DNA from: Tribonema minus
Taxonomy: Eukaryota; Sar; Xanthophyceae; Tribonematales; Tribonemataceae
Assembly (NCBI GenBank): GCA_017506865.1
Contig: JAFCMP010000188.1
Span: 32,054 to 96,053 of the forward strand
Reading direction: 5' to 3'
Length of the DNA stretch: 64,000 nucleotides
Under the pieces are notes generated by a model that did no database searches, was not told the origin of the DNA, and saw only the letters and a program-made list of their open reading frames with translations. Each line of letters opens with the position of its first letter. The first letter of the stretch is position 1. Made by a program: the position numbers and the translations under genes. This document shows positions 1-64,000 of the stretch, in pieces.

Positions 1-870
1 GTAGGTATGTCACCCCATAACTGCCGCTCATGGTCCATGATGTCACACAACACAGGATTCGATACTTGTTTTTGTGAGCACTGCCATCTGCTTGTGATAG
101 AAGTACACAAGAGGGCCACGCAGCGCATCCTGCGGCAATACCTCAAAACGGGACTGGTGGATGAGGACTACACGCCGGTTCTGGGATCCGCCGGGCCGCC
201 GGGAAGTCGCAGGATGGACATCATGCCTGCCGACGCCTTCCCGGTGACCGGCTACGACGACCCGACACGTCAACTGCCGCTCATGGTGGACGTCACCTGC
301 TTCGAAGCACAGGTGGCGTCGCGGGCGGCGAAGACACAGCAGACCCCGAGCGTTGCTGTCGCGACCAAGAGGCCGCCAAAACTACCCACTATTCTGGTCA
401 TTATGATCAGAATTGCTACAAACTTGCCACCTTGGCAATAGGGTCATTTGGCAGCATCGGGGAGCAGGGGCGGAAGCTGCTGGAGGCTGTGACGACGGAG
501 TATGCCAGCAGGATGTCAGTGCCCGGAGGATCGCGCCCTAAAGCTCTTAAGGGCGTCGCCCTGGCGCGCTTACGCTGCCAGCAGGATGTCAGTGCCCGGA
601 GGATCGCGCCCTAAAGCTCTTAAGGGCGTCGCCCTGGCGCGCTTACGCTCGGCTCTGTCGGCAGCGCTCCACATGGCGTACTCTGGCCGTGTCATGACAC
701 ACATGGCAGAATCCAGAGGGGGGGGGCACATGGACGAGGACGTAGGGGGGGATCTCGAGATGCCATTTGGCGGCGTCGTTGCGACACTTTCAGACTGTCA
801 TACGACATGTAGATTTCGTGCAGCTAGATGCCAATCATCTGGGCTTTTTCGCGCCCTGAGCGAGAATTAA
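1..870 (+). mobile_element. 3' end of a third LINE (restriction-like endonuclease)
   Basis: The frame from 7 to 441 encodes the C-terminal endonuclease region of a LINE related to LINE1. A Cys/His cluster (CFCEHCH, then HKRATQRILRQ) is followed by RRMDIMPADA and LMVDVTCFEAQ, which correspond to the RADTV...LDTSV pair in LINE1 and to the two acidic motifs of the restriction-like nuclease fold. The tail (FGSIGEQGRKLLEAV, near 440-490) resembles the aromatic-Phe-Gly segment that ends such proteins but lies in another frame, so at least one frameshift separates them. The element starts upstream of the window and its reverse transcriptase is not visible. The 3' boundary near 870 is approximate. 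It is old and inactive. Confidence 0.7.
504..649 (+). repeat. 73-bp tandem duplication, two copies
   Basis: Two head-to-tail copies (504-576 and 577-649), apparently identical, lie in the C-terminal coding part of the LINE remnant. 73 is not a multiple of three, so the duplication shifts the frame. The near identity of the copies says it is recent compared with the decay of the element. Confidence 0.9.
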
Positions 871-927
871 TAAAAAGTACATAGAAACACGACACCGCCT
901 CTGCAACTAGATGAAGCTTACAAGTAT

Positions 928-1265
928 ACCGCTGGAAGCACATGAGCTTGCAGTGTTTGGCCCACGATTGACTAGACGTCATTCATGCCGGTCACCCCTG
1001 TAAACGGCTGTCTACAGTATGTATGCGGGTCACCCTATTCTGCTGCCATGCCGCAATCCTGGACATCGTCCACGATATGAAAGAAGACAGTGTTTATCTG
1101 AGAATACAGCGATCTACAACATAAGTACCCATGGGAAACAAGACCTTACCGCTGGTAGCACAGGCCCTCGCAGTGTCTGGCCCAAAATTAGGTTTCATTC
1201 ATGCCGGTCACCTTGTAACCGGCTGTCTACAGTAGCTATGCGGGTCACCCCACAACTGCCACACT
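928..1265 (+). repeat. Diverged direct repeat, 220 bp apart
   Basis: Copies of about 115 bp at 928-1045 and 1148-1265 share ACCGCTGG, TTCATGCCGGTCACC and GGCTGTCTACAGTA with scattered differences. The end of the second copy also resembles window bases 1-31. No coding content is evident; this looks like old duplicated noncoding DNA downstream of the LINE remnant. Confidence 0.65.
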
Positions 1266-1504
1266 GAAACCTCGAACACCATCCATAAAATCAAACTTTA
1301 TGCTTGACAAAACTGCAACTACATGTAGGATACTGGCAGTGAAAGAACTTGCACCATTACTTCATCGCACAGTTTGATTTTGCGGCCTACGGACACCCCT
1401 CTGCTGGGAAAACACTGCCTAACATCACGGCACGGTGAGGCCATACAGCGAGCAGATGCACCATGTAGAGGTGGGGGGGGTCAAGCAGCCAAGCAATGCA
1501 AAGG

Positions 1505-1855
1505 CTACCGCGAACGTACCCCTGGTCTTGCGCATACTAGCTCTTCGCGCGGGACGGCTTGCTGAGCCAAATAGCCGTTGTCGACCAGCGCCCTGTTCGT
1601 GTCCGCGGAGACGACACACTCCTCCCTGGCGCGGCACGATGCTGCTGGGCACGTGTTGACACCGCCCCTGTTCCACCTCAGCTCCGGGAAGCGCTGTACT
1701 ACGATATCGTCCAACTCAATATCCCCCATTGATAGTCGCTTGTCATCAAGCCCCGTGATCTCCAAGCCCCCGTCGTTGGCCCTCTCCACTGTGAACAGCT
1801 TGTTCCCCCCATCGATGTCGATGTCGAAGCAGTCAGGGTCGTAGTCCACTGGCAT
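1505..1855 (-). CDS. Acidic hypothetical protein or exon, 116 aa
   Basis: From the ATG at 1855 a frame of 116 residues runs to a stop at 1505. Its N terminus is very acidic (MPVDYDPDCFDIDIDGG), followed by a conserved-looking segment with LEITGLDDKRLSMGDIELDD and four cysteines. The Asp-rich start recalls the Asp/Gly-rich exons of the split gene inside the arms, but I see no alignment strong enough to call them related. It may be one exon of a longer gene or a chance frame; no function is assigned. Confidence 0.35.
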   Translation of the reverse strand: MPVDYDPDCFDIDIDGGNKLFTVERANDGGLEITGLDDKRLSMGDIELDDIVVQRFPELRWNRGGVNTCPAASCRAREECVVSADTNRALVDNGYLAQQAVPREELVCARPGVRSR

Positions 1856-3144
1856 TGCAGAAGCGCAGAGAGGGCGATGGTGCTGAGTGACAGCAGGCTG
1901 TGCGTGATGGCAAGCAGTGATAACTGCAAGAAGACTTGGGCAAAGTGCGTACAACTGATGAGTGCCGCGGGCAGGACGGGCTTGCACAGGCACAAAAGGC
2001 CAAAGAAATAGGGCTTTGGCTCCAACACATAGTGCATGACACCCGACAGTAAGTAGATGGTTTAGAAACACGTGCAACTTCAGCAAATAAAACACAAATA
2101 TGCCCCGCAGCCCATTCTTATATATTGCTGGCCAGGCTCCGTACTACATATGCACCGCATGCTTCAGACATCGAAGCAACATGATGTTTGACAGGGTTGG
2201 AACAATCGCACATGTGTCAGCTCCCCAGGCTCTGGACTACATACAGGCAGCACGCTTCAGACACAATGCAACATGAGTTTGGGTCCGGGTGGGAAGGATC
2301 TCACATGTGTCAGCTCGCCTTGTCGAAGCAGTGAACATGTACTGCACGTTCTGTCCTGATTGATTGTGTGCCATGCTGGCTGTGAAGGTTGGACACTCCC
2401 TTGTCAAACAGGTCAAGCTGGCTGTATATAGAGTGAATTCTTGCTTGTTATCACAGGACAAGTGCTATGCATCGACCTTGTGCAGAACAAATAGCCACCA
2501 GGACCGCGTCGCTGGCCTAGTTTATCGAATCACTTTGTCAACTTTATCCCTAGAGCAAGGTGATAAGCAAAATACCTGTCATGCACTTGTGGTTAGCAGA
2601 CCTGCATATATCTTTGTAGAAAATGAATCATGCTTGAAGCTTAAATTGACGGGAATCATACTCAGCAGCAGTCACTGTGCCTCAACTTCTGAGGTGTAAC
2701 TACAGCCCGAGGACTAGAGAGCGGATTTCGCTCCACCGCGGGCCTGAGGCGAACAAGGCCAGACACGCAGCGTGGGTCGCCGGTGACAGCAAGTAAGCCT
2801 CACATTGATATTGCTAAAGCTACCTACGCACACAGCGACATCGGCCGAAGCACAGGAAGGGCTTGCAAACTAAAAAAAAAAGAAAAAAGACACAAGCATC
2901 AGATCGACATCGCCGTCGACGGATCGGGAAGGGGGAACCTAGGGCACACTGGATCGCAGGACAGTAGTAGCAGTTCACCAGATTAAGGTTTGGACGCTTG
3001 CTGACCAGCTTGATTGCAGCCGCACAAGGGACCTCGCCTGGCAGAGACTGACTGCATTCAGCACACGCACAGACACGACAGGACCACGACACTGCAGCGG
3101 CAAGGACACGAATTGCACAGCATTGCATTCCACCTAGCTGCCTT
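1856..3144. other. No supported gene
   Basis: Short frames occur on both strands, but none has a recognisable domain, repeat or consistent splice signal. The right part (from roughly 2,700) is probably the 5' untranslated region of LINE1, whose exact start I cannot place. Confidence 0.5.
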
Positions 3145-3381
3145 GTGTTGGTAAGAGGCAGAGAGCTTGAGCACACCGACTCGTTCCACCACCGCTCGTT
3201 TTCACGACGGCGGAAAATACACCTCCGCAGTTACACCAGAGCGGAGTGGAATGTTGAGCTGCAAGTGGTATATTTGTGCAGGGGCGTGTTCTCGGCAGGC
3301 CGGCGCGCTTTCGAGACCCAGCCTGGCCTTCGTCTTTTTCTTTTATTTTTTCGCGCCTCAAAGTCTCTCGCCTTTCAAGCT

Positions 3382-5841
3382 ATGGCTCTCCACTGGCTTA
3401 CCAGCCCTGCCTCACGTGGGGAGGGGTCACCTCTGAAACGCAAACGGGGACAGCGCAATCACGGGCTGAATACTGGCTTGTGGTGGTGGCAGGTCAAAGC
3501 TGCACGCCAATCTGACACACGCCACAGACGCCGCCATGGTGTTGGCCGTTGGGTACGCCTAGTGATACCGCCGCCGCCACCGATCCCGGGCCCGCCGCCG
3601 ATCCCGCGCCCGCCGCCGATCCCGGGCCCGCCGCCGATCCCGGGCCCGCCGCCGATCCCGGGCCCGCCGCCGATCCCGGGCCCGCCGCCGATCCCTGGCC
3701 CGCCCCCGATCCCGGGCCCGCCGCCGATCCCGGGCCCGCCGCCGATCCCGGGCCCGCCGCCGATCCCGGGCCCGCCGCCGATCCCGGGCCCGCCGCCGAT
3801 CCCTGGCCCGCCCCCGATCCCGGGCCCGCCGCCGATCCCGGGCCCGCCGCCGATCCCGGGCCCGCCGCCAATACCGGGCCCGCCGCCGATCTCGGGTCCG
3901 CCGCCGATTTCGGGCCTGCCGCCGATACCCGGGCCGCCACCAGCTCAGCTGATGGCCCAGAGCTCTAGAGTGCGGCCGATGCCAGAGGTGCCAGTGTGCA
4001 GTCAGGTTGCAGAGCTGTGCAGAAGCATGCGCAGACTACACTTGTCGTCAGCCGACCGGGACGAGCCTCAGGGCAGTGGCAGCCATGCGCACGTCAAGAA
4101 GCGCCGCCGCCATCCGACCAGTCCAGGTGCCATTAATCACAGGGGATGCTCACAGGCGAAGCGCCCGCGGCATCAGCCTGCCAGTGACTCGGAGTCTCAA
4201 GCGGCGAGTTTACGGGAGGCACTGCCGCCAACAGCGATAATTGTACTGAGCTTGGTGGTACTACCGCCACCAGCGGCAAGTACACGCCGTCGGGCGACAC
4301 TGCCACCGGATTCACCAGCAGCGACAACGCCAATGCCAAAACGTTCGCGGCGGAAAGCGCCTTTAGTGACGGCAACAGCGGCGGGGCCCGCACCGGCCAA
4401 CCCGGTGGTTGCACAGCCACGGACGACTGTCACAGCCGCCGCTGCATGCGGTCGCAAGGTTACCTCCGACCTAACGGCGGCGGCAACGCCACGTGCGGCA
4501 GACATGGTGCCAAAACCGCCGGCAGCCGCTGCCGCATCAGATGGCCAACGCGGGACAGCTGCATCCCGGCGCAGTCGGCGCCGCGGCGCCAGCGCCGGGC
4601 CCCAAAGCATTGGCAGCATCAACTGCCCAGAGTCGCCGTCTGGCAAACTGAGTGCGCTGGCAAAGGCGGTCACCATGACCGTGCCCGTACCGATGGAGAT
4701 TGGCGAACCTACCAGTGGGCCAGCGCCGCGTCACCAGAGACGGATCACGTCGCGGCCTTCGCAGCCAGCTAGCAGCGGCGCCTCTCCCCAGTGGCACCCC
4801 GGTCCTCGGCCGATGGAGGTCACCGCAGCGGCAACCCCATGTGCAGCAGACATGGTGACAACAGCACCAGCGGCCGCTGCTGCACCGGGCGGCGAACGTG
4901 GGGCGGTTGCACCCCCGAGCCGGCGGGGTCGGCGCCGCGCCAGCGCCCAAAGCACTGGCAGCTTCACCCGTCCAGCGCCGCAGTCTGGCGGTGCGCTGGC
5001 AAAGCCGGTCACCGTGACCATCATGCCTGTACCGATGGAAGTTGGCGAACCTGGGCCGGCGGGTCACCAGAGACGGATCACGTCCCGGTCTTTGCAGCCA
5101 GCAGGCAGCGGCGTCTCTCTGTCAGGCGGCAGCGTCACCTCTGACGGTAACAGTCGCAACGGGCACCCAATATCCGGCATCACCGCTATGACAGTTTTGG
5201 CGCCCGCCAAGAAAGACGCTGCCAACCGGAAGGTCAATATCCCAGGGCTGGACTGCCGCATGTGCGACAAGTTCATAGTGCAAGCAAATCCTCGGGCCCC
5301 GGGAAAGAATTGCCCAGCGGCACACGCATGTGCGCACCAACGCACGCGCCACACAGGAAAGGGGAAGCAATTTGCAGAACTGCATGTTCAGCTTTTCCTA
5401 GACCACCGACCAATATGCGGCGGCCTGGAGCAGGTCTGCGATGGGTGCGGCAACCTCTTAATCAGACGTACAGCAGTAAGCACCACGGCCCCATCTGGTG
5501 ATCTAGGGGCCCTGGACCAGTGCGACCTGTGGCGCTGCGCCGACTGCCTTGCAGGGCCGGTCGCCGCGACAGCATGCACACCGTCAGGCAGTGACCGTGC
5601 ATCAGGCCATGATCACATTGCTGACATACACACCCGACCAACGACATGCGCGGCGGCAGCGGGTGACGCAGCTGTTGGTGGGGGGAATAGCCTGAAGCCA
5701 ACAGCCGCGCTGCTCGCCGCCGCTAGCAAATGTGGTCCCATACGCAAAATCCTCGGATGCGAGCACCTGGGGGTAGACCCCAGGCAAGCCCATGCATCTA
5801 CGTTGGACGGTGTGGCAGTTGCGCCGCTGCCGAGACTGTGA
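3382..5841 (+). CDS. LINE1 ORF1: polyproline repeat and zinc-finger protein
   Basis: The open frame begins upstream, but the first ATG is at 3382, giving about 819 residues. After a basic N terminus come about 20 copies of PPPIPG (3570-3940), then a long low-complexity Ala/Pro/Arg region with two similar blocks, each carrying an MEIGEP or MEVGEP motif followed by QRRITSR (near 4,690 and 5,040). The C-terminal third is Cys/His-rich: CRMCDKF with a trailing CAHQRTRH (near 5,250-5,350) and CDGCGNL with CADCLAG (near 5,435-5,555). This fits an RNA-binding ORF1-type protein. In the right arm the frame continues through this stop region into ORF2, so the stop at 5839 is probably a left-arm lesion (four bases fewer here, one base fewer near 5,981) and the ancestral product may have been one fused protein. 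Confidence 0.7.
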   Translation: MALHWLTSPASRGEGSPLKRKRGQRNHGLNTGLWWWQVKAARQSDTRHRRRHGVGRWVRLVIPPPPPIPGPPPIPRPPPIPGPPPIPGPPPIPGPPPIPGPPPIPGPPPIPGPPPIPGPPPIPGPPPIPGPPPIPGPPPIPGPPPIPGPPPIPGPPPIPGPPPIPGPPPISGPPPISGLPPIPGPPPAQLMAQSSRVRPMPEVPVCSQVAELCRSMRRLHLSSADRDEPQGSGSHAHVKKRRRHPTSPGAINHRGCSQAKRPRHQPASDSESQAASLREALPPTAIIVLSLVVLPPPAASTRRRATLPPDSPAATTPMPKRSRRKAPLVTATAAGPAPANPVVAQPRTTVTAAAACGRKVTSDLTAAATPRAADMVPKPPAAAAASDGQRGTAASRRSRRRGASAGPQSIGSINCPESPSGKLSALAKAVTMTVPVPMEIGEPTSGPAPRHQRRITSRPSQPASSGASPQWHPGPRPMEVTAAATPCAADMVTTAPAAAAAPGGERGAVAPPSRRGRRRASAQSTGSFTRPAPQSGGALAKPVTVTIMPVPMEVGEPGPAGHQRRITSRSLQPAGSGVSLSGGSVTSDGNSRNGHPISGITAMTVLAPAKKDAANRKVNIPGLDCRMCDKFIVQANPRAPGKNCPAAHACAHQRTRHTGKGKQFAELHVQLFLDHRPICGGLEQVCDGCGNLLIRRTAVSTTAPSGDLGALDQCDLWRCADCLAGPVAATACTPSGSDRASGHDHIADIHTRPTTCAAAAGDAAVGGGNSLKPTAALLAAASKCGPIRKILGCEHLGVDPRQAHASTLDGVAVAPLPRL
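3570..3942 (+). repeat. 18-bp GC-rich minisatellite coding for (PPPIPG)n
   Basis: About 20 tandem copies of CCGCCGCCGATCCCGGGC, with a 36-bp-scale variant (CCTGGCCCGCCC) recurring at regular spacing, which suggests growth by duplication of multi-unit blocks. The unit is a multiple of three, so all copies stay in frame. Degenerate copies at the 3' end (ATACCGGGC, ATCTCGGGT) mark the older edge. Confidence 0.95.
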
Positions 5842-5974
5842 GCAGCACAATGGGTGTGCTGCCCGGCGAAAGTCGTGCTAGCGATAGCGGCGCAACGATG
5901 TCAAGCAACGATCGTGTGCCCAGCACACCAGGCAGTACAGCAGCTGCTGTCGCAGCGGGCGCTCAGTCTAGCGA

Positions 5975-8900
5975 ATGCCCCAAGACCCGACGGGATCTCA
6001 CTGGCAAGGCTTGCTGGGGGCGGCTGGCGCACTCGCGCGCAGGGTACGTGCACTGGCCCTTGCCCCCAATCGGGCACGCGTCGCGGTGCTTGGCGCGTGG
6101 CCGACGGGTACCAAGCTTGGACCCCGCCGCACGTCACGCCGACTGCATATGCGGCCGGCGGCTAGCGACGCGCCAGCAACACAGACCCTGCTGGGCCGGA
6201 CTCCCTGCGCACCGCTGGTGAATCAGATGCATGACCTGACGGTCACGTTCAGCTTGCTCTCCCTCCGAGAAGAGGGTAACGACCTGGCAGCGGTTTTTGA
6301 CCAACTCTCGCTTAGGGAACCGGTCGTTGCCAGGTCGCCTCGCCAGCCAGCCGGGAAACGTGGTGAGTCAGACGCAACGCAGGCTGGTGATAACAGCACC
6401 CACGCAACAATGACCGAGACAGCAGCTGTCACGGCTATGGTTGTCAGTGGGAAGCGCAGTCGACGCAGAGGTAAGCACAAACGGCGGACGCAGGAGCGAC
6501 AGGCCGAGTGCGACAATTCTCCTGCACCCTCGGCACCAGCCACCACACCGCCGAGGGGCGGTGCCTCTGCCCCTTCAGCACGAATATCCGGGCCGGCGAA
6601 GGTCACCACCGTGACGGTGGCGACCCGGATACCCTCAACCGTGTGCCATACAGTCACCGTGGAGGCGCAGCAAGACGCGCTGGCAAAAGCCACCAACTAT
6701 GGTTTTTCCACTTGGCACACGGGCCTGCAAGCACTCCACAACCAGGCGCTTGGGGAACACACAGCGACGCTAGCACGTGGTGGGGAGCTTCGCCCCGTGA
6801 GCAATGTGGGCAACGGCAACTGCTTGATTCATACAGCTCTACACGGCATAGGCAGTGTCGCAGTTGAGCAAGGACTGCCGGCCCCAGCGCTGGTGATTGC
6901 CATGCGAGAGGCACTGCTGGACGGGATGGTGGCATACGTCACGCAGGGGGCGGGCAAACAAGGGGCCAGCATGTCATCGATGCGTCAACTGACCGCGCAT
7001 GCCGCAGCCCAACCTGCGTGTACACGTGAGCAATTCGACACGTACGGGACACGCGCTCGCTGCCTCGCAATCGAGTACGGCACAAATGAAACGGCTAGTG
7101 AGGACAGCGGGCACACGCTCCTGCAGCAACGCCTGCAGGAAGAGGGCGTGTGGGGACGGCCCCTCGGTTTGTCTGTGTGGGCCATTGTTGCAGCGGTCTA
7201 CGCGGTCTCGGTGACGGTGTGGCAGGCCAAGCCTCAGGCCACTGGCAGCACGCAAAAATCAACAGGGCTGGTGCTGGCACAACTGATGGGGCTGCCAGCG
7301 GTATTCGCACCGGCGACTCCAGCTCAGCCTGACTGCCATCTGGATGTGCTGTGGACGCCGCCTGGGCTATACACAAATGTGGGACACTTTGAACTGCTTG
7401 TCGCCCCTGCGGCAGCTCCGCCCTTGCCAACCACTGTGACAGCGTCGGCGACCACTCAAGCTGACAGCACCCACATCACGGCTCCGAGTCGGACACAGCC
7501 CCGTACGGCGCTGCAGTTGCCACAGCAGCCTGAGCCACTGAGGTGTCCACTATGCACACTGGCATTTTGGCAGCTTGGTCAGAAAGAGGACAGCAAACAG
7601 CGAGGCAAACTGTCAGCTGCGAGCCGCATGGCACCGGTAGTGGCCCACTTCAACGGTGGTAGCTGCACGAGGTCGATGCTGAACCCTGAGGCGAGCACAT
7701 CACACTGTCAGCGAAATCCGGCGGCAGCATACGCCAAGGGCATCCGGCAGCAGGTTGACCACGACCCATCCGGTGACCGTGCCCCTTCAGGCAGTAGTAC
7801 CTGCAGCACCGGGGCACACCATGCCAAGCGTGTGCAAGAGATGAGCACCATGTATGGTTGCACGGCAGAAGACTTCCTACGGGCGGTAAGGAAGCTGAGT
7901 GCATGCACAGGTGCCTGCGGTCTGGTCCATATGTCAGCCAGCGCGGGGCAGAGGCAATGCGCGCTGACCTCGCCGTGCCACACGTGTCGATGGAATGGCA
8001 GCGCCCCCACGCGCGCACGCCCGGCAGTACCCCCGGGCCAGTCCGAGGGCGGGGGTGCGGGTAGCGACGGTGCGGCCGCGGCGGCGGGGGCTGCAGCAAC
8101 GGCAGCTCCAAAGCCACCGGCGGTGCCGGCTAGTGGCGCCGCCAACTCAAAGTCCAGCAAGAAACGCCCGACGGCCACGGCAACCGGCGCGCAACGCCGG
8201 CGCCGAACGGCAGCTGCTGCCGCAGCGGCACCGCCTGGCAGTGCCGGCAGCCGCACTCAGTCTGACAGCCTTAGGCTGCAGGACAGCAGCCCCCCCCACG
8301 GGACGGCCGTGGGATGGGTGGACATGGATTTGGACCCGCCGGACGACGCCGCGTCACCGCCCCCCCCGACCACCACCACCAGTGGCAGGCCCTCAAAGCC
8401 CCAGGCACGAGCATCCCTGGCTTGGGACCTCTCGACGCCCTCGGTCGTCCACGCACTTGACCAGACCGATGAGGCGGATCTACTGCTGCGGCGGTTCACC
8501 ACGACTGCCAACCCCTTCCGCACTCAGCTGCAATGCACTCAGTGGGCACGGCTAGTGGAGCACGCTACACGACTACTGGCGGACGCCACAGACAGTGCAC
8601 GTGAAGCGGCACGGGTGCGCCTCCATCATGGTGCTGGGGCGTTTGCTCATCAGGTTTCTCAGACTCTAGTGCAGCGCGGCCACAGGCTGCTGCACCTGCT
8701 AGCAGCAATGGCCTTTGGTAGGCAACCGGAGGGAACCGGTACGCCGCCTGCGGCCCGGCTGGCAGCGTTGCTGTCTGGCGACTTCGCGGAGCTACTGAGA
8801 AAGACGCTGTCAGCAGCAGCGACGCTGCGGGCCCCCAAAACAAACAACGCAGCTACGGCGTCGGCACAAACGAACTTCGATGCCGACTGGACGGAGGCTG

Positions 8901-11900
8901 ACTCCAGGCAGCAAACAGCGTGCGCTGCCCTCTCAGGCAAGCGACGGGGGGTAGGCCTGGCCGCCGCACGACTAGAGGCGCGTGAAGCATGCGCCCCAAG
9001 AGATGAGGTCACTGCACACTGTCAGGTGCTGGCAGCAAAGCACCCTGAAACTGGCACCCGGCCGGGGGTAGTCGATACGCCAATGGAGCAAGTGCGCGGC
9101 CTGGTACGCGACGCCCGGCGGCACTGCTTGCACAGCGCAGGGGTGGCAGCGACCGCCAGGCCCGCTGGCAGCGGCAGTCCTGTCTTCGAATCGGGCCAGG
9201 CGCATGATCACAGCGATAGGCCTGAGGAATCCGATGCTGCCAGTGCAGCCGGACGGCGCCTCGAGGTGGAGGCAACAGACATACTGTCGACCTTGTCCGC
9301 AGCAGGGGCGGGAAAGGCAGGAGGGCTGGACGGCCTACGCTATGAACACCTCTTGATGGCCGCTGGGCCTGGTGCACCAGTGAAAGCAGCTACCCGCCCC
9401 GTGGACAGTGCCTCGCCAGGACTAGCTGGTGATTCAGAATCAGATGTGATGGAACCAGCTTTCGCCCATCACCTGGCCAAGGTGTTCACGACGCTGCTTG
9501 TTGAGCCTGAACTGCTGCCGGAGCAATCGCAACGGCTTCTCCGCGCCGCGGCCCTCTCAGGCATAGGACAGAAGCGGCGTCCGATCGCCTGCTCCAGTGT
9601 CTGGCGCAGACTCCTCGGGTCCACAGCGGCACGGAGCGTCAAGGGCAAGATATCGGGGCTGCTGGCCTCCATGTCGCAGTTTGGCGTAGGATATCGGTCT
9701 GGCGTCGAGCATGTGGCAGCGCGCGCGCGCGTGTGGCACGAGCTGTATGGCACCACAATCCAGCTGGACTGTGAGAACGCATTTAACAGTGTGGATCGCG
9801 CCGCCATTGTGCGGGGGCTTATGCTCTTCTGTCCGGAGCTGCTCCCGCACTTTGAGTCCGTATACTGTGGTGACACTGCCCCAGAGATGCGAGTGGAGGT
9901 GAACGGTGAAGCTCGCATTATCTGCTCCCACCTAGGGTGCCAGCAAGGGGACCCTCTAGGGCCGCTATACTTTGCAGTGGCAGCGGCCTTCCTACCCTTC
10001 TACCCTGATGGAGTGAATGCGACGCCCGGCAGTATGCCGGCCTATGGCCACGGCACAGCGGAACCGCCAGCCCCGCACTGCGCTTTCCTGGATGACCTCA
10101 ACGTGCTGCAAGCTGCCTATTTCGACGATGCAGCGGCCGCTGGGCTGGCAGAGGTGATCCGCCGGCTGGCGGCAGGGGGCTTACGCGTTCGACCAGACAA
10201 GTCGCTGGCCATCGCCATGCGCGACACAGTGTTTGATGAAGCGGCCAGAGCACGCCTGCGCGCCCTTGACATACCGTTTGTGGACGCCACCATGCCAGAG
10301 GCCAGTCAGGGCTTTACATCGGTCGGGGTACCGGTAGGGCACCCAGCCTATGTGCATGCTGCCATGAGCAAGCATCTTGTTGACGCAGGGACATGGCGAT
10401 TGTCGTGGCAGCTGGCTGGAATGGCGCGGCATCACCTGCAGGCAGCACAGTTCATTCTGCGCAGGTCACTGACGAAGCGCAGGGGCTTCTTAGCTCGGGT
10501 CGTTGACATGGCTTTGAGTGAGACATGGTTGCACGCGTTTGACGGGTTCTGTGCATGGACGCTCGAACGCATGCTGCACCTGCACGGCTGCGCTACCGCG
10601 GCAGCCATGAAGTCACACCTGCTGGCCGCCTGCACTGCTGGTGACAATGAAGAAGCCAGCAGTGGCAGCGTGCTGGTATTGCCGCGCTTGGGCCCGCCAG
10701 AACTCACGGACATCGCAGTGCCACTGCGGGCGTCACGGTTGCCGGAGCGACGAGGCGGTCTGGGCATGCCGCTTTTGGGGCTACTGGCACCAGCCGCATA
10801 CACGGCCCAGGCATGCACAACACTGCGGCCAGCAATAATTCATGCCACTGTGGCAGCAGGGGCCCTGAGGCTCGGCACTGACGAACACGGCGCAGTCACC
10901 TGGTTCGCGCAGCACTCATGCGCAATACGCGAGGACCAGGGACTGCCGCCAATCATCGAGGCCGTGCGACGCTCTACACGAGCGCTGACAGCTGATGGCG
11001 GCGAAAAATCACGCGCAGCTGTGGCCGAGCAGCTCCCAGCATCGTTGCTACGGTGGGCAGCAGATACGACGGCCGCAGCGTCGACGCTCCCCACTGCGGT
11101 GCAGGCGATCTACGCCGCAACTGCCGTCACGGAGACGGAGACCACTGAGCCAGCCCCACACACCCACGCCATTGTGCCTGGCGCCGAGGCGGCCGCTGCG
11201 GCGGCGACCGTACCTGGCCCTCAAGCCGCTGCTGCAGCTGCCTCTTCCACGCCCGCTAAAACACAAACTAGCGCGGAAGAAAGCAACTGCAGCGGCGGGC
11301 AGGAGGACGACGACGACGACTGGGAGGCCTATGCTGACGAGATCTGCAGGAAGGTAGTGCCCCGCCGCCGGCGCGGTCACTTCACACACGGACTACAGGC
11401 CGGCCTTTCAAATGTTCTTCGACGTCAATACGAGGATTGCCTGGTGAAGGACCTAGAGGCTGCCTCGGCTGGTGCCGAGGGCAAGCCGACGCAGGCTGCA
11501 CCTATTGGTGACTCACGCGACACCAGCCGCCGCCGCCAACAGGCTAGCGCGCGGGTCCTGGCGCAGCTGCGCAGCCAGCGTGCGTCCGGGGCAATGTCGT
11601 GGATGAGCGTGCCACCCACTGCCAATGACCGCCCGGGTGCGGCGCCCATGTCCAGTATGGCAGCAGCCACGATGATTTTGGTTGCGATCTTCATAGACGG
11701 GTGGGGCATACAGGGCGAGGTGTGCCCATGGCGGTGCAGTGACGTGAGCCCCACCTCCACGCATGCGATCAGCTGCCCCAGCCAGCACATACGGGGGCAC
11801 AACGCGACACACACTGCCCAAAAGCGGTGCCTGCAGCGCATCTTGAGACAGCACCATGTCTCTATTGTCCGCAATGAGGACGCTAGCGTCTTCAAGGTAC

Positions 11901-12397
11901 CGGGGTATCGGGCGGACACAGTCATTGACCCAGGGTGTCTGCACTTTAGCAGTGCATACCGTAACAAGGGAATAGTGCTAGACACAAGTGTGCGCGCGCC
12001 CACAGCGAGCTCGTACCTGACAGGCAAAACAAATGCCTCGAACACGGACGGCTATGCTGCTGGGGTGGGGGAGGACGCGAAGGTCAAGCACCACACCGGC
12101 ACCTTGACGTCATCTTGGGCTTTTGTGCCATTCGTGCAGGAGTCGTACGGACGGCTGGGCAAGCAGACAAGCCTTTTTGTTAAGGAGTTGGCAATGCATT
12201 CAGCACTGTGCTCAGGGGGGGGGAAGGCAGATGTGTTACGCAAGGCCGGGTTAGCTAAGCGTCAGATCCTCATTGAGCTGAGCATGTCGCTGGCGCGGGA
12301 GTTGGCGGAGCGCGTCATGGCGTACACACGCGGAGCGCGAATGCTGGGCTGTGTTGCAGCGCCGGTATCCAAGCTCCTAGGACACAGCGCAGACTAG
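5975..12397 (+). CDS. LINE1 ORF2: OTU protease, reverse transcriptase, RLE nuclease
   Basis: 2,140 codons, uninterrupted. An OTU-like cysteine protease lies near residues 275-475: NVGNGNCLIHTAL with the putative nucleophile Cys, and VGHFELL with the putative His. A CPLC...H...C finger follows near 522. Reverse transcriptase motifs: KRRPIACSSVWRR (~1197), LDCENAFNSVDR (~1261), GCQQGDPLGPL (~1321) and the catalytic FLDD (~1370). The C terminus has a Cys/His cluster (CPWRC...C...H, ~1918-1945), then YRADTVIDPG (~1977) and GIVLDTSV (~2000), the acidic motifs of a restriction-like endonuclease, and a final WAFVPFVQESYG segment. No apurinic-type endonuclease is seen. The protein would reverse-transcribe element RNA at a nicked target; the OTU role is unknown. 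The start Met is the first in the open frame and may be a break point of a longer ORF1-ORF2 fusion. Confidence 0.92.
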   Translation: MPQDPTGSHWQGLLGAAGALARRVRALALAPNRARVAVLGAWPTGTKLGPRRTSRRLHMRPAASDAPATQTLLGRTPCAPLVNQMHDLTVTFSLLSLREEGNDLAAVFDQLSLREPVVARSPRQPAGKRGESDATQAGDNSTHATMTETAAVTAMVVSGKRSRRRGKHKRRTQERQAECDNSPAPSAPATTPPRGGASAPSARISGPAKVTTVTVATRIPSTVCHTVTVEAQQDALAKATNYGFSTWHTGLQALHNQALGEHTATLARGGELRPVSNVGNGNCLIHTALHGIGSVAVEQGLPAPALVIAMREALLDGMVAYVTQGAGKQGASMSSMRQLTAHAAAQPACTREQFDTYGTRARCLAIEYGTNETASEDSGHTLLQQRLQEEGVWGRPLGLSVWAIVAAVYAVSVTVWQAKPQATGSTQKSTGLVLAQLMGLPAVFAPATPAQPDCHLDVLWTPPGLYTNVGHFELLVAPAAAPPLPTTVTASATTQADSTHITAPSRTQPRTALQLPQQPEPLRCPLCTLAFWQLGQKEDSKQRGKLSAASRMAPVVAHFNGGSCTRSMLNPEASTSHCQRNPAAAYAKGIRQQVDHDPSGDRAPSGSSTCSTGAHHAKRVQEMSTMYGCTAEDFLRAVRKLSACTGACGLVHMSASAGQRQCALTSPCHTCRWNGSAPTRARPAVPPGQSEGGGAGSDGAAAAAGAAATAAPKPPAVPASGAANSKSSKKRPTATATGAQRRRRTAAAAAAAPPGSAGSRTQSDSLRLQDSSPPHGTAVGWVDMDLDPPDDAASPPPPTTTTSGRPSKPQARASLAWDLSTPSVVHALDQTDEADLLLRRFTTTANPFRTQLQCTQWARLVEHATRLLADATDSAREAARVRLHHGAGAFAHQVSQTLVQRGHRLLHLLAAMAFGRQPEGTGTPPAARLAALLSGDFAELLRKTLSAAATLRAPKTNNAATASAQTNFDADWTEADSRQQTACAALSGKRRGVGLAAARLEAREACAPRDEVTAHCQVLAAKHPETGTRPGVVDTPMEQVRGLVRDARRHCLHSAGVAATARPAGSGSPVFESGQAHDHSDRPEESDAASAAGRRLEVEATDILSTLSAAGAGKAGGLDGLRYEHLLMAAGPGAPVKAATRPVDSASPGLAGDSESDVMEPAFAHHLAKVFTTLLVEPELLPEQSQRLLRAAALSGIGQKRRPIACSSVWRRLLGSTAARSVKGKISGLLASMSQFGVGYRSGVEHVAARARVWHELYGTTIQLDCENAFNSVDRAAIVRGLMLFCPELLPHFESVYCGDTAPEMRVEVNGEARIICSHLGCQQGDPLGPLYFAVAAAFLPFYPDGVNATPGSMPAYGHGTAEPPAPHCAFLDDLNVLQAAYFDDAAAAGLAEVIRRLAAGGLRVRPDKSLAIAMRDTVFDEAARARLRALDIPFVDATMPEASQGFTSVGVPVGHPAYVHAAMSKHLVDAGTWRLSWQLAGMARHHLQAAQFILRRSLTKRRGFLARVVDMALSETWLHAFDGFCAWTLERMLHLHGCATAAAMKSHLLAACTAGDNEEASSGSVLVLPRLGPPELTDIAVPLRASRLPERRGGLGMPLLGLLAPAAYTAQACTTLRPAIIHATVAAGALRLGTDEHGAVTWFAQHSCAIREDQGLPPIIEAVRRSTRALTADGGEKSRAAVAEQLPASLLRWAADTTAAASTLPTAVQAIYAATAVTETETTEPAPHTHAIVPGAEAAAAAATVPGPQAAAAAASSTPAKTQTSAEESNCSGGQEDDDDDWEAYADEICRKVVPRRRRGHFTHGLQAGLSNVLRRQYEDCLVKDLEAASAGAEGKPTQAAPIGDSRDTSRRRQQASARVLAQLRSQRASGAMSWMSVPPTANDRPGAAPMSSMAAATMILVAIFIDGWGIQGEVCPWRCSDVSPTSTHAISCPSQHIRGHNATHTAQKRCLQRILRQHHVSIVRNEDASVFKVPGYRADTVIDPGCLHFSSAYRNKGIVLDTSVRAPTASSYLTGKTNASNTDGYAAGVGEDAKVKHHTGTLTSSWAFVPFVQESYGRLGKQTSLFVKELAMHSALCSGGGKADVLRKAGLAKRQILIELSMSLARELAERVMAYTRGARMLGCVAAPVSKLLGHSAD

Positions 12398-12484
12398 GCT
12401 GCTGTGTTGACGCAAGCTTTTCGATAATCATTGCATAGGCAACCCGGCCTCCCTTGGGCCGTTATAAATACAAGTCCATACGTA

Positions 12485-13008
12485 ATCACAGGCAACAGCT
12501 GCTGCACCTCTGTGTGCTCTCATGCACAGATGAAAAGCTTGCTCGTTGTACGTTAGTTAGCCAAACTGAGGTACTGTCTGCATCTGGGCTCTCCACAGAT
12601 GCGTTCTTCAGCGTAGCAAGTTTGTGCTGAGTGCAGCCAACCACCCAGTATGACCAGCTATGCAGGCCTCAACCTCACCATCTCGTGGGCCAGTGCATTT
12701 CAGGGCGTACTGCTCGTCCTTATCACAGATCTGTTGCCACAAACACAGGAAGCGGAGTGAAGAGTAAGGGCATGAGCACTTGGGCGAAGAATAACATGCG
12801 CTCCTTAGGCCACTTGTGCAGCCACAAGCAGACATCAGGCTAAGAACGAGGAGTTGGTATATACTGGCACATGACCTTTTCCACACAGCTGCAGCGTGGC
12901 CGCTACTGGCTGAGCTTCTACAAGTAGCACTTGAGGACTGGCTGTATAAGTGCAAAAGTCGTTGAATCACTTTTGCCACAGCAGTTTATCTGTAAGTAAC
13001 ACCAAAAG
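12485..13008. other. Region between LINE1 and the 213-bp repeat, left arm
   Basis: On the minus strand 12608-12979 is open for 123 codons and Cys-rich in its second half (ACGCTSGLRSAC, ICDKDEQYALKC), with a possible donor after PRD. A second frame over the same bases (CLWLHKWPKERMLFFAQ) looks equally protein-like, so coding status is undecided. It could be a late exon of the acidic-repeat gene whose exons end at 14633. The right-arm counterpart is 56120-56491. Confidence 0.3.
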
Positions 13009-13648
13009 ACATGAACCCAAGCTCAAATGGGTGATGCATTGGTTGTTACAGCATTCACAACCCAACGCTGAGGGTGAGGGGGACCTGATATCTATAAGAT
13101 ATAACACTGCTATACACTCATAAAGTTAGCATGCAGCTTCAACAAACAGCACACACATAGCGCATCCACCACGAAGCAGCAACAGCGCGGCAGCAGCCAT
13201 GTATCTGATATGACTAGAAGGACATGAACCCAAGCTCAAATGGGTGATGCATTGGTTGTTACAGCATTCACAACCCAACGCTGAGGGTGAGGGGGACCTG
13301 ATATCTATAAGATATAACACTGCTATACACTCATAAAAATTGCATGCAGCTTCAACAAACAACACACACATAGCGCATCCACCACGAAGCAGCAACAGCG
13401 CGGCAGCAGCCATGTATCTGATATGACTAGAAGGACATGAACCCAAGCTCAAATGGGTGATGCATTGGTTGTTACAGCATTCACAACCCAACGCTGAGGG
13501 TGAGGGGGACCTGATATCTATAAGATATATCACTGCTATACACTCATAAAAATTGCATGCAGCTTCAACAAACAACACACACATAGCGCATCCACCACGA
13601 AGCAGCAACAGCGCGGCAGCAGCCATGTATCTGACATGACTAGAAGGA
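13009..13648 (-). repeat. 213-bp tandem repeat, about three copies (left arm)
   Basis: Copies start near 13011, 13224 and 13437, with a spacing of exactly 213 bp and very few differences. Each contains ATGGGTGATGCATTGG and the small palindromic ATATCTATAAGATAT. The period equals 71 codons, so one minus-strand frame stays open across all copies (13126-13626) and would encode repeated Cys-rich 71-residue blocks. No start or splice context shows that it is translated. Confidence 0.93.
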
Positions 13649-13946
13649 CGTACTATGATGCTGTTTGACAGAACAACAAGCCCTGTGTCCGGCCGCAGCT
13701 AAGGTGCTTTACCCATTATTGCTGTGGAAACATAGAAGTACCAAGGCTCTCGTTTTCTCTTGCACAAGAGCCGCGGCGGCCCATCAGAGATGGCTGGGAA
13801 AACTGACCCTCCCCGCACTCCACCGGAGCATACACACACCACACACAACGTCGCAAGCACATGGTACGTTGACACTATGGAGAGTCATGACGACACCCTG
13901 CACTGTATGCCGTCTGCTCGCGAATTACGCTGCCGCTGTTCAGTTG

Positions 13947-14395
13947 CAATTGTATGACTCAAAAGTACTCATTGAGTCTTCCGGTTGATAGATCAGATTA
14001 GACACAGTGCGCACACGTCGTCCGCTCGCGAACTACGCAGCCGCTGTTCAGTTGCGATTGTGTGACTCGAAAGTGCTCGTTGAGTCTTCCGGTTGATAGA
14101 CCAGATTATACACAGTGCGCACACGTCGTCCGCGTGTGCGACTTGAAAGTGTTTGAAGGTGCTCATAGAGTCTTCAGTTGCGTCCGCTCGCGAACTACGC
14201 AGCCGCTGTTCAGTTGCGATTGTGTGACTCGAAAGTGCTCGTTGAGTCTTCCGGTTGGTAGACCAGATTATACACGGTGCGCACACGTCGTCCGCTTGTG
14301 CGACGTGAAAGTGTTTGAAGGTGCTCATAGAGTCTTCCGTTGATAGACACAATCATACACAGTACGCACACGTCGTCCGCTGGGATGTGCCTGCA
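13947..14395 (+). repeat. Nested 108/163-bp tandem repeat (left arm)
   Basis: Units carrying GTGCTCGTTGAGTCTTCCGG, ACACAGTGCGCACACGTCGT and CCGCTCGCGAACTACGCAG recur at 13955, 14063 and 14226, spaced 108 and 163 bp. The longer unit has an extra internal piece (GTGTTTGAAGGTGCTCATAG) that is itself repeated at the 3' end. Sequence differs by a few bases per copy. Probably intronic or intergenic; no coding role seen. Confidence 0.85.
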
Positions 14396-14632
14396 TCAGT
14401 GCAAAGTGGGGAAAAGCCTTCCCACTACATCGACACGTTGTGCGATTTGACTAAATTTGCTACTTGTGAGAAACAGGGGGTAAACCGTACCCACTTTGCC
14501 CTACCTCAAGACCTTGCTAATTCAAAAGAATCAATGACCACCAGATAATTACCATTCCTAGCTGAAGGCGTTTTCTTCTGCAGGAGCACTCTGATAAGGC
14601 TGCATTTACTCTGCAGATGGCTGCAAACTCAC

Positions 14633-17206
14633 CTGGTCGCCTCCAGGTATGTTCAGCCCAAGGGTGTCTTTGGTGTCGTCGTCTCTTTTGCACTCGACTT
14701 GACCATTTGTATCCACTATTCGGTAGAATTGATCATCGTAGCCTGTGTGCACGCAGGAGATGCATAATTGGTGAGCTGATGCTATGGTTGCTTAGGGATA
14801 GCAGCCTCTGCTGTGACTGCTGCTGGATAAGTCCTGGCACCTCCAGCCAGCGGACCGCAAGCGCGTTCAACCTACGGGGCTCAACGGATTTTATTTGCAA
14901 GCAGTCATCCTGCATACAATTACGGTCGGTACGTTCTGGCGTACAAAAAGTGACGATTGTGACAACCCTAATCATGTGCATCACATGAGCCTATAGCCGT
15001 AAGACGCGGCAGTTGAGATAAAAAGTGGCCTCCCCATGTATGCAGGAGCATTGGACAATGCTTCCGCAGCAATAGGGCATCAGTAAGTGAAACTAATCAT
15101 TCTTTCATGCAGCATGCACAGCAGCAGCCTCCAATAATTGCATGGCGGTAGCGTCCCGGTCATCGCGCCACGGAAATTCAGTGTCAGGGTTGCACATGAC
15201 TGGCGCAAGGGTTTGGCACTAGCCTAGCATGGCTTGAAGACATGAAGTTGCGAGACTCCTCGATGAGTGCACTTAGTCCGTCGGTACCCAAGTGAAGTGT
15301 CAGCTTTGGCAAAACAGCATCTCTGCTTCGCAATCTTGAGGCACCAATGCTCACCTGGTTTGATGTCTTCCAAGTCACAGACCCCGTATCTGTCGAAGTC
15401 CTCAAGGCAGAGGCACTTGAGGCTCTCCACATTCGTGTCTGTGAGCCTGAGCGTGTCATCCATGTCTGCCGGAATCAACGAATGCCAGCAACATCAGAGT
15501 GATGAAGCAGTGACACGGAGCAGCATAGTTCGACCGTCGCTGCCTGCTGTGTTTGGCCTGTTGCAATATTAAGAGATGGCATCATGTGGCCGACCTTGAC
15601 AGGTGCAACTCTGTGCAGGTACCAGCGTACAATTCCAGCGGGTGACGTCGACAGGCCATTCTTGCGCTCGTATGCCACAGCAGCAGGCAGCAGGGGTCAT
15701 CAGGCAGATGGCAAAGGCGGGGCGGAACTTTGCAGGCGAGGAGGGAGGGGTGACATTTGAGGCATTGGAGGCACAAGGGATATCTATCATTTGTGCAAGC
15801 TTGTCAACAGCGCTGGTGCAGATGGCCATTTTGCAGCTAGAACAGGCGAGGCTGATGGGGGTTGTGAGTGGTGAAATAGTAGGAGAGCCAGGGGGGGCTA
15901 GGTTTCGTCTTATCTGTGAAATTACCATTTGTCAATTAAACAGGTCAACCACAAACATGGTGGCCGAGACACGCACATCACACATGATGGAGTTATGCAA
16001 GGCTTAAAAAAAAAGTACGACCACCTTGCTCCGCCAGACGGTTCGAGTGACGCTATGGTACATGACACCGCAACAACAGCGAGTGAAGCTCCTGAACCCT
16101 GCTTCACATACCATGAGCAACAGGGTATGCATGTAACCCTTGAGCAACTATCAGTGTCGATGTAAAAACGGGATATATGAGAACGGGTTGGGTTAGAGGC
16201 ACTATTGAGGTTGTGTCGATTGGTACGCTGCTCAAAGCAGGTGTCTGCAATGCCTGCAAATGCTGCAACCATGCCTCAAGGTGACGCCCCCTGTTGATAT
16301 TTCAGCTGCCCAGGCGCCGTGATGATGCCGGTAAATGCCTGTTGGCACACCTTTTTGTATGCCTATTGGCACAACGTTTTTCTGCAGGAAGACCAAATGT
16401 CGCCAGCAAGGCGAAGATGATCTTTGTGCTGATGGTAGGACTACTCATTATCATGCTGCTAATGTTATACGAATAAACGAGAAGCGCAACCGTAGTGATG
16501 TGCGAAGTCGACAAATCACAGTGTTGCGGTGCCATGTGCTCTGCTGGACGGGCTTAAGTGTCATCATTAAATGCACAACATTTGATCACATTGCCTCAAC
16601 TGACCTTCGCACTGATCAGCGCCGTCGGGCACGGTATCACCGTCGCCATCGATCGTGTTGTCCATGCCTGCAGGTTAGGCAATCGTACAACAAAAGTCCG
16701 TGAGATCTTCGGTGCAATCTTCCATCAAATTGAAAAGCTACTTCTAACCATCGCTAAACGCAGGTCTGCAGGCGTTATCAGCAGTGTGCAGGCACAATGA
16801 TGATGTTGCATCGCAACCACAGTAAACGCCACATCAAAATCAACAACCGCAGCAAGTGAGCGCTTCATAGCCCAGTAGGCGTATGTGTACCATCGGAAGG
16901 GGCGCATGCACCACCAAACCCGCATCCCTAACCATTGGTGGTGAGCTTAAGCAATTTGTTCATGCAGGCGACAGGCGCAGCTCACCAGAAGCGCACCAGG
17001 TGTAGTCTACATGGGATCAAATGTTGCTGCTGTGCTGTACCGTGTGAAGTGCTTGATCTAACAATGCGTCTCTACTTGACTGCAGAGTAGTAGTGTGCAG
17101 CGTGCTGTACCTAGGTACTTGTCTTCATCATCGCAGACTTGATCGCCGTCAGCATCTCCACCGACGTCACAGCCACACATCGGCGTCTTGATGGCACCGT
17201 AGTCAC
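14633..17206 (-). CDS. Split gene with Asp/Gly repeat exons (left copy, partial model)
   Basis: Five exons can be read on the minus strand, in transcript order 17206-17111, 17006-16986, 16667-16605, 15465-15355 and 14742-14633, each with GT donor and AG acceptor. The first four are symmetrical phase 1-1 exons and the fifth is phase 1-0, so they can be joined in frame. They encode acidic peptides: DADGDQVCDDEDKYL, DYTWCAS, IDGDGDTVPDGADQC, LEDFDRYGVCDLEDIKP and VDTNGQVECKRDDDTKD. The D-x-D-G-D-x-x-x-D pattern with Cys is like thrombospondin type-3 calcium-binding repeats, so an extracellular or surface calcium-binding protein is a reasonable guess. First and last exons are not identified and other exons may lie between 15465 and 16605. 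Confidence 0.5.
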
Positions 17207-17609
17207 CTGCATGGGAGATACAACATTGGGTGTGAATGCAAGCATATGGGTAACGTGATTGAACTTACTTTGGAAGCTTTTTTTGCGCCATAATGCGCTT
17301 GTAGCGGCAGTGGCATACCTTGCGCTGACCCTGCACACAGTTCTATAGCCAAGCGGTATGGACAGTGTCACATGCAGAGACGAGCTGAGAATTGAGTGCC
17401 CCCATCACCTGTACATGTGAACATGCCAGAGAAAATCGGGTGTAACACTCCCCAACTCCCCAATTTCATCACACAGGGGTTACCAATTTGCGCTGTGCGA
17501 CCTAACACTGGAGCCACATGACATATTAACAGGGGTGCGAGGCTGCATATATCAGTGCGCCGCAGCGACATTAACACCGGGTATAACAATCCTGCTGCTG
17601 TACACTAAA

Positions 17610-17925
17610 CCCAGTATTGCTGACGGTATTTGGTGGTCGCCGCTGGTAAATGTGCAGCCTGCGCAAGCGATGAGCTAGCAAGGTATGAAGCCAATACGTG
17701 TTCGTAATTGAGTGCCAGTGGCAGCTGGCGACGTTGCAGCAGATCAGGGCGGGTGCTGCTGGCTCAGTCGAGTGCCGCCTTGCCTGGCACTTCACTTTGT
17801 CTATTCCATTTGTCATGAGTGGCGGTCCCCGATGGTGAACGCACAGCTTGTGCAAGCGATGAGCTGGTAGCTTGTGAAGCCTGCATGTGTCTGTAACTTG
17901 CAGGGCAGCTGGCGGCGTCGCAGCT
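17610..17925 (+). repeat. Diverged direct repeat, 190-bp period (left arm)
   Basis: Two diverged copies share the AGCTCATCGCTTGC, GTCGCCAGCTGCC and GGCGACCACC-like blocks at a spacing of about 190 bp. The counterpart is 51173-51488. It lies just outside the hAT element and has no evident coding function. Confidence 0.55.
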
Positions 17926-18088
17926 TCAAGTCAGGTGCCACTCACTCAGCTGAGCGCTTGAGCGGCACAACACCTCAACCCTGCAAGCTGTCATGACATA
18001 TGTGTTCTGGATCTGGAGGAGCGCTGCTGTCTGTTGCCAACCCCAAGCCCTCATCCTGCCTTGCTCATCTCGGCTGGTGGTGTATGCG

Positions 18089-19851
18089 TAGGGTTGGCAA
18101 AATCCGTATTTCTGAAAACCATATACTGATAAAATACCGTATTGTGCCGTAGTTTTCGTATATACGTATTTCTAAACCGTATCTGACAAACGCATATCAC
18201 CAGTACAGGCGTTTAAACTTCAACTTCAACTTCAAAAGTGAAGCAGCTAGACCAGACACTTGTAAAATATAAACACAAGCAAACACACTTGAAAATAACA
18301 TCATGTATGTGCGTAATTAGCCTAGTGTAGATATTGCCCTACTCCTTCATCCCCCCATCTGCATGTTACATGTTGACAACCTCTTCCTCCGCCGCTTCCA
18401 TCACTGTAAGCATGACTTCCTCATCTGTGTTGCGCTCAGCAGCCTTATCATTGCCTTTAATGAACACTAGCTTCTCACCACGCTCAAGTGCAAGCCTGCT
18501 GCGGCACTTAGGGTACACATTGCCCCACAGGGACCAGTTGCGCTCGGTTGCACATGCAGTCACGTGGAACGACAGGCGCACTGCCACCCGAGACAAATGA
18601 GGAAAATGCTCGCGACCATAGGTCTGCCACCAGCCGCGGCGCATGCTGCTGTCAGCGAGCTCAACCTTGCCCTTAGGCAGCGATGTACGCTTGGTCAACG
18701 TAGGCAACGCAGCCCACATGGGCTCGGGAAGGGGTGCAAGCTGCAACTCAACAAGCTCAGCCTCAACAGCCTCTGCATGCTCCCCTCCCCCCAGCTCTCA
18801 AAAGCACTCTTGCGCACCCTTGCTCTCTAGCCTGCTGAGTTTACTGAAAGGCAGAAACCACTCCCCATCAATCTTATAAGCGTAGACAGGGTCAAGCACA
18901 TATGCTGCAGGCCACGACTTGTCGAAGTGAGTGTTGTAGCGCCGCTCAAATAGTGGCAGCACACGGGAGCGCTCGACATTGTCAATGTGGTCATCGAAGT
19001 CTGCCGCATGCTGCAACAGCTGCTTCCCTTTGGCAACAGTGCGCAAAAGTTAACCAGCGGAGTGCCGTCTCCGCAATGCTTGCGCCTCCACCCATCGCTG
19101 GCAAGCTGGACGAGGTGCAAGGCATCGATCGCTTCCCAGACGTCACGGCTGACGCGGTCGTGCTCCTTGTTCAGCATTGTCCCGGCCAAGGCTTTGCGGT
19201 TAGGCAGGTCGGCGCCAAGGGCAGCGAATGCTGCAACCAAGTCCTCCTGCTCAATCAGGTGGAACGCCACCCCGGACTTGTAGAAGAAGCGGGCAAGGCT
19301 GTTCCGTGCTTGAGTTATCTGGCCTGATGTAGGCATGTAAGGTGTGATGCCAGCAGCACCGCGGTGGCGTTTGGTGCCAGTCACCTCTACTTCCTCCTCG
19401 CCATCGCCAGCAGCAGCAGCAGCAGCAGCTGCTGCTTCGGCAGCAGCAACAGCTGCTGCACTGGCAGCAGTCGCTCTGAGGCATGCCTTGCTCTTAAGAT
19501 GGTCGTTCGCTGCGCGCGAAGGGTTGCTGGCACCTAGCTTGGCTGAACAACGAAGGCAAACAAGCCGCACCTCGTGCTTCACTGAGTCCAGCTCGACACT
19601 GAATGACCCCCACCAGCCCGCCTGACCTTGGCGCTTTTGATCACAACGCTTTTGATACAATGCTCTGGCCTGCTTGGCCAGGTCGGGGCCAGGATCGATG
19701 GCATCCGCCATGCTGCACTGCTTTGTGTGATTTAAAAGAAGGAAATACGGCAAAATACGAATTTTGGCGCGCCAGAAATTGACATACGGCGTAGATACGG
19801 CGTATATACGGATATACGGTGTATCTACGGAATACGGTGTTGCCAACCCTA
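18089..19851 (-). mobile_element. hAT DNA transposon, internally deleted (left arm)
   Basis: 1,763 bp bounded by terminal inverted repeats TAGGGTTGGCAA, followed inward by AT-rich CCGTAT-type repeats. It is flanked by 8-bp target duplications, TGTATGCG at 18081-18088 and TGTTTGCG at 19852-19859, with one mismatch. Eight-base duplications and a TAGGG terminus are typical of hAT elements. Inside are fragments of a transposase on the minus strand. The element is shared with the other arm (49247-51009), so it inserted before the inverted duplication. Confidence 0.92.
18366..19711 (-). pseudogene. hAT transposase remnant (left arm)
   Basis: The start ATG is at 19711 (MADAIDPGPDLAKQA). An N-terminal BED-like zinc finger is visible (CLRCSAKLG...DHLKSKAC), then a polyalanine stretch, then hAT N-terminal blocks (LARFFYKSGVAFHLIE; LASDGWRRKHCGDGTPLVNF). 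Directly after ALLPKG the frame changes and the sequence jumps to a C-terminal block (AADFDDHIDNVERSRVLPLF), so the catalytic middle with its DDE residues is missing. The hAT C-terminal dimerisation signature (ATERNWSLWGNVYPKCRSRL) lies in yet another segment ending at 18366. The length is less than two thirds of a usual hAT transposase. It cannot be active but could be mobilised in trans through its intact ends. Confidence 0.88.
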
Positions 19852-20155
19852 TGTTTGCGCGCGCTGCGTCGTCGAAGTTAGGGTTAGGATTAGGAGTACA
19901 ACTAGCACAGGTCAGGGTCAGAACAGGACTGCGCCTAGCCTTAGAGTTTTCAATATCATACAAAGGGGTAGAATCAGGATTTGCCGTGCGCTGATGTCGC
20001 CAGCTCTGCACGCAATCAGCGAATCTTAAACCGACGGTACCAATTAGTCATTTCTAGCGAGTTGACGCCTGCGCAGGTTGCATGCTCTCAGTAACAGTCT
20101 AACTGTTGTGTGCACCAAACGTGACAGTTCCGTCTGTCAGAGCGAAGTAGTCAGG

Positions 20156-20359
20156 ATGGCTGATGCCGAGCCCGCGTCTGCAATAAAAACAAAGTACCAC
20201 GCAGCTGCGCACTCGATGTGCAAGGGCGTCCCAGGTGACCGTGAAGAATGCAGCGGATGCTCAGGCTGTAAACAAGAGCCATTACCATGGACTTTAAGGT
20301 TTTCGTATTGTACTCACACTTTGCTGAAGATTTGTCACCCTGACGATGGTGTCATTTGA
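20156..20359 (+). CDS. Small Cys-containing hypothetical ORF, 67 aa (left arm)
   Basis: ATG at 20156 opens MADAEPASAIKTKYHAAAHS with a CSGCSGC cluster further on. The frame is preserved in the other arm. There is no recognised family. The second half may be an intron read-through rather than coding, since a possible boundary lies after the CSGCSGC cluster. Weak candidate. Confidence 0.25.
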   Translation: MADAEPASAIKTKYHAAAHSMCKGVPGDREECSGCSGCKQEPLPWTLRFSYCTHTLLKICHPDDGVI

Positions 20360-21177
20360 GAGGATTAACGCGTAGGTGTGAAAGACGCCAGCGCCGGATA
20401 CTGCAACTGGAACAGTATGTTTAACATAAGCTGATGTTGCCCTTGAGCGGCCAGATCGGGTCTGGCTACAAGTAGGTCATTTAAAACACATTTGGTATAA
20501 GTATACATTGCATATGCTCAGTTTTCACTGACAAACTTGCCGTTCTCAGAGTTGAAGCGCACCACATTTTATTTGGTCACACACAGAAGAGCAAGAAGGA
20601 CAATGGTTATCCTCAACTCAGTAGACGATTTGACAATGGAGGCTGCAGTGGCCATCACCTCCACTTTTTTGCTTCAAGTATGCTACTAGATAAGGATATA
20701 CTGTGTAACGGATTTGCTTGCCATGGCACTGCAGTGAATGCCACTGCTAAGCAGTTCACGGCCATTGCAAACCCTCTACAGCATTCATCATGAAGCAATG
20801 ACTGCCACGGGAATGCAATCACCATGAAGCAATGACTGCCATAACACTCTGGCAGTGGCCAGTGACATCAGGCTGTTTATTAGCACCAGAACTTGCCGAC
20901 AATGGTGCTGAGACTCTGGTCCTCCAGAGTATCTGTTCTGTGTGTAGTTTGGGTCTGTTCTGGTGCCAGGGCACAGTAGCCCAGAATGGGTACAGATGCA
21001 GGAATGAACTGCACAAGAATGGATGCACTTGCCAGAGTGTGACAGTACACGGGATGGACCGGAATGCTGTGAATCTCCTAGTGTCGACCCTGTGACGGTT
21101 TCAGGTCTGCGAGGCTTTACTCACCAGAACCGCACAAGTGGGTCTGGCTCAAACCCATCACGTCAACCGTGTTTTGT
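20360..21177. other. No supported gene; short repeats (left arm)
   Basis: Only short noncoding motifs are seen: ATGAAGCAATGACTGCCA occurs twice at 20790-20845, and variants of CAGTG/CACTG form small inverted repeats near 20,720-20,880. The counterpart is 47919-48738. Confidence 0.5.
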
Positions 21178-22610
21178 TCAAGTCTTGGGGGGGGCGAATG
21201 CGGTGTCTCGCTTGGCTGTGATGTGCTGGATCACACGCTCCATGTTCGAGGCGTAGCTCTGCAGGACGCACCTCGGGTGGAAGGGCACGTTGCCTGCATG
21301 ATGATGTGAGAGGCAGCGGTTGATACGGATGTTCAGCATGCAATTTTAGCAGTTTGCAGAATGACTGCCCAGCGCAGGTGTGCTCGTGAACACGTTGGTG
21401 CCTCAGAGTTGGTTGATGCTGCGCATGTGCATGCGAATGGTGAACGTGAAAGATGCATGTATCAGCAATGCGATGCCACGCGAGTATGAAATTTTCAATG
21501 TTGTGGACGCACGGAAAGACGTCAGCAAGGAAAATGACAATGTGATGCTGCCCTGAAGAGAACTGCAGCGAATTGACATGACGTGAGGCCATGGCACGTC
21601 AATGCTTACCCTTGATTCCGGCGACGACCTGAGTGGTGCCGGCTTCGATGGGCTCCCCGCAGTGACCGCAGCGGTTCTCAACGAGGGCCTCGAAAGCGAA
21701 CGGGGAATCACCATCCACCAGCTTCCCGACGCACATGTCAACCTTTTCGTGGATGTTCATGAATCCTTTCAAACTGCCGCGGCCGAGGGCAGACATTCCC
21801 ATCACGGGAACTCCAGCTGGGATCTGTAGTGCATCGCGTGCGGGGGCGTATTGTTGTTGATGAGATGATGGGATCAGAGCGCATCATATTTGATCAACAA
21901 GATCACCAAGCGGAGGTGCAAACAATGGTACAACGACGGCACGAATGCAGCAACTGCAACGGCATGTGCATGCTCACATGTTGGGAGGCGCATTCATCAT
22001 GTCGCGGCTAGTGGTTGTGTATCTCACCTTCTGGCCGCACATCATGCAGTCGCAACCGCGTATCAGCTTTGACCATGTCATGGGGCAACGGGTTTGCGAC
22101 CACATCGAGCATCCCCAGAAGGCCCCCCTGTCCATTGAGATGCCCGTGCAGGGATGGCCGTCGACTGTCAGGATGGGGCACTTGATTGCGAAGAGGCCCT
22201 CGGCCATGCTGTCGCCTTGAACGTTCACTGGGGCCTGCATTTCATCTGCTGGCAGACACATGCAGCAAACGAGAGCATGTGTCAGGCAACTTCTGCTATG
22301 TCGACGGTGTGCGGTGTTGACACGGACGAGGTACGCGAAGAGGCTGCTATGCAGTTCAAAGGAGACACTCACCGCCCAGTGGATTGTAAGGCACAAACTC
22401 TCTCTTGACAGGGGTCACTGCCGCAGGGGCCCTCTCTGCGCCTCCGCATATCTCGCCGTCGATCACATCGTTGATGTTCATCATAGCGTCGGAAACACCT
22501 GCGTCAGCCGCAGGCAGAGGGTCGGTGATGGCGGCGACGGCGGCTGCTGCTGCAGCAGGCGTGGGACTGGATGATGTTGTGTTCTTGGGAATGCGCGCCT
22601 TGCCCGCCAT
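21178..22610 (-). CDS. Four-exon zinc-finger protein, 261 aa (left copy)
   Basis: Exons in transcript order are 22610-22373, 22245-22028, 21823-21610 and 21293-21178. All introns are GT-AG and phases join cleanly (1, 0, 1). The N-terminal ~80 residues are Ala/Pro-rich and probably disordered. Exon 2 holds a four-Cys segment with AFWGCSMWSQTRCPMTW, resembling the zinc ribbon at the C terminus of type IA topoisomerases. Exons 3-4 encode RCGHCGEPIEAG...FHPRC, a C-x2-C...H-x2-C finger that recalls PARP-type fingers but with a shorter loop. A nucleic-acid-binding role is inferred. The left copy has Ser where the right has Arg (SLKGF versus RLKGF); otherwise the two proteins appear the same. Confidence 0.72.
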
Positions 22611-23202
22611 GATTCTTCTGTGTCGCGCGGGTTGCAGAGATGAGTGTGAGCAGTCCACAGCGACGTGCAGCGCTGGCCCATTCGTCGTCTGGAGGTTGGG
22701 GAAAATAGCAAAGCAGCGCGTGCGATCCTCCGCCAGCAGGCAGTAACATTATGACGGTGCGTGGACATCGGCGCGCATCGCATCGCCTGATGCTGACAGG
22801 GTCCGACAACCTGCTGCACGCGTGCGTACGTGTGGCTTGTGCATAAAACACAGCATGCATGGGCTACCACGAGAGTCCCATGTGCGCGAAAATTTAAGTG
22901 AAGTTGTGCCTTTTTTCTTGGAGACGATGAGAGTTGCTGCTGCGATGTTCTCCCGCGAGCAGTCAGGCCGTCGTTGACTGTGTTAGGAGCCGCCGGCATT
23001 TAGCGTGCGATCATGGAGCCACCGGCTAGCGTTTGAAGCAGAAAACTGCCGTGGAGACGAGCACCAAAGATCAGAGGAGGAACATGGCGTTTTGAGGAGC
23101 GAGCCATGCGGCGCTAGGAGAGGTGAGTCCGTGCTAGTTATCCTCACATACACGTGCTGTCGTCGAGTAGGGATCATGCCGATGTTGCCTGCCGAGATAG
23201 TG

Positions 23203-23411
23203 GCAGAGAGCCACCGGGTTTGACGCGGAGCTGTCGGTGTTGGTCCGTAGGCTCGCCTTAGACACGCAGTTCCTGCTGTCCGTAGATTCTCCTGAGGACG
23301 TCGTGGACGGCCTGCTCGCGGCCATCGCCAGGGCTCCCGCCGCCGCTTATGTGCAGCCCGTCGACTGCTGCCACTGACGCCGACACTGCGCCTCGCTCTT
23401 CTGCTTCACAG
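23203..23411 (+). pseudogene. ORF next to the LINE2 insertion (left arm)
   Basis: A frame encoding ELSVLVRRLALDTQFLLSV and DVVDGLLAAIARAP looks like real helical protein and precedes a possible donor (CACAG|GTGG at 23411-23413). In the right arm the same frame is open for 134 codons (45455-45859, minus strand). Here it has an in-frame TGA near 23377 where the right arm has TGT, and LINE2 inserted 14 bp beyond the donor. It could be the last visible exon of a gene upstream, possibly with a first exon at 23005-23120, or a chance frame. Function unknown. Confidence 0.35.
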
Positions 23412-23424
23412 GTGGTTTCGGTTT

Positions 23425-23431
23425 CGAAGTT
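23425..23431 (-). repeat. LINE2 target-site duplication, 3' side
   Basis: CGAAGTT, identical to 30351-30357. The empty site in the right arm reads TGAAGTT, a single-base difference that predates or postdates the insertion. Confidence 0.9.
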
Positions 23432-23494
23432 GTATATTATGTCCTGGACCGCATGGGCTGCGCGCACGATAAATCGGGCTTGCAATAACTAAAT

Positions 23495-26400
23495 CTACGG
23501 AGGAGCCGGCGGTTCGGCGCTGGCCGGCGAGGGCCGCGGCACTTGCAACAGTGCGATGCGGCGGTAAGCGCTGACGTCGCCATCAGGGGCAATGACTGCG
23601 TTCCAGTTGTCGATCACGACACGTGTGAGCGCGCGCTGTAGCGCGAGGGAGGTGCGGCGGCGCCAGAAGGCAACGCGCTGCGCGAGATTGTAGCTGCCCT
23701 GCGAGCTCTGCTCGGCGAGTGCGTGTAGCAGCGCTTGGGTGTCGCGTGACATAGCGCCGAAGTGGTCAAAGGCTGCGGAAAATAGGGTGTGTGTAGTGGG
23801 GTCCAGGGCCCCTGAGACTACGTATGTGTCTATCTTTTCCTGCGAAGCCGATTCAAGCACGCGCTGCACATCGCGCGCGCCCCCCTGAGCCTGACGGAGG
23901 CGGGAGGGGCATGAGCTGTCACGTATGGTGACGTCTATGCAACAAGCTACTTCAAAGCCGCCGCGCAGTTTAGTGCACCGGCCTGCTGCTACCGCGTCGG
24001 CGCTCGGCTGCACTTTAGGGACTGGAAGGCAGACCTGGTTGCTGCCAAAGACGATGTCCATGAACTTGTTGAACCCGTGGCGCGCCGCGTAGCGGCGGAA
24101 GGGGGCAAGGGTGTCCCGGTCGAGACCGCGGAGGTGGGCCACCTGCTTGAGCAGCTGAAAGAGCGCGTCTGCGAGCAAGTTGTGTCGCGTGACGTTAAGC
24201 CCTTGTGTGCAGCGGCGCAGGTGGGCACCCGAGTCCACTGGTCTATGGCACTTGGGGCACCGCGCCGCAGCGGGGGCGGGGCGCTCCACGCCCAGGTGGC
24301 GCCGCAGCGTCTCGCGGAATTCCGGCGGGGACATGGTCTCCGCTGGGTCAGTGCTCGGCAATTGCGCCAAGAAACCCATGGCCCCCTTAGAGGCGCCGCT
24401 GCGCCACGCCGCGACTGCTTCCAACGCATTTGCTGCTTCAAGCCGACGCAGCTGCGTGGCGGCGAGCGCTGCGTCTAGCACCCGTGATAGCGCCGCTTGA
24501 CGCCGCGGCAGCACGGCGGCCGGCGGGGCCTGGGCAGAGCCTGGCTCGCGCGCCACCGCTGGCGCAGCAGCGCGGCGCGCGCCGGCGCGAGTCCGCATGC
24601 CCGGCCCCGCAGCTCCGCCTGCCCGTTGCAGCAGATCGCGCAGCGCCCGCCATGCGCCGTCGTCCTGGCGCCAGTCCTGGTACCAGACCGTGGGCAGGAG
24701 CAGTGCGAGGGCCGCTGCAGCCTCATCGCTGCCGCTGCGCAGCTGCTGCAGGCAGGTAGCTATCTGGGTGAAGGTGAAGCCATAGCGGGCATGCTCTAGG
24801 ACGCGGCTGCGTGCCGCGACTGGAAATGCCGCCAGTGCCGGCCCCATGCACTCGAGGGAACGTGCAGCAAATGCGGCACATGCACGGGGCGCCGCGCCCA
24901 GCACGCCAAAGCCACCACTCCCCAGCCGCAGATGCACGCGTACCTGCTGATGTGCTGGTAGCGTCACTGGGGCCTCGCCACCCCAGTCGGCGCCGCGTAC
25001 CCATGCCACTGCCGCCGCCCACAGAGAGGGCGGCGCCGCCGCCGCCGAAACCGCCGGCGGGCCGCGGCAATCGTCACCCGCCGCCGGCGCGCGCTGGTGG
25101 GCCGGCGGCGTAAGACCCGCCGATGGCTCCTGCGCCAGCGCGGCCACGGCCGCTAGCGTGATGGCGTCGAAGCGCCGTAGCTCCTCGTGCGTGAGGGATG
25201 GCGCTGTATTGCGCGAGACATGCCCTGCGCGGGCGGGGACGGCAAGACGCAGAATGGAGAAGGCAGCCTGCACATCCTCCATCTGCACAAGCTCCGCAAC
25301 CAGGCGGTCGGTGCCGGGGGCACGAAGGGTCGCCGCCACTTGCGCGCGCACGAAGCCCTCGGTGCCGACCGGCACCCCCATCAGCGTGATGCCGTCGTCA
25401 CATACTGGTACGGGGACATTGGCGGCGGCAAAGACGGCGGCGGCGCGCTCGCGGGCGCCGCCTGAGGCCGGCACCACCGCCGCGCATTTCGTGACGTTGA
25501 CCTGAATGTTGAGCTCGCTCAGCGCCTGTTGTATGAAGCAGAACGCGCGGCCAACGTGGTCGAGCACCGGCGCGTCACAGCTGGGCGTCATGATGGTGAG
25601 GTCATCGAGGTAGCCCGGAAGCGCCAGTTGCGGGAACTTGGCGCGGGCAGCCACCATGGTGCCGCGCAGTGCCAGCGCGAACAGCAGCGGCCCCAATGGG
25701 TCGCCCTGCTGCACGCCCTGTTGGGAGAGGATGATGGCGGCGTCGGCGTGCCCATCTAGGCCAAATTGTAGCCAAGGGGCCCGGCCGGGGCCGTAGATGT
25801 GCTCGACGTAGCCGTACAGGCCAGGCAGATGCTCGGCCACCGCGGTGAGGACTGCCGAGCGCGACAGCGCGTTGAAGGCATTACTGCCGTCAATGGCAAG
25901 GAGCACGCCGCCGCACTCATGCGTGAGCTGCGCCATGAGCGCCACTCTCTCTGCGCCCCCCCGCGCGCCGACCCCAAACTGGCCAATTGGTTCCAGCAGC
26001 GCGGAGACGCGGTCCCGGGTGTCCGTGCAGAAGGTGCGGGCGAACAGGCGGCGGATGGTGTCGCCGCACGCGATGGGGCGCGCCTTCTCGCCCACAGCGC
26101 TGAGGCGCGCGGCCGCGTGAAGGCGCCAAAAGGGGGCGGGCAGCGCGGCGGGGGTGGAGTACACCGCGGTACCCAGCCACGCCAGCAGCTCAAGGAGCCA
26201 GTCAACCGTGCGCCCCGACGTGTGCGCCGTGTGCCGGACGCACTGCTGGAGGTGGGAGTTGCGCAGCCCAGAGGGACCGGCGGCCGAGCCAGGGTTGGCG
26301 GCGAGGATGGCCTCGCGTAGCCCGTCCGCCGTGAATGAAGCGCAGTTGAGTGGTGCCGGCGCCGCCAGCGCCGCCGCCGCCACCAAGCTGCGCGCCCGCG

Positions 26401-27661
26401 ATGCCGCGGCATCCAGCTTCGCAGACGCATCGCCAGCTGGGTGTTTAGCCTGCAGTTTATGCAAGGTAGCAGAGTCGCGGGGGGCAGATGTGTCAGCACC
26501 CTCCGCCAGCAGCCGCGCGGCGCGCCCGACGCCGCCCGGCTGCCGCGCCGTCGCCGCCGCGCGTTCCCGCACTGCCGCCGCCGCCTCCGTCATAGACCTA
26601 GCGCGGCGCGTGCACGCACGGGCGGCGCCGCGGCGGCAGAAGGCCAGCGCTGTGCGCGTGAGCAGGTCCAGGTCGCCTGCCACGAAGGCCGCAAAACGGT
26701 GCGCCCGCGGCAGGGAGCCGTCGGGTACAAGCAGCAGGCACGGCAGCAGATGCAGCAGCTTGCACCATGCACCGGCTGTGGCGGACGCCTGTGCCGCTGC
26801 CTCAACCCCGTGTGCCTGCGCTACCGCCGTCTGCGCTTCCCGGAGGCCCGCCAGCGTGGCCGTCAAGGCGGCTGTGAAGTCCGAGCGGTGCTCCAGGCGA
26901 ATGCGGCGGCCGACCACCAGTTGCTGCTGCAGAACATAGTCAAAGGAGAGGTCGTCAAGCGCTGCGCGCGCGGGCGAGAGCGGCGCCAGCGTCCAGAGCG
27001 GAAGCGCGCTGCGCCATGTTGGCCCTGCCGCAGCCACAGCGGCAGCTGCGCGGGCGCCGGGGCCGCGCGCGCCGCCGCTGGCTGTAGAGAGGGGGAGGAT
27101 GGGGGGCAGAGGCGCGACGCGGGGCCCGTGTGGCCGCTGCGTTGCGGCCGCCCCCCGGGACTTGTACAGGTGGTCGCGCTGGTGCAATTTCGTGCGCACG
27201 CACCCTGGCTCGCCGCACGAGGCGCATGCGCAGAGTAGCAGCTCGGGTTCCACGGCGTAGTAGGTGCCCGCGCCGGCTCGGTGGAGAGTCAAACACTCAT
27301 CGTCGACCGCCTGCATACGCGCGAGAAAGTCGGCAGGCACATTCGGATGCTCGCGGCGCTGGTGATCCGCCAGCGTCGTGGCGATGCGGCGCGCCAGCGC
27401 CAGCGACGCCGACGTCTGCGCCGTGAGCGTGTTCGCCTCCCCGTTCCGGCGGAGGCGCGGTTTGGGCACTGGCACCCGAAAGAGGCAGCCAGTGTCATAT
27501 AAAGGGCAGCGCGGATAGATGGCAGCTGTTGCAGGCTGAGCGGGCGCCTGCACTGCCTCAGGCTGCGCAGGGTCTATGCCCGCCGCAGCAGCCGCTGCTG
27601 CAGCAGCAGCTGCCGCAATGGCCGCCGGTGCGGCTCCCCCTGAAGTAGAGTCAGACATCAT
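23495..27661 (-). CDS. LINE2 ORF2: reverse transcriptase with RLE nuclease
   Basis: 1,388 residues from tandem ATGs at 27661. The N-terminal part has CPLYDTGCLF and CACASCGEPGC, candidate zinc fingers. Reverse transcriptase blocks: KARPIACGDTIRRLFAR (~545), AIDGSNAFNALSR (~589), GVQQGDPLGPLLFAL (~646) and the catalytic YLDD (~684). The C-terminal CPKCHRPVDSGAHLRRC (~1133), then SADAV (~1220) and CCIDVTIRD (~1240), match the Cys/His cluster and paired acidic motifs of restriction-like endonucleases, followed by the AFDHFGAMS tail. No OTU and no apurinic-type endonuclease. All expected catalytic residues are present, so the element may be competent. Confidence 0.93.
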   Translation of the reverse strand: MMSDSTSGGAAPAAIAAAAAAAAAAAAGIDPAQPEAVQAPAQPATAAIYPRCPLYDTGCLFRVPVPKPRLRRNGEANTLTAQTSASLALARRIATTLADHQRREHPNVPADFLARMQAVDDECLTLHRAGAGTYYAVEPELLLCACASCGEPGCVRTKLHQRDHLYKSRGAAATQRPHGPRVAPLPPILPLSTASGGARGPGARAAAAVAAAGPTWRSALPLWTLAPLSPARAALDDLSFDYVLQQQLVVGRRIRLEHRSDFTAALTATLAGLREAQTAVAQAHGVEAAAQASATAGAWCKLLHLLPCLLLVPDGSLPRAHRFAAFVAGDLDLLTRTALAFCRRGAARACTRRARSMTEAAAAVRERAAATARQPGGVGRAARLLAEGADTSAPRDSATLHKLQAKHPAGDASAKLDAAASRARSLVAAAALAAPAPLNCASFTADGLREAILAANPGSAAGPSGLRNSHLQQCVRHTAHTSGRTVDWLLELLAWLGTAVYSTPAALPAPFWRLHAAARLSAVGEKARPIACGDTIRRLFARTFCTDTRDRVSALLEPIGQFGVGARGGAERVALMAQLTHECGGVLLAIDGSNAFNALSRSAVLTAVAEHLPGLYGYVEHIYGPGRAPWLQFGLDGHADAAIILSQQGVQQGDPLGPLLFALALRGTMVAARAKFPQLALPGYLDDLTIMTPSCDAPVLDHVGRAFCFIQQALSELNIQVNVTKCAAVVPASGGARERAAAVFAAANVPVPVCDDGITLMGVPVGTEGFVRAQVAATLRAPGTDRLVAELVQMEDVQAAFSILRLAVPARAGHVSRNTAPSLTHEELRRFDAITLAAVAALAQEPSAGLTPPAHQRAPAAGDDCRGPPAVSAAAAPPSLWAAAVAWVRGADWGGEAPVTLPAHQQVRVHLRLGSGGFGVLGAAPRACAAFAARSLECMGPALAAFPVAARSRVLEHARYGFTFTQIATCLQQLRSGSDEAAAALALLLPTVWYQDWRQDDGAWRALRDLLQRAGGAAGPGMRTRAGARRAAAPAVAREPGSAQAPPAAVLPRRQAALSRVLDAALAATQLRRLEAANALEAVAAWRSGASKGAMGFLAQLPSTDPAETMSPPEFRETLRRHLGVERPAPAAARCPKCHRPVDSGAHLRRCTQGLNVTRHNLLADALFQLLKQVAHLRGLDRDTLAPFRRYAARHGFNKFMDIVFGSNQVCLPVPKVQPSADAVAAGRCTKLRGGFEVACCIDVTIRDSSCPSRLRQAQGGARDVQRVLESASQEKIDTYVVSGALDPTTHTLFSAAFDHFGAMSRDTQALLHALAEQSSQGSYNLAQRVAFWRRRTSLALQRALTRVVIDNWNAVIAPDGDVSAYRRIALLQVPRPSPASAEPPAPP

Positions 27662-27694
27662 TACGGTGGATGAGGGGAGCGCCGCACCGGCGGC

Positions 27695-30187
27695 TTACAG
27701 GCCCGAGGCGCCGCCGCCTCCCTCCGATGCCGGCGGCTGGGCCGTCGAGGTGGAGAGGAAGCGGTCGGCGGCGGACTGACCTTGGGGCAGCCCGCGCGCG
27801 GGGCGTGCAGCGGGGGGTTCCGCCGCCGAGCCCGGCGTGCGCTCAGCAGCCGTGCGCTTGCGGCTGGCGCGGGGTGTGCCACTGTCGGACATAAGCGCGC
27901 TGCTGTCACTGGCAGGCATGGGGGGCTGCCTACTGCGCGAGGGGGAGGCGCTGCAGTCGCTGCCGTGCCGAGCCGCTGGCGACGATGCGCGCCGACACCG
28001 CGAGCGCCCGCGTGAGCAAGAGCGCGGCGGCTGCCGCGGCGCCGCCGCTGCCTCCAGTGCCACCGCGGGGTCCGCTGCCGCGCTTGCGGCCGCTGCCGCT
28101 GCCGCGCTGGCAGCGCCTACAGCAGGCGGCGGCGCGCCCGCCGCCGCCGCGCCTGCCGCCGCCGCGCCCGCCGCCGTTGCCCCGTCCGCCGCCACCGCCG
28201 CCGCAGCGCCAGCCGCTGCAGAGCTAGCCTCAAGGTCTCCCGCCACGGGCGTGGTGGCCACCGCGCCGGCGGCGTCCGCCGCCGGCACCGCCACGCTCGC
28301 AGCGCGCGCCGCTTCCGCTGTCAGCTGCGCCTCGAGTCGAGCGGTCGCCGCAGCGTTGCGCACCTGCTCTCCTTCGCGCAGGCTCCGTTGCTGCGCCGCC
28401 AGCCGCTCCGCACGAACTTGCTCTGCCAGAGACCGGTCGCGATCGGCCTCAGCAGCCCGCTTTCCCGCCTCGGAGGCTGCCAGCAGCTTTGTCAGTGCCT
28501 TGACCTGCTGCTGCAGCCCCTTCCGCGCGGTCCTCCCCTCCAGGATGCCCCCCTGCAGCTGCTGAATGCGCTGCTCCTGGCCCAGCTGCGCAGGGTCCGC
28601 GTCGGCCGCCGGCGGCGGCGGCGAGGCGCCCGGCGACGCGCTCGCCAGCGCGGGCGTCGAGGCGGCGGCAGCGTCCGTCGCGGCGGCGCCGGTCGCCGCC
28701 GGCGCTGGGGGGTGCGAGGCGGCGGCGCCGGTGGGCGCACGCTGCGTCGCGGCGGCTGCCGCCGCGGCGGCTGCAGCCGTGGCTACCGCAGGGGCACCGG
28801 CGGCTGTGCCAGTGGCGGCGGCTGGCGTGGTGCAGGCCGCGGGGAGCGTGGTGTGCGCGCAGCGCGTTGCCCGGCACTGCTGACCCGGGCGCGTGAAGTG
28901 CCGTCGCAAGCAGGACGGGCACGCTGTCAGATTGTCAGGGCCCAGCAGCCGCAGCGCTACTTCCGTGCCGTCCACCGCGCATAGGACCGAGTGCGCGAGT
29001 CGCCGCGCAACGCCGCGGACCACTGTTAGCTCCCAAACACCCGCGGCGCCTGGCGATGCCGCCGACGCCGGCGCCGCGGATGAGGCCGCACCGTTAATGC
29101 CTACGCCGCAGGTCTTCAGAGCGCTGGCCAGCAGCAGAAAGGCGGCGGAAGTGCCGCCGCCGCCCGCCCGCAAGCGCACCGGCGCGATGGGCATGCCAGG
29201 AGCTGCGAGTGCGGGCGCAAGCAGCATTGCAAGCTGCGCTGCAGACCACGCCGCCGGCGCGCCGCGCACGGTGACCGTGACCGGGGCGCTCATGTCACCA
29301 GCGCGGGTGATGCGCAGGCGGAAGCCGCTGAAGCTGAAGTCAGCGGAGTCGCCGACCGTTCCGAGCGCCGCGTCAACGAGCGCGGCCGGCGCCCGCAAGC
29401 ATAGCGTGCGGAAGTCATCGCGAGGCGACAGAGGCCCCAGCGTCTCTGCACCCTTGAATAGGGACGCAAGTGAGGCAGCGTCTCCAGCGCCGGCCCTCGC
29501 CGCGTCGTGCATGTGCGTGAGCGCCGCCGCTAGCAGCTGCTGGCGCCCCCGCGTGAGTCGGGCGCGGCGCTGTGCAGCCGCCGCAGGGGTGCTGCGCTCG
29601 CGCTCGTGAGGCTGACGGGCCGGCGCGAGCTCTGCTAACAGTGCGCGGACGCTGGCCGGCAAGGCAGCCAAGTGCTCCTGGGTGTAGCAGGTGACTGGAT
29701 CCACCGTAAACGAGACTAGGTCTGTGCCGGCTGCCGCCGCCGGCGGCACAAATGGCTGTCCCTCCGCTGTCGGACGGCCCTGCACGCGCGCCGCCATCGC
29801 CATGAGGCGGCCCGCAGCGGCTCCACCCTGGCGCCCCACCGCCGCGACAGCGGGGGGCACGAAGAAGTACTGCTCCTGTTCCGCGGCGTGGAACATCTCG
29901 CTCGCCTGTTGGTATAGCTGCCCTGGAGTGAGGGCGGATGGGGCTGGGGTTGGCGTGTAGCTGCCTCGGGGAGTGAAGTAGGCTCCATCGTGGCCGTGCA
30001 GCAGCCGTGCCTCCTCCCGAAGCAGGTTGCTCTTCGCTGTAAGCGACGGGGGTGTTGTCGCAGTTTTGGCGGCTTTGGCCGCCCACGAGGCAGCAGCAGC
30101 AGGAGGGGTGGCCGCGCGACCATTTGGGCCAGCTGGCGTGTCGCCAGTCGCCGCTGGCAGCACCACCTCCATCGCTTCGGATGGCAT
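27695..30187 (-). CDS. LINE2 ORF1: nucleic-acid-binding protein
   Basis: The ATG at 30187 is the first inside the element; the frame stays open upstream into host DNA by chance. The 830-residue product is Ala-rich. A middle region (about residues 250-410) with DFRTLCLRAP and VWELTVVRGVARRL has the mixed strand/helix look of an RRM-type fold, not proven. A zinc knuckle CPSCLRRHF...CRATRCAH lies at about 422-445, and a long charged coiled coil (QEQRIQQLQGG to LEAQLTAEAAR) spans about 534-630. This is the usual layout of an RNA-binding, self-associating ORF1 protein that packages element RNA. It ends 33 bp before ORF2, which suggests reinitiation or coupled translation from one transcript. Confidence 0.85.
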   Translation of the reverse strand: MPSEAMEVVLPAATGDTPAGPNGRAATPPAAAASWAAKAAKTATTPPSLTAKSNLLREEARLLHGHDGAYFTPRGSYTPTPAPSALTPGQLYQQASEMFHAAEQEQYFFVPPAVAAVGRQGGAAAGRLMAMAARVQGRPTAEGQPFVPPAAAAGTDLVSFTVDPVTCYTQEHLAALPASVRALLAELAPARQPHERERSTPAAAAQRRARLTRGRQQLLAAALTHMHDAARAGAGDAASLASLFKGAETLGPLSPRDDFRTLCLRAPAALVDAALGTVGDSADFSFSGFRLRITRAGDMSAPVTVTVRGAPAAWSAAQLAMLLAPALAAPGMPIAPVRLRAGGGGTSAAFLLLASALKTCGVGINGAASSAAPASAASPGAAGVWELTVVRGVARRLAHSVLCAVDGTEVALRLLGPDNLTACPSCLRRHFTRPGQQCRATRCAHTTLPAACTTPAAATGTAAGAPAVATAAAAAAAAAATQRAPTGAAASHPPAPAATGAAATDAAAASTPALASASPGASPPPPAADADPAQLGQEQRIQQLQGGILEGRTARKGLQQQVKALTKLLAASEAGKRAAEADRDRSLAEQVRAERLAAQQRSLREGEQVRNAAATARLEAQLTAEAARAASVAVPAADAAGAVATTPVAGDLEASSAAAGAAAAVAADGATAAGAAAAGAAAAGAPPPAVGAASAAAAAAASAAADPAVALEAAAAPRQPPRSCSRGRSRCRRASSPAARHGSDCSASPSRSRQPPMPASDSSALMSDSGTPRASRKRTAAERTPGSAAEPPAARPARGLPQGQSAADRFLSTSTAQPPASEGGGGASGL

Positions 30188-30350
30188 GAAACGACTTGAA
30201 GTTGAAATGGGGCGGGCCCTGCCCCGCCCCTGGGACACGGTGGCGGCTGCCCCTCGTGGAGGGTGCCGAGCGTTGGCTGAACAGCAGGCACACAGGGTGG
30301 GAGTCACCAACGTGGCGCCAGCAAAATCCACCCAGAAACGTTGAAGTTGA

Positions 30351-30357
30351 CGAAGTT
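30351..30357 (-). repeat. LINE2 target-site duplication, 5' side
   Basis: CGAAGTT, the second copy of the 7-bp duplication flanking LINE2. Confidence 0.9.
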
Positions 30358-30500
30358 CAAGTTTTGCGGACAGACATACTTGAACTTGGTTCACCATCCC
30401 TTCGTCCCCGCGCACGAAGTAGAAGGCGTGCGCACGGCGCGCGCTCGCTTGCGCTCGCTCGCGAATCATTGACGCCCGCCGATAAGTGGAGCTGGTTAAC

Positions 30501-33500
30501 ATGGGTACAGCTGCGGGAGCTGTCGCTGCTTCAGTGCCTGCCAACCACCAGCAGACCCAGCTGCTGAATGACCTGCTGGACTCGGTGCGGACCAGCTTTT
30601 CGGACATCAAGTGGAGGGCATTGGATGATGGCGTGAGGACAACCTTGGTGAAGGAGGGGTTTGTCGAAGCCCAGGACTTTCAGTCGGCCTCCGTCGCGAC
30701 ACTGAAAGGGCTTGGCATGCCCACCGCGTTGGCCCAAGCACTGAAGAACGCTTTTCCAGGTGCGCGTGCGTGTTCGTGCCAAACCAGTGCAATTAACAAC
30801 ACATGGCAGTCAGCGTCAGTCTACATTCAACGTCAAGGTTGTTTCATTGCTGGCTTGCAAACATGGTATGGAGGACTGCAGGCAACCTGAGAAGTGTTGT
30901 TTTTAATAAAACGCTCTGTCACTGCAGAAGGCGTTGCCAATTGCTATCTTCATGTCCAGCGAGCAAGGTCATTGTCACATCAGATAAGGCCTGAGAGGCT
31001 GTGGCACAGCTGATGAAGCGTGTGTGTGAACGACCTCCAGGAAAATCTCAATCGGTTGACAGGTGAACACTGCCTTTCGCACCGTTCATTTATCGCCCTT
31101 AACGTTGCTGTCTGCGAACAAGCGAAGCAAGCTTAATGAGCTGTTGGATGCAGCTAGCACGCGCTTGCATTCAGAAGGTGTGGAGCTGCTGTCCAGTGAG
31201 TGCCTTGATTGCCAGATTCCTGTATCACCTCAAGGCCATTCAGCGCTTGATGTTTGACCAGGCAGTCAATGCGGGCTTCATGCAGAGTGTGGAGGGTGCT
31301 CTTAAGACCTGGTTCTCCGATGCAGGCACATGAGACATCACAGCTGTCAGGTGCAGTGTAATTTGTGCACTATGTTCTGTTTGTTGTCCTCATGTTCATC
31401 CTTCCATGTCGTCAAGGCAACCAACCCTCCACGTCAAGGCAACCTCTCCGCGGCTGTTGCAAACAATCCAAGTACTATTTCCGGAGTCATCGCAGCATTG
31501 GTGCATGTACTGCCGCATGTGGCCTGCTGCACGATAGCGCATGTACCAAGGCTGCTAATGCTGTTCACGAGTACCTGCATGCTTGTCACATGTGCAGGCG
31601 GCGCACACGTTGATTTTTTGGTAATGGCTCACCTTTGTGGTGCGCTGTCTGCGCATTTCACGTACACACCACATATGACCACGCTCTCAGGGCCTTTGCT
31701 ACATTTACGTCGTTGACTCAGTGCTGTGCAGTCAGCTGACCATTATTATCATCAGAAACTCTGCTTAGTTTGGGCTCCCCATCCCGACCATCGTGTTTTG
31801 GTCTGAAGCCAAAGGGCACTTTGTGTGACCCATGCATGTCAGCTTGTCTCGCATGTTGAGGCAAAGGCACTACAGCGCTGCTCATATTAATTTTGTTCAG
31901 ATTAGATTCCCGAATAATATAATGCTCACATGAGATGACTGGGTCAGGTGTGATTTTCTTAGATGCAAATGTGTGCGGATGGTCATGGTAGCATAAAGTA
32001 CAAGCGTTGCAGAACAGGCAACAACACAGAAAACTGAACCAAAACAATAGTGCTGTTGTAGTCGCAGATGGAGGCCTGCCCATGGCAGCTGCTCAGAGGT
32101 AGCAGCAGCGGCTACATGTATGTGTTAGTCACTTATCACCAACAGCTGGTCTGCCCATATCCCTTGCAACAGAGAACCTGAACCCGAAGGCAACCACACT
32201 AGGTACTATACACGCTACACTATGAGGTGGAGAACACGTCAACAACCTGAGTGCAGCATGAGTTGAAATGTACAGAGTTCATGAGCTTTGTACCTATGAG
32301 CGTAAATATAATGTATGACGTATCAAAACGCATGTACACCTTATTCTCGGCACAACCCTAGCTGTAAGTGACACAGTTGCTAACATGATGTCATAACTCT
32401 TGGATGGCTCATGCGATTTGATTTGGTCACTGCTGTGCTCTCAATTTCGGCATGCATAAGCTAGCGCTGGTTACTGGCTTGATCTGCTGCTGCATGCTGC
32501 CAAGTTGTCGTCAACTGTCGAGGTCCCTACCTCATGTGCACCTGGTCACCACAATGTTGCATCATTTTGCCGCTGTCGTGTGAGCGCGCTTGAACCTTGT
32601 TTCTGAGCTTGTGTATTGCGTAGCATCATGTGGCTGCTGGCGCATTGGGGCCCGCTTTCCCACCTGCTGCTGGCTTGCCCCTCATGTTGCAGCTCTCTTC
32701 TGCAAATGCTCGTGTATGTGTGCTGTTTTACGCAGAGTCATCAAGGTTTGTTGTGCTATTGCTTGCAAGCTCTTGTTGCACATACACACCATGCGCATAA
32801 ATGGCTTATCCCATTCCCTGCCTGCTCCTTCTGCCTCTTGCCTTGTCTATCTTAACCTCAGGTGCTGCGCAAGCCGGAGCTGGCGCTGGTAGTGGCGCTG
32901 GCGGTGCCGCAGCTGCAGGTGAGATGGTTGTTGTATGCGTAGCAGATGTTCTTGTGTTTCCGTACAGAGGTTGCAGGTGGTGCAGTGTCCGTCACCTGTG
33001 CCCTAGAAGTCTTGTTCTATGGGCAGCGTAATTTCATAGGGGCGCAGCATACGCACGTTCACAAAGATTTGTTCCATGCACTCTCGCCATTGCTGTGTAC
33101 TGGGTGCATGCTTGCAGTCTGTATCTGCTGAGGGTGCACAAGGTTCAGTAACTCCTTCAGTCCCGAGTAGTTGAGAAGCGTCATCTCTTGTGCAAAACAC
33201 CCCTACTAATGTATGATTAACCTTGGCGAACGTTCCGGGGATGCATCATAGCAGTTTGTGGACTGTTGGATGATCTGGGTACACGTTTGTCATCAGCTTT
33301 TATGTCTTTCAGTTGTGAGTATCTGAGGAGTGTTGCCGCTGTAAATTGAAGTTGCGAACGATTTGTGTGTCCAGATGTTCAGTTTGTGGAATGAAGAGCA
33401 GAATGTGGGTGCAGTAGTTGAGTTTGTGAAATGAAAAGCGGAAATGTTGACGAACTGCCAGCACAGGATGAGTTGCTGCTACAGTCCACGCTGCTGGCGT

Positions 33501-36500
33501 TATGTTTGGCAATCTGAAGGGGATACTTGCCTTTTAAATCACAAAGGCAAATGGGCATGCATCATCCGGTGCTGTGGTGCTTGTTTGTGGAAAGCGTTTC
33601 CGGGCACAAAGCTTCCAGCAGCACGCATCATGCGGCGACATTGAAACTTCAGTCGCTTACATTGATTTGTGGGACCCAGTCAACTGTCTATGTCCTGTAT
33701 CATGATGCGAAATTGCCATTGCATAGAACCCTGAGCTGCTTGCAATCTTACTGAAGTAAGGCCCAGCTGGTCACATACAGTCTCTGTGTCCAACATCGTG
33801 TTATGTCATGTGCTCATTGTTATCAGTGGTGCTAACTCATTGCTTATTGTTTGTGCGAACTTCCTGCAGCCGTTTTCCGTTTTGTGTACCCCAAGGCGAC
33901 AAAGATCCAACTTGGCGAATGGGCGTGGGCACAGAAGGAGCGTCCCTCCCTGCAAGCCATATTCAACGAAGTGGAAGACAGGCTGCCACACCTGCGGTAC
34001 ACGTCATACACGCTGCGATCGGGGCAATTCATCCTCGACAAGGAATCAGCCTTGGCCAGTCTGGATCTTCGCCCCAAGAAAGGGTTCATCACAATTGCTG
34101 TGAGTGCCTGTTGATGTTTGGCATGCTCACCACTGGCACAGCGTTTAGAAAGTCTGACATTGCACTGCTTATAGCAACACGTCACACATGTTTTCTTGCA
34201 ATATATGTGGATATATATGGAAACGCACAGGCAGTGCGTAAGGCTAAGTGTTTGGAAAGTCTGACATTGCACTGTTTTTAGTAGCAAAATGTCATACATG
34301 TATACTTGCAACATATGTGGATATATACATATAATATAATGCAGGAGTATATGTTCATAATGTACCATGCAAGTGTATTCCAGTCCAGACTTGCTCGCTT
34401 GTCCTGCTACAGGACGGCAAAAAACAGTTGGAGCTGCTGAGGCAGTAGAATGTGATGGCATCTTGATTTTATCAGCCGTTTGTTGGCTGAGAACAGCTCC
34501 AGCAACCCCTTATGTGCATGCACTGGGGTGGACACCATGATTATTGTACCAAACAGCAGGTACGCATGTAGCGTGCACAGCATCTGAGCAAATAGCGGCT
34601 GTCCAGCTGGCCTACATTGTGCAGCTGTGTGCTGAGTTTGTTCATTGGTTTTAATCAGTGCCACAACAGCACGTAGGCAGCTGCTTGCCACATTGCCGCG
34701 GTGTTTTGACGGTGCTCATGCAAAGCCTACAACTGATGCTTGATACTGCTAATTGTAAGAGGTCAGGTGAGCGTTATGACATGAAAGTGGTGATTTTCAC
34801 ATGCAGTTGGTTGCTACCAGAAGTCTTGTCAGCCCTCTGCAGACTCTATCTCAGGGAGACCATGCATGATGAATGAAGCTAGTACCTCTAATGTGCTCCT
34901 GGCTGTCATTTTTTGCTGAGATTACACAGCATTTCTTTTCTTGTATGTAGCTGTAGCCACCATTGCACCCTCAGGCGGGAGGAAGCAAAGCAGGTTGTTA
35001 TCACTTTCCTACTATTGACATCACAGACGAAGGAATGCTGCTACAACTTAAAATGCCGCAGGGCGCAAACACTTCCCCATGGTATGTATAGAAGCTGCAT
35101 ACCCAATCCTAACATGGTGTCATGCTGTAAGCGTACCTATAAGCAATCCACAATGTGCGCGCCACCCATGGCAATCACCTTTCCATCTTACTTTTCAATG
35201 CCCTGCCGCTAGCCGCAGTGACGCCACATGTTTGACCACTCGCGCCGACAACACCATTTGCACTCCGAGCCGCAGTTCTATGTTACTTATGTGTCCCCTT
35301 GCAAAGTGATGCTGATACTGTGTGCTTGCGTTATGTCAAGCGATCAACAATAATGCACATCAGCACCTGCTAGATTATGAACTCATGACCGCATACTTGT
35401 CATTGACCTATGAAACAGCAAGTTGCACGTGTGGCCCTACGTGCGACACGGTCTAGCACCACCACAGGCACTGTCTGAGGACCTCATCGTTCTGTCTGAG
35501 TCCATTCACACATTGTCAGCCCAGTTTTTTGGCCCCATCTTTGGTTGCGGAAATGATGCCTCCACCCCGGCAATGCTTCCCGGGCGTGCCTCGCCGGTAT
35601 CCCAGCCCTTTCTAGCTGACGGAGGGGCTGTAACCATAATCTCTACTTCAATGTACGTACTGCGACGAGCAGCCAGGACTGCTTGAAGCAAACCCGTGGA
35701 TAACAGGCACTGACTAGTCTACTGCTGGTATATGCTCAAGGGGAGAAACGGCACCAAGCTGCAAATCGACGATGCTCCTACACTTGAGATTCCATACAGA
35801 AAGACCCGTGAGAGTGGCAAGGGTTGTATTTGACTAGTGGATAGACCATCAGATAAATTGAGGAACACAGCCAGCGATGTTACCGCTGCACGGGTGCTTC
35901 TGCCTACTCACAGCTGGTGACTGCGTCACACTCATTGCCTCTGAATGAGTCAGCAAGGAAAACTTGACGATGAATGCTTTGGTCGTGGCTGGCAGGTGAT
36001 CGGCAATTCCAGGCCCTTCAGTGACTTTGACCGGATCAACGGCTTGAAGCTGATTGGCGTGGACGAGGTGACCTCCGAAGAAACGCTGTTCCCCTCAGAT
36101 GACTTTGATCTCGACAAGCCACTGCCAGATGCGCTCAAGCGTCTTGTCACATTTGCCCAATGGAGCACTGTACGAGATGTGCTCCAGCATCTGGCTTTGG
36201 ACATGGCCTACCGAGTTTACATTACGCCGCCAGCTGACATTGTCAAGGAGGCGGGCCTGCGGGACCTGATCAGCCCAGTACTCTTAGCGGCGGCGCTACT
36301 CGTGGAGGGCATAACACTGGTGGCGGAATTCAACACGGCAGGGCTCCGCAGTCATGGCTCCATCGACTGGGTGCTCCTGTTCAAGAAGTACAGTGTTGTC
36401 GTCATTGAGGTGAGCAGCACACATCAAGCTTTGTAGCGAGCAGCACACACATCAAGCTTTGTAACTCAAACCCCCATTAGTTTCACACATGTCATGGGAT

Positions 36501-39500
36501 GAGAGACAGGGTCTGCCAGATATGTGAGACTGGCGTCGGTGCATACGTAATCTTGAGGCAGGCTTGCTTCAAAAGTAAAATCATGCCAGCATTGTGAGGG
36601 CAGACTGGAAAATGGTCGTGGCTCGCACCTTGCTGGTGCACCCTTGGCATCAAGACATCGGGTATGTGCGTGTGCGCTGCTGGCAAGGGAGTCAAACGCT
36701 GAATTACATGTTGCATTGGGTGCTATGGCGCATAAAACTTGTTTCAAACCTGCAAATTGACGCCCATGATGTGATCGGGAGCTGCTCAATTAGCAACTAG
36801 CTGCCATGTACTGCTACAACGCTATCACGGTGGGATGATACTCTAGTTTTACATACACAACGACAGTCCTTCCCTTTCTTTGTACTTCGTCACGCTTTCC
36901 AGGCGAAGCTGGACACGGCTTTTGCCCAGTACGTAGGTCAGCTGGCAGCTGAGATGCTCGCAGCCCGAGAGTCTTATGCGATGAAGGTGCTGGGGAAACG
37001 GAAGCAGGATGCCGCACAGGCCTTGGAGCAGGTATTTGTGTGGCTTTTCAGTTTACCTATGTCACGTCACACCCGTTGTTGCTGGCAGGGTACATGGGAA
37101 AAGATGAACGGACCCTGCATGCAGCTGATGCAGTAATTACAAATGAGTTGAATTTGGGGCCTTGCTTTCAGCGCTTAAATTCAACAAAGATCCAACCTCT
37201 CAAAGCGGTGACACATGCCGCATAGTGAGTAATTCATACATCAGGTGTCGGTCTGCGGATAGCTCGATTCATCTTGCCGTGATTGCGGCTTGCACGATGC
37301 AAATTGGTGGCTATGGTCTGATTGCTGCCCGTACTTTGGCCTTAATTGTGCGCCGCAGCACAAACTATATCTGCAACACCAACGTGCTTTCGCAACACAC
37401 GCTGCGCTGATGGCAGGGAGAGATGCGAACCCTGTATCGGCGCTTCTGTGTGCGACACCGCCCCGAGTGAGGCGGCACCCTGGACGTTCATGATCGTTGA
37501 TGATCTGTCCCTATCAGTAGCCCGTCGGGCCTTATCCGACTATAAAGATGTAAACACGACTTGTCCATTGGTTTTTAATTCTGTTCCAAGCAGCAAGGAT
37601 CGGTCATGCGGTGCAGCACAATCTCAAAGCTTCCTCTGAGTTAATTATTAAGCAAGTCTCCCAGCTGTATGCGGTGGCGGATCAGCAGCACGGCAAACAC
37701 TTCAGGAAAGTTATTTACAGCCTTGTGCATCCTTGCCGGCGAAGTCACCGATGGTGCAGAAGCAGTGGCACAGGGACGCAGAACCCAATCTCTGCCCAAA
37801 GCTCAGCGCAGCATCAGCGCGTGCACCCTCAGAATACCCACAGCAGCCAATGCGTCGGGCCGTACTTCGTCGTCTTTGTCGAAAAATATGCAGTCATTTT
37901 TGAAACGTGTGTCCCGGACACCAGCATGTTTTCAACTTGCACCATGACTGCGTGCCTGAGCAGACGGCGCCTGCTGATGGGCTCATTGGCACGGAAAGCT
38001 CCAGGTCTGTTCCTGAACACGGGGGCCGTTGTCACTGCGACGCTCGGGCCTGACCTTGACTGCTGCTGGTAGTGCTTTGCACTTACTCCACCACGCAGAT
38101 GCTCGTAGATACCGCAGTTTGATTTGTGACGGCAGATCTGTGACGTCAGCGTGCTGCTTGAGATGACTAGGCAAGAGCAACAGCAATTGCTGTTAGCGCT
38201 ACACTTCACCCCGTGTGTGAACGTTGCGCTGGAAGCCAGTTTTGTCACTAATCTGATCTGCTTTCCCTGCCGCCGCCCTACATTAGCCTCACGCGTGCAA
38301 CCTGTGCCGCGCCGCCTGTGTTGCTTGTGAAATTGACCCGTTTAGCATCAGAAATGCAGCAGCAGCAGCAAAATTGGTGCCGCTGACGCTTTACTTTTCC
38401 TCAGCAGTGCATTGAGAGTGTGCTGTACAGCCAATCATTGTATAGCTGATCTGCTTCCATGCTGCAGCTTCACATATTTTCATAGTTTGCCATCACTGCC
38501 TCTGCTTCGTACCCCAACGCCACCAACGCAAAGAAAAAGCAATTTCTGTATTCGGTTCGAATCCTAAATGAGTTAAATAAGATGTGGATGTAGTGTTTTG
38601 TTACGCATTGGATATCATGCAGTTGTAGTTAGCTGGTCAGGCCATGGGGTTGTGGATCTACACATACAATAACAGTTAAACAAGTGTTTCTACCTTATTG
38701 TTGTTGAAGAGAACAACAATTTTGGAAACCTTCAAGGGATGCGCACTCTCCACAAAATCTCTCCGTTGACACATGTCGCCTCTGTTCCCTTCAGATTGTT
38801 TTTTTCTAGGGGGGGCAGCAGGGGCAGCAAAAGATGGTCATTAGCGTTTCTTGACAATTTGTGAGCAGTCTTGCACTTGGCTGCCAGCCTACACGTGCAG
38901 TCAGCACATCGAATCTACAACAGGTGCATATTGCGCCCTTTACTTTGCAGGCCGCAAAACAGAAGCACCAGTGCGTCAAGCTGTGGCAACAGGCAAATCA
39001 ACAAGTCTTCATCAGTCACAACTCGTTGTGGCTGCAATTCACGAGTAATGCATTTGACAGACACGCTTGTGACGGTTTCTTTGACTGCTTATTACAGCTC
39101 GGTGATGCAATGTGAAGTGGCCTGAGTCAAGACCAACTCGATATGTGTGCACAAGGCAAACTCATCCTGATCCAGCTCAGCGTGTGCTTATGCAAGTTTG
39201 TGCCACAGGTGCTCTCAGGTAACTTATCTTTAGCTCGATGTAGGGCATATTGGGAACTTGCACAAAATAACCAGCTGTTGCTGCGGTCACTGAAGACTGG
39301 GCGGCAGTCATATTCCATAAGGTTGTGCCTTGAAATACAAAGCCTGCCAAATCGTTGTTCTGAAATGCAACCTCGATGCCATATTGCACGGTCCAAGGTT
39401 CTATGCGAAAGTCATGTAATCTACGCGTTAACATGACGCAAACCTCGCTCTGGGTGTTCTATGCTTGCTTGTCTTGCTCCGCTTCCCAGATGCCAACATA

Positions 39501-39720
39501 CGGCATTGTGACCAATGGCCTGCGCTACCAGTTCTTCAAGTATGCTGCTGGACCCAACGGCGAGCGCCAGCTGATTGCGTCTAAGATGGTGGATGTTATG
39601 CTGACAGCCAGGGAGTTGACCGACGTACGAGTGCTTGCGGAAATAAGGGGTGTGCTGGGCCCACTTGTTCATATCGTGCGCGCGCAGGTGGAAGCGCTGA
39701 ATGCGCATGTGGCTCCCTGA
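30501..39720 (+). CDS. Multi-exon gene: SAM-like start, PD-(D/E)XK-like end
   Basis: Supported exons: 30501-30759 (86 codons; helical SAM-like unit ending SVATLKGLGMPTALAQAL), 33870-34099 (RFVYPKATKIQLGEWAW...LRPKKGFITIA), 35954-36409, 36903-37031 and 39490-39720 (stop at 39718). The last four join in phase 0. The splice at 36409/36903 rebuilds VVVIE-AK, and with the upstream GSIDWVLL this gives the Asp...Glu-x-Lys signature of PD-(D/E)XK nucleases; PTYGIVTNGLRYQFFKY then fits the later strands of that fold. Further exons surely lie between 30760 and 33869: a frame with VIVTSDKA, then a stop at 30992 where the right arm reads Trp, and another with AIQRLMFDQAVNAGFM near 31,220-31,320. Domain order recalls Crinkler-like nuclease proteins, but this is inference. 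The inverted-repeat edge (33067) lies inside the gene. Confidence 0.6.
31718..32083 (-). CDS. Possible small secreted protein, 121 aa (left arm)
   Basis: ATG at 32083 gives MGRPPSATTTALLFWFSFLC, a signal-peptide-like start with a Leu/Phe/Cys-rich core, then CYHDHPH and a polar remainder. It lies on the opposite strand inside a probable intron of the SAM-like gene. The right-arm copy (43933-44265) has the same first ~95 residues and then diverges by a frameshift to a different 110-aa end, which argues against strong constraint. No family recognised. Confidence 0.3.
   Translation of the reverse strand: MGRPPSATTTALLFWFSFLCCCLFCNACTLCYHDHPHTFASKKITPDPVISCEHYIIRESNLNKINMSSAVVPLPQHARQADMHGSHKVPFGFRPKHDGRDGEPKLSRVSDDNNGQLTAQH
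34142..34335 (+). repeat. 108-bp tandem duplication in an intron
   Basis: GTTTAGAAAGTCTGACATTGCAC at 34142 recurs as GTTTGGAAAG... at 34250. The copies share the GCAA(T/C)ATATGTGGATATATA tail with scattered differences. It lies in the intron after 34099. Confidence 0.85.
36412..36463 (+). repeat. Short tandem duplication at an intron start
   Basis: GAGCAGCAC(AC)ACATCAAGCTTTG occurs twice, 26 bp apart, directly after the donor at 36410; the copies differ by one AC dinucleotide. Confidence 0.85.
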
Positions 39721-39823
39721 TCGGCGCTGGTGCCTGATTGTCGCTCGCTGAATACAATGGCAACAACATCGAGCCATTCACTTACTGCTGCTGTGCTGTT
39801 TGCATAATGAGAACTTGCCATAA

Positions 39824-39881
39824 GAGTATTGGTGGCAATTAGTTATGCTTTGGAGTATTGGTGGCAATTAGTTATGCTTTG
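39824..39881 (+). repeat. 29-bp perfect tandem duplication
   Basis: GAGTATTGGTGGCAATTAGT and the following bases are repeated exactly at 39824-39852 and 39853-39881, about 100 bp after the stop of the PD-(D/E)XK gene. The lack of differences points to a recent event. Confidence 0.9.
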
Positions 39882-40481
39882 CGACTTAATGCTGCAGACG
39901 CTGCCAAAGCTTCGCTTTCAGTGTGGAGCTTGAGCACATGGAGCGCCAAGAAATTCATGCATAATGGCGCGTGGCCTCCGGTCAACAGCGCAGCATCTAG
40001 CAAAAGTTGGAGTCAGAGCCACCAGCAGCACTGCGCAGTTGAGCTGCTCAGCAGTACCTGCTTGTAGCGCCCTTCCTTAGGTACAGCGCATCATCAGTTC
40101 ATGCGCGATCGTCCTCATTTCATTATGGTTCACCACGCAGCTGCTTTCAGCAAGTCATTGCCAGGTCAAATGAACATGGTTTATGTGGCACACATTGATG
40201 CGTGAACGCCGTTAGCGGCACTGTTGCCTTGGTTCTCCAGCGATTCAGAATCGCTATGCCTACACCAGAAGTGCGTGCATGTCGCCATGCACGCCTGCTC
40301 TGTGTGAAACTCGCTTCAATGGGCTTTGCCGTAATGTGTAGGCGCCTCCCTCACACAAGCGGCAGCACACTTTGCCTTCTGCCGTGGGCTTTGCATTCTC
40401 AATACGACGCAGTTCTAGCAGCAGCAGCAGCAGTGGCTACCCGTGTGTCGAATTAAAACCCTCAGTCACCGCTGTGTGTAG

Positions 40482-40528
40482 GCGGGCAGTACGATGAGCT
40501 CGTGAAGTTTCTGCAAGCCGAAAAGCAG
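40482..40528 (+). CDS. Isolated candidate exon
   Basis: A 47-bp segment between GTGTAG and GTAATT encodes GQYDELVKFLQAEKQ, phase 1 in and 0 out. It lies after the stop of the upstream gene and could belong to a following gene or to an alternative 3' end. No partner exon identified. Confidence 0.25.
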
Positions 40529-40712
40529 GTAATTTGGAATCAAACTCAGATCTCATGTGGCATAGTGCCACCAGTGTTTTCTATTGCAGTGCCTGTCAAA
40601 AGTTGTGTAAGTCGTCTACAGTGATCGTGGCTAAAGTGGAGCCATTAGGTTAATAATCTTAGACTTTTGAATCTGAAATCCTTTGATTTGAACCGTGAAA
40701 AGCAGTATACTA

Positions 40713-40804
40713 TACGTTTGGACCTTGTATTTATAAAGGCCCAAGGCAGACCGGGTTGCCTATGCGATTGAAAAGCTTGCGTCAACGCAGCAGCCTAGTT
40801 TGCG
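40713..40804 (-). mobile_element. 5'-truncated LINE1 copy, last ~92 bp only
   Basis: Matches the last ~92 bp of LINE1 (12393-12484) with several substitutions, including TTGTATTTATAA, CCGGGTTGCCTATGC, AAAGCTTGCGTCAAC and GCAGCCTAGT. It begins at the 3' terminus of the element and stops inside its last codons, as expected for a severely 5'-truncated LINE insertion. It independently fixes the LINE1 3' end and shows LINE1 moved more than once in this genome. Confidence 0.85.
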
Positions 40805-42549
40805 ATACATACTACTACGAAGTATTAGTATCTGATTCAGCTGAGTTCAAAACGGGACCCACTGGCACAAGTCACCGTGCCACAGTCTTCAAAAAAGCTT
40901 CAGAATCTGTTCTCAATGTTGATGGTTGGACTCCGGATGTAATAGACTATATTATACTACGTAGTAGTCACTATTAACCGCGCCTAAAAATGAAAACATT
41001 AGATGTTACAGCTACAGTAACTGTTGTAAAATGGCTTTTACCCCTCATGAGGAGGTAACCTGCGGCACTGGCGTGTTGCACATGAACTTGATCAGTCACC
41101 TCAGGCTTGATATGTTACTAACAGTATTTTCAGCAATTGAGGAACTTGAAGTTCAACAAGTGAAGAATTTCAACTACAGATTGCAGTTTGACATGTGCTA
41201 AGTGTTCAAAGAGGAATCCTAATCACTTTGAACAGCGCCGCGTGCAGTAACATCATAACTGCAAAAAATCATGATGTTGAAATGCTGCATGCAGCGAATG
41301 CTGGCAACCTGAATGTACAACAAGACTTGGCCAATGTGAAGTGATTCGATTCTGGGTCCTTTGTCCCAACTCACTGACAGGTCCGACCGGAGTCCATTGT
41401 TTTTTCTTCGCAGGTTTCACCTCGTATGCTATTAGTAACTTCAAGTGGAATGGCGTATCCCTCCAAATGATCATACCTAACTTGATGGTGCACAACCACT
41501 ATTATACTTCAAGTAATACTATTTATCCTCTTGAAGCCCTTCTGATAGTGTAGAAGTTGACGTGGCAGTCAAGTGAGCGTCGTTGGCGCTCGCTTTCAGC
41601 TCCCAAGTCACAAATGCGCTGTGAGCACACGCTTGGCTCATTGTAAAGCACAGGCGCTGCGTTATGTTTGGTAGGACGATAATTTTCCTGCATTTTTAGA
41701 GCATTTCCGCCCCTCACTGATAAATGGATTCCGATGTGGAAGTAAACAAAGCACTTGGTGATGATATTGTGCTCCAGGTCTGATCTGTCAGGCACTGGCA
41801 GGTCCGACACTGTCAGACAACCCCAACTGTCGCAGTTGCATTTATAAAATCTGTATTTCACTGCTACTAGTAGTACCAGCGACCATTGCTGCCAGAACCG
41901 AATTTAAAACTGTCTGACACTTGGAAGCCATCTACAACGTGACCTGTTAGTTGGAGTAAGTGACTGATAAATGCCATTGGGTACTGACAATGTTCACAAC
42001 AGTCTTCAAAATATCTGGTTCGGCCTTTGACTCAGGTTTGCTTGTTCATCCGCTGCGATCCGTTCACCAAAACTTCGAGTTCAAGTTGTGGACCGATGTG
42101 GCACATGTCCTCATATTTATTGACATTCTCGTAATGATTGTCAGACAAGTCGTGAATCCAAATGACAACAAATTTCAGCCTGAGGATGAGGTTGGATTGT
42201 TGGACAAGTAGTGAATATATTCGCTAAAGGCATCATGCCTCCCCATGCAGCTGGCGATGTGTCCGCGATGAGCCTCAGGGACCTGGGTCCTGGGTACGTA
42301 TACCGCCGTCGACGAAATGAGGTCCTGGGGCCTCAAAGCACGCTCTCGGGATGTGGGCGGGACGGGCTCGGCCCCCCTCCCCTGTCCCTACCTGTGAAAC
42401 TGCAGCTGCTTTCATTCACACCAGTGTTTCACCTGTGGTTGCAGCTGCGTAAGCGTGACTTGCGCAGTGCAAATGTGCCAGAGCCAAATGACGCATGGCG
42501 AGCGGCGCGAGCGCACAGCACGCACCACACCTCGACACGTTGACCACTC

Positions 42550-42935
42550 GACGTTTGATGTATACTGGCGCAAAATGAACAAGGATTGTATCATTGAGCG
42601 TGTGCCGAAGATAGGGTGCGGAAAAAGACAGACGACGCTGACGCTGGTCTCCCAGCACGCCGAAGCGGACATTGTTGGAGTCGATGACAATGCGTACGCT
42701 CTGGCCCTCCCGATCAACTACCTAATGTTGACTTTGTGCACGGGGATGTGCGCGATATGCAGTTTGAAGACGCTACGTAGCTACGTTTGACAGGATCGAC
42801 GGTTTCTACACTATATCATTGTACTTACTGGTGAACACAATCTCAATCATTCTGGAGAGTGCACGGCTTCTCAAGCACGGGAGGATGCTGAGTGCGTATG
42901 ACCATACGCCCACGGCCGTGCGACAGAGGGCACAG
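42550..42935 (+). pseudogene. Broken SAM-dependent methyltransferase copy
   Basis: The first frame has VPKIGCGKRQTT (motif I, normally an E/D-x-G-x-G-x-G loop that binds S-adenosylmethionine) and ADIVGVDDNAYALAL (motif II acidic strand end). After a one-base shift near 42725 the next frame reads NVDFVHGDVRDMQFEDAT, then after an 8-bp GCTACG/TA repeat near 42775 a further shift leads to FDRIDGFYTISLYLL and ESARLLKHGRMLSAYDHTP. These are consecutive blocks of a class I methyltransferase of the sterol/small-molecule type. There are two frame breaks, the 5' part is missing, and the 3' side is cut by the inverted-repeat edge at 42949. A host gene relic, not functional. Confidence 0.75.
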
Positions 42936-42948
42936 GGAGTGTGCATAT

Positions 42949-45521
42949 TCTTTGTGAACGTGCGTATGCTGCGCCCCTATGAAATTACGCTGCCCATAGA
43001 ACAAGACTTCTAGGGCACAGGTGACGGACACTGCACCACCTGCAACCTCTGTACGGAAACACAAGAACATCTGCTACGCATACAACAACCATCTCACCTG
43101 CAGCTGCGGCACCGCCAGCGCCACTACCAGCGCCAGCTCCGGCTTGCGCAGCACCTGAGGGTTAAGATAGACAAGGCAAGAGGCAGAAGGAGCAGGCAGG
43201 GAATGGGATAAGCCATTTATGCGCATGGTGTGTATGTGCAACAAGAGCTTGCAAGCAATAGCACAACAAACCTTGATGACTCTGCGTAAAACAGCACACA
43301 TACACGAGCATTTGCAGAAGAGAGCTGCAACATGAGGGGCAAGCCAGCAGCAGGTGGGAAAGCGGGCCCCATGCGCCAGCAGCCACATGATGCTACGCAA
43401 TACACAAGCTCAGAAACAAGGTTCAAGCGCGCTCACACGACAGCGGCAAAATGATGCAACATTGTGGTGACCAGGTGCACATGAGGTAGGGACCTCGACA
43501 GTTGACGACAACTTGGCAGCATGCAGCAGCAGATCAAGCCAGTAACCAGCGCTAGCTTATGCATGCCGAAATTGAGAGCACAGCAGTGACCAAATCAAAT
43601 CGCATGAGCCATCCAAGAGTTATGACATCATGTTAGCAACTGTGTCACTTACAGCTAGGGTTGTGCCGAGAATAAGGTGTACATGCGTTTTGATACGTCA
43701 TACATTATATTTACGCTCATAGGTACAAAGCTCATGAACTCTGTACATTTCAACTCATGCTGCACTCAGGTTGTTGACGTGTTCTCCACCTCATAGTGTA
43801 GCGTGTATAGTACCTAGTGTGGTTGCCTTCGGGTTCAGGTTCTCTGTTGCAAGGGATATGGGCAGACCAGCTGTTGGTGATAAGTGACTAACACATACAT
43901 GTAGCCGCTGCTGCTACCTTTGAGCAGCTGCCATGGGCAGGCCTCCATCTGCGACTACAACAGCACTATTGTTTTGGTTCAGTTTTCTGTGTTGTTGCCT
44001 GTTCTGCAACGCTTGTACTTTATGCTACCATGACCATCCGCACATATTTGCATCTAAGAAAATCACACCTGACCCAGTCATCTCATGTGAGCATTATATT
44101 ATTCGGGAATCTAATGTGAACAAAATTAATATGAGCAGCGCTGTAGTGCCTTTGCCTCAACATGCGAGACAAGCTGACATGCATGAGTCACACAAAGCGC
44201 CCTTTGGCTTCAGACCAAAAATACGATGGTCGGGATGGGGAGCCCAAACTAAGCAGAGTTTCTGATGATAATAATGGTCAGCCGACTGCACAGCACTGAG
44301 TCAACGACGTAAATGTAGCAAAGGCCCTGAGAGCGTGATCATATGTGGTGTGTACGTGAAATGCGCAGACAGCGCACCACAAAGGTGAGCCATTACCATA
44401 AAATCAAGGTGTGCGCCGCCTGCACATGTGACAAGCATGCAGGTACTCGTGAACAGCATTAGCAGCCTTGGTACATGCGCTATCGTGCAGCAGGCCACAT
44501 GCGGCAGTACATGCACCAATGCTACGATGACTCCGGAAATAGTACTTGGATTGTTTGCAACAGCCGCGGAGAGGTTGCCTTGACGTGGAGGGTTGGTTGC
44601 CTTGACGACATGGAAGGATGAACATGAGGACAACAAACAGATCATAGTGCACAAATTACACTGCACCTGACAGCTGTGATGTCTCATGTGCCTGCATCGG
44701 GGAACCAGGTCTTAAGAGCACCCTCCACACTCTGCATGAAGCCCGCATTGACTGCCTGGTCAAACATCAAGCGCTGAATGGCCTTGAGGTGATACAGGAC
44801 TCTGGCAATCAAGGCACTCACTGGACAGCAGCTCCACACCTTCTGAATGCAAGCGCGTGCTAGCTGCATCCAACAGCTCATTAAGCTTGCTTCGCTTGTT
44901 CGCAGACGGCAACGTTAAGGGCGATAAATGAACGGTGCGAAAGGCAGTGTTCACCTGTCAACCGATTGAGATTTTCCTGGAGGTCGTTCACACACACGCT
45001 TCATCAGCTGTGCCACAGCCTCCCAGGCCTTATCTGATATGACAATGACCTTGCTCGCTGGACATGAAGATAGCAATTGGCAACGCCTTCTGCAGTGACA
45101 GAGCGTTTTATTTTTGGAAAAACAACACTTCTCAGGTTGCCTGCAGTCCTCCATACCATGTTTGCAAGCCAGCAATGAAACAACCTTGACGTTGAATTTA
45201 GACTGACGCTGACTGCCATGTGTTGTTGATTGCACTGGTTTGGCACGAACACGCACGCGCACCTGGAAAAGCGTTCTTCAGTGCTTGGGCCAACGCGGTG
45301 GGCATGCCAAGCCCTTTCAGTGTCGCGACGGAGGCCGACTGAAAGTCCTGGGCTTCGACAAACCGCTCCTTCACCAAGGTTGTCCTCACGCCATCATCCA
45401 ATGCCCTCCACTTGATGTCCGAAAAGCTGGTCCGCACCGAGTCCAGCAGGTCATTCAGCAGCTGGGTCTGCTGGTGGTTGGCAGGCACTGAAGCAGCGAC
45501 AGCTCCCGCAGCTGTACCCAC
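42949..45521 (-). pseudogene. Truncated 5' half of the SAM-like gene (right arm)
   Basis: Reverse complement of 30501-33067. The SAM-like exon 1 (45521-45263) is kept, but the position of the left ATG reads GTG here, so the start codon is missing. A second candidate exon (near 45,095-44,960) is open here and includes SKVIVISDKAWEAVAQLMKR, with Trp where the left arm has a stop. The arm ends at 42949, before any of the exons carrying the nuclease-like domain, and the sequence beyond is unrelated. The copy therefore cannot make the full protein. Whether it is transcribed into the flanking sequence is unknown. Confidence 0.7.
43933..44265 (+). CDS. Possible small secreted protein (right arm)
   Basis: Counterpart of 31718-32083: the same signal-peptide-like start (MGRPPSATTTALLFWFSF), then a frameshift near residue 95 gives a shorter 110-residue product with a different tail. 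Weak candidate on the opposite strand of the truncated SAM-like gene. Confidence 0.25.
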   Translation: MGRPPSATTTALLFWFSFLCCCLFCNACTLCYHDHPHIFASKKITPDPVISCEHYIIRESNVNKINMSSAVVPLPQHARQADMHESHKAPFGFRPKIRWSGWGAQTKQSF

Positions 45522-45859
45522 GTTAACCAGCTCCACTTGTCGGCGGGCGTCAACGATTCGCGAGCGAGCGCAAGCAAGCGCGCGCCGTGCGCACGCCTTC
45601 TACTTCGTGCGCGGGGACGAAGGGATGGTGAACCAAGCTCAAGTATGTCTGTCCGCAAAACTTGAACTTCAAAACCGAAACCACCTGTGAAGCAGAAGAG
45701 CGAGGCGCAGTGTCGGCGACAGTGGCAGCAGTCGACGGGCTGCACATAAGCGGCGGCGGGAGCCCTGGCGATGGCCGCGAGCAGGCCGTCCACGACGTCC
45801 TTAGGAGAATCTACGGACAGCAGGAACTGCGTGTCTAAGGCGAGCCTACGGACCAACAC
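45455..45859 (-). CDS. 134-codon ORF, uninterrupted counterpart of the LINE2 target
   Basis: Encodes VLVRRLALDTQFLLSV, DVVDGLLAAIARAP and a Cys/His run (CCHCRRHC), then crosses the empty LINE2 site (45665-45671) and continues to overlap the SAM-like first exon in another frame. The first half looks more protein-like than the second. A donor-like GTGG after CACAG suggests the first half may be an exon ending near 45685. No family recognised. Confidence 0.35.
   Translation of the reverse strand: MLVRRLALDTQFLLSVDSPKDVVDGLLAAIARAPAAAYVQPVDCCHCRRHCASLFCFTGGFGFEVQVLRTDILELGSPSLRPRARSRRRAHGARLLALARESLTPADKWSWLTWVQLRELSLLQCLPTTSRPSC
45665..45671 (-). other. Empty LINE2 target site in the right arm
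   Basis: A single TGAAGTT joins the two sequences that flank LINE2 in the left arm (GGTTTCGGTTT on one side, CAAGTTTTGCGG on the other). LINEs do not excise precisely, so this is the pre-insertion state and dates LINE2 after the arm duplication. Confidence 0.93.
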
Positions 45860-46485
45860 CGACAGCTCCGCGTCAAACCCGGTGGCTCTCTGCCACTATC
45901 TCGGCAAGCAACATCGGCATGATCCCTACTCGACGACAGCACGTGTATGTGAGGATAACTAGCACGGACTCACCTCTCCTAGCGCCGCATGGCTCGCTCC
46001 TCAAAACGCCATGTTCCTCCTCTGATCTTTGGTGCTCGTCTCCACGGCAGTTTTCTGCTTCAAACGCTAGCCGGTGGCTCCATGATCGCACGCTAAATGC
46101 CGGCGGCTCCTAACACAGTCAACGACGGCCTGACTGCTCGCGGGAGAACATCGCAGCAGCAACTCTCATCGTCTCCTAGAAAAAAGGCACAACTTCACTT
46201 AAATTTTCGCGCACATGGGACTCTCGTGGTAGCCCATGCATGCTGTGTTTTATGCACAGGCCACACATACGCACGCGTGCAGCAGGTTGTCGGACCCTGT
46301 CAGCATCAGGCGATGCGATGCGCGCCGATGTCCACGCACCGTCATAATGTTACTGCCTGCTGGCGGAGGATCGCACGCGCTGCTTTGCTATTTTCCCCAA
46401 CCTCCAGACGACGAATGGGCCAGCGCTGCACGTCGCTGTGGACTGCTCACACTCATCTCTGCAACCCGCGCGACACAGAAGAATC

Positions 46486-47918
46486 ATGGCGGGCAAGGCG
46501 CGCATTCCCAAGAACACAACATCATCCAGTCCCACGCCTGCTGCAGCAGCAGCCGCCGTCGCCGCCATCACCGACCCTCTGCCTGCGGCTGACGCAGGTG
46601 TTTCCGACGCTATGATGAACATCAACGATGTGATCGACGGCGAGATATGCGGAGGCGCAGAGAGGGCTCCTGCGGCAGTGACCCCTGTCAAGAGAGAGTT
46701 TGTGCCTTACAATCCACTGGGCGGTGAGTGTCTCCTTTGAACTGCATAGCAGCCTCTTCGCGTACCTCGTCCGTGTCAACACCGCACACCGTCGACATAG
46801 CAGAAGTTGCCTGACACATGCTCTCGTTTGCTGCATGTGTCTGCCAGCAGATGAAATGCAGGCCCCAGTGAACGTTCAAGGCGACAGCATGGCCGAGGGC
46901 CTCTTCGCAATCAAGTGCCCCATCCTGACAGTCGACGGCCATCCCTGCACGGGCATCTCAATGGACAGGGGGGCCTTCTGGGGATGCTCGATGTGGTCGC
47001 AAACCCGTTGCCCCATGACATGGTCAAAGCTGATACGCGGTTGCGACTGCATGATGTGCGGCCAGAAGGTGAGATACACAACCACTAGCCGCGACATGAT
47101 GAATGCGCCTCCCAACATGTGAGCATGCACATGCCGTTGCAGTTGCTGCATTCGTGCCGTCGTTGTACCATTGTTTGCACCTCCGCTTGGTGATCTTGTT
47201 GATCAGATATGATGCGCTCTGATCCCATCATCTCATCAACAACAATACGCCCCCGCACGCGATGCACTACAGATCCCAGCTGGAGTTCCCGTGATGGGAA
47301 TGTCTGCCCTCGGCCGCGGCAGATTGAAAGGATTCATGAACATCCACGAAAAGGTTGACATGTGCGTCGGGAAGCTGGTGGATGGTGATTCCCCGTTCGC
47401 TTTCGAGGCCCTCGTTGAGAACCGCTGCGGTCACTGCGGGGAGCCCATCGAAGCCGGCACCACTCAGGTCGTCGCCGGAATCAAGGGTAAGCATTGACGT
47501 GCCATGGCCTCACGTCATGTCAATTCGCTGCAGTTCTCTTCAGGGCAGCATCACATTGTCATTTTCCTTGCTGACGTCTTTCCGTGCGTCCACAACATTG
47601 AAAATTTCATACTCGCGTGGCATCGCATTGCTGATACATGCATCTTTCACGTTCACCATTCGCATGCACATGCGCAGCATCAACCAACTCTGAGGCACCA
47701 ATGTGTTCACGAGCACACCTGCGCTGGGCAGTCATTCTGCAAACTGCTAAAATTGCATGCTGAACATCCGTATCAACCGCTGCCTCTCACATCATCATGC
47801 AGGCAACGTGCCCTTCCACCCGAGGTGCGTCCTGCAGAGCTACGCCTCGAACATGGAGCGTGTGATCCAGCACATCACAGCCAAGCGAGACACCGCATTC
47901 GCCCCCCCCAAGACTTGA
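46486..47918 (+). CDS. Four-exon zinc-finger protein, 261 aa (right copy)
   Basis: Exons 46486-46723, 46851-47068, 47273-47486 and 47803-47918 have GT-AG introns of 127, 204 and 316 bp and sum to 786 coding bases including the TGA. ATG at 46486 begins MAGKARIPKNTTSSS. The protein has an Ala/Pro-rich N terminus, a topoisomerase-like zinc ribbon in exon 2 (FWGCSMW...C) and a C-x2-C...H-x2-C finger split between exons 3 and 4 (RCGHCGEP / FHPRC). Arg replaces Ser of the left copy in exon 3. This copy shows no lesion. Both copies intact suggests either recent duplication or retained function. Confidence 0.72.
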
Positions 47919-48738
47919 ACAAAACACGGTTGACGTGATGGGTTTGAGCCAGACCCACTTGTGCGGTTCTGGTGAGTAAAGCCTCGCAGACCTGAAACCG
48001 TCACAGGGTCGACACTAGGAGATATCCACAGCATTCCGGTCCATCCCGTGTACTGTCACACTCTGGCAAGTGCATCTATTCTTGTGCAGTTCATTCCTGC
48101 ATCTGTACCCATTCTGGGCTACTGTGCCCTGGCACCAGAACAGACCCAAACTACACACAGAACAGATACTCTGGAGGACCAGAGTCTCAGCACCATTGTC
48201 GGCAAGTTCTGGTGCTAATAAACAGCCTGATGTCACTGGCCACTGCCAGAGTGTTATGGCAGTCATTGCTTCATGGTGATTGCATTCCCGTGGCAGTCAT
48301 TGCTTCATGATGAATGCTGTAGAGGGTTTGCAATGGCCGTGAACTGCTTAGCAGTGGCATTCACTGCAGTGCCATGGCAAGCAAATCCGTTACACAGTAT
48401 ATCCTTATCTAGTAGCATACTTGAAGCAAAAAAGTGGAGGTGATGGCCACTGCAGCCTCCATTGTCAAATCGTCTACTGAGTTGAGGATAACCATTGTCC
48501 TTCTTGCTCTTCTGTGTGTGACCAAATAAAATGTGGTGCGCTTCAACTCTGAGAACGGCAAGTTTGTCAGTGAAAACTGAGCATATGCAATGTATACTTA
48601 TACCAAATGTGTTTTAAATGACCTACTTGTAGCCAGACCCGATCTGGCCGCTCAAGGGCAACATCAGCTTATGTTAAACATACTGTTCCAGTTGCAGTAT
48701 CCGGCGCTGGCGTCTTTCACACCTACGCGTTAATCCTC
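47919..48738. other. No supported gene (right arm)
   Basis: Counterpart of 20360-21177. It differs from it by a 2-bp indel near 48,030 (GGATATC against GAATC). Confidence 0.5.
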
Positions 48739-48942
48739 TCAAATGACACCATCGTCAGGGTGACAAATCTTCAGCAAAGTGTGAGTACAATACGAAAACC
48801 TTAAAGTCCATGGTAATGGCTCTTGTTTACAGCCTGAGCATCCGCTGCATTCTTCACGGTCACCTGGGACGCCCTTGCACATCGAGTGCGCAGCTGCGTG
48901 GTACTTTGTTTTTATTGCAGACGCGGGCTCGGCATCAGCCAT
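48739..48942 (-). CDS. Small Cys-containing hypothetical ORF, 67 aa (right arm)
   Basis: Counterpart of 20156-20359, with the same predicted peptide (MADAEPASAIKTKYH..., CSGCSGC). Coding status unproven. Confidence 0.25.
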   Translation of the reverse strand: MADAEPASAIKTKYHAAAHSMCKGVPGDREECSGCSGCKQEPLPWTLRFSYCTHTLLKICHPDDGVI

Positions 48943-49246
48943 CCTGACTACTTCGCTCTGACAGACGGAACTGTCACGTTTGGTGCACACAACAGTTAGA
49001 CTGTTACTGAGAGCATGCAACCTGCGCAGGCGTCAACTCGCTAGAAATGACTAATTGGTACCGTCGGTTTAAGATTCGCTGATTGCGTGCAGAGCTGGCG
49101 ACATCAGCGCACGGCAAATCCTGATTCTACCCCTTTGTATGATATTGAAAACTCTAAGGCTAGGCGCAGTCCTGTTCTGACCCTGACCTGTGCTAGTTGT
49201 ACTCCTAATCCTAACCCTAACTTCGACGACGCAGCGCGCGCAAACA

Positions 49247-51009
49247 TAGGGTTGGCAACACCGTATTCCGTAGATACACCGTATATCCGTATATACGCCG
49301 TATCTACGCCGTATGTCAATTTCTGGCGCGCCAAAATTCGTATTTTGCCGTATTTCCTTCTTTTAAATCACACAAAGCAGTGCAGCATGGCGGATGCCAT
49401 CGATCCTGGCCCCGACCTGGCCAAGCAGGCCAGAGCATTGTATCAAAAGCGTTGTGATCAAAAGCGCCAAGGTCAGGCGGGCTGGTGGGGGTCATTCAGT
49501 GTCGAGCTGGACTCAGTGAAGCACGAGGTGCGGCTTGTTTGCCTTCGTTGTTCAGCCAAGCTAGGTGCCAGCAACCCTTCGCGCGCAGCGAACGACCATC
49601 TTAAGAGCAAGGCATGCCTCAGAGCGACTGCTGCCAGTGCAGCAGCTGTTGCTGCTGCCGAAGCAGCAGCCGCTGCTGCTGCTGCTGCTGGCGATGGCGA
49701 GGAGGAAGTAGAGGTGACTGGCACCAAACGCCACCGCGGTGCTGCTGGCATCACACCTTACATGCCTACATCAGGCCAGATAACTCAAGCACGGAACAGC
49801 CTTGCCCGCTTCTTCTACAAGTCCGGGGTGGCGTTCCACCTGATTGAGCAGGAGGACTTGGTTGCAGCATTCGCTGCCCTTGGCGCCGACCTGCCTAACC
49901 GCAAAGCCTTGGCCGGGACAATGCTGAACAAGGAGCACGACCGCGTCAGCCGTGACGTCTGGGAAGCGATCGATGCCTTGCACCTCGTCCAGCTTGCCAG
50001 CGATGGGTGGAGGCGCAAGCATTGCGGAGACGGCACTCCGCTGGTTAACTTTTGCGCACTGTTGCCAAAGGGAAGCAGCTGTTGCAGCATGCGGCAGACT
50101 TCGATGACCACATTGACAATGTCGAGCGCTCCCGTGTGCTGCCACTATTTGAGCGGCGCTATAACACTCACTTCGACAAGTCGTGGCCTGCAGCATATGT
50201 GCTTGACCCTGTCTACGCTTATAAGATTGATGGGGAGTGGTTTCTGCCTTTCAGTAAACTCAGCAGGCTAGAGAGCAAGGGTGCGCAAGAGTGCTTTTGA
50301 GAGCTGGGGGGAGGGGAGCATGCAGAGGCTGTTGAGGCTGAGCTTGTTGAGTTGCAGCTTGCACCCCTTCCCGAGCCCATGTGGGCTGCGTTGCCTACGT
50401 TGACCAAGCGTACATCGCTGCCTAAGGGCAAGGTTGAGCTCGCTGACAGCAGCATGCGCCGCGGCTGGTGGCAGACCTATGGTCGCGAGCATTTTCCTCA
50501 TTTGTCTCGGGTGGCAGTGCGCCTGTCGTTCCACGTGACTGCATGTGCAACCGAGCGCAACTGGTCCCTGTGGGGCAATGTGTACCCTAAGTGCCGCAGC
50601 AGGCTTGCACTTGAGCGTGGTGAGAAGCTAGTGTTCATTAAAGGCAATGATAAGGCTGCTGAGCGCAACACAGATGAGGAAGTCATGCTTACAGTGATGG
50701 AAGCGGCGGAGGAAGAGGTTGTCAACATGTAACATGCAGATGGGGGGATGAAGGAGAAGGGCAATATCTACACTAGGCTAATTACGCACATACATGATGT
50801 TATTTTCAAGTGTGTTTGCTTGTGTTTATATTTTACAAGTGTCTGGTCTAGCTGCTTCACTTTTGAAGTTGAAGTTGAAGTTTAAACGCCTGTACTGGTG
50901 ATATGCGTTTGTCAGATACGGTTTAGAAATACGTATATACGAAAACTACGGCACAATACGGTATTTTATCAGTATATGGTTTTCAGAAATACGGATTTTG
51001 CCAACCCTA
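49247..51009 (+). mobile_element. hAT DNA transposon, internally deleted (right arm)
   Basis: Mirror copy of 18089-19851 with the same TAGGGTTGGCAA ends and 8-bp duplications (CGCAAACA before, CGCATACA after). Since the single mismatch between the duplications is the same in both arms, it arose before the arm duplication or was homogenised since. Confidence 0.92.
49387..50732 (+). pseudogene. hAT transposase remnant (right arm)
   Basis: Same content as the left copy: BED-like finger, polyalanine tract, N-terminal hAT blocks, loss of the catalytic middle at ALLPKG, and the C-terminal ATERNWSLWGNVYPKC block ending at 50732. It differs from the left copy by scattered substitutions (for example Ile for Thr in the frame after the junction). 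Confidence 0.88.
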
Positions 51010-51172
51010 CGCATACACCACCAGCCGAGATGAGCAAGGCAGGATGAGGGCTTGGGGTTGGCAACAGACAGCAGCGCTCCTCCAGATCCAGAACACATAT
51101 GTCATGACAGCTTGCAGGGTTGAGGTGTTGTGCCGCTCAAGCGCTCAGCTGAGTGAGTGGCACCTGACTTGA

Positions 51173-51488
51173 AGCTGCGACGCCGCCAGCTGCCCTGCAA
51201 GTTACAGACACATGCAGGCTTCACAAGCTACCAGCTCATCGCTTGCACAAGCTGTGCGTTCACCATCGGGGACCGCCACTCATGACAAATGGAATAGACA
51301 AAGTGAAGTGCCAGGCAAGGCGGCACTCGACTGAGCCAGCAGCACCCGCCCTGATCTGCTGCAACGTCGCCAGCTGCCACTGGCACTCAATTACGAACAC
51401 GTATTGGCTTCATACCTTGCTAGCTCATCGCTTGCGCAGGCTGCACATTTACCAGCGGCGACCACCAAATACCGTCAGCAATACTGGG
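51173..51488 (-). repeat. Diverged direct repeat, 190-bp period (right arm)
   Basis: Counterpart of 17610-17925. CTTCACAAGCTACCAGCTCA at 51219 is echoed by CTTCATACCTTGCTAGCTCA at 51409. Confidence 0.55.
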
Positions 51489-51891
51489 TTTAGTGTACAG
51501 CAGCAGGATTGTTATACCCGGTGTTAATGTCGCTGCGGCGCACTGATATATGCAGCCTCGCACCCCTGTTAATATGTCATGTGGCTCCAGTGTTAGGTCG
51601 CACAGCGCAAATTGGTAACCCCTGTGTGATGAAATTGGGGAGTTGGGGAGTGTTACACCCGATTTTCTCTGGCATGTGCACATGTACAGGTGATGGGGGC
51701 ACTCAATTCTCAGCTCGTCTCTGCATGTGACACTGTCCATACCGCTTGGCTATAGAACTGTGTGCAGGGTCAGCGCAAGGTATGCCACTGCCGCTACAAG
51801 CGCATTATGGCGCAAAAAAAGCTTCCAAAGTAAGTTCAATCACGTTACCCATATGCTTGCATTCACACCCAATGTTGTATCTCCCATGCAG

Positions 51892-54466
51892 GTGACTACG
51901 GTGCCATCAAGACGCCGATGTGTGGCTGTGACGTCGGTGGAGATGCTGACGGCGATCAAGTCTGCGATGATGAAGACAAGTACCTAGGTACAGCACGCTG
52001 CACACTACTACTCTGCAGTCAAGTAGAGACGCATTGTTAGATCAAGCACTTCACACGGTACAGCACAGCAGCAACATTTGATCCCATGTAGACTACACCT
52101 GGTGCGCTTCTGGTGAGCTGCGCCTGTCGCCTGCATGAACAAATTGCTTAAGCTCACCACCAATGGTTAGGGATGCGGGTTTGGTGGTGCATGCGCCCCT
52201 TCCGATGGTACACATACGCCTACTGGGCTATGAAGCGCTCACTTGCTGCGGTTGTTGATTTTGATGTGGCGTTTACTGTGGTTGCGATGCAACATCATCA
52301 TTGTGCCTGCACACTGCTGATAACGCCTGCAGACCTGCGTTTAGCGATGGTTAGAAGTAGCTTTTCAATTTGATGGAAGATTGCACCGAAGATCTCACGG
52401 ACTTTTGTTGTACGATTGCCTAACCTGCAGGCATGGACAACACGATCGATGGCGACGGTGATACCGTGCCCGACGGCGCTGATCAGTGCGAAGGTCAGTT
52501 GAGGCAATGTGATCAAATGTTGTGCATTTAATGATGACACTTAAGCCCGTCCAGCAGAGCACATGGCACCGCAACACTGTGATTTGTCGACTTCGCACAT
52601 CACTACGGTTGCGCTTCTCGTTTATTCGTATAACATTAGCAGCATGATAATGAGTAGTCCTACCATCAGCACAAAGATCATCTTCGCCTTGCTGGCGACG
52701 TTTGGTCTTCCTGCAGAAAAACGTTGTGCCAATAGGCATACAAAAAGTTGTGCCAACAGGCATTTACCGGCATCATCACGGCGCCTGGGCAGCTAAAATA
52801 TCAACAGGGGGCGTCACCTTGAGGCATGGTTGCAGCATTTGCAGGCATTGCAGACCACCTGCTTTTAGCAGCGTACCAATCGACACAACCTCAATAGTGC
52901 CTCTAACCCAACCCGTTCTCATATATCCCGTTTTTACATCGACACTGATAGTTGCTCAAGGGTTACATGCATACCCTGTTGCTCATGGTATGTGAAGCAG
53001 GGTTCAGGAGCTCCACTCGCTGTTGTTGCGGTGTCATGTACCATAGCGTCACTCGAACCGTCTGGCGGAGCAAGGTGGTCGTACTTTTTTTTTAAGCCTT
53101 GCATAACTCCATCATGTGTGATGTGCGTGTCTCGGCCACCATGTTTGTGGTTGACCTGTTTAATTGACAAATGGTAATTTCACAGATAAGACGAAACCTA
53201 GCCCCCCCTGGCTCTCCTACTATTTCACCACTCACAACCCCCATCAGCCTCGCCTGTTCTAGCTGCAAAATGGCCATCTGCACCAGCGCTGTTGACAAGC
53301 TTGCACAAATGATAGATATCCCTTGTGCCTCCAATGCCTCAAATGTCACCCCTCCCTCCTCGCCTGCAAAGTTCCGCCCCGCCTTTGCCATCTGCCTGAT
53401 GACCCCTGCTGCCTGCTGCTGTGGCATATGAGCGCAAGAATGGCCTGTCGACGTCACCCGCTGGAATTGTACGCTGGTACCTGCACAGAGTTGCACCTGT
53501 CAAGGTCGGCCACATGATGCCATTTCTTAATATTGCAACAGGCCAAACACAGCAGGCAGCGACGGTCGAACTATGCTGCTCCGTGTCACTGCTTCATCAC
53601 TCTGATGTTGCTGGCATTCGTTGATTCCGGCAGACATGGATGACACGCTCAGGCTCACAGACACGAATGTGGAGAGCCTCAAGTGCCTCTGCCTTGAGGA
53701 CTTCGACAGATACGGGGTCTGTGACTTGGAAGACATCAAACCAGGTGAGCATTGGTGCCTCAAGATTGCGAAGCAGAGATGCTGTTTTGCCAAAGCTGAC
53801 ACTTCACTTGGGTACCGACGGACTAAGTGCACTCATCGAGGAGTCTCGCAACTTCATGTCTTCAAGCCATGCTAGGCTAGTGCCAAACCCTTGCGCCAGT
53901 CATGTGCAACCCTGACACTGAATTTCCGTGGCGTGATGAACGGGACGCTACCGCCATGCAATTATTGGAGGCTGCTGCTGTGCATGCTGCATGAAAGAAT
54001 GATTAGTTTCACTTACTGATGCCCTATTGCTGCGGAAGCATTGTCCAATGCTCCTGCATACATGGGGAGGCCACTTTTTATCTCAACTGCCGCGTCTTAC
54101 GGCTATAGGCTCATGTGATGCACATGATTAGGGTTGTCACAATCGTCACTTTTTGTACGCCAGAACGTACCGACCGTAATTGTATGCAGGATGACTGCTT
54201 GCAAATAAAATCCGTTGAGCCCCGTAGGTTGAACGCGCTTGCGGTCCGCTGGCTGGAGGTGCCAGGACTTATCCAGCAGCAGTCACAGCAGAGGCTGCTA
54301 TCCCTAAGCAACCATAGCATCAGCTCACCAATTATGCATCTCCTGCGTGCACACAGGCTACGATGATCAATTCTACCGAATAGTGGATACAAATGGTCAA
54401 GTCGAGTGCAAAAGAGACGACGACACCAAAGACACCCTTGGGCTGAACATACCTGGAGGCGACCAG
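51892..54466 (+). CDS. Split gene with Asp/Gly repeat exons (right copy, partial model)
   Basis: Exons 51892-51987, 52092-52112, 52431-52493, 53634-53744 and 54357-54466. The first four start with two bases completing a codon and end with one (phase 1-1), and the fifth is phase 1-0, so all join in frame. The 21-bp second exon (DYTWCAS) is a microexon. Peptides include GCDVGGDADGDQVCDDED, TIDGDGDTVPDGADQCE and DFDRYGVCDLEDIKP, with the Asp spacing of thrombospondin type-3-like calcium sites. An upstream exon near 51768-51829 (CHCRYKRIMAQKK) is possible, but its phase does not match. Between 52494 and 53633 several frames are open on both strands; one on the minus strand (53092-53496) reads GEEGGVTFEALEAQGI and could be separate. 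Confidence 0.5.
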
Positions 54467-54703
54467 GTGAGTTTGCAGCCATCTGCAGAGTAAATGCAGC
54501 CTTATCAGAGTGCTCCTGCAGAAGAAAACGCCTTCAGCTAGGAATGGTAATTATCTGGTGGTCATTGATTCTTTTGAATTAGCAAGGTCTTGAGGTAGGG
54601 CAAAGTGGGTACGGTTTACCCCCTGTTTCTCACAAGTAGCAAATTTAGTCAAATCGCACAACGTGTCGATGTAGTGGGAAGGCTTTTCCCCACTTTGCAC
54701 TGA

Positions 54704-55152
54704 TGCAGGCACATCCCAGCGGACGACGTGTGCGTACTGTGTATGATTGTGTCTATCAACGGAAGACTCTATGAGCACCTTCAAACACTTTCACGTCGCA
54801 CAAGCGGACGACGTGTGCGCACCGTGTATAATCTGGTCTACCAACCGGAAGACTCAACGAGCACTTTCGAGTCACACAATCGCAACTGAACAGCGGCTGC
54901 GTAGTTCGCGAGCGGACGCAACTGAAGACTCTATGAGCACCTTCAAACACTTTCAAGTCGCACACGCGGACGACGTGTGCGCACTGTGTATAATCTGGTC
55001 TATCAACCGGAAGACTCAACGAGCACTTTCGAGTCACACAATCGCAACTGAACAGCGGCTGCGTAGTTCGCGAGCGGACGACGTGTGCGCACTGTGTCTA
55101 ATCTGATCTATCAACCGGAAGACTCAATGAGCACTTTTGAGTCATACAATTG
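54704..55152 (-). repeat. Nested 108/163-bp tandem repeat (right arm)
   Basis: Counterpart of 13947-14395, same copy number and arrangement. Keeping copy number across arms in a tandem array points to a recent duplication or ongoing conversion. Confidence 0.85.
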
Positions 55153-55450
55153 CAACTGAACAGCGGCAGCGTAATTCGCGAGCAGACGGCATACAGTGCA
55201 GGGTGTCGTCATGACTCTCCATAGTGTCAACGTACCATGTGCTTGCGACGTTGTGTGTGGTGTGTGTATGCTCCGGTGGAGTGCGGGGAGGGTCAGTTTT
55301 CCCAGCCATCTCTGATGGGCCGCCGCGGCTCTTGTGCAAGAGAAAACGAGAGCCTTGGTACTTCTATGTTTCCACAGCAATAATGGGTAAAGCACCTTAG
55401 CTGCGGCCGGACACAGGGCTTGTTGTTCTGTCAAACAGCATCATAGTACG

Positions 55451-56090
55451 TCCTTCTAGTCATGTCAGATACATGGCTGCTGCCGCGCTGTTGCTGCTTC
55501 GTGGTGGATGCGCTATGTGTGTGTTGTTTGTTGAAGCTGCATGCAATTTTTATGAGTGTATAGCAGTGATATATCTTATAGATATCAGGTCCCCCTCACC
55601 CTCAGCGTTGGGTTGTGAATGCTGTAACAACCAATGCATCACCCATTTGAGCTTGGGTTCATGTCCTTCTAGTCATATCAGATACATGGCTGCTGCCGCG
55701 CTGTTGCTGCTTCGTGGTGGATGCGCTATGTGTGTGTTGTTTGTTGAAGCTGCATGCAATTTTTATGAGTGTATAGCAGTGTTATATCTTATAGATATCA
55801 GGTCCCCCTCACCCTCAGCGTTGGGTTGTGAATGCTGTAACAACCAATGCATCACCCATTTGAGCTTGGGTTCATGTCCTTCTAGTCATATCAGATACAT
55901 GGCTGCTGCCGCGCTGTTGCTGCTTCGTGGTGGATGCGCTATGTGTGTGCTGTTTGTTGAAGCTGCATGCTAACTTTATGAGTGTATAGCAGTGTTATAT
56001 CTTATAGATATCAGGTCCCCCTCACCCTCAGCGTTGGGTTGTGAATGCTGTAACAACCAATGCATCACCCATTTGAGCTTGGGTTCATGT
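55451..56090 (+). repeat. 213-bp tandem repeat, about three copies (right arm)
   Basis: Counterpart of 13009-13648. The 71-codon frame is open on the plus strand at 55473-55973. Copy number and nearly all bases match the left arm. Confidence 0.93.
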
Positions 56091-56119
56091 CTTTTGGTGT
56101 TACTTACAGATAAACTGCT

Positions 56120-56491
56120 GTGGCAAAAGTGATTCAACGACTTTTGCACTTATACAGCCAGTCCTCAAGTGCTACTTGTAGAAGCTCAGCCAGTAGCGGC
56201 CACGCTGCAGCTGTGTGGAAAAGGTCATGTGCCAGTATATACCAACTCCTCGTTCTTACCCTGATGTCTGCTTGTGGCTGCACAAGTGGCCTAAGGAGCG
56301 CATGTTATTCTTCGCCCAAGTGCTCATGCCCTTACTCTTCACTCCGCTTCCTGTGTTTGTGGCAACAGATCTGTGATAAGGACGAGCAGTACGCCCTGAA
56401 ATGCACTGGCCCACGAGATGGTGAGGTTGAGGCCTGCATAGCTGGTCATACTGGGTGGTTGGCTGCACTCAGCACAAACTTGCTACGCTGA
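56120..56491 (+). CDS. Cys-rich candidate exon (right arm)
   Basis: Mirror of 12608-12979. The frame contains ACGCTSGLRSACYSS and ICDKDEQYALKCTGPRD, the latter followed by GGTGAG, a possible donor. It differs from the left by Thr for Ser (TLMSACG against SLMSACG). A competing frame over the same bases leaves coding status open; a downstream exon of the Asp/Gly repeat gene is the likeliest role if real. Confidence 0.25.
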   Translation: MAKVIQRLLHLYSQSSSATCRSSASSGHAAAVWKRSCASIYQLLVLTLMSACGCTSGLRSACYSSPKCSCPYSSLRFLCLWQQICDKDEQYALKCTGPRDGEVEACIAGHTGWLAALSTNLLR

Positions 56492-56614
56492 AGAACGCAT
56501 CTGTGGAGAGCCCAGATGCAGACAGTACCTCAGTTTGGCTAACTAACGTACAACGAGCAAGCTTTTCATCTGTGCATGAGAGCACACAGAGGTGCAGCAG
56601 CTGTTGCCTGTGAT

Positions 56615-59600
56615 TACGTATGGACTTGTATTTATAACGGCCCAAGGGAGGCCGGGTTGCCTATGCAATGATTATCGAAAAGCTTGCGTCAACACAGCAG
56701 CCTAGTCTGCGCTGTGTCCTAGGAGCTTGGATACCGGCGCTGCAACACAGCCCAGCATTCGCGCTCCGCGTGTGTACGCCATGACGCGCTCCGCCAACTC
56801 CCGCGCCAGCGACATGCTCAGCTCAATGAGGATCTGACGCTTAGCTAACCCGGCCTTGCGTAACACATCTGCCTTCCCCCCCCCTGAGCACAGTGCTGAA
56901 TGCATTGCCAACTCCTTAACAAAAAGGCTTGTCTGCTTGCCCAGCCGTCCGTACGACTCCTGCACGAATGGCACAAAAGCCCAAGATGACGTCAAGGTGC
57001 CGGTGTGGTGCTTGACCTTCGCGTCCTCCCCCACCCCAGCAGCATAGCCGTCCGTGTTCGAGGCATTTGTTTTGCCTGTCAGGTACGAGCTCGCTGTGGG
57101 CGCGCGCACACTTGTGTCTAGCACTATTCCCTTGTTACGGTATGCACTGCTAAAGTGCAGACACCCTGGGTCAATGACTGTGTCCGCCCGATACCCCGGT
57201 ACCTTGAAGACGCTAGCGTCCTCATTGCGGACAATAGAGACATGGTGCTGTCTCAAGATGCGCTGCAGGCACCGCTTTTGGGCAGTGTGTGTCGCGTTGT
57301 GCCCCCGTATGTGCTGGCTGGGGCAGCTGATCGCATGCGTGGAGGTGGGGCTCACGTCACTGCACCGCCATGGGCACACCTCGCCCTGTATGCCCCACCC
57401 GTCTATGAAGATCGCAACCAAAATCATCGTGGCTGCTGCCATACTGGACATGGGCGCCGCACCCGGGCGGTCATTGGCAGTGGGTGGCACGCTCATCCAC
57501 GACATTGCCCCGGACGCACGCTGGCTGCGCAGCTGCGCCAGGACCCGCGCGCTAGCCTGTTGGCGGCGGCGGCTGGTGTCGCGTGAGTCACCAATAGGTG
57601 CAGCCTGCGTCAGCTTGCCCTCGGCACCAGCCGAGGCAGCCTCCAGGTCCTTCACCAGGCAATCCTCGTATTGGCGTCGAAGAACATTTGAAAGGCCGGC
57701 CTGTAGTCCGTGTGTGAAGTGACCGCGCCGGCGGCGGGGCACTACCTTCCTGCAGATCTCGTCAGCATAGGCCTCCCAGTCGTCGTCGTCGTCCTCCTGC
57801 CCGCCGCTGCAGTTGCTTTCTTCCGCGCTTGTTTGTGTTTTAGCGGGCGTGGAAGAGGCAGCTGCAGCAGCGGCTTGAGGGCCAGGTACGGTCGCCGCCG
57901 CAGCGGCCGCCTCGGCGCCAGGCGCAATGGCGTGGGTGTGTGGGGCTGGCTCAGTGGTCTCCGTCTCCGTGACGGCAGTTGCGGCGTAGATCGCCTGCAC
58001 CGCAGTGGGGAGCGTCGACGCTGCGGCCGTCGTATCTGCTGCCCACCGTAGCAACGATGCTGGGAGCTGCTCGGCCACAGCTGCGCGTGATTTTTCGCCG
58101 CCATCAGCTGTCAGCGCTCGTGTAGAGCGTCGCACGGCCTCGATGATTGGCGGCAGTCCCTGGTCCTCGCGAATTGCGCATGAGTGCTGCGCGAACCAGG
58201 TGACTGCGCCGTGTTCGTCAGTACCGAGCCTCAGGGCCCCTGCTGCCACAGTTGCATGAATTATTGCTGGCCGCAGTGTTGTGCATGCCTGGGCCGTGTA
58301 TGCGGCTGGTGCCAGTAGCCCCAAAAGCGGCATGCCCAGACCGCCTCGTCGCTCCGGCAACCGTGATGCCCGCAGCGGCACTGCGATGTCCGTGAGTTCT
58401 GGCGGGCCCAAGCGCGGCAATACCAGCACGCTGCCACTGCTGGCTTCTTCATTGTCACCAGCAGTGCAGGCGGCCAGCAGGTGTGACTTCATGGCTGCCG
58501 CGGAAGCGCAGCCGTGCAGGTGCAGCATGCGTTCGAGCGTCCATGCACAGAACCCGTCAAACGCGTGCAACCATGTCTCACTCAAAGCCGTGTCAACGAC
58601 CCGAGCTAAGAAGCCCATGCGCTTCGTCAGTGACCTGCGCAGAATGAACTGTGCTGCCTGTAGGTGATGCCGCGCCATTCCAGCCAGCTGCCACGACAAT
58701 CGCCACGTCCCTGCGTCAACAAGATGCTTGCTCATGGCAGCATGCACATAGGCTGGGTGCCCTACCGGTACCCCGACCGATGTAAAGCCCTGACTGGACT
58801 CTGGCATGGTGGCGTCCACAAACGGTATGTCAAGGGCGCGCAGGCGTGCTCTGGCCGCTTCATCAAACACTGTGCCGCGCATGGCGATGGCCAGCGACTT
58901 GTCTGGTCGAACGCGTAAGCCCCCTGCCGCCAGCCGGCGGATCACCTCTGCCACCCCAGCGGCTGCTGCATCGTCGAAATAGGCAGCTTGCAGCACGTTG
59001 AGGTCATCTAGGAAAGCGCAGTGCGGGGCTGGCGGTTCCGCTGTGCTGTGGCCGTAGGCCGGCATACTGCCGGGCGTCGCATTCACTCCATCAGGGTAGA
59101 AGAGTAGGAAGGCCGCTGCCACTGCAAAGTATAGCGGCCCTAGAGGGTCCCCTTGCTGGCACCCTAGGTGGGAGCAGATAATGCGAGCTTCGCCGTTCAC
59201 CTCCACTCGCATCTCTGGGGCAGTGTCACCACAGTATACGGACTCAAAGTGCGGGAGCAGCTCTGGACAGAAGAGCATAAGCCCCCGCACAATGGCGGCG
59301 CGATCCACACTGTTAAATGCGTTCTCACAGTCCAGCTGGATTGTGGTGCCATACAGCTCGTGCCACACGCGCGCGCGCGCTGCCACATGCTCGACGCCAG
59401 ACCGATATCCTACGCCAAACTGCGACATGGAGGCCAGCAGCCCCGATATCTTGCCCTTGACGCTCCGTGCCGCTGTGGACCCGAGGAGTCTGCGCCAGAC
59501 ACTGGAGCAGGCGATCGGACGCCGCTTCTGTCCTATGCCTGAGAGGGCCGCGGCGCGGAGAAGCCGTTGCGATTGCTCCGGCAGCAGTTCAGGCTCAACA

Positions 59601-62600
59601 AGCAGCGTCGTGAACACCTTGGCCAGGTGATGGGCGAAAGCCGGTTCCATCACATCTGATTCTGAATCACCAGCTAGTCCTGGCGAGGCACTGTCCACGG
59701 GGCGGGTAGCTGCTTTCACTGGTGCACCAGGCCCAGCGGCCATCAAGAGGTGTTCATAGCGTAGGCCGTCCAGCCCTCCTGCCTTTCCCGCCCCTGCTGC
59801 GGACAAGGTCGACAGTATGTCTGTTGCCTCCACCTCGAGGCGCCGTCCGGCTGCGCTGGCAGCATCGGATTCCTCAGGCCTATCGCTGTGATCATGCGCC
59901 TGGCCCGATTCGAAGACAGGACTGCCGCTGCCAGCGGGCCTGGCGGTCGCTGCCACCCCTGCGCTGTGCAAGCAGTGCCGCCGGGCGTCGCGTACCAGGC
60001 CGCGCACTTGCTCCATTGGCGTATCGACTACCCCGGCCGGGTGCCAGTTTCAGGGTGCTTTGCTGCCAGCACCTGTGCAGTGACCTCGTCTCTTGGGGCG
60101 CATGCTTCACGCGCCTCTAGTCGTGCGGCGGCCAGGCCTACCCCCCGTCGCTTGCCTGAGAGGGCAGCGCACGCTGTTTGCTGCCTGGAGTCAGCCTCCG
60201 TCCAGTCGGCATCGAAGTTCGTTTGTGCCGACGCCGTAGCTGCGTTGTTTGTTTTGGGGGCCCGCAGCGTCGCTGCTGCTGACAGCGTCTTTCTCAGTAG
60301 CTCCGCGAAGTCGCCAGACAGCAACGCTGCCAGCCGGGCCGCAGGCGGCGTACCGGTTCCCTCCGGTTGCCTACCAAAGGCCATTGCTGCTAGCAGGTGC
60401 AGCAGCCTGTAGCCGCGCTGCACTAGAGTCTGAGAAACCTGATGAGCAAACGCCCCGGCACCATGATGGAGGCGCACCCGTGCCGCTTCACGTGCACTGT
60501 CTGTGGCGTCCGCCAGTAGTCGTGTAGCGTGCTCCACTAGCCGTGCCCACTGAGTGCATTGCAGCTGAGTGCGGAAGGGGTTGGCAGTCGTGGTGAACCG
60601 CAGCAGCAGTAGATCCGCCTCATCGGTCTGGTCAAGTGCGTGGACGACCGAGGGCGTCGAGAGGTCCCAAGCCAGGGATGCTCGTGCCTGGGGCTTTGAG
60701 GGCCTGCCACTGGTGGTGGTGGTCGGGGGGGGCGGTGACGCGGCGTCGTCCGGCGGGTCCAAATCCATGTCCGCCCATCCCACGGCCGTCCCGTGGGGGG
60801 GGCTGCTGTCCTGCAGCCTAAGGCTGTCAGACTGAGTGCGGCTGCCGGCACTGCCAGGCGGTGCCGCTGCGGCAGCAGCTGCCGTTCGGCGCCGGCGTTG
60901 CGCGCCGGTTGCCGTGGCCGCCGGGCGTTTCTTGCTGGACTTTGAGTTGGCGGCGCCACTAGCCGGCACCGCCGGTGGCTTTGGAGCTGCCGTTGCTGCA
61001 GCCCCCGCCGCCGCGGCCGCACCGTCGCTACCCGCACCCCCGCCCTCGGACTGGCCCGGGGGTACTGCCGGGCGTGCGCGCGTGGGGGCGCTGCCATTCC
61101 ATCGACACGTGTGGCACGGCGAGGTCAGCGCGCATTGCCTCTGCCCCGCGCTGGCTGACATATGGACCAGACCGCAGGCACCTGTGCATGCACTCAGCTT
61201 CCTTACCGCCCGTAGGAAGTCTTCTGCCGTGCAACCATACATGGTGCTCATCTCTTGCACACGCTTGGCATGGTGTGCCCCGGTGCTGCAGGTACTACTG
61301 CCTGAAGGGGCACGGTCACCGGATGGGTCGTGGTCAACCTGCTGCCGGATGCCCTTGGCGTATGCTGCCGCCGGATTTCGCTGACAGTGTGATGTGCTTG
61401 CCTCAGGGTTCAGCATCGACCTCGTGCAGCTACCACCGTTGAAGTGGGCCACTACCGGTGCCATGCGGCTCGCAGCTGACAGTTTGCCTCGCTGTTTGCT
61501 GTCCTCTTTCTGACCAAGCTGCCAAAATGCCAGTGTGCATAGTGGACACCTCAGTGGCTCAGGCTGCTGTGGCAACTGCAGCGCCGTACGGGGCTGTGTC
61601 CGACTCGGAGCCGTGATGTGGGTGCTGTCAGCTTGAGTGGTCGCCGACGCTGTCACAGTGGTTGGCAAGGGCGGAGCTGCCGCAGGGGCGACAAGCAGTT
61701 CAAAGTGTGTCCCACATTTGTGTATAGCCCAGGCGGCGTCCACAGCACATCCAGATGGCAGTCAGGCTGAGCTGGAGTCGCCGGTGCGAATACCGCTGGC
61801 AGCCCCATCAGTTGTGCCAGCACCAGCCCTGTTGATTTTTGCGTGCTGCCAGTGGCCTGAGGCTTGGCCTGCCACACCGTCACCGAGACCGCGTAGACCG
61901 CTGCAACAATGGCCCACACAGACAAACCGAGGGGCCGTCCCCACACGCCCTCTTCCTGCAGGCGTTGCTGCAGGAGCGTGTGCCCGCTGTCCTCACTAGC
62001 CGTTTCATTTGTGCCGTACTCGATTGCGAGGCAGCGAGCGCGTGTCCCGTACGTGTCGAATTGCTCACGTGTACACGCAGGTTGGGCTGCGGCATGCGCG
62101 GTCAGTTGACGCATCGATGACATGCTGGCCCCTTGTTTGCCCGCCCCCTGCGTGACGTATGCCACCATCCCGTCCAGCAGTGCCTCTCGCATGGCAATCA
62201 CCAGCGCTGGGGCCGGCAGTCCTTGCTCAACTGCGACACTGCCTATGCCGTGTAGAGCTGTATGAATCAAGCAGTTGCCGTTGCCCACATTGCTCACGGG
62301 GCGAAGCTCCCCACCACGTGCTAGCGTCGCTGTGTGTTCCCCAAGCGCCTGGTTGTGGAGTGCTTGCAGGCCCGTGTGCCAAGTGGAAAAACCATAGTTG
62401 GTGGCTTTTGCCAGCGCGTCTTGCTGCGCCTCCACGGTGACTGTATGGCACACGGTTGAGGGTATCCGGGTCGCCACCGTCACGGTGGTGACCTTCGCCG
62501 GCCCGGATATTCGTGCTGAAGGGGCAGAGGCACCGCCCCTCGGCGGTGTGGTGGCTGGTGCCGAGGGTGCAGGAGAATTGTCGCACTCGGCCTGTCGCTC

Positions 62601-64000
62601 CTGCGTCCGCCGTTTGTGCTTACCTCTGCGTCGACTGCGCTTCCCACTGACAACCATAGCCGTGACAGCTGCTGTCTCGGTCATTGTTGCGTGGGTGCTG
62701 TTATCACCAGCCTGCGTTGCGTCTGACTCACCACGTTTCCCGGCTGGCTGGCGAGGCGACCTGGCAACGACCGGTTCCCTAAGCGAGAGTTGGTCAAAAC
62801 CGCTGCCAGGTCGTTACCCTCTTCTCGGAGGGAGAGCAAGCTGAACGTGACCGTCAGGTCATGCATCTGATTCACCAGCGGTGCGCAGGGAGTCCGGCCC
62901 AGCAGGGTCTGTGTTGCTGGCGCGTCGCTAGCCGCCGGCCGCATATGCACTCGGCGTGACGTGCGGCGGGGTCCAAGCTTGGTACCCGTCGGCCACGCGC
63001 CAAGCACCGCGACGCGTGCCCGATTGGGGGCAAGGGCCAGTGCACGTACCCTGCGCGCGAGTGCGCCAGCCGCCCCCAGCAAGCCTTGCCAGTGAGATCC
63101 CGTCGGGTCCCTGGGGCATTCGCTAGACTGAGCGCCCGCTGCGACAGCAGCTGCTGTACTGCCTGGTGTGCTGGGCACACGATCGTTGCTTGACATCGTT
63201 GCGCCGCTATCGCTAGCACGACTTTCGCCGGGCAGCACACCCATTGTGCTGCTCCGGGTCAGTCTCGGCAGCGGCGCAACTGCCACACCGTCCAACGTAG
63301 ATGCATGGGCTTGCCTGGGGTCTACCCCCAGGTGCTCGCATCCGAGGATTTTGCGTATGGGACCACATTTGCTAGCGGCGGCGAGCAGCGCGGCTGTTGG
63401 CTTCAGGCTATTCCCCCCACCAACAGCTGCGTCACCCGCTGCCGCCGCGCATGTCGTTGGTCGGGTGTGTATGTCAGCAATGTGATCATGGCCTGATGCA
63501 CGGTCACTGCCTGACGGTGTGCATGCTGTCGCGGCGACCGGCCCTGCAAGGCAGTCGGCGCAGCGCCACAGGTCGCACTGGTCCAGGGCCCCTAGATCAC
63601 CAGATGGGGCCGTGGTGCTTACTGCTGTACGTCTGATTAAGAGGTTGCCGCACCCATCGCAGACCTGCTCCAGGCGGCCGCCGCATATTGGTCGGTGGTC
63701 TAGGAAAAGCTGAACATGCAGTTCTGCAAATTGCTTCCCCTTTCTGTGTGGCGCGTGCGTTGGTGCGCACATGCGTGTGCCGCTGGGCAATTCTTTCCCG
63801 GGGCCCGAGGATTTGCTCGCACTATGAACTTGTCGCACATGCGGCAGTCCAGCCCTGGGATATTGACCTTCCGGTTGGCAGCGTCTTTCTTGGCGGGCGC
63901 CAAAACTGTCATAGCGGTGATGCCGGATATTGGGTGCCCGTTGCGACTGTTACCGTCAGAGGTGACGCTGCCGCCTGACAGAGAGACGCCGCTGCCTGCT
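56615..64000 (-). mobile_element. LINE1, right copy (runs off the window)
   Basis: Reverse complement of 5100-12484; the 3' end is at 56615 and the 5' part lies beyond 64000. Protein-level differences from the left copy are few (about ten substitutions over the last 1,104 residues), but several indels break the reading frame. It is the same insertion as the left copy, duplicated with the arm. Confidence 0.93.
56702..63912 (-). pseudogene. LINE1 coding region, frameshifted (right copy)
   Basis: The frame is split at four places compared with the left copy: near 63745 (one G fewer, in the Cys/His region of ORF1), near 62795 (four T instead of five), near 61712 (an extra AC, just at the OTU His block) and near 60030 (six bases and one G fewer, between the RT-upstream region and MEQVRG). 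The piece from 60016 to 56702 keeps the RT motifs (NAFNSVDR, QQGDPLGPL, FLDD) and the restriction-like nuclease intact. In contrast to the left copy, the ORF1 tail reads straight through into ORF2 (PLPRLTRSSTMGVLPG), which suggests the ancestral element coded for one long fused protein. Confidence 0.88.

Follow-up and report, generated by a model that had tools for sequence, protein, structure and literature searches.

How did two long, near-identical arms come to face each other, in inverted orientation, across a 9.9-kb spacer in this algal assembly (158.18 Mb, 554 contigs)? The stretch analysed here (the window) comprises 64,000 nucleotides of contig C188 (C188:32054-96053). Its features are collected in Table 1, and positions given without a contig prefix are those of the window.

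Geometry and content of the inverted arms

The near-identical inverted arms, the 9.9-kb spacer and the 6.9-kb insertion of the preliminary description were all recovered by self-BLAST: 5100-23431 pairs in inverted orientation with 64000-45665 (99.53% identity over 18,345 columns, 65 mismatches), and 30352-33067 pairs likewise with 45670-42949 (98.79% over 2,723 columns, 25 mismatches), a match far beyond chance that is interrupted by a left-only insertion of ~6.92 kb. The arms had been put at a minimum of 21 kb, or 28 kb when the inserted retrotransposon (LINE2) is counted; they are real, and their sizes can now be extended to ~23.4 kb of shared arm and to 30.4 kb for the left arm with its extra LINE. 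The end of C188 (96,053 bp) cuts the right arm off at 64000, and the suggestion that its true size is larger than the window allows holds in that a second contig, C207, carries homology as far as window position 2700. The outer ends, which the preliminary description proposed to look for in the flanking sequence, were thereby located: homology ends at window 2700 (C207:14551), and the flanks differ beyond.

Table 1. Features of the locus in window coordinates, with the substitution divergence between left and right arms where it was computed by block
Feature	Position	Strand	Left-right divergence	Remark
Left outer junction	2699-2700	.		LINE1 cut, joined to unrelated flank
Left arm	2700-33067	+		2700-5099 matched by C207 alone, 5100-33067 by the right arm
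LINE1 retrotransposon	2700-12484	+		truncated at 2700, before the 5' end of the family is reached
LINE1 block	5100-10299		0.42%	
LINE1 mixed stretch	10300-11700		1.14%	
LINE1 block	11701-12484		0/784	
Outer non-mobile block	12485-17629		0.23%	
Mobile element with nested second element	17630-21184 (nested 18089-19854)	.	0.14%	in both arms
Block left of LINE2	21185-23425		0.45%	non-mobile
LINE2	23426-30343	-		left arm only; flanked by GAAGTT
Block right of LINE2	30352-32100		1.43%	
Repeat-family segment	30970-33472	+		80-91% in matches >1 kb; unbroken through 33067; right arm copy cut at 42949
Block beside spacer	32101-33067		0/966	
Spacer	33068-42948	.		9,881 bp
259-bp spacer segment	33992-34250	+		98.8% copy at C207:14685-14943, past the right arm's outer end
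Right inner junction	42948-42949	.		repeat cut, joined to the spacer's right end
Right arm, inverted copy	42949-64000	-		to contig end; seems continued in C207 to C207:14551
LINE1, right-arm copy	56615-64000	-		C188:88668 to contig end

Segmental duplications are longer than 1 kb, more than 90% identical and include non-mobile DNA. Besides their identity in self-BLAST, the arms contain two non-mobile blocks, which were listed only in both arms, the outer one also in C207 (40 of 320 candidates scored; 3 of 3 scored). From its sequence, the locus is thus probably an inverted segmental duplication, set in repeat-rich surroundings in the nuclear genome of the alga. Most of the arm is mobile DNA, and the nested elements, which occur in both arms, are older than the duplication. 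A genome search listed a single full-length place for the spacer (40 of 91 candidates scored), which is weak evidence of uniqueness because such searches score some candidates only and miss known places (one omitted the right arm, another C188's own place); parts of the spacer have relatives on C510 (85-87%) and C511 (68-77%).

The host genes previously noted in the arms were not confirmed. Much of the sequence is mobile DNA, and outside the LINEs no Pfam match at cut-off was found in six frames of 12485-17300 (which gave two weak matches below cut-off), 33000-37900, 37800-42749 and 42700-47600, the region ~17300-21500 being scanned as single open reading frames (ORFs) only. A protein search with the spacer ORF at 33760-34281 returned 88 candidates, none at E <= 0.001. 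Rfam gave no match at gathering score, no tRNA genes were found, and the plant-type telomere repeat (exact 28 bases) had no match in the genome. Both arms also carry a three-copy 213-bp tandem repeat (13008-13649 and 55450-56091) with units 97-99% alike, at which C207 displays small length changes.

The outermost element of the arm, LINE1, has ORFs at 3052-5841 and 5972-12397, and many other copies of it, 91-97% identical, are found in the assembly. Its reverse-transcriptase match falls just under the Pfam cut-off (29.1 versus 29.6 bits), and one region of its second ORF (601 residues) yielded 13 protein matches at 38-46%, none of them named Tribonema. Within the first ORF, an 18-bp unit is repeated 20 times in frame (3574-3935), with a proline-rich reading by eye. 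The reverse transcriptase of LINE2 passes the same cut-off (35.1 versus 29.6 bits), and LINE2 was found at ~100% identity in at least 18 other places (19 of 945 candidates scored). Among the 53 protein matches to a region of its ORF product, three are named Tribonema minus (97, 94 and 61% over 47, 23 and 35% of the region) and two, at 30%, Closterium; the first three hint weakly at T. minus or a relative as the source. LINE2 is bounded on either side by GAAGTT, a short target duplication, and the right arm has an unoccupied site at ~45665-45670, which indicates that LINE2 arrived after the duplication.

Junctions and the probable continuation of the right arm

The two inner junctions differ in kind. 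The repeat at the inner end of the left arm continues through 33067 into the spacer in all four loci aligned (to 33472 in three, to 33406 in one), which marks the left inner junction as old. At the right inner junction, strict inverted microhomology amounts to 0 bp; GTGCAT is shared within 8 bp (by eye), and a 10-bp inverted match lies within 100 bp, a length reached by 22 of 2,000 shuffles. The adjoining right end of the spacer (42400-42903) resembles a sequence on C179 at 65%, and its frames look, by eye, like a broken methyltransferase gene, without Pfam support.

The first 12.2 kb of C207 (63,578 bp, read as far as position 20,000) overlap the right arm at 99.4%. Left arm, right arm and C207 were compared over 10,388 clean columns, two zones being left out (1,347 columns in the 3' part of LINE1 and 403 columns at the C207 contig end). 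Because 31 of the 34 substitutions in these columns are shared by the right arm and C207 against the left arm (two set C207 apart, one the right arm), C207 looks like the right arm's continuation rather than a third copy, even though the two are not identical. The 22 small indels of the three-way alignment, which are not part of the substitution count, comprise 12 seen in C207 only, five in the left arm only, four in the right arm only and one that is three-way. Sites at which one sequence alone differs number 21 for C207, 12 for the right arm and four for the left arm in the LINE1 stretch that was set aside (C188 42353-43700), and we read the differences between C207 and the right arm there as probable consensus mixing among the many LINE1 copies. 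The 403 columns at the contig end hold five C207-only sites.

On C207, LINE1 extends 92 bp past the point at which the left arm's copy is cut. The 60 bp beside the cut are closely similar in all six other copies fetched, with three differences from C207, and the remainder of the extension is common to four of five copies fetched. Since the left LINE1 is the shorter of the two, the left arm cannot be ancestral throughout, and a second event is needed. Beyond the LINE1 cut, C207 carries in order a 41-bp filler, for which a source was looked for and none found, the 259-bp spacer copy, eight bases, and a second repeat. The latter is taken to be broken because C207 lacks the 160 bp that precede the break in all three other copies fetched.

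Could LINE1 itself have produced these ends? Target duplications are readable by eye in two of six LINE1 copies (11 of 12 bases on C119, 13 bases on C104), the 3' windows of the other four stopping before the LINE end, and none resembling these was found at either outer LINE1 end of the locus. Simple insertion into either flank was therefore rejected, the four bases GTAA at the left edge being too few to count. Transduction of downstream DNA along with LINE1 through an RNA, first considered when the outer end was taken for the 5' terminus of the LINE, was likewise rejected, as the six other copies extend beyond 2700.

Divergence between the arms

The arms differ by 91 substitutions in 21,032 columns (65 transitions, 26 transversions). 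Over 12490-33067 without LINE2, these are clustered, with a variance-to-mean ratio of 3.0 in 500-bp bins that none of 5,000 random placements reached. An even rate would be expected from a single duplication without exchange; the uneven blocks (Table 1) thus fit patchy gene conversion, by which the arms probably exchanged tracts. Divergence is highest beside LINE2, as it should be where conversion is blocked by a large heterology. The pattern could also stem from uneven consensus polishing. The zero differences next to the spacer are at odds with a polishing effect due simply to anchoring.

Proposed origin of the duplication

In the assembly, a unit composed of LINE1, DNA not found elsewhere, the nested elements and the inner repeat stands twice, inverted, around the spacer. 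Our preferred explanation, drawn from the junctions as assembled and assigned a probability of about 0.6, is fold-back or template-switch repair, followed by insertion of LINE2 and probably by patchy gene conversion. On this view, DNA broken at the right-hand edge of the spacer would fold back, or a replication fork would change strands, and reverse copying of the left arm would run until the template ended at a break within LINE1. The short distance of 92 bp between the outer LINE1 cuts would be accounted for in this way. End joining that included a templated patch would then close both ends. LINE2 would later insert in the left arm, and gene conversion would probably move tracts between the two copies. 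Several features of a fold-back are indeed seen: the inverted copies enclose a spacer that is itself unduplicated among the candidates scored, the non-inverted copy runs unbroken into that spacer in the four loci aligned, and the right arm's far end is joined to another sequence, if C207 is its continuation. Against this explanation stand the lack of strict inverted microhomology at the right inner junction, the second event that the shorter left LINE1 calls for, the differences between C207 and the right arm, the filler for which no source was found, and the weak evidence that the spacer is unique. Of the readings previously offered, a recent inverted duplication is the best supported and continued conversion, given the clustered divergence, a plausible addition; the data speak against a mere fold-back artefact of reads.

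The main technical rival, though an unlikely one, is that two haplotypes (or two loci) of one stretch were wrongly joined at 42948/42949, for instance through chimeric reads. C188 ends within the right arm, C207 overlaps it unmerged, and the joined site is without strict microhomology. Furthermore, C263, C227 and C319 repeat parts of the left flank of C188 (9.8-27.8 kb) at ~99-100%; these contigs could be haplotypes or recent duplicates, and their presence implies that the assembly keeps redundant copies. The divergence between the arms is of the same order as that between C188 and C319 (99%). Nevertheless, the outer flanks of the arms differ, so that alleles would need another rearrangement, the spacer is listed only once at full length (with 40 of 91 candidates scored), and the copy of spacer sequence at the far end ties both ends to one history.

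The left flank of C188 has features of its own. Diverged tandem repeats (~80%) with offset steps of ~72 bp occupy C188:2566-4485, near the contig's left end. C263 (29,043 bp) contains ~4.7 kb of extra sequence, which starts with a LINE1-like piece at C188:11858. A 2.9-kb LINE1 piece, 98-99% like the LINE1 of the arms, lies at C188:27796-30692, and C319 departs from C188 within eight bases of its start, a proximity that reflects either a further rearrangement or contigs joined across a repeat.

In the main structural rival, a single ancestral unit would have been duplicated as the 9.9-kb spacer inverted, each arm keeping one old flank; staggered breaks, a pair of template switches or a subsequent exchange between arms could have brought this about. 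The left arm is complete at its inner end and C207 is longer at the outer end, just as a flip of the spacer predicts, but the outer C207 junction does not look old, as it lacks a LINE1 target duplication and adjoins a broken repeat. Moreover, the 65% match on C179 to the right end of the spacer does not run on into left-flank sequence, a weak test covering ~560 bases past the match. A search for the former adjacency of spacer end and left flank found nothing spanning the rejoined site. We regard such an inversion as quite improbable, and similarly doubtful is that the spacer serves as a natural switch flipped by crossing-over between the 23-kb arms, with both orientations present in culture; flipping would explain the left arm complete inside, the right arm longer outside and the patchy divergence. 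A single-molecule read turned back on itself would leave inverted copies in one contig ending inside the second copy, as here, but with little or no spacer and arms differing by read errors only, and is exceedingly improbable in view of the 9.9-kb spacer, the left-only LINE2, the excess of transitions (65 to 26) and the agreement of C207.

Fold-back or template-switch repair has counterparts elsewhere. In human fold-back inverted duplications (PMC3907307), spacers measure 766-70,466 bp (median 3,428) at 21 sequenced junctions, a range that takes in the algal spacer. Like the algal locus, the human cases have an unduplicated spacer, comparable in length, between inverted copies, the right copy starting abruptly and the far end being joined to foreign sequence, with inserted sequence and repeats at some junctions. 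Their arms, however, extend over megabases in the tabulated cases compared, versus ~23 kb here, and the algal copy differs in being without exact inverted microhomology and in not having been placed at a chromosome end. Break-induced inverted duplications of yeast (PMC10622511) resemble the algal case in fold-back priming and in stabilisation by a secondary rearrangement, but use natural inverted repeats near the break, whereas here there is only weak short homology. Drosophila inversions with duplicated ends (PMC7584159) share duplicates at the ends of the inverted segment and repair footprints with this locus, those duplicates being 59 and 534-540 bp long as opposed to ~23 kb flanking a 9.9-kb segment.

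The kind of rearrangement is thus already known, and the locus is a new instance, ordinary in kind and unusual in detail. It also serves as a warning that contigs in this assembly end inside near-identical copies. The left-only LINE2 lets one ask whether a large heterology shields adjacent sequence from arm-to-arm conversion. If reads bear out the junctions, the locus would provide, in a probably yellow-green alga, a junction-resolved inverted duplication made by break repair that included a templated patch.
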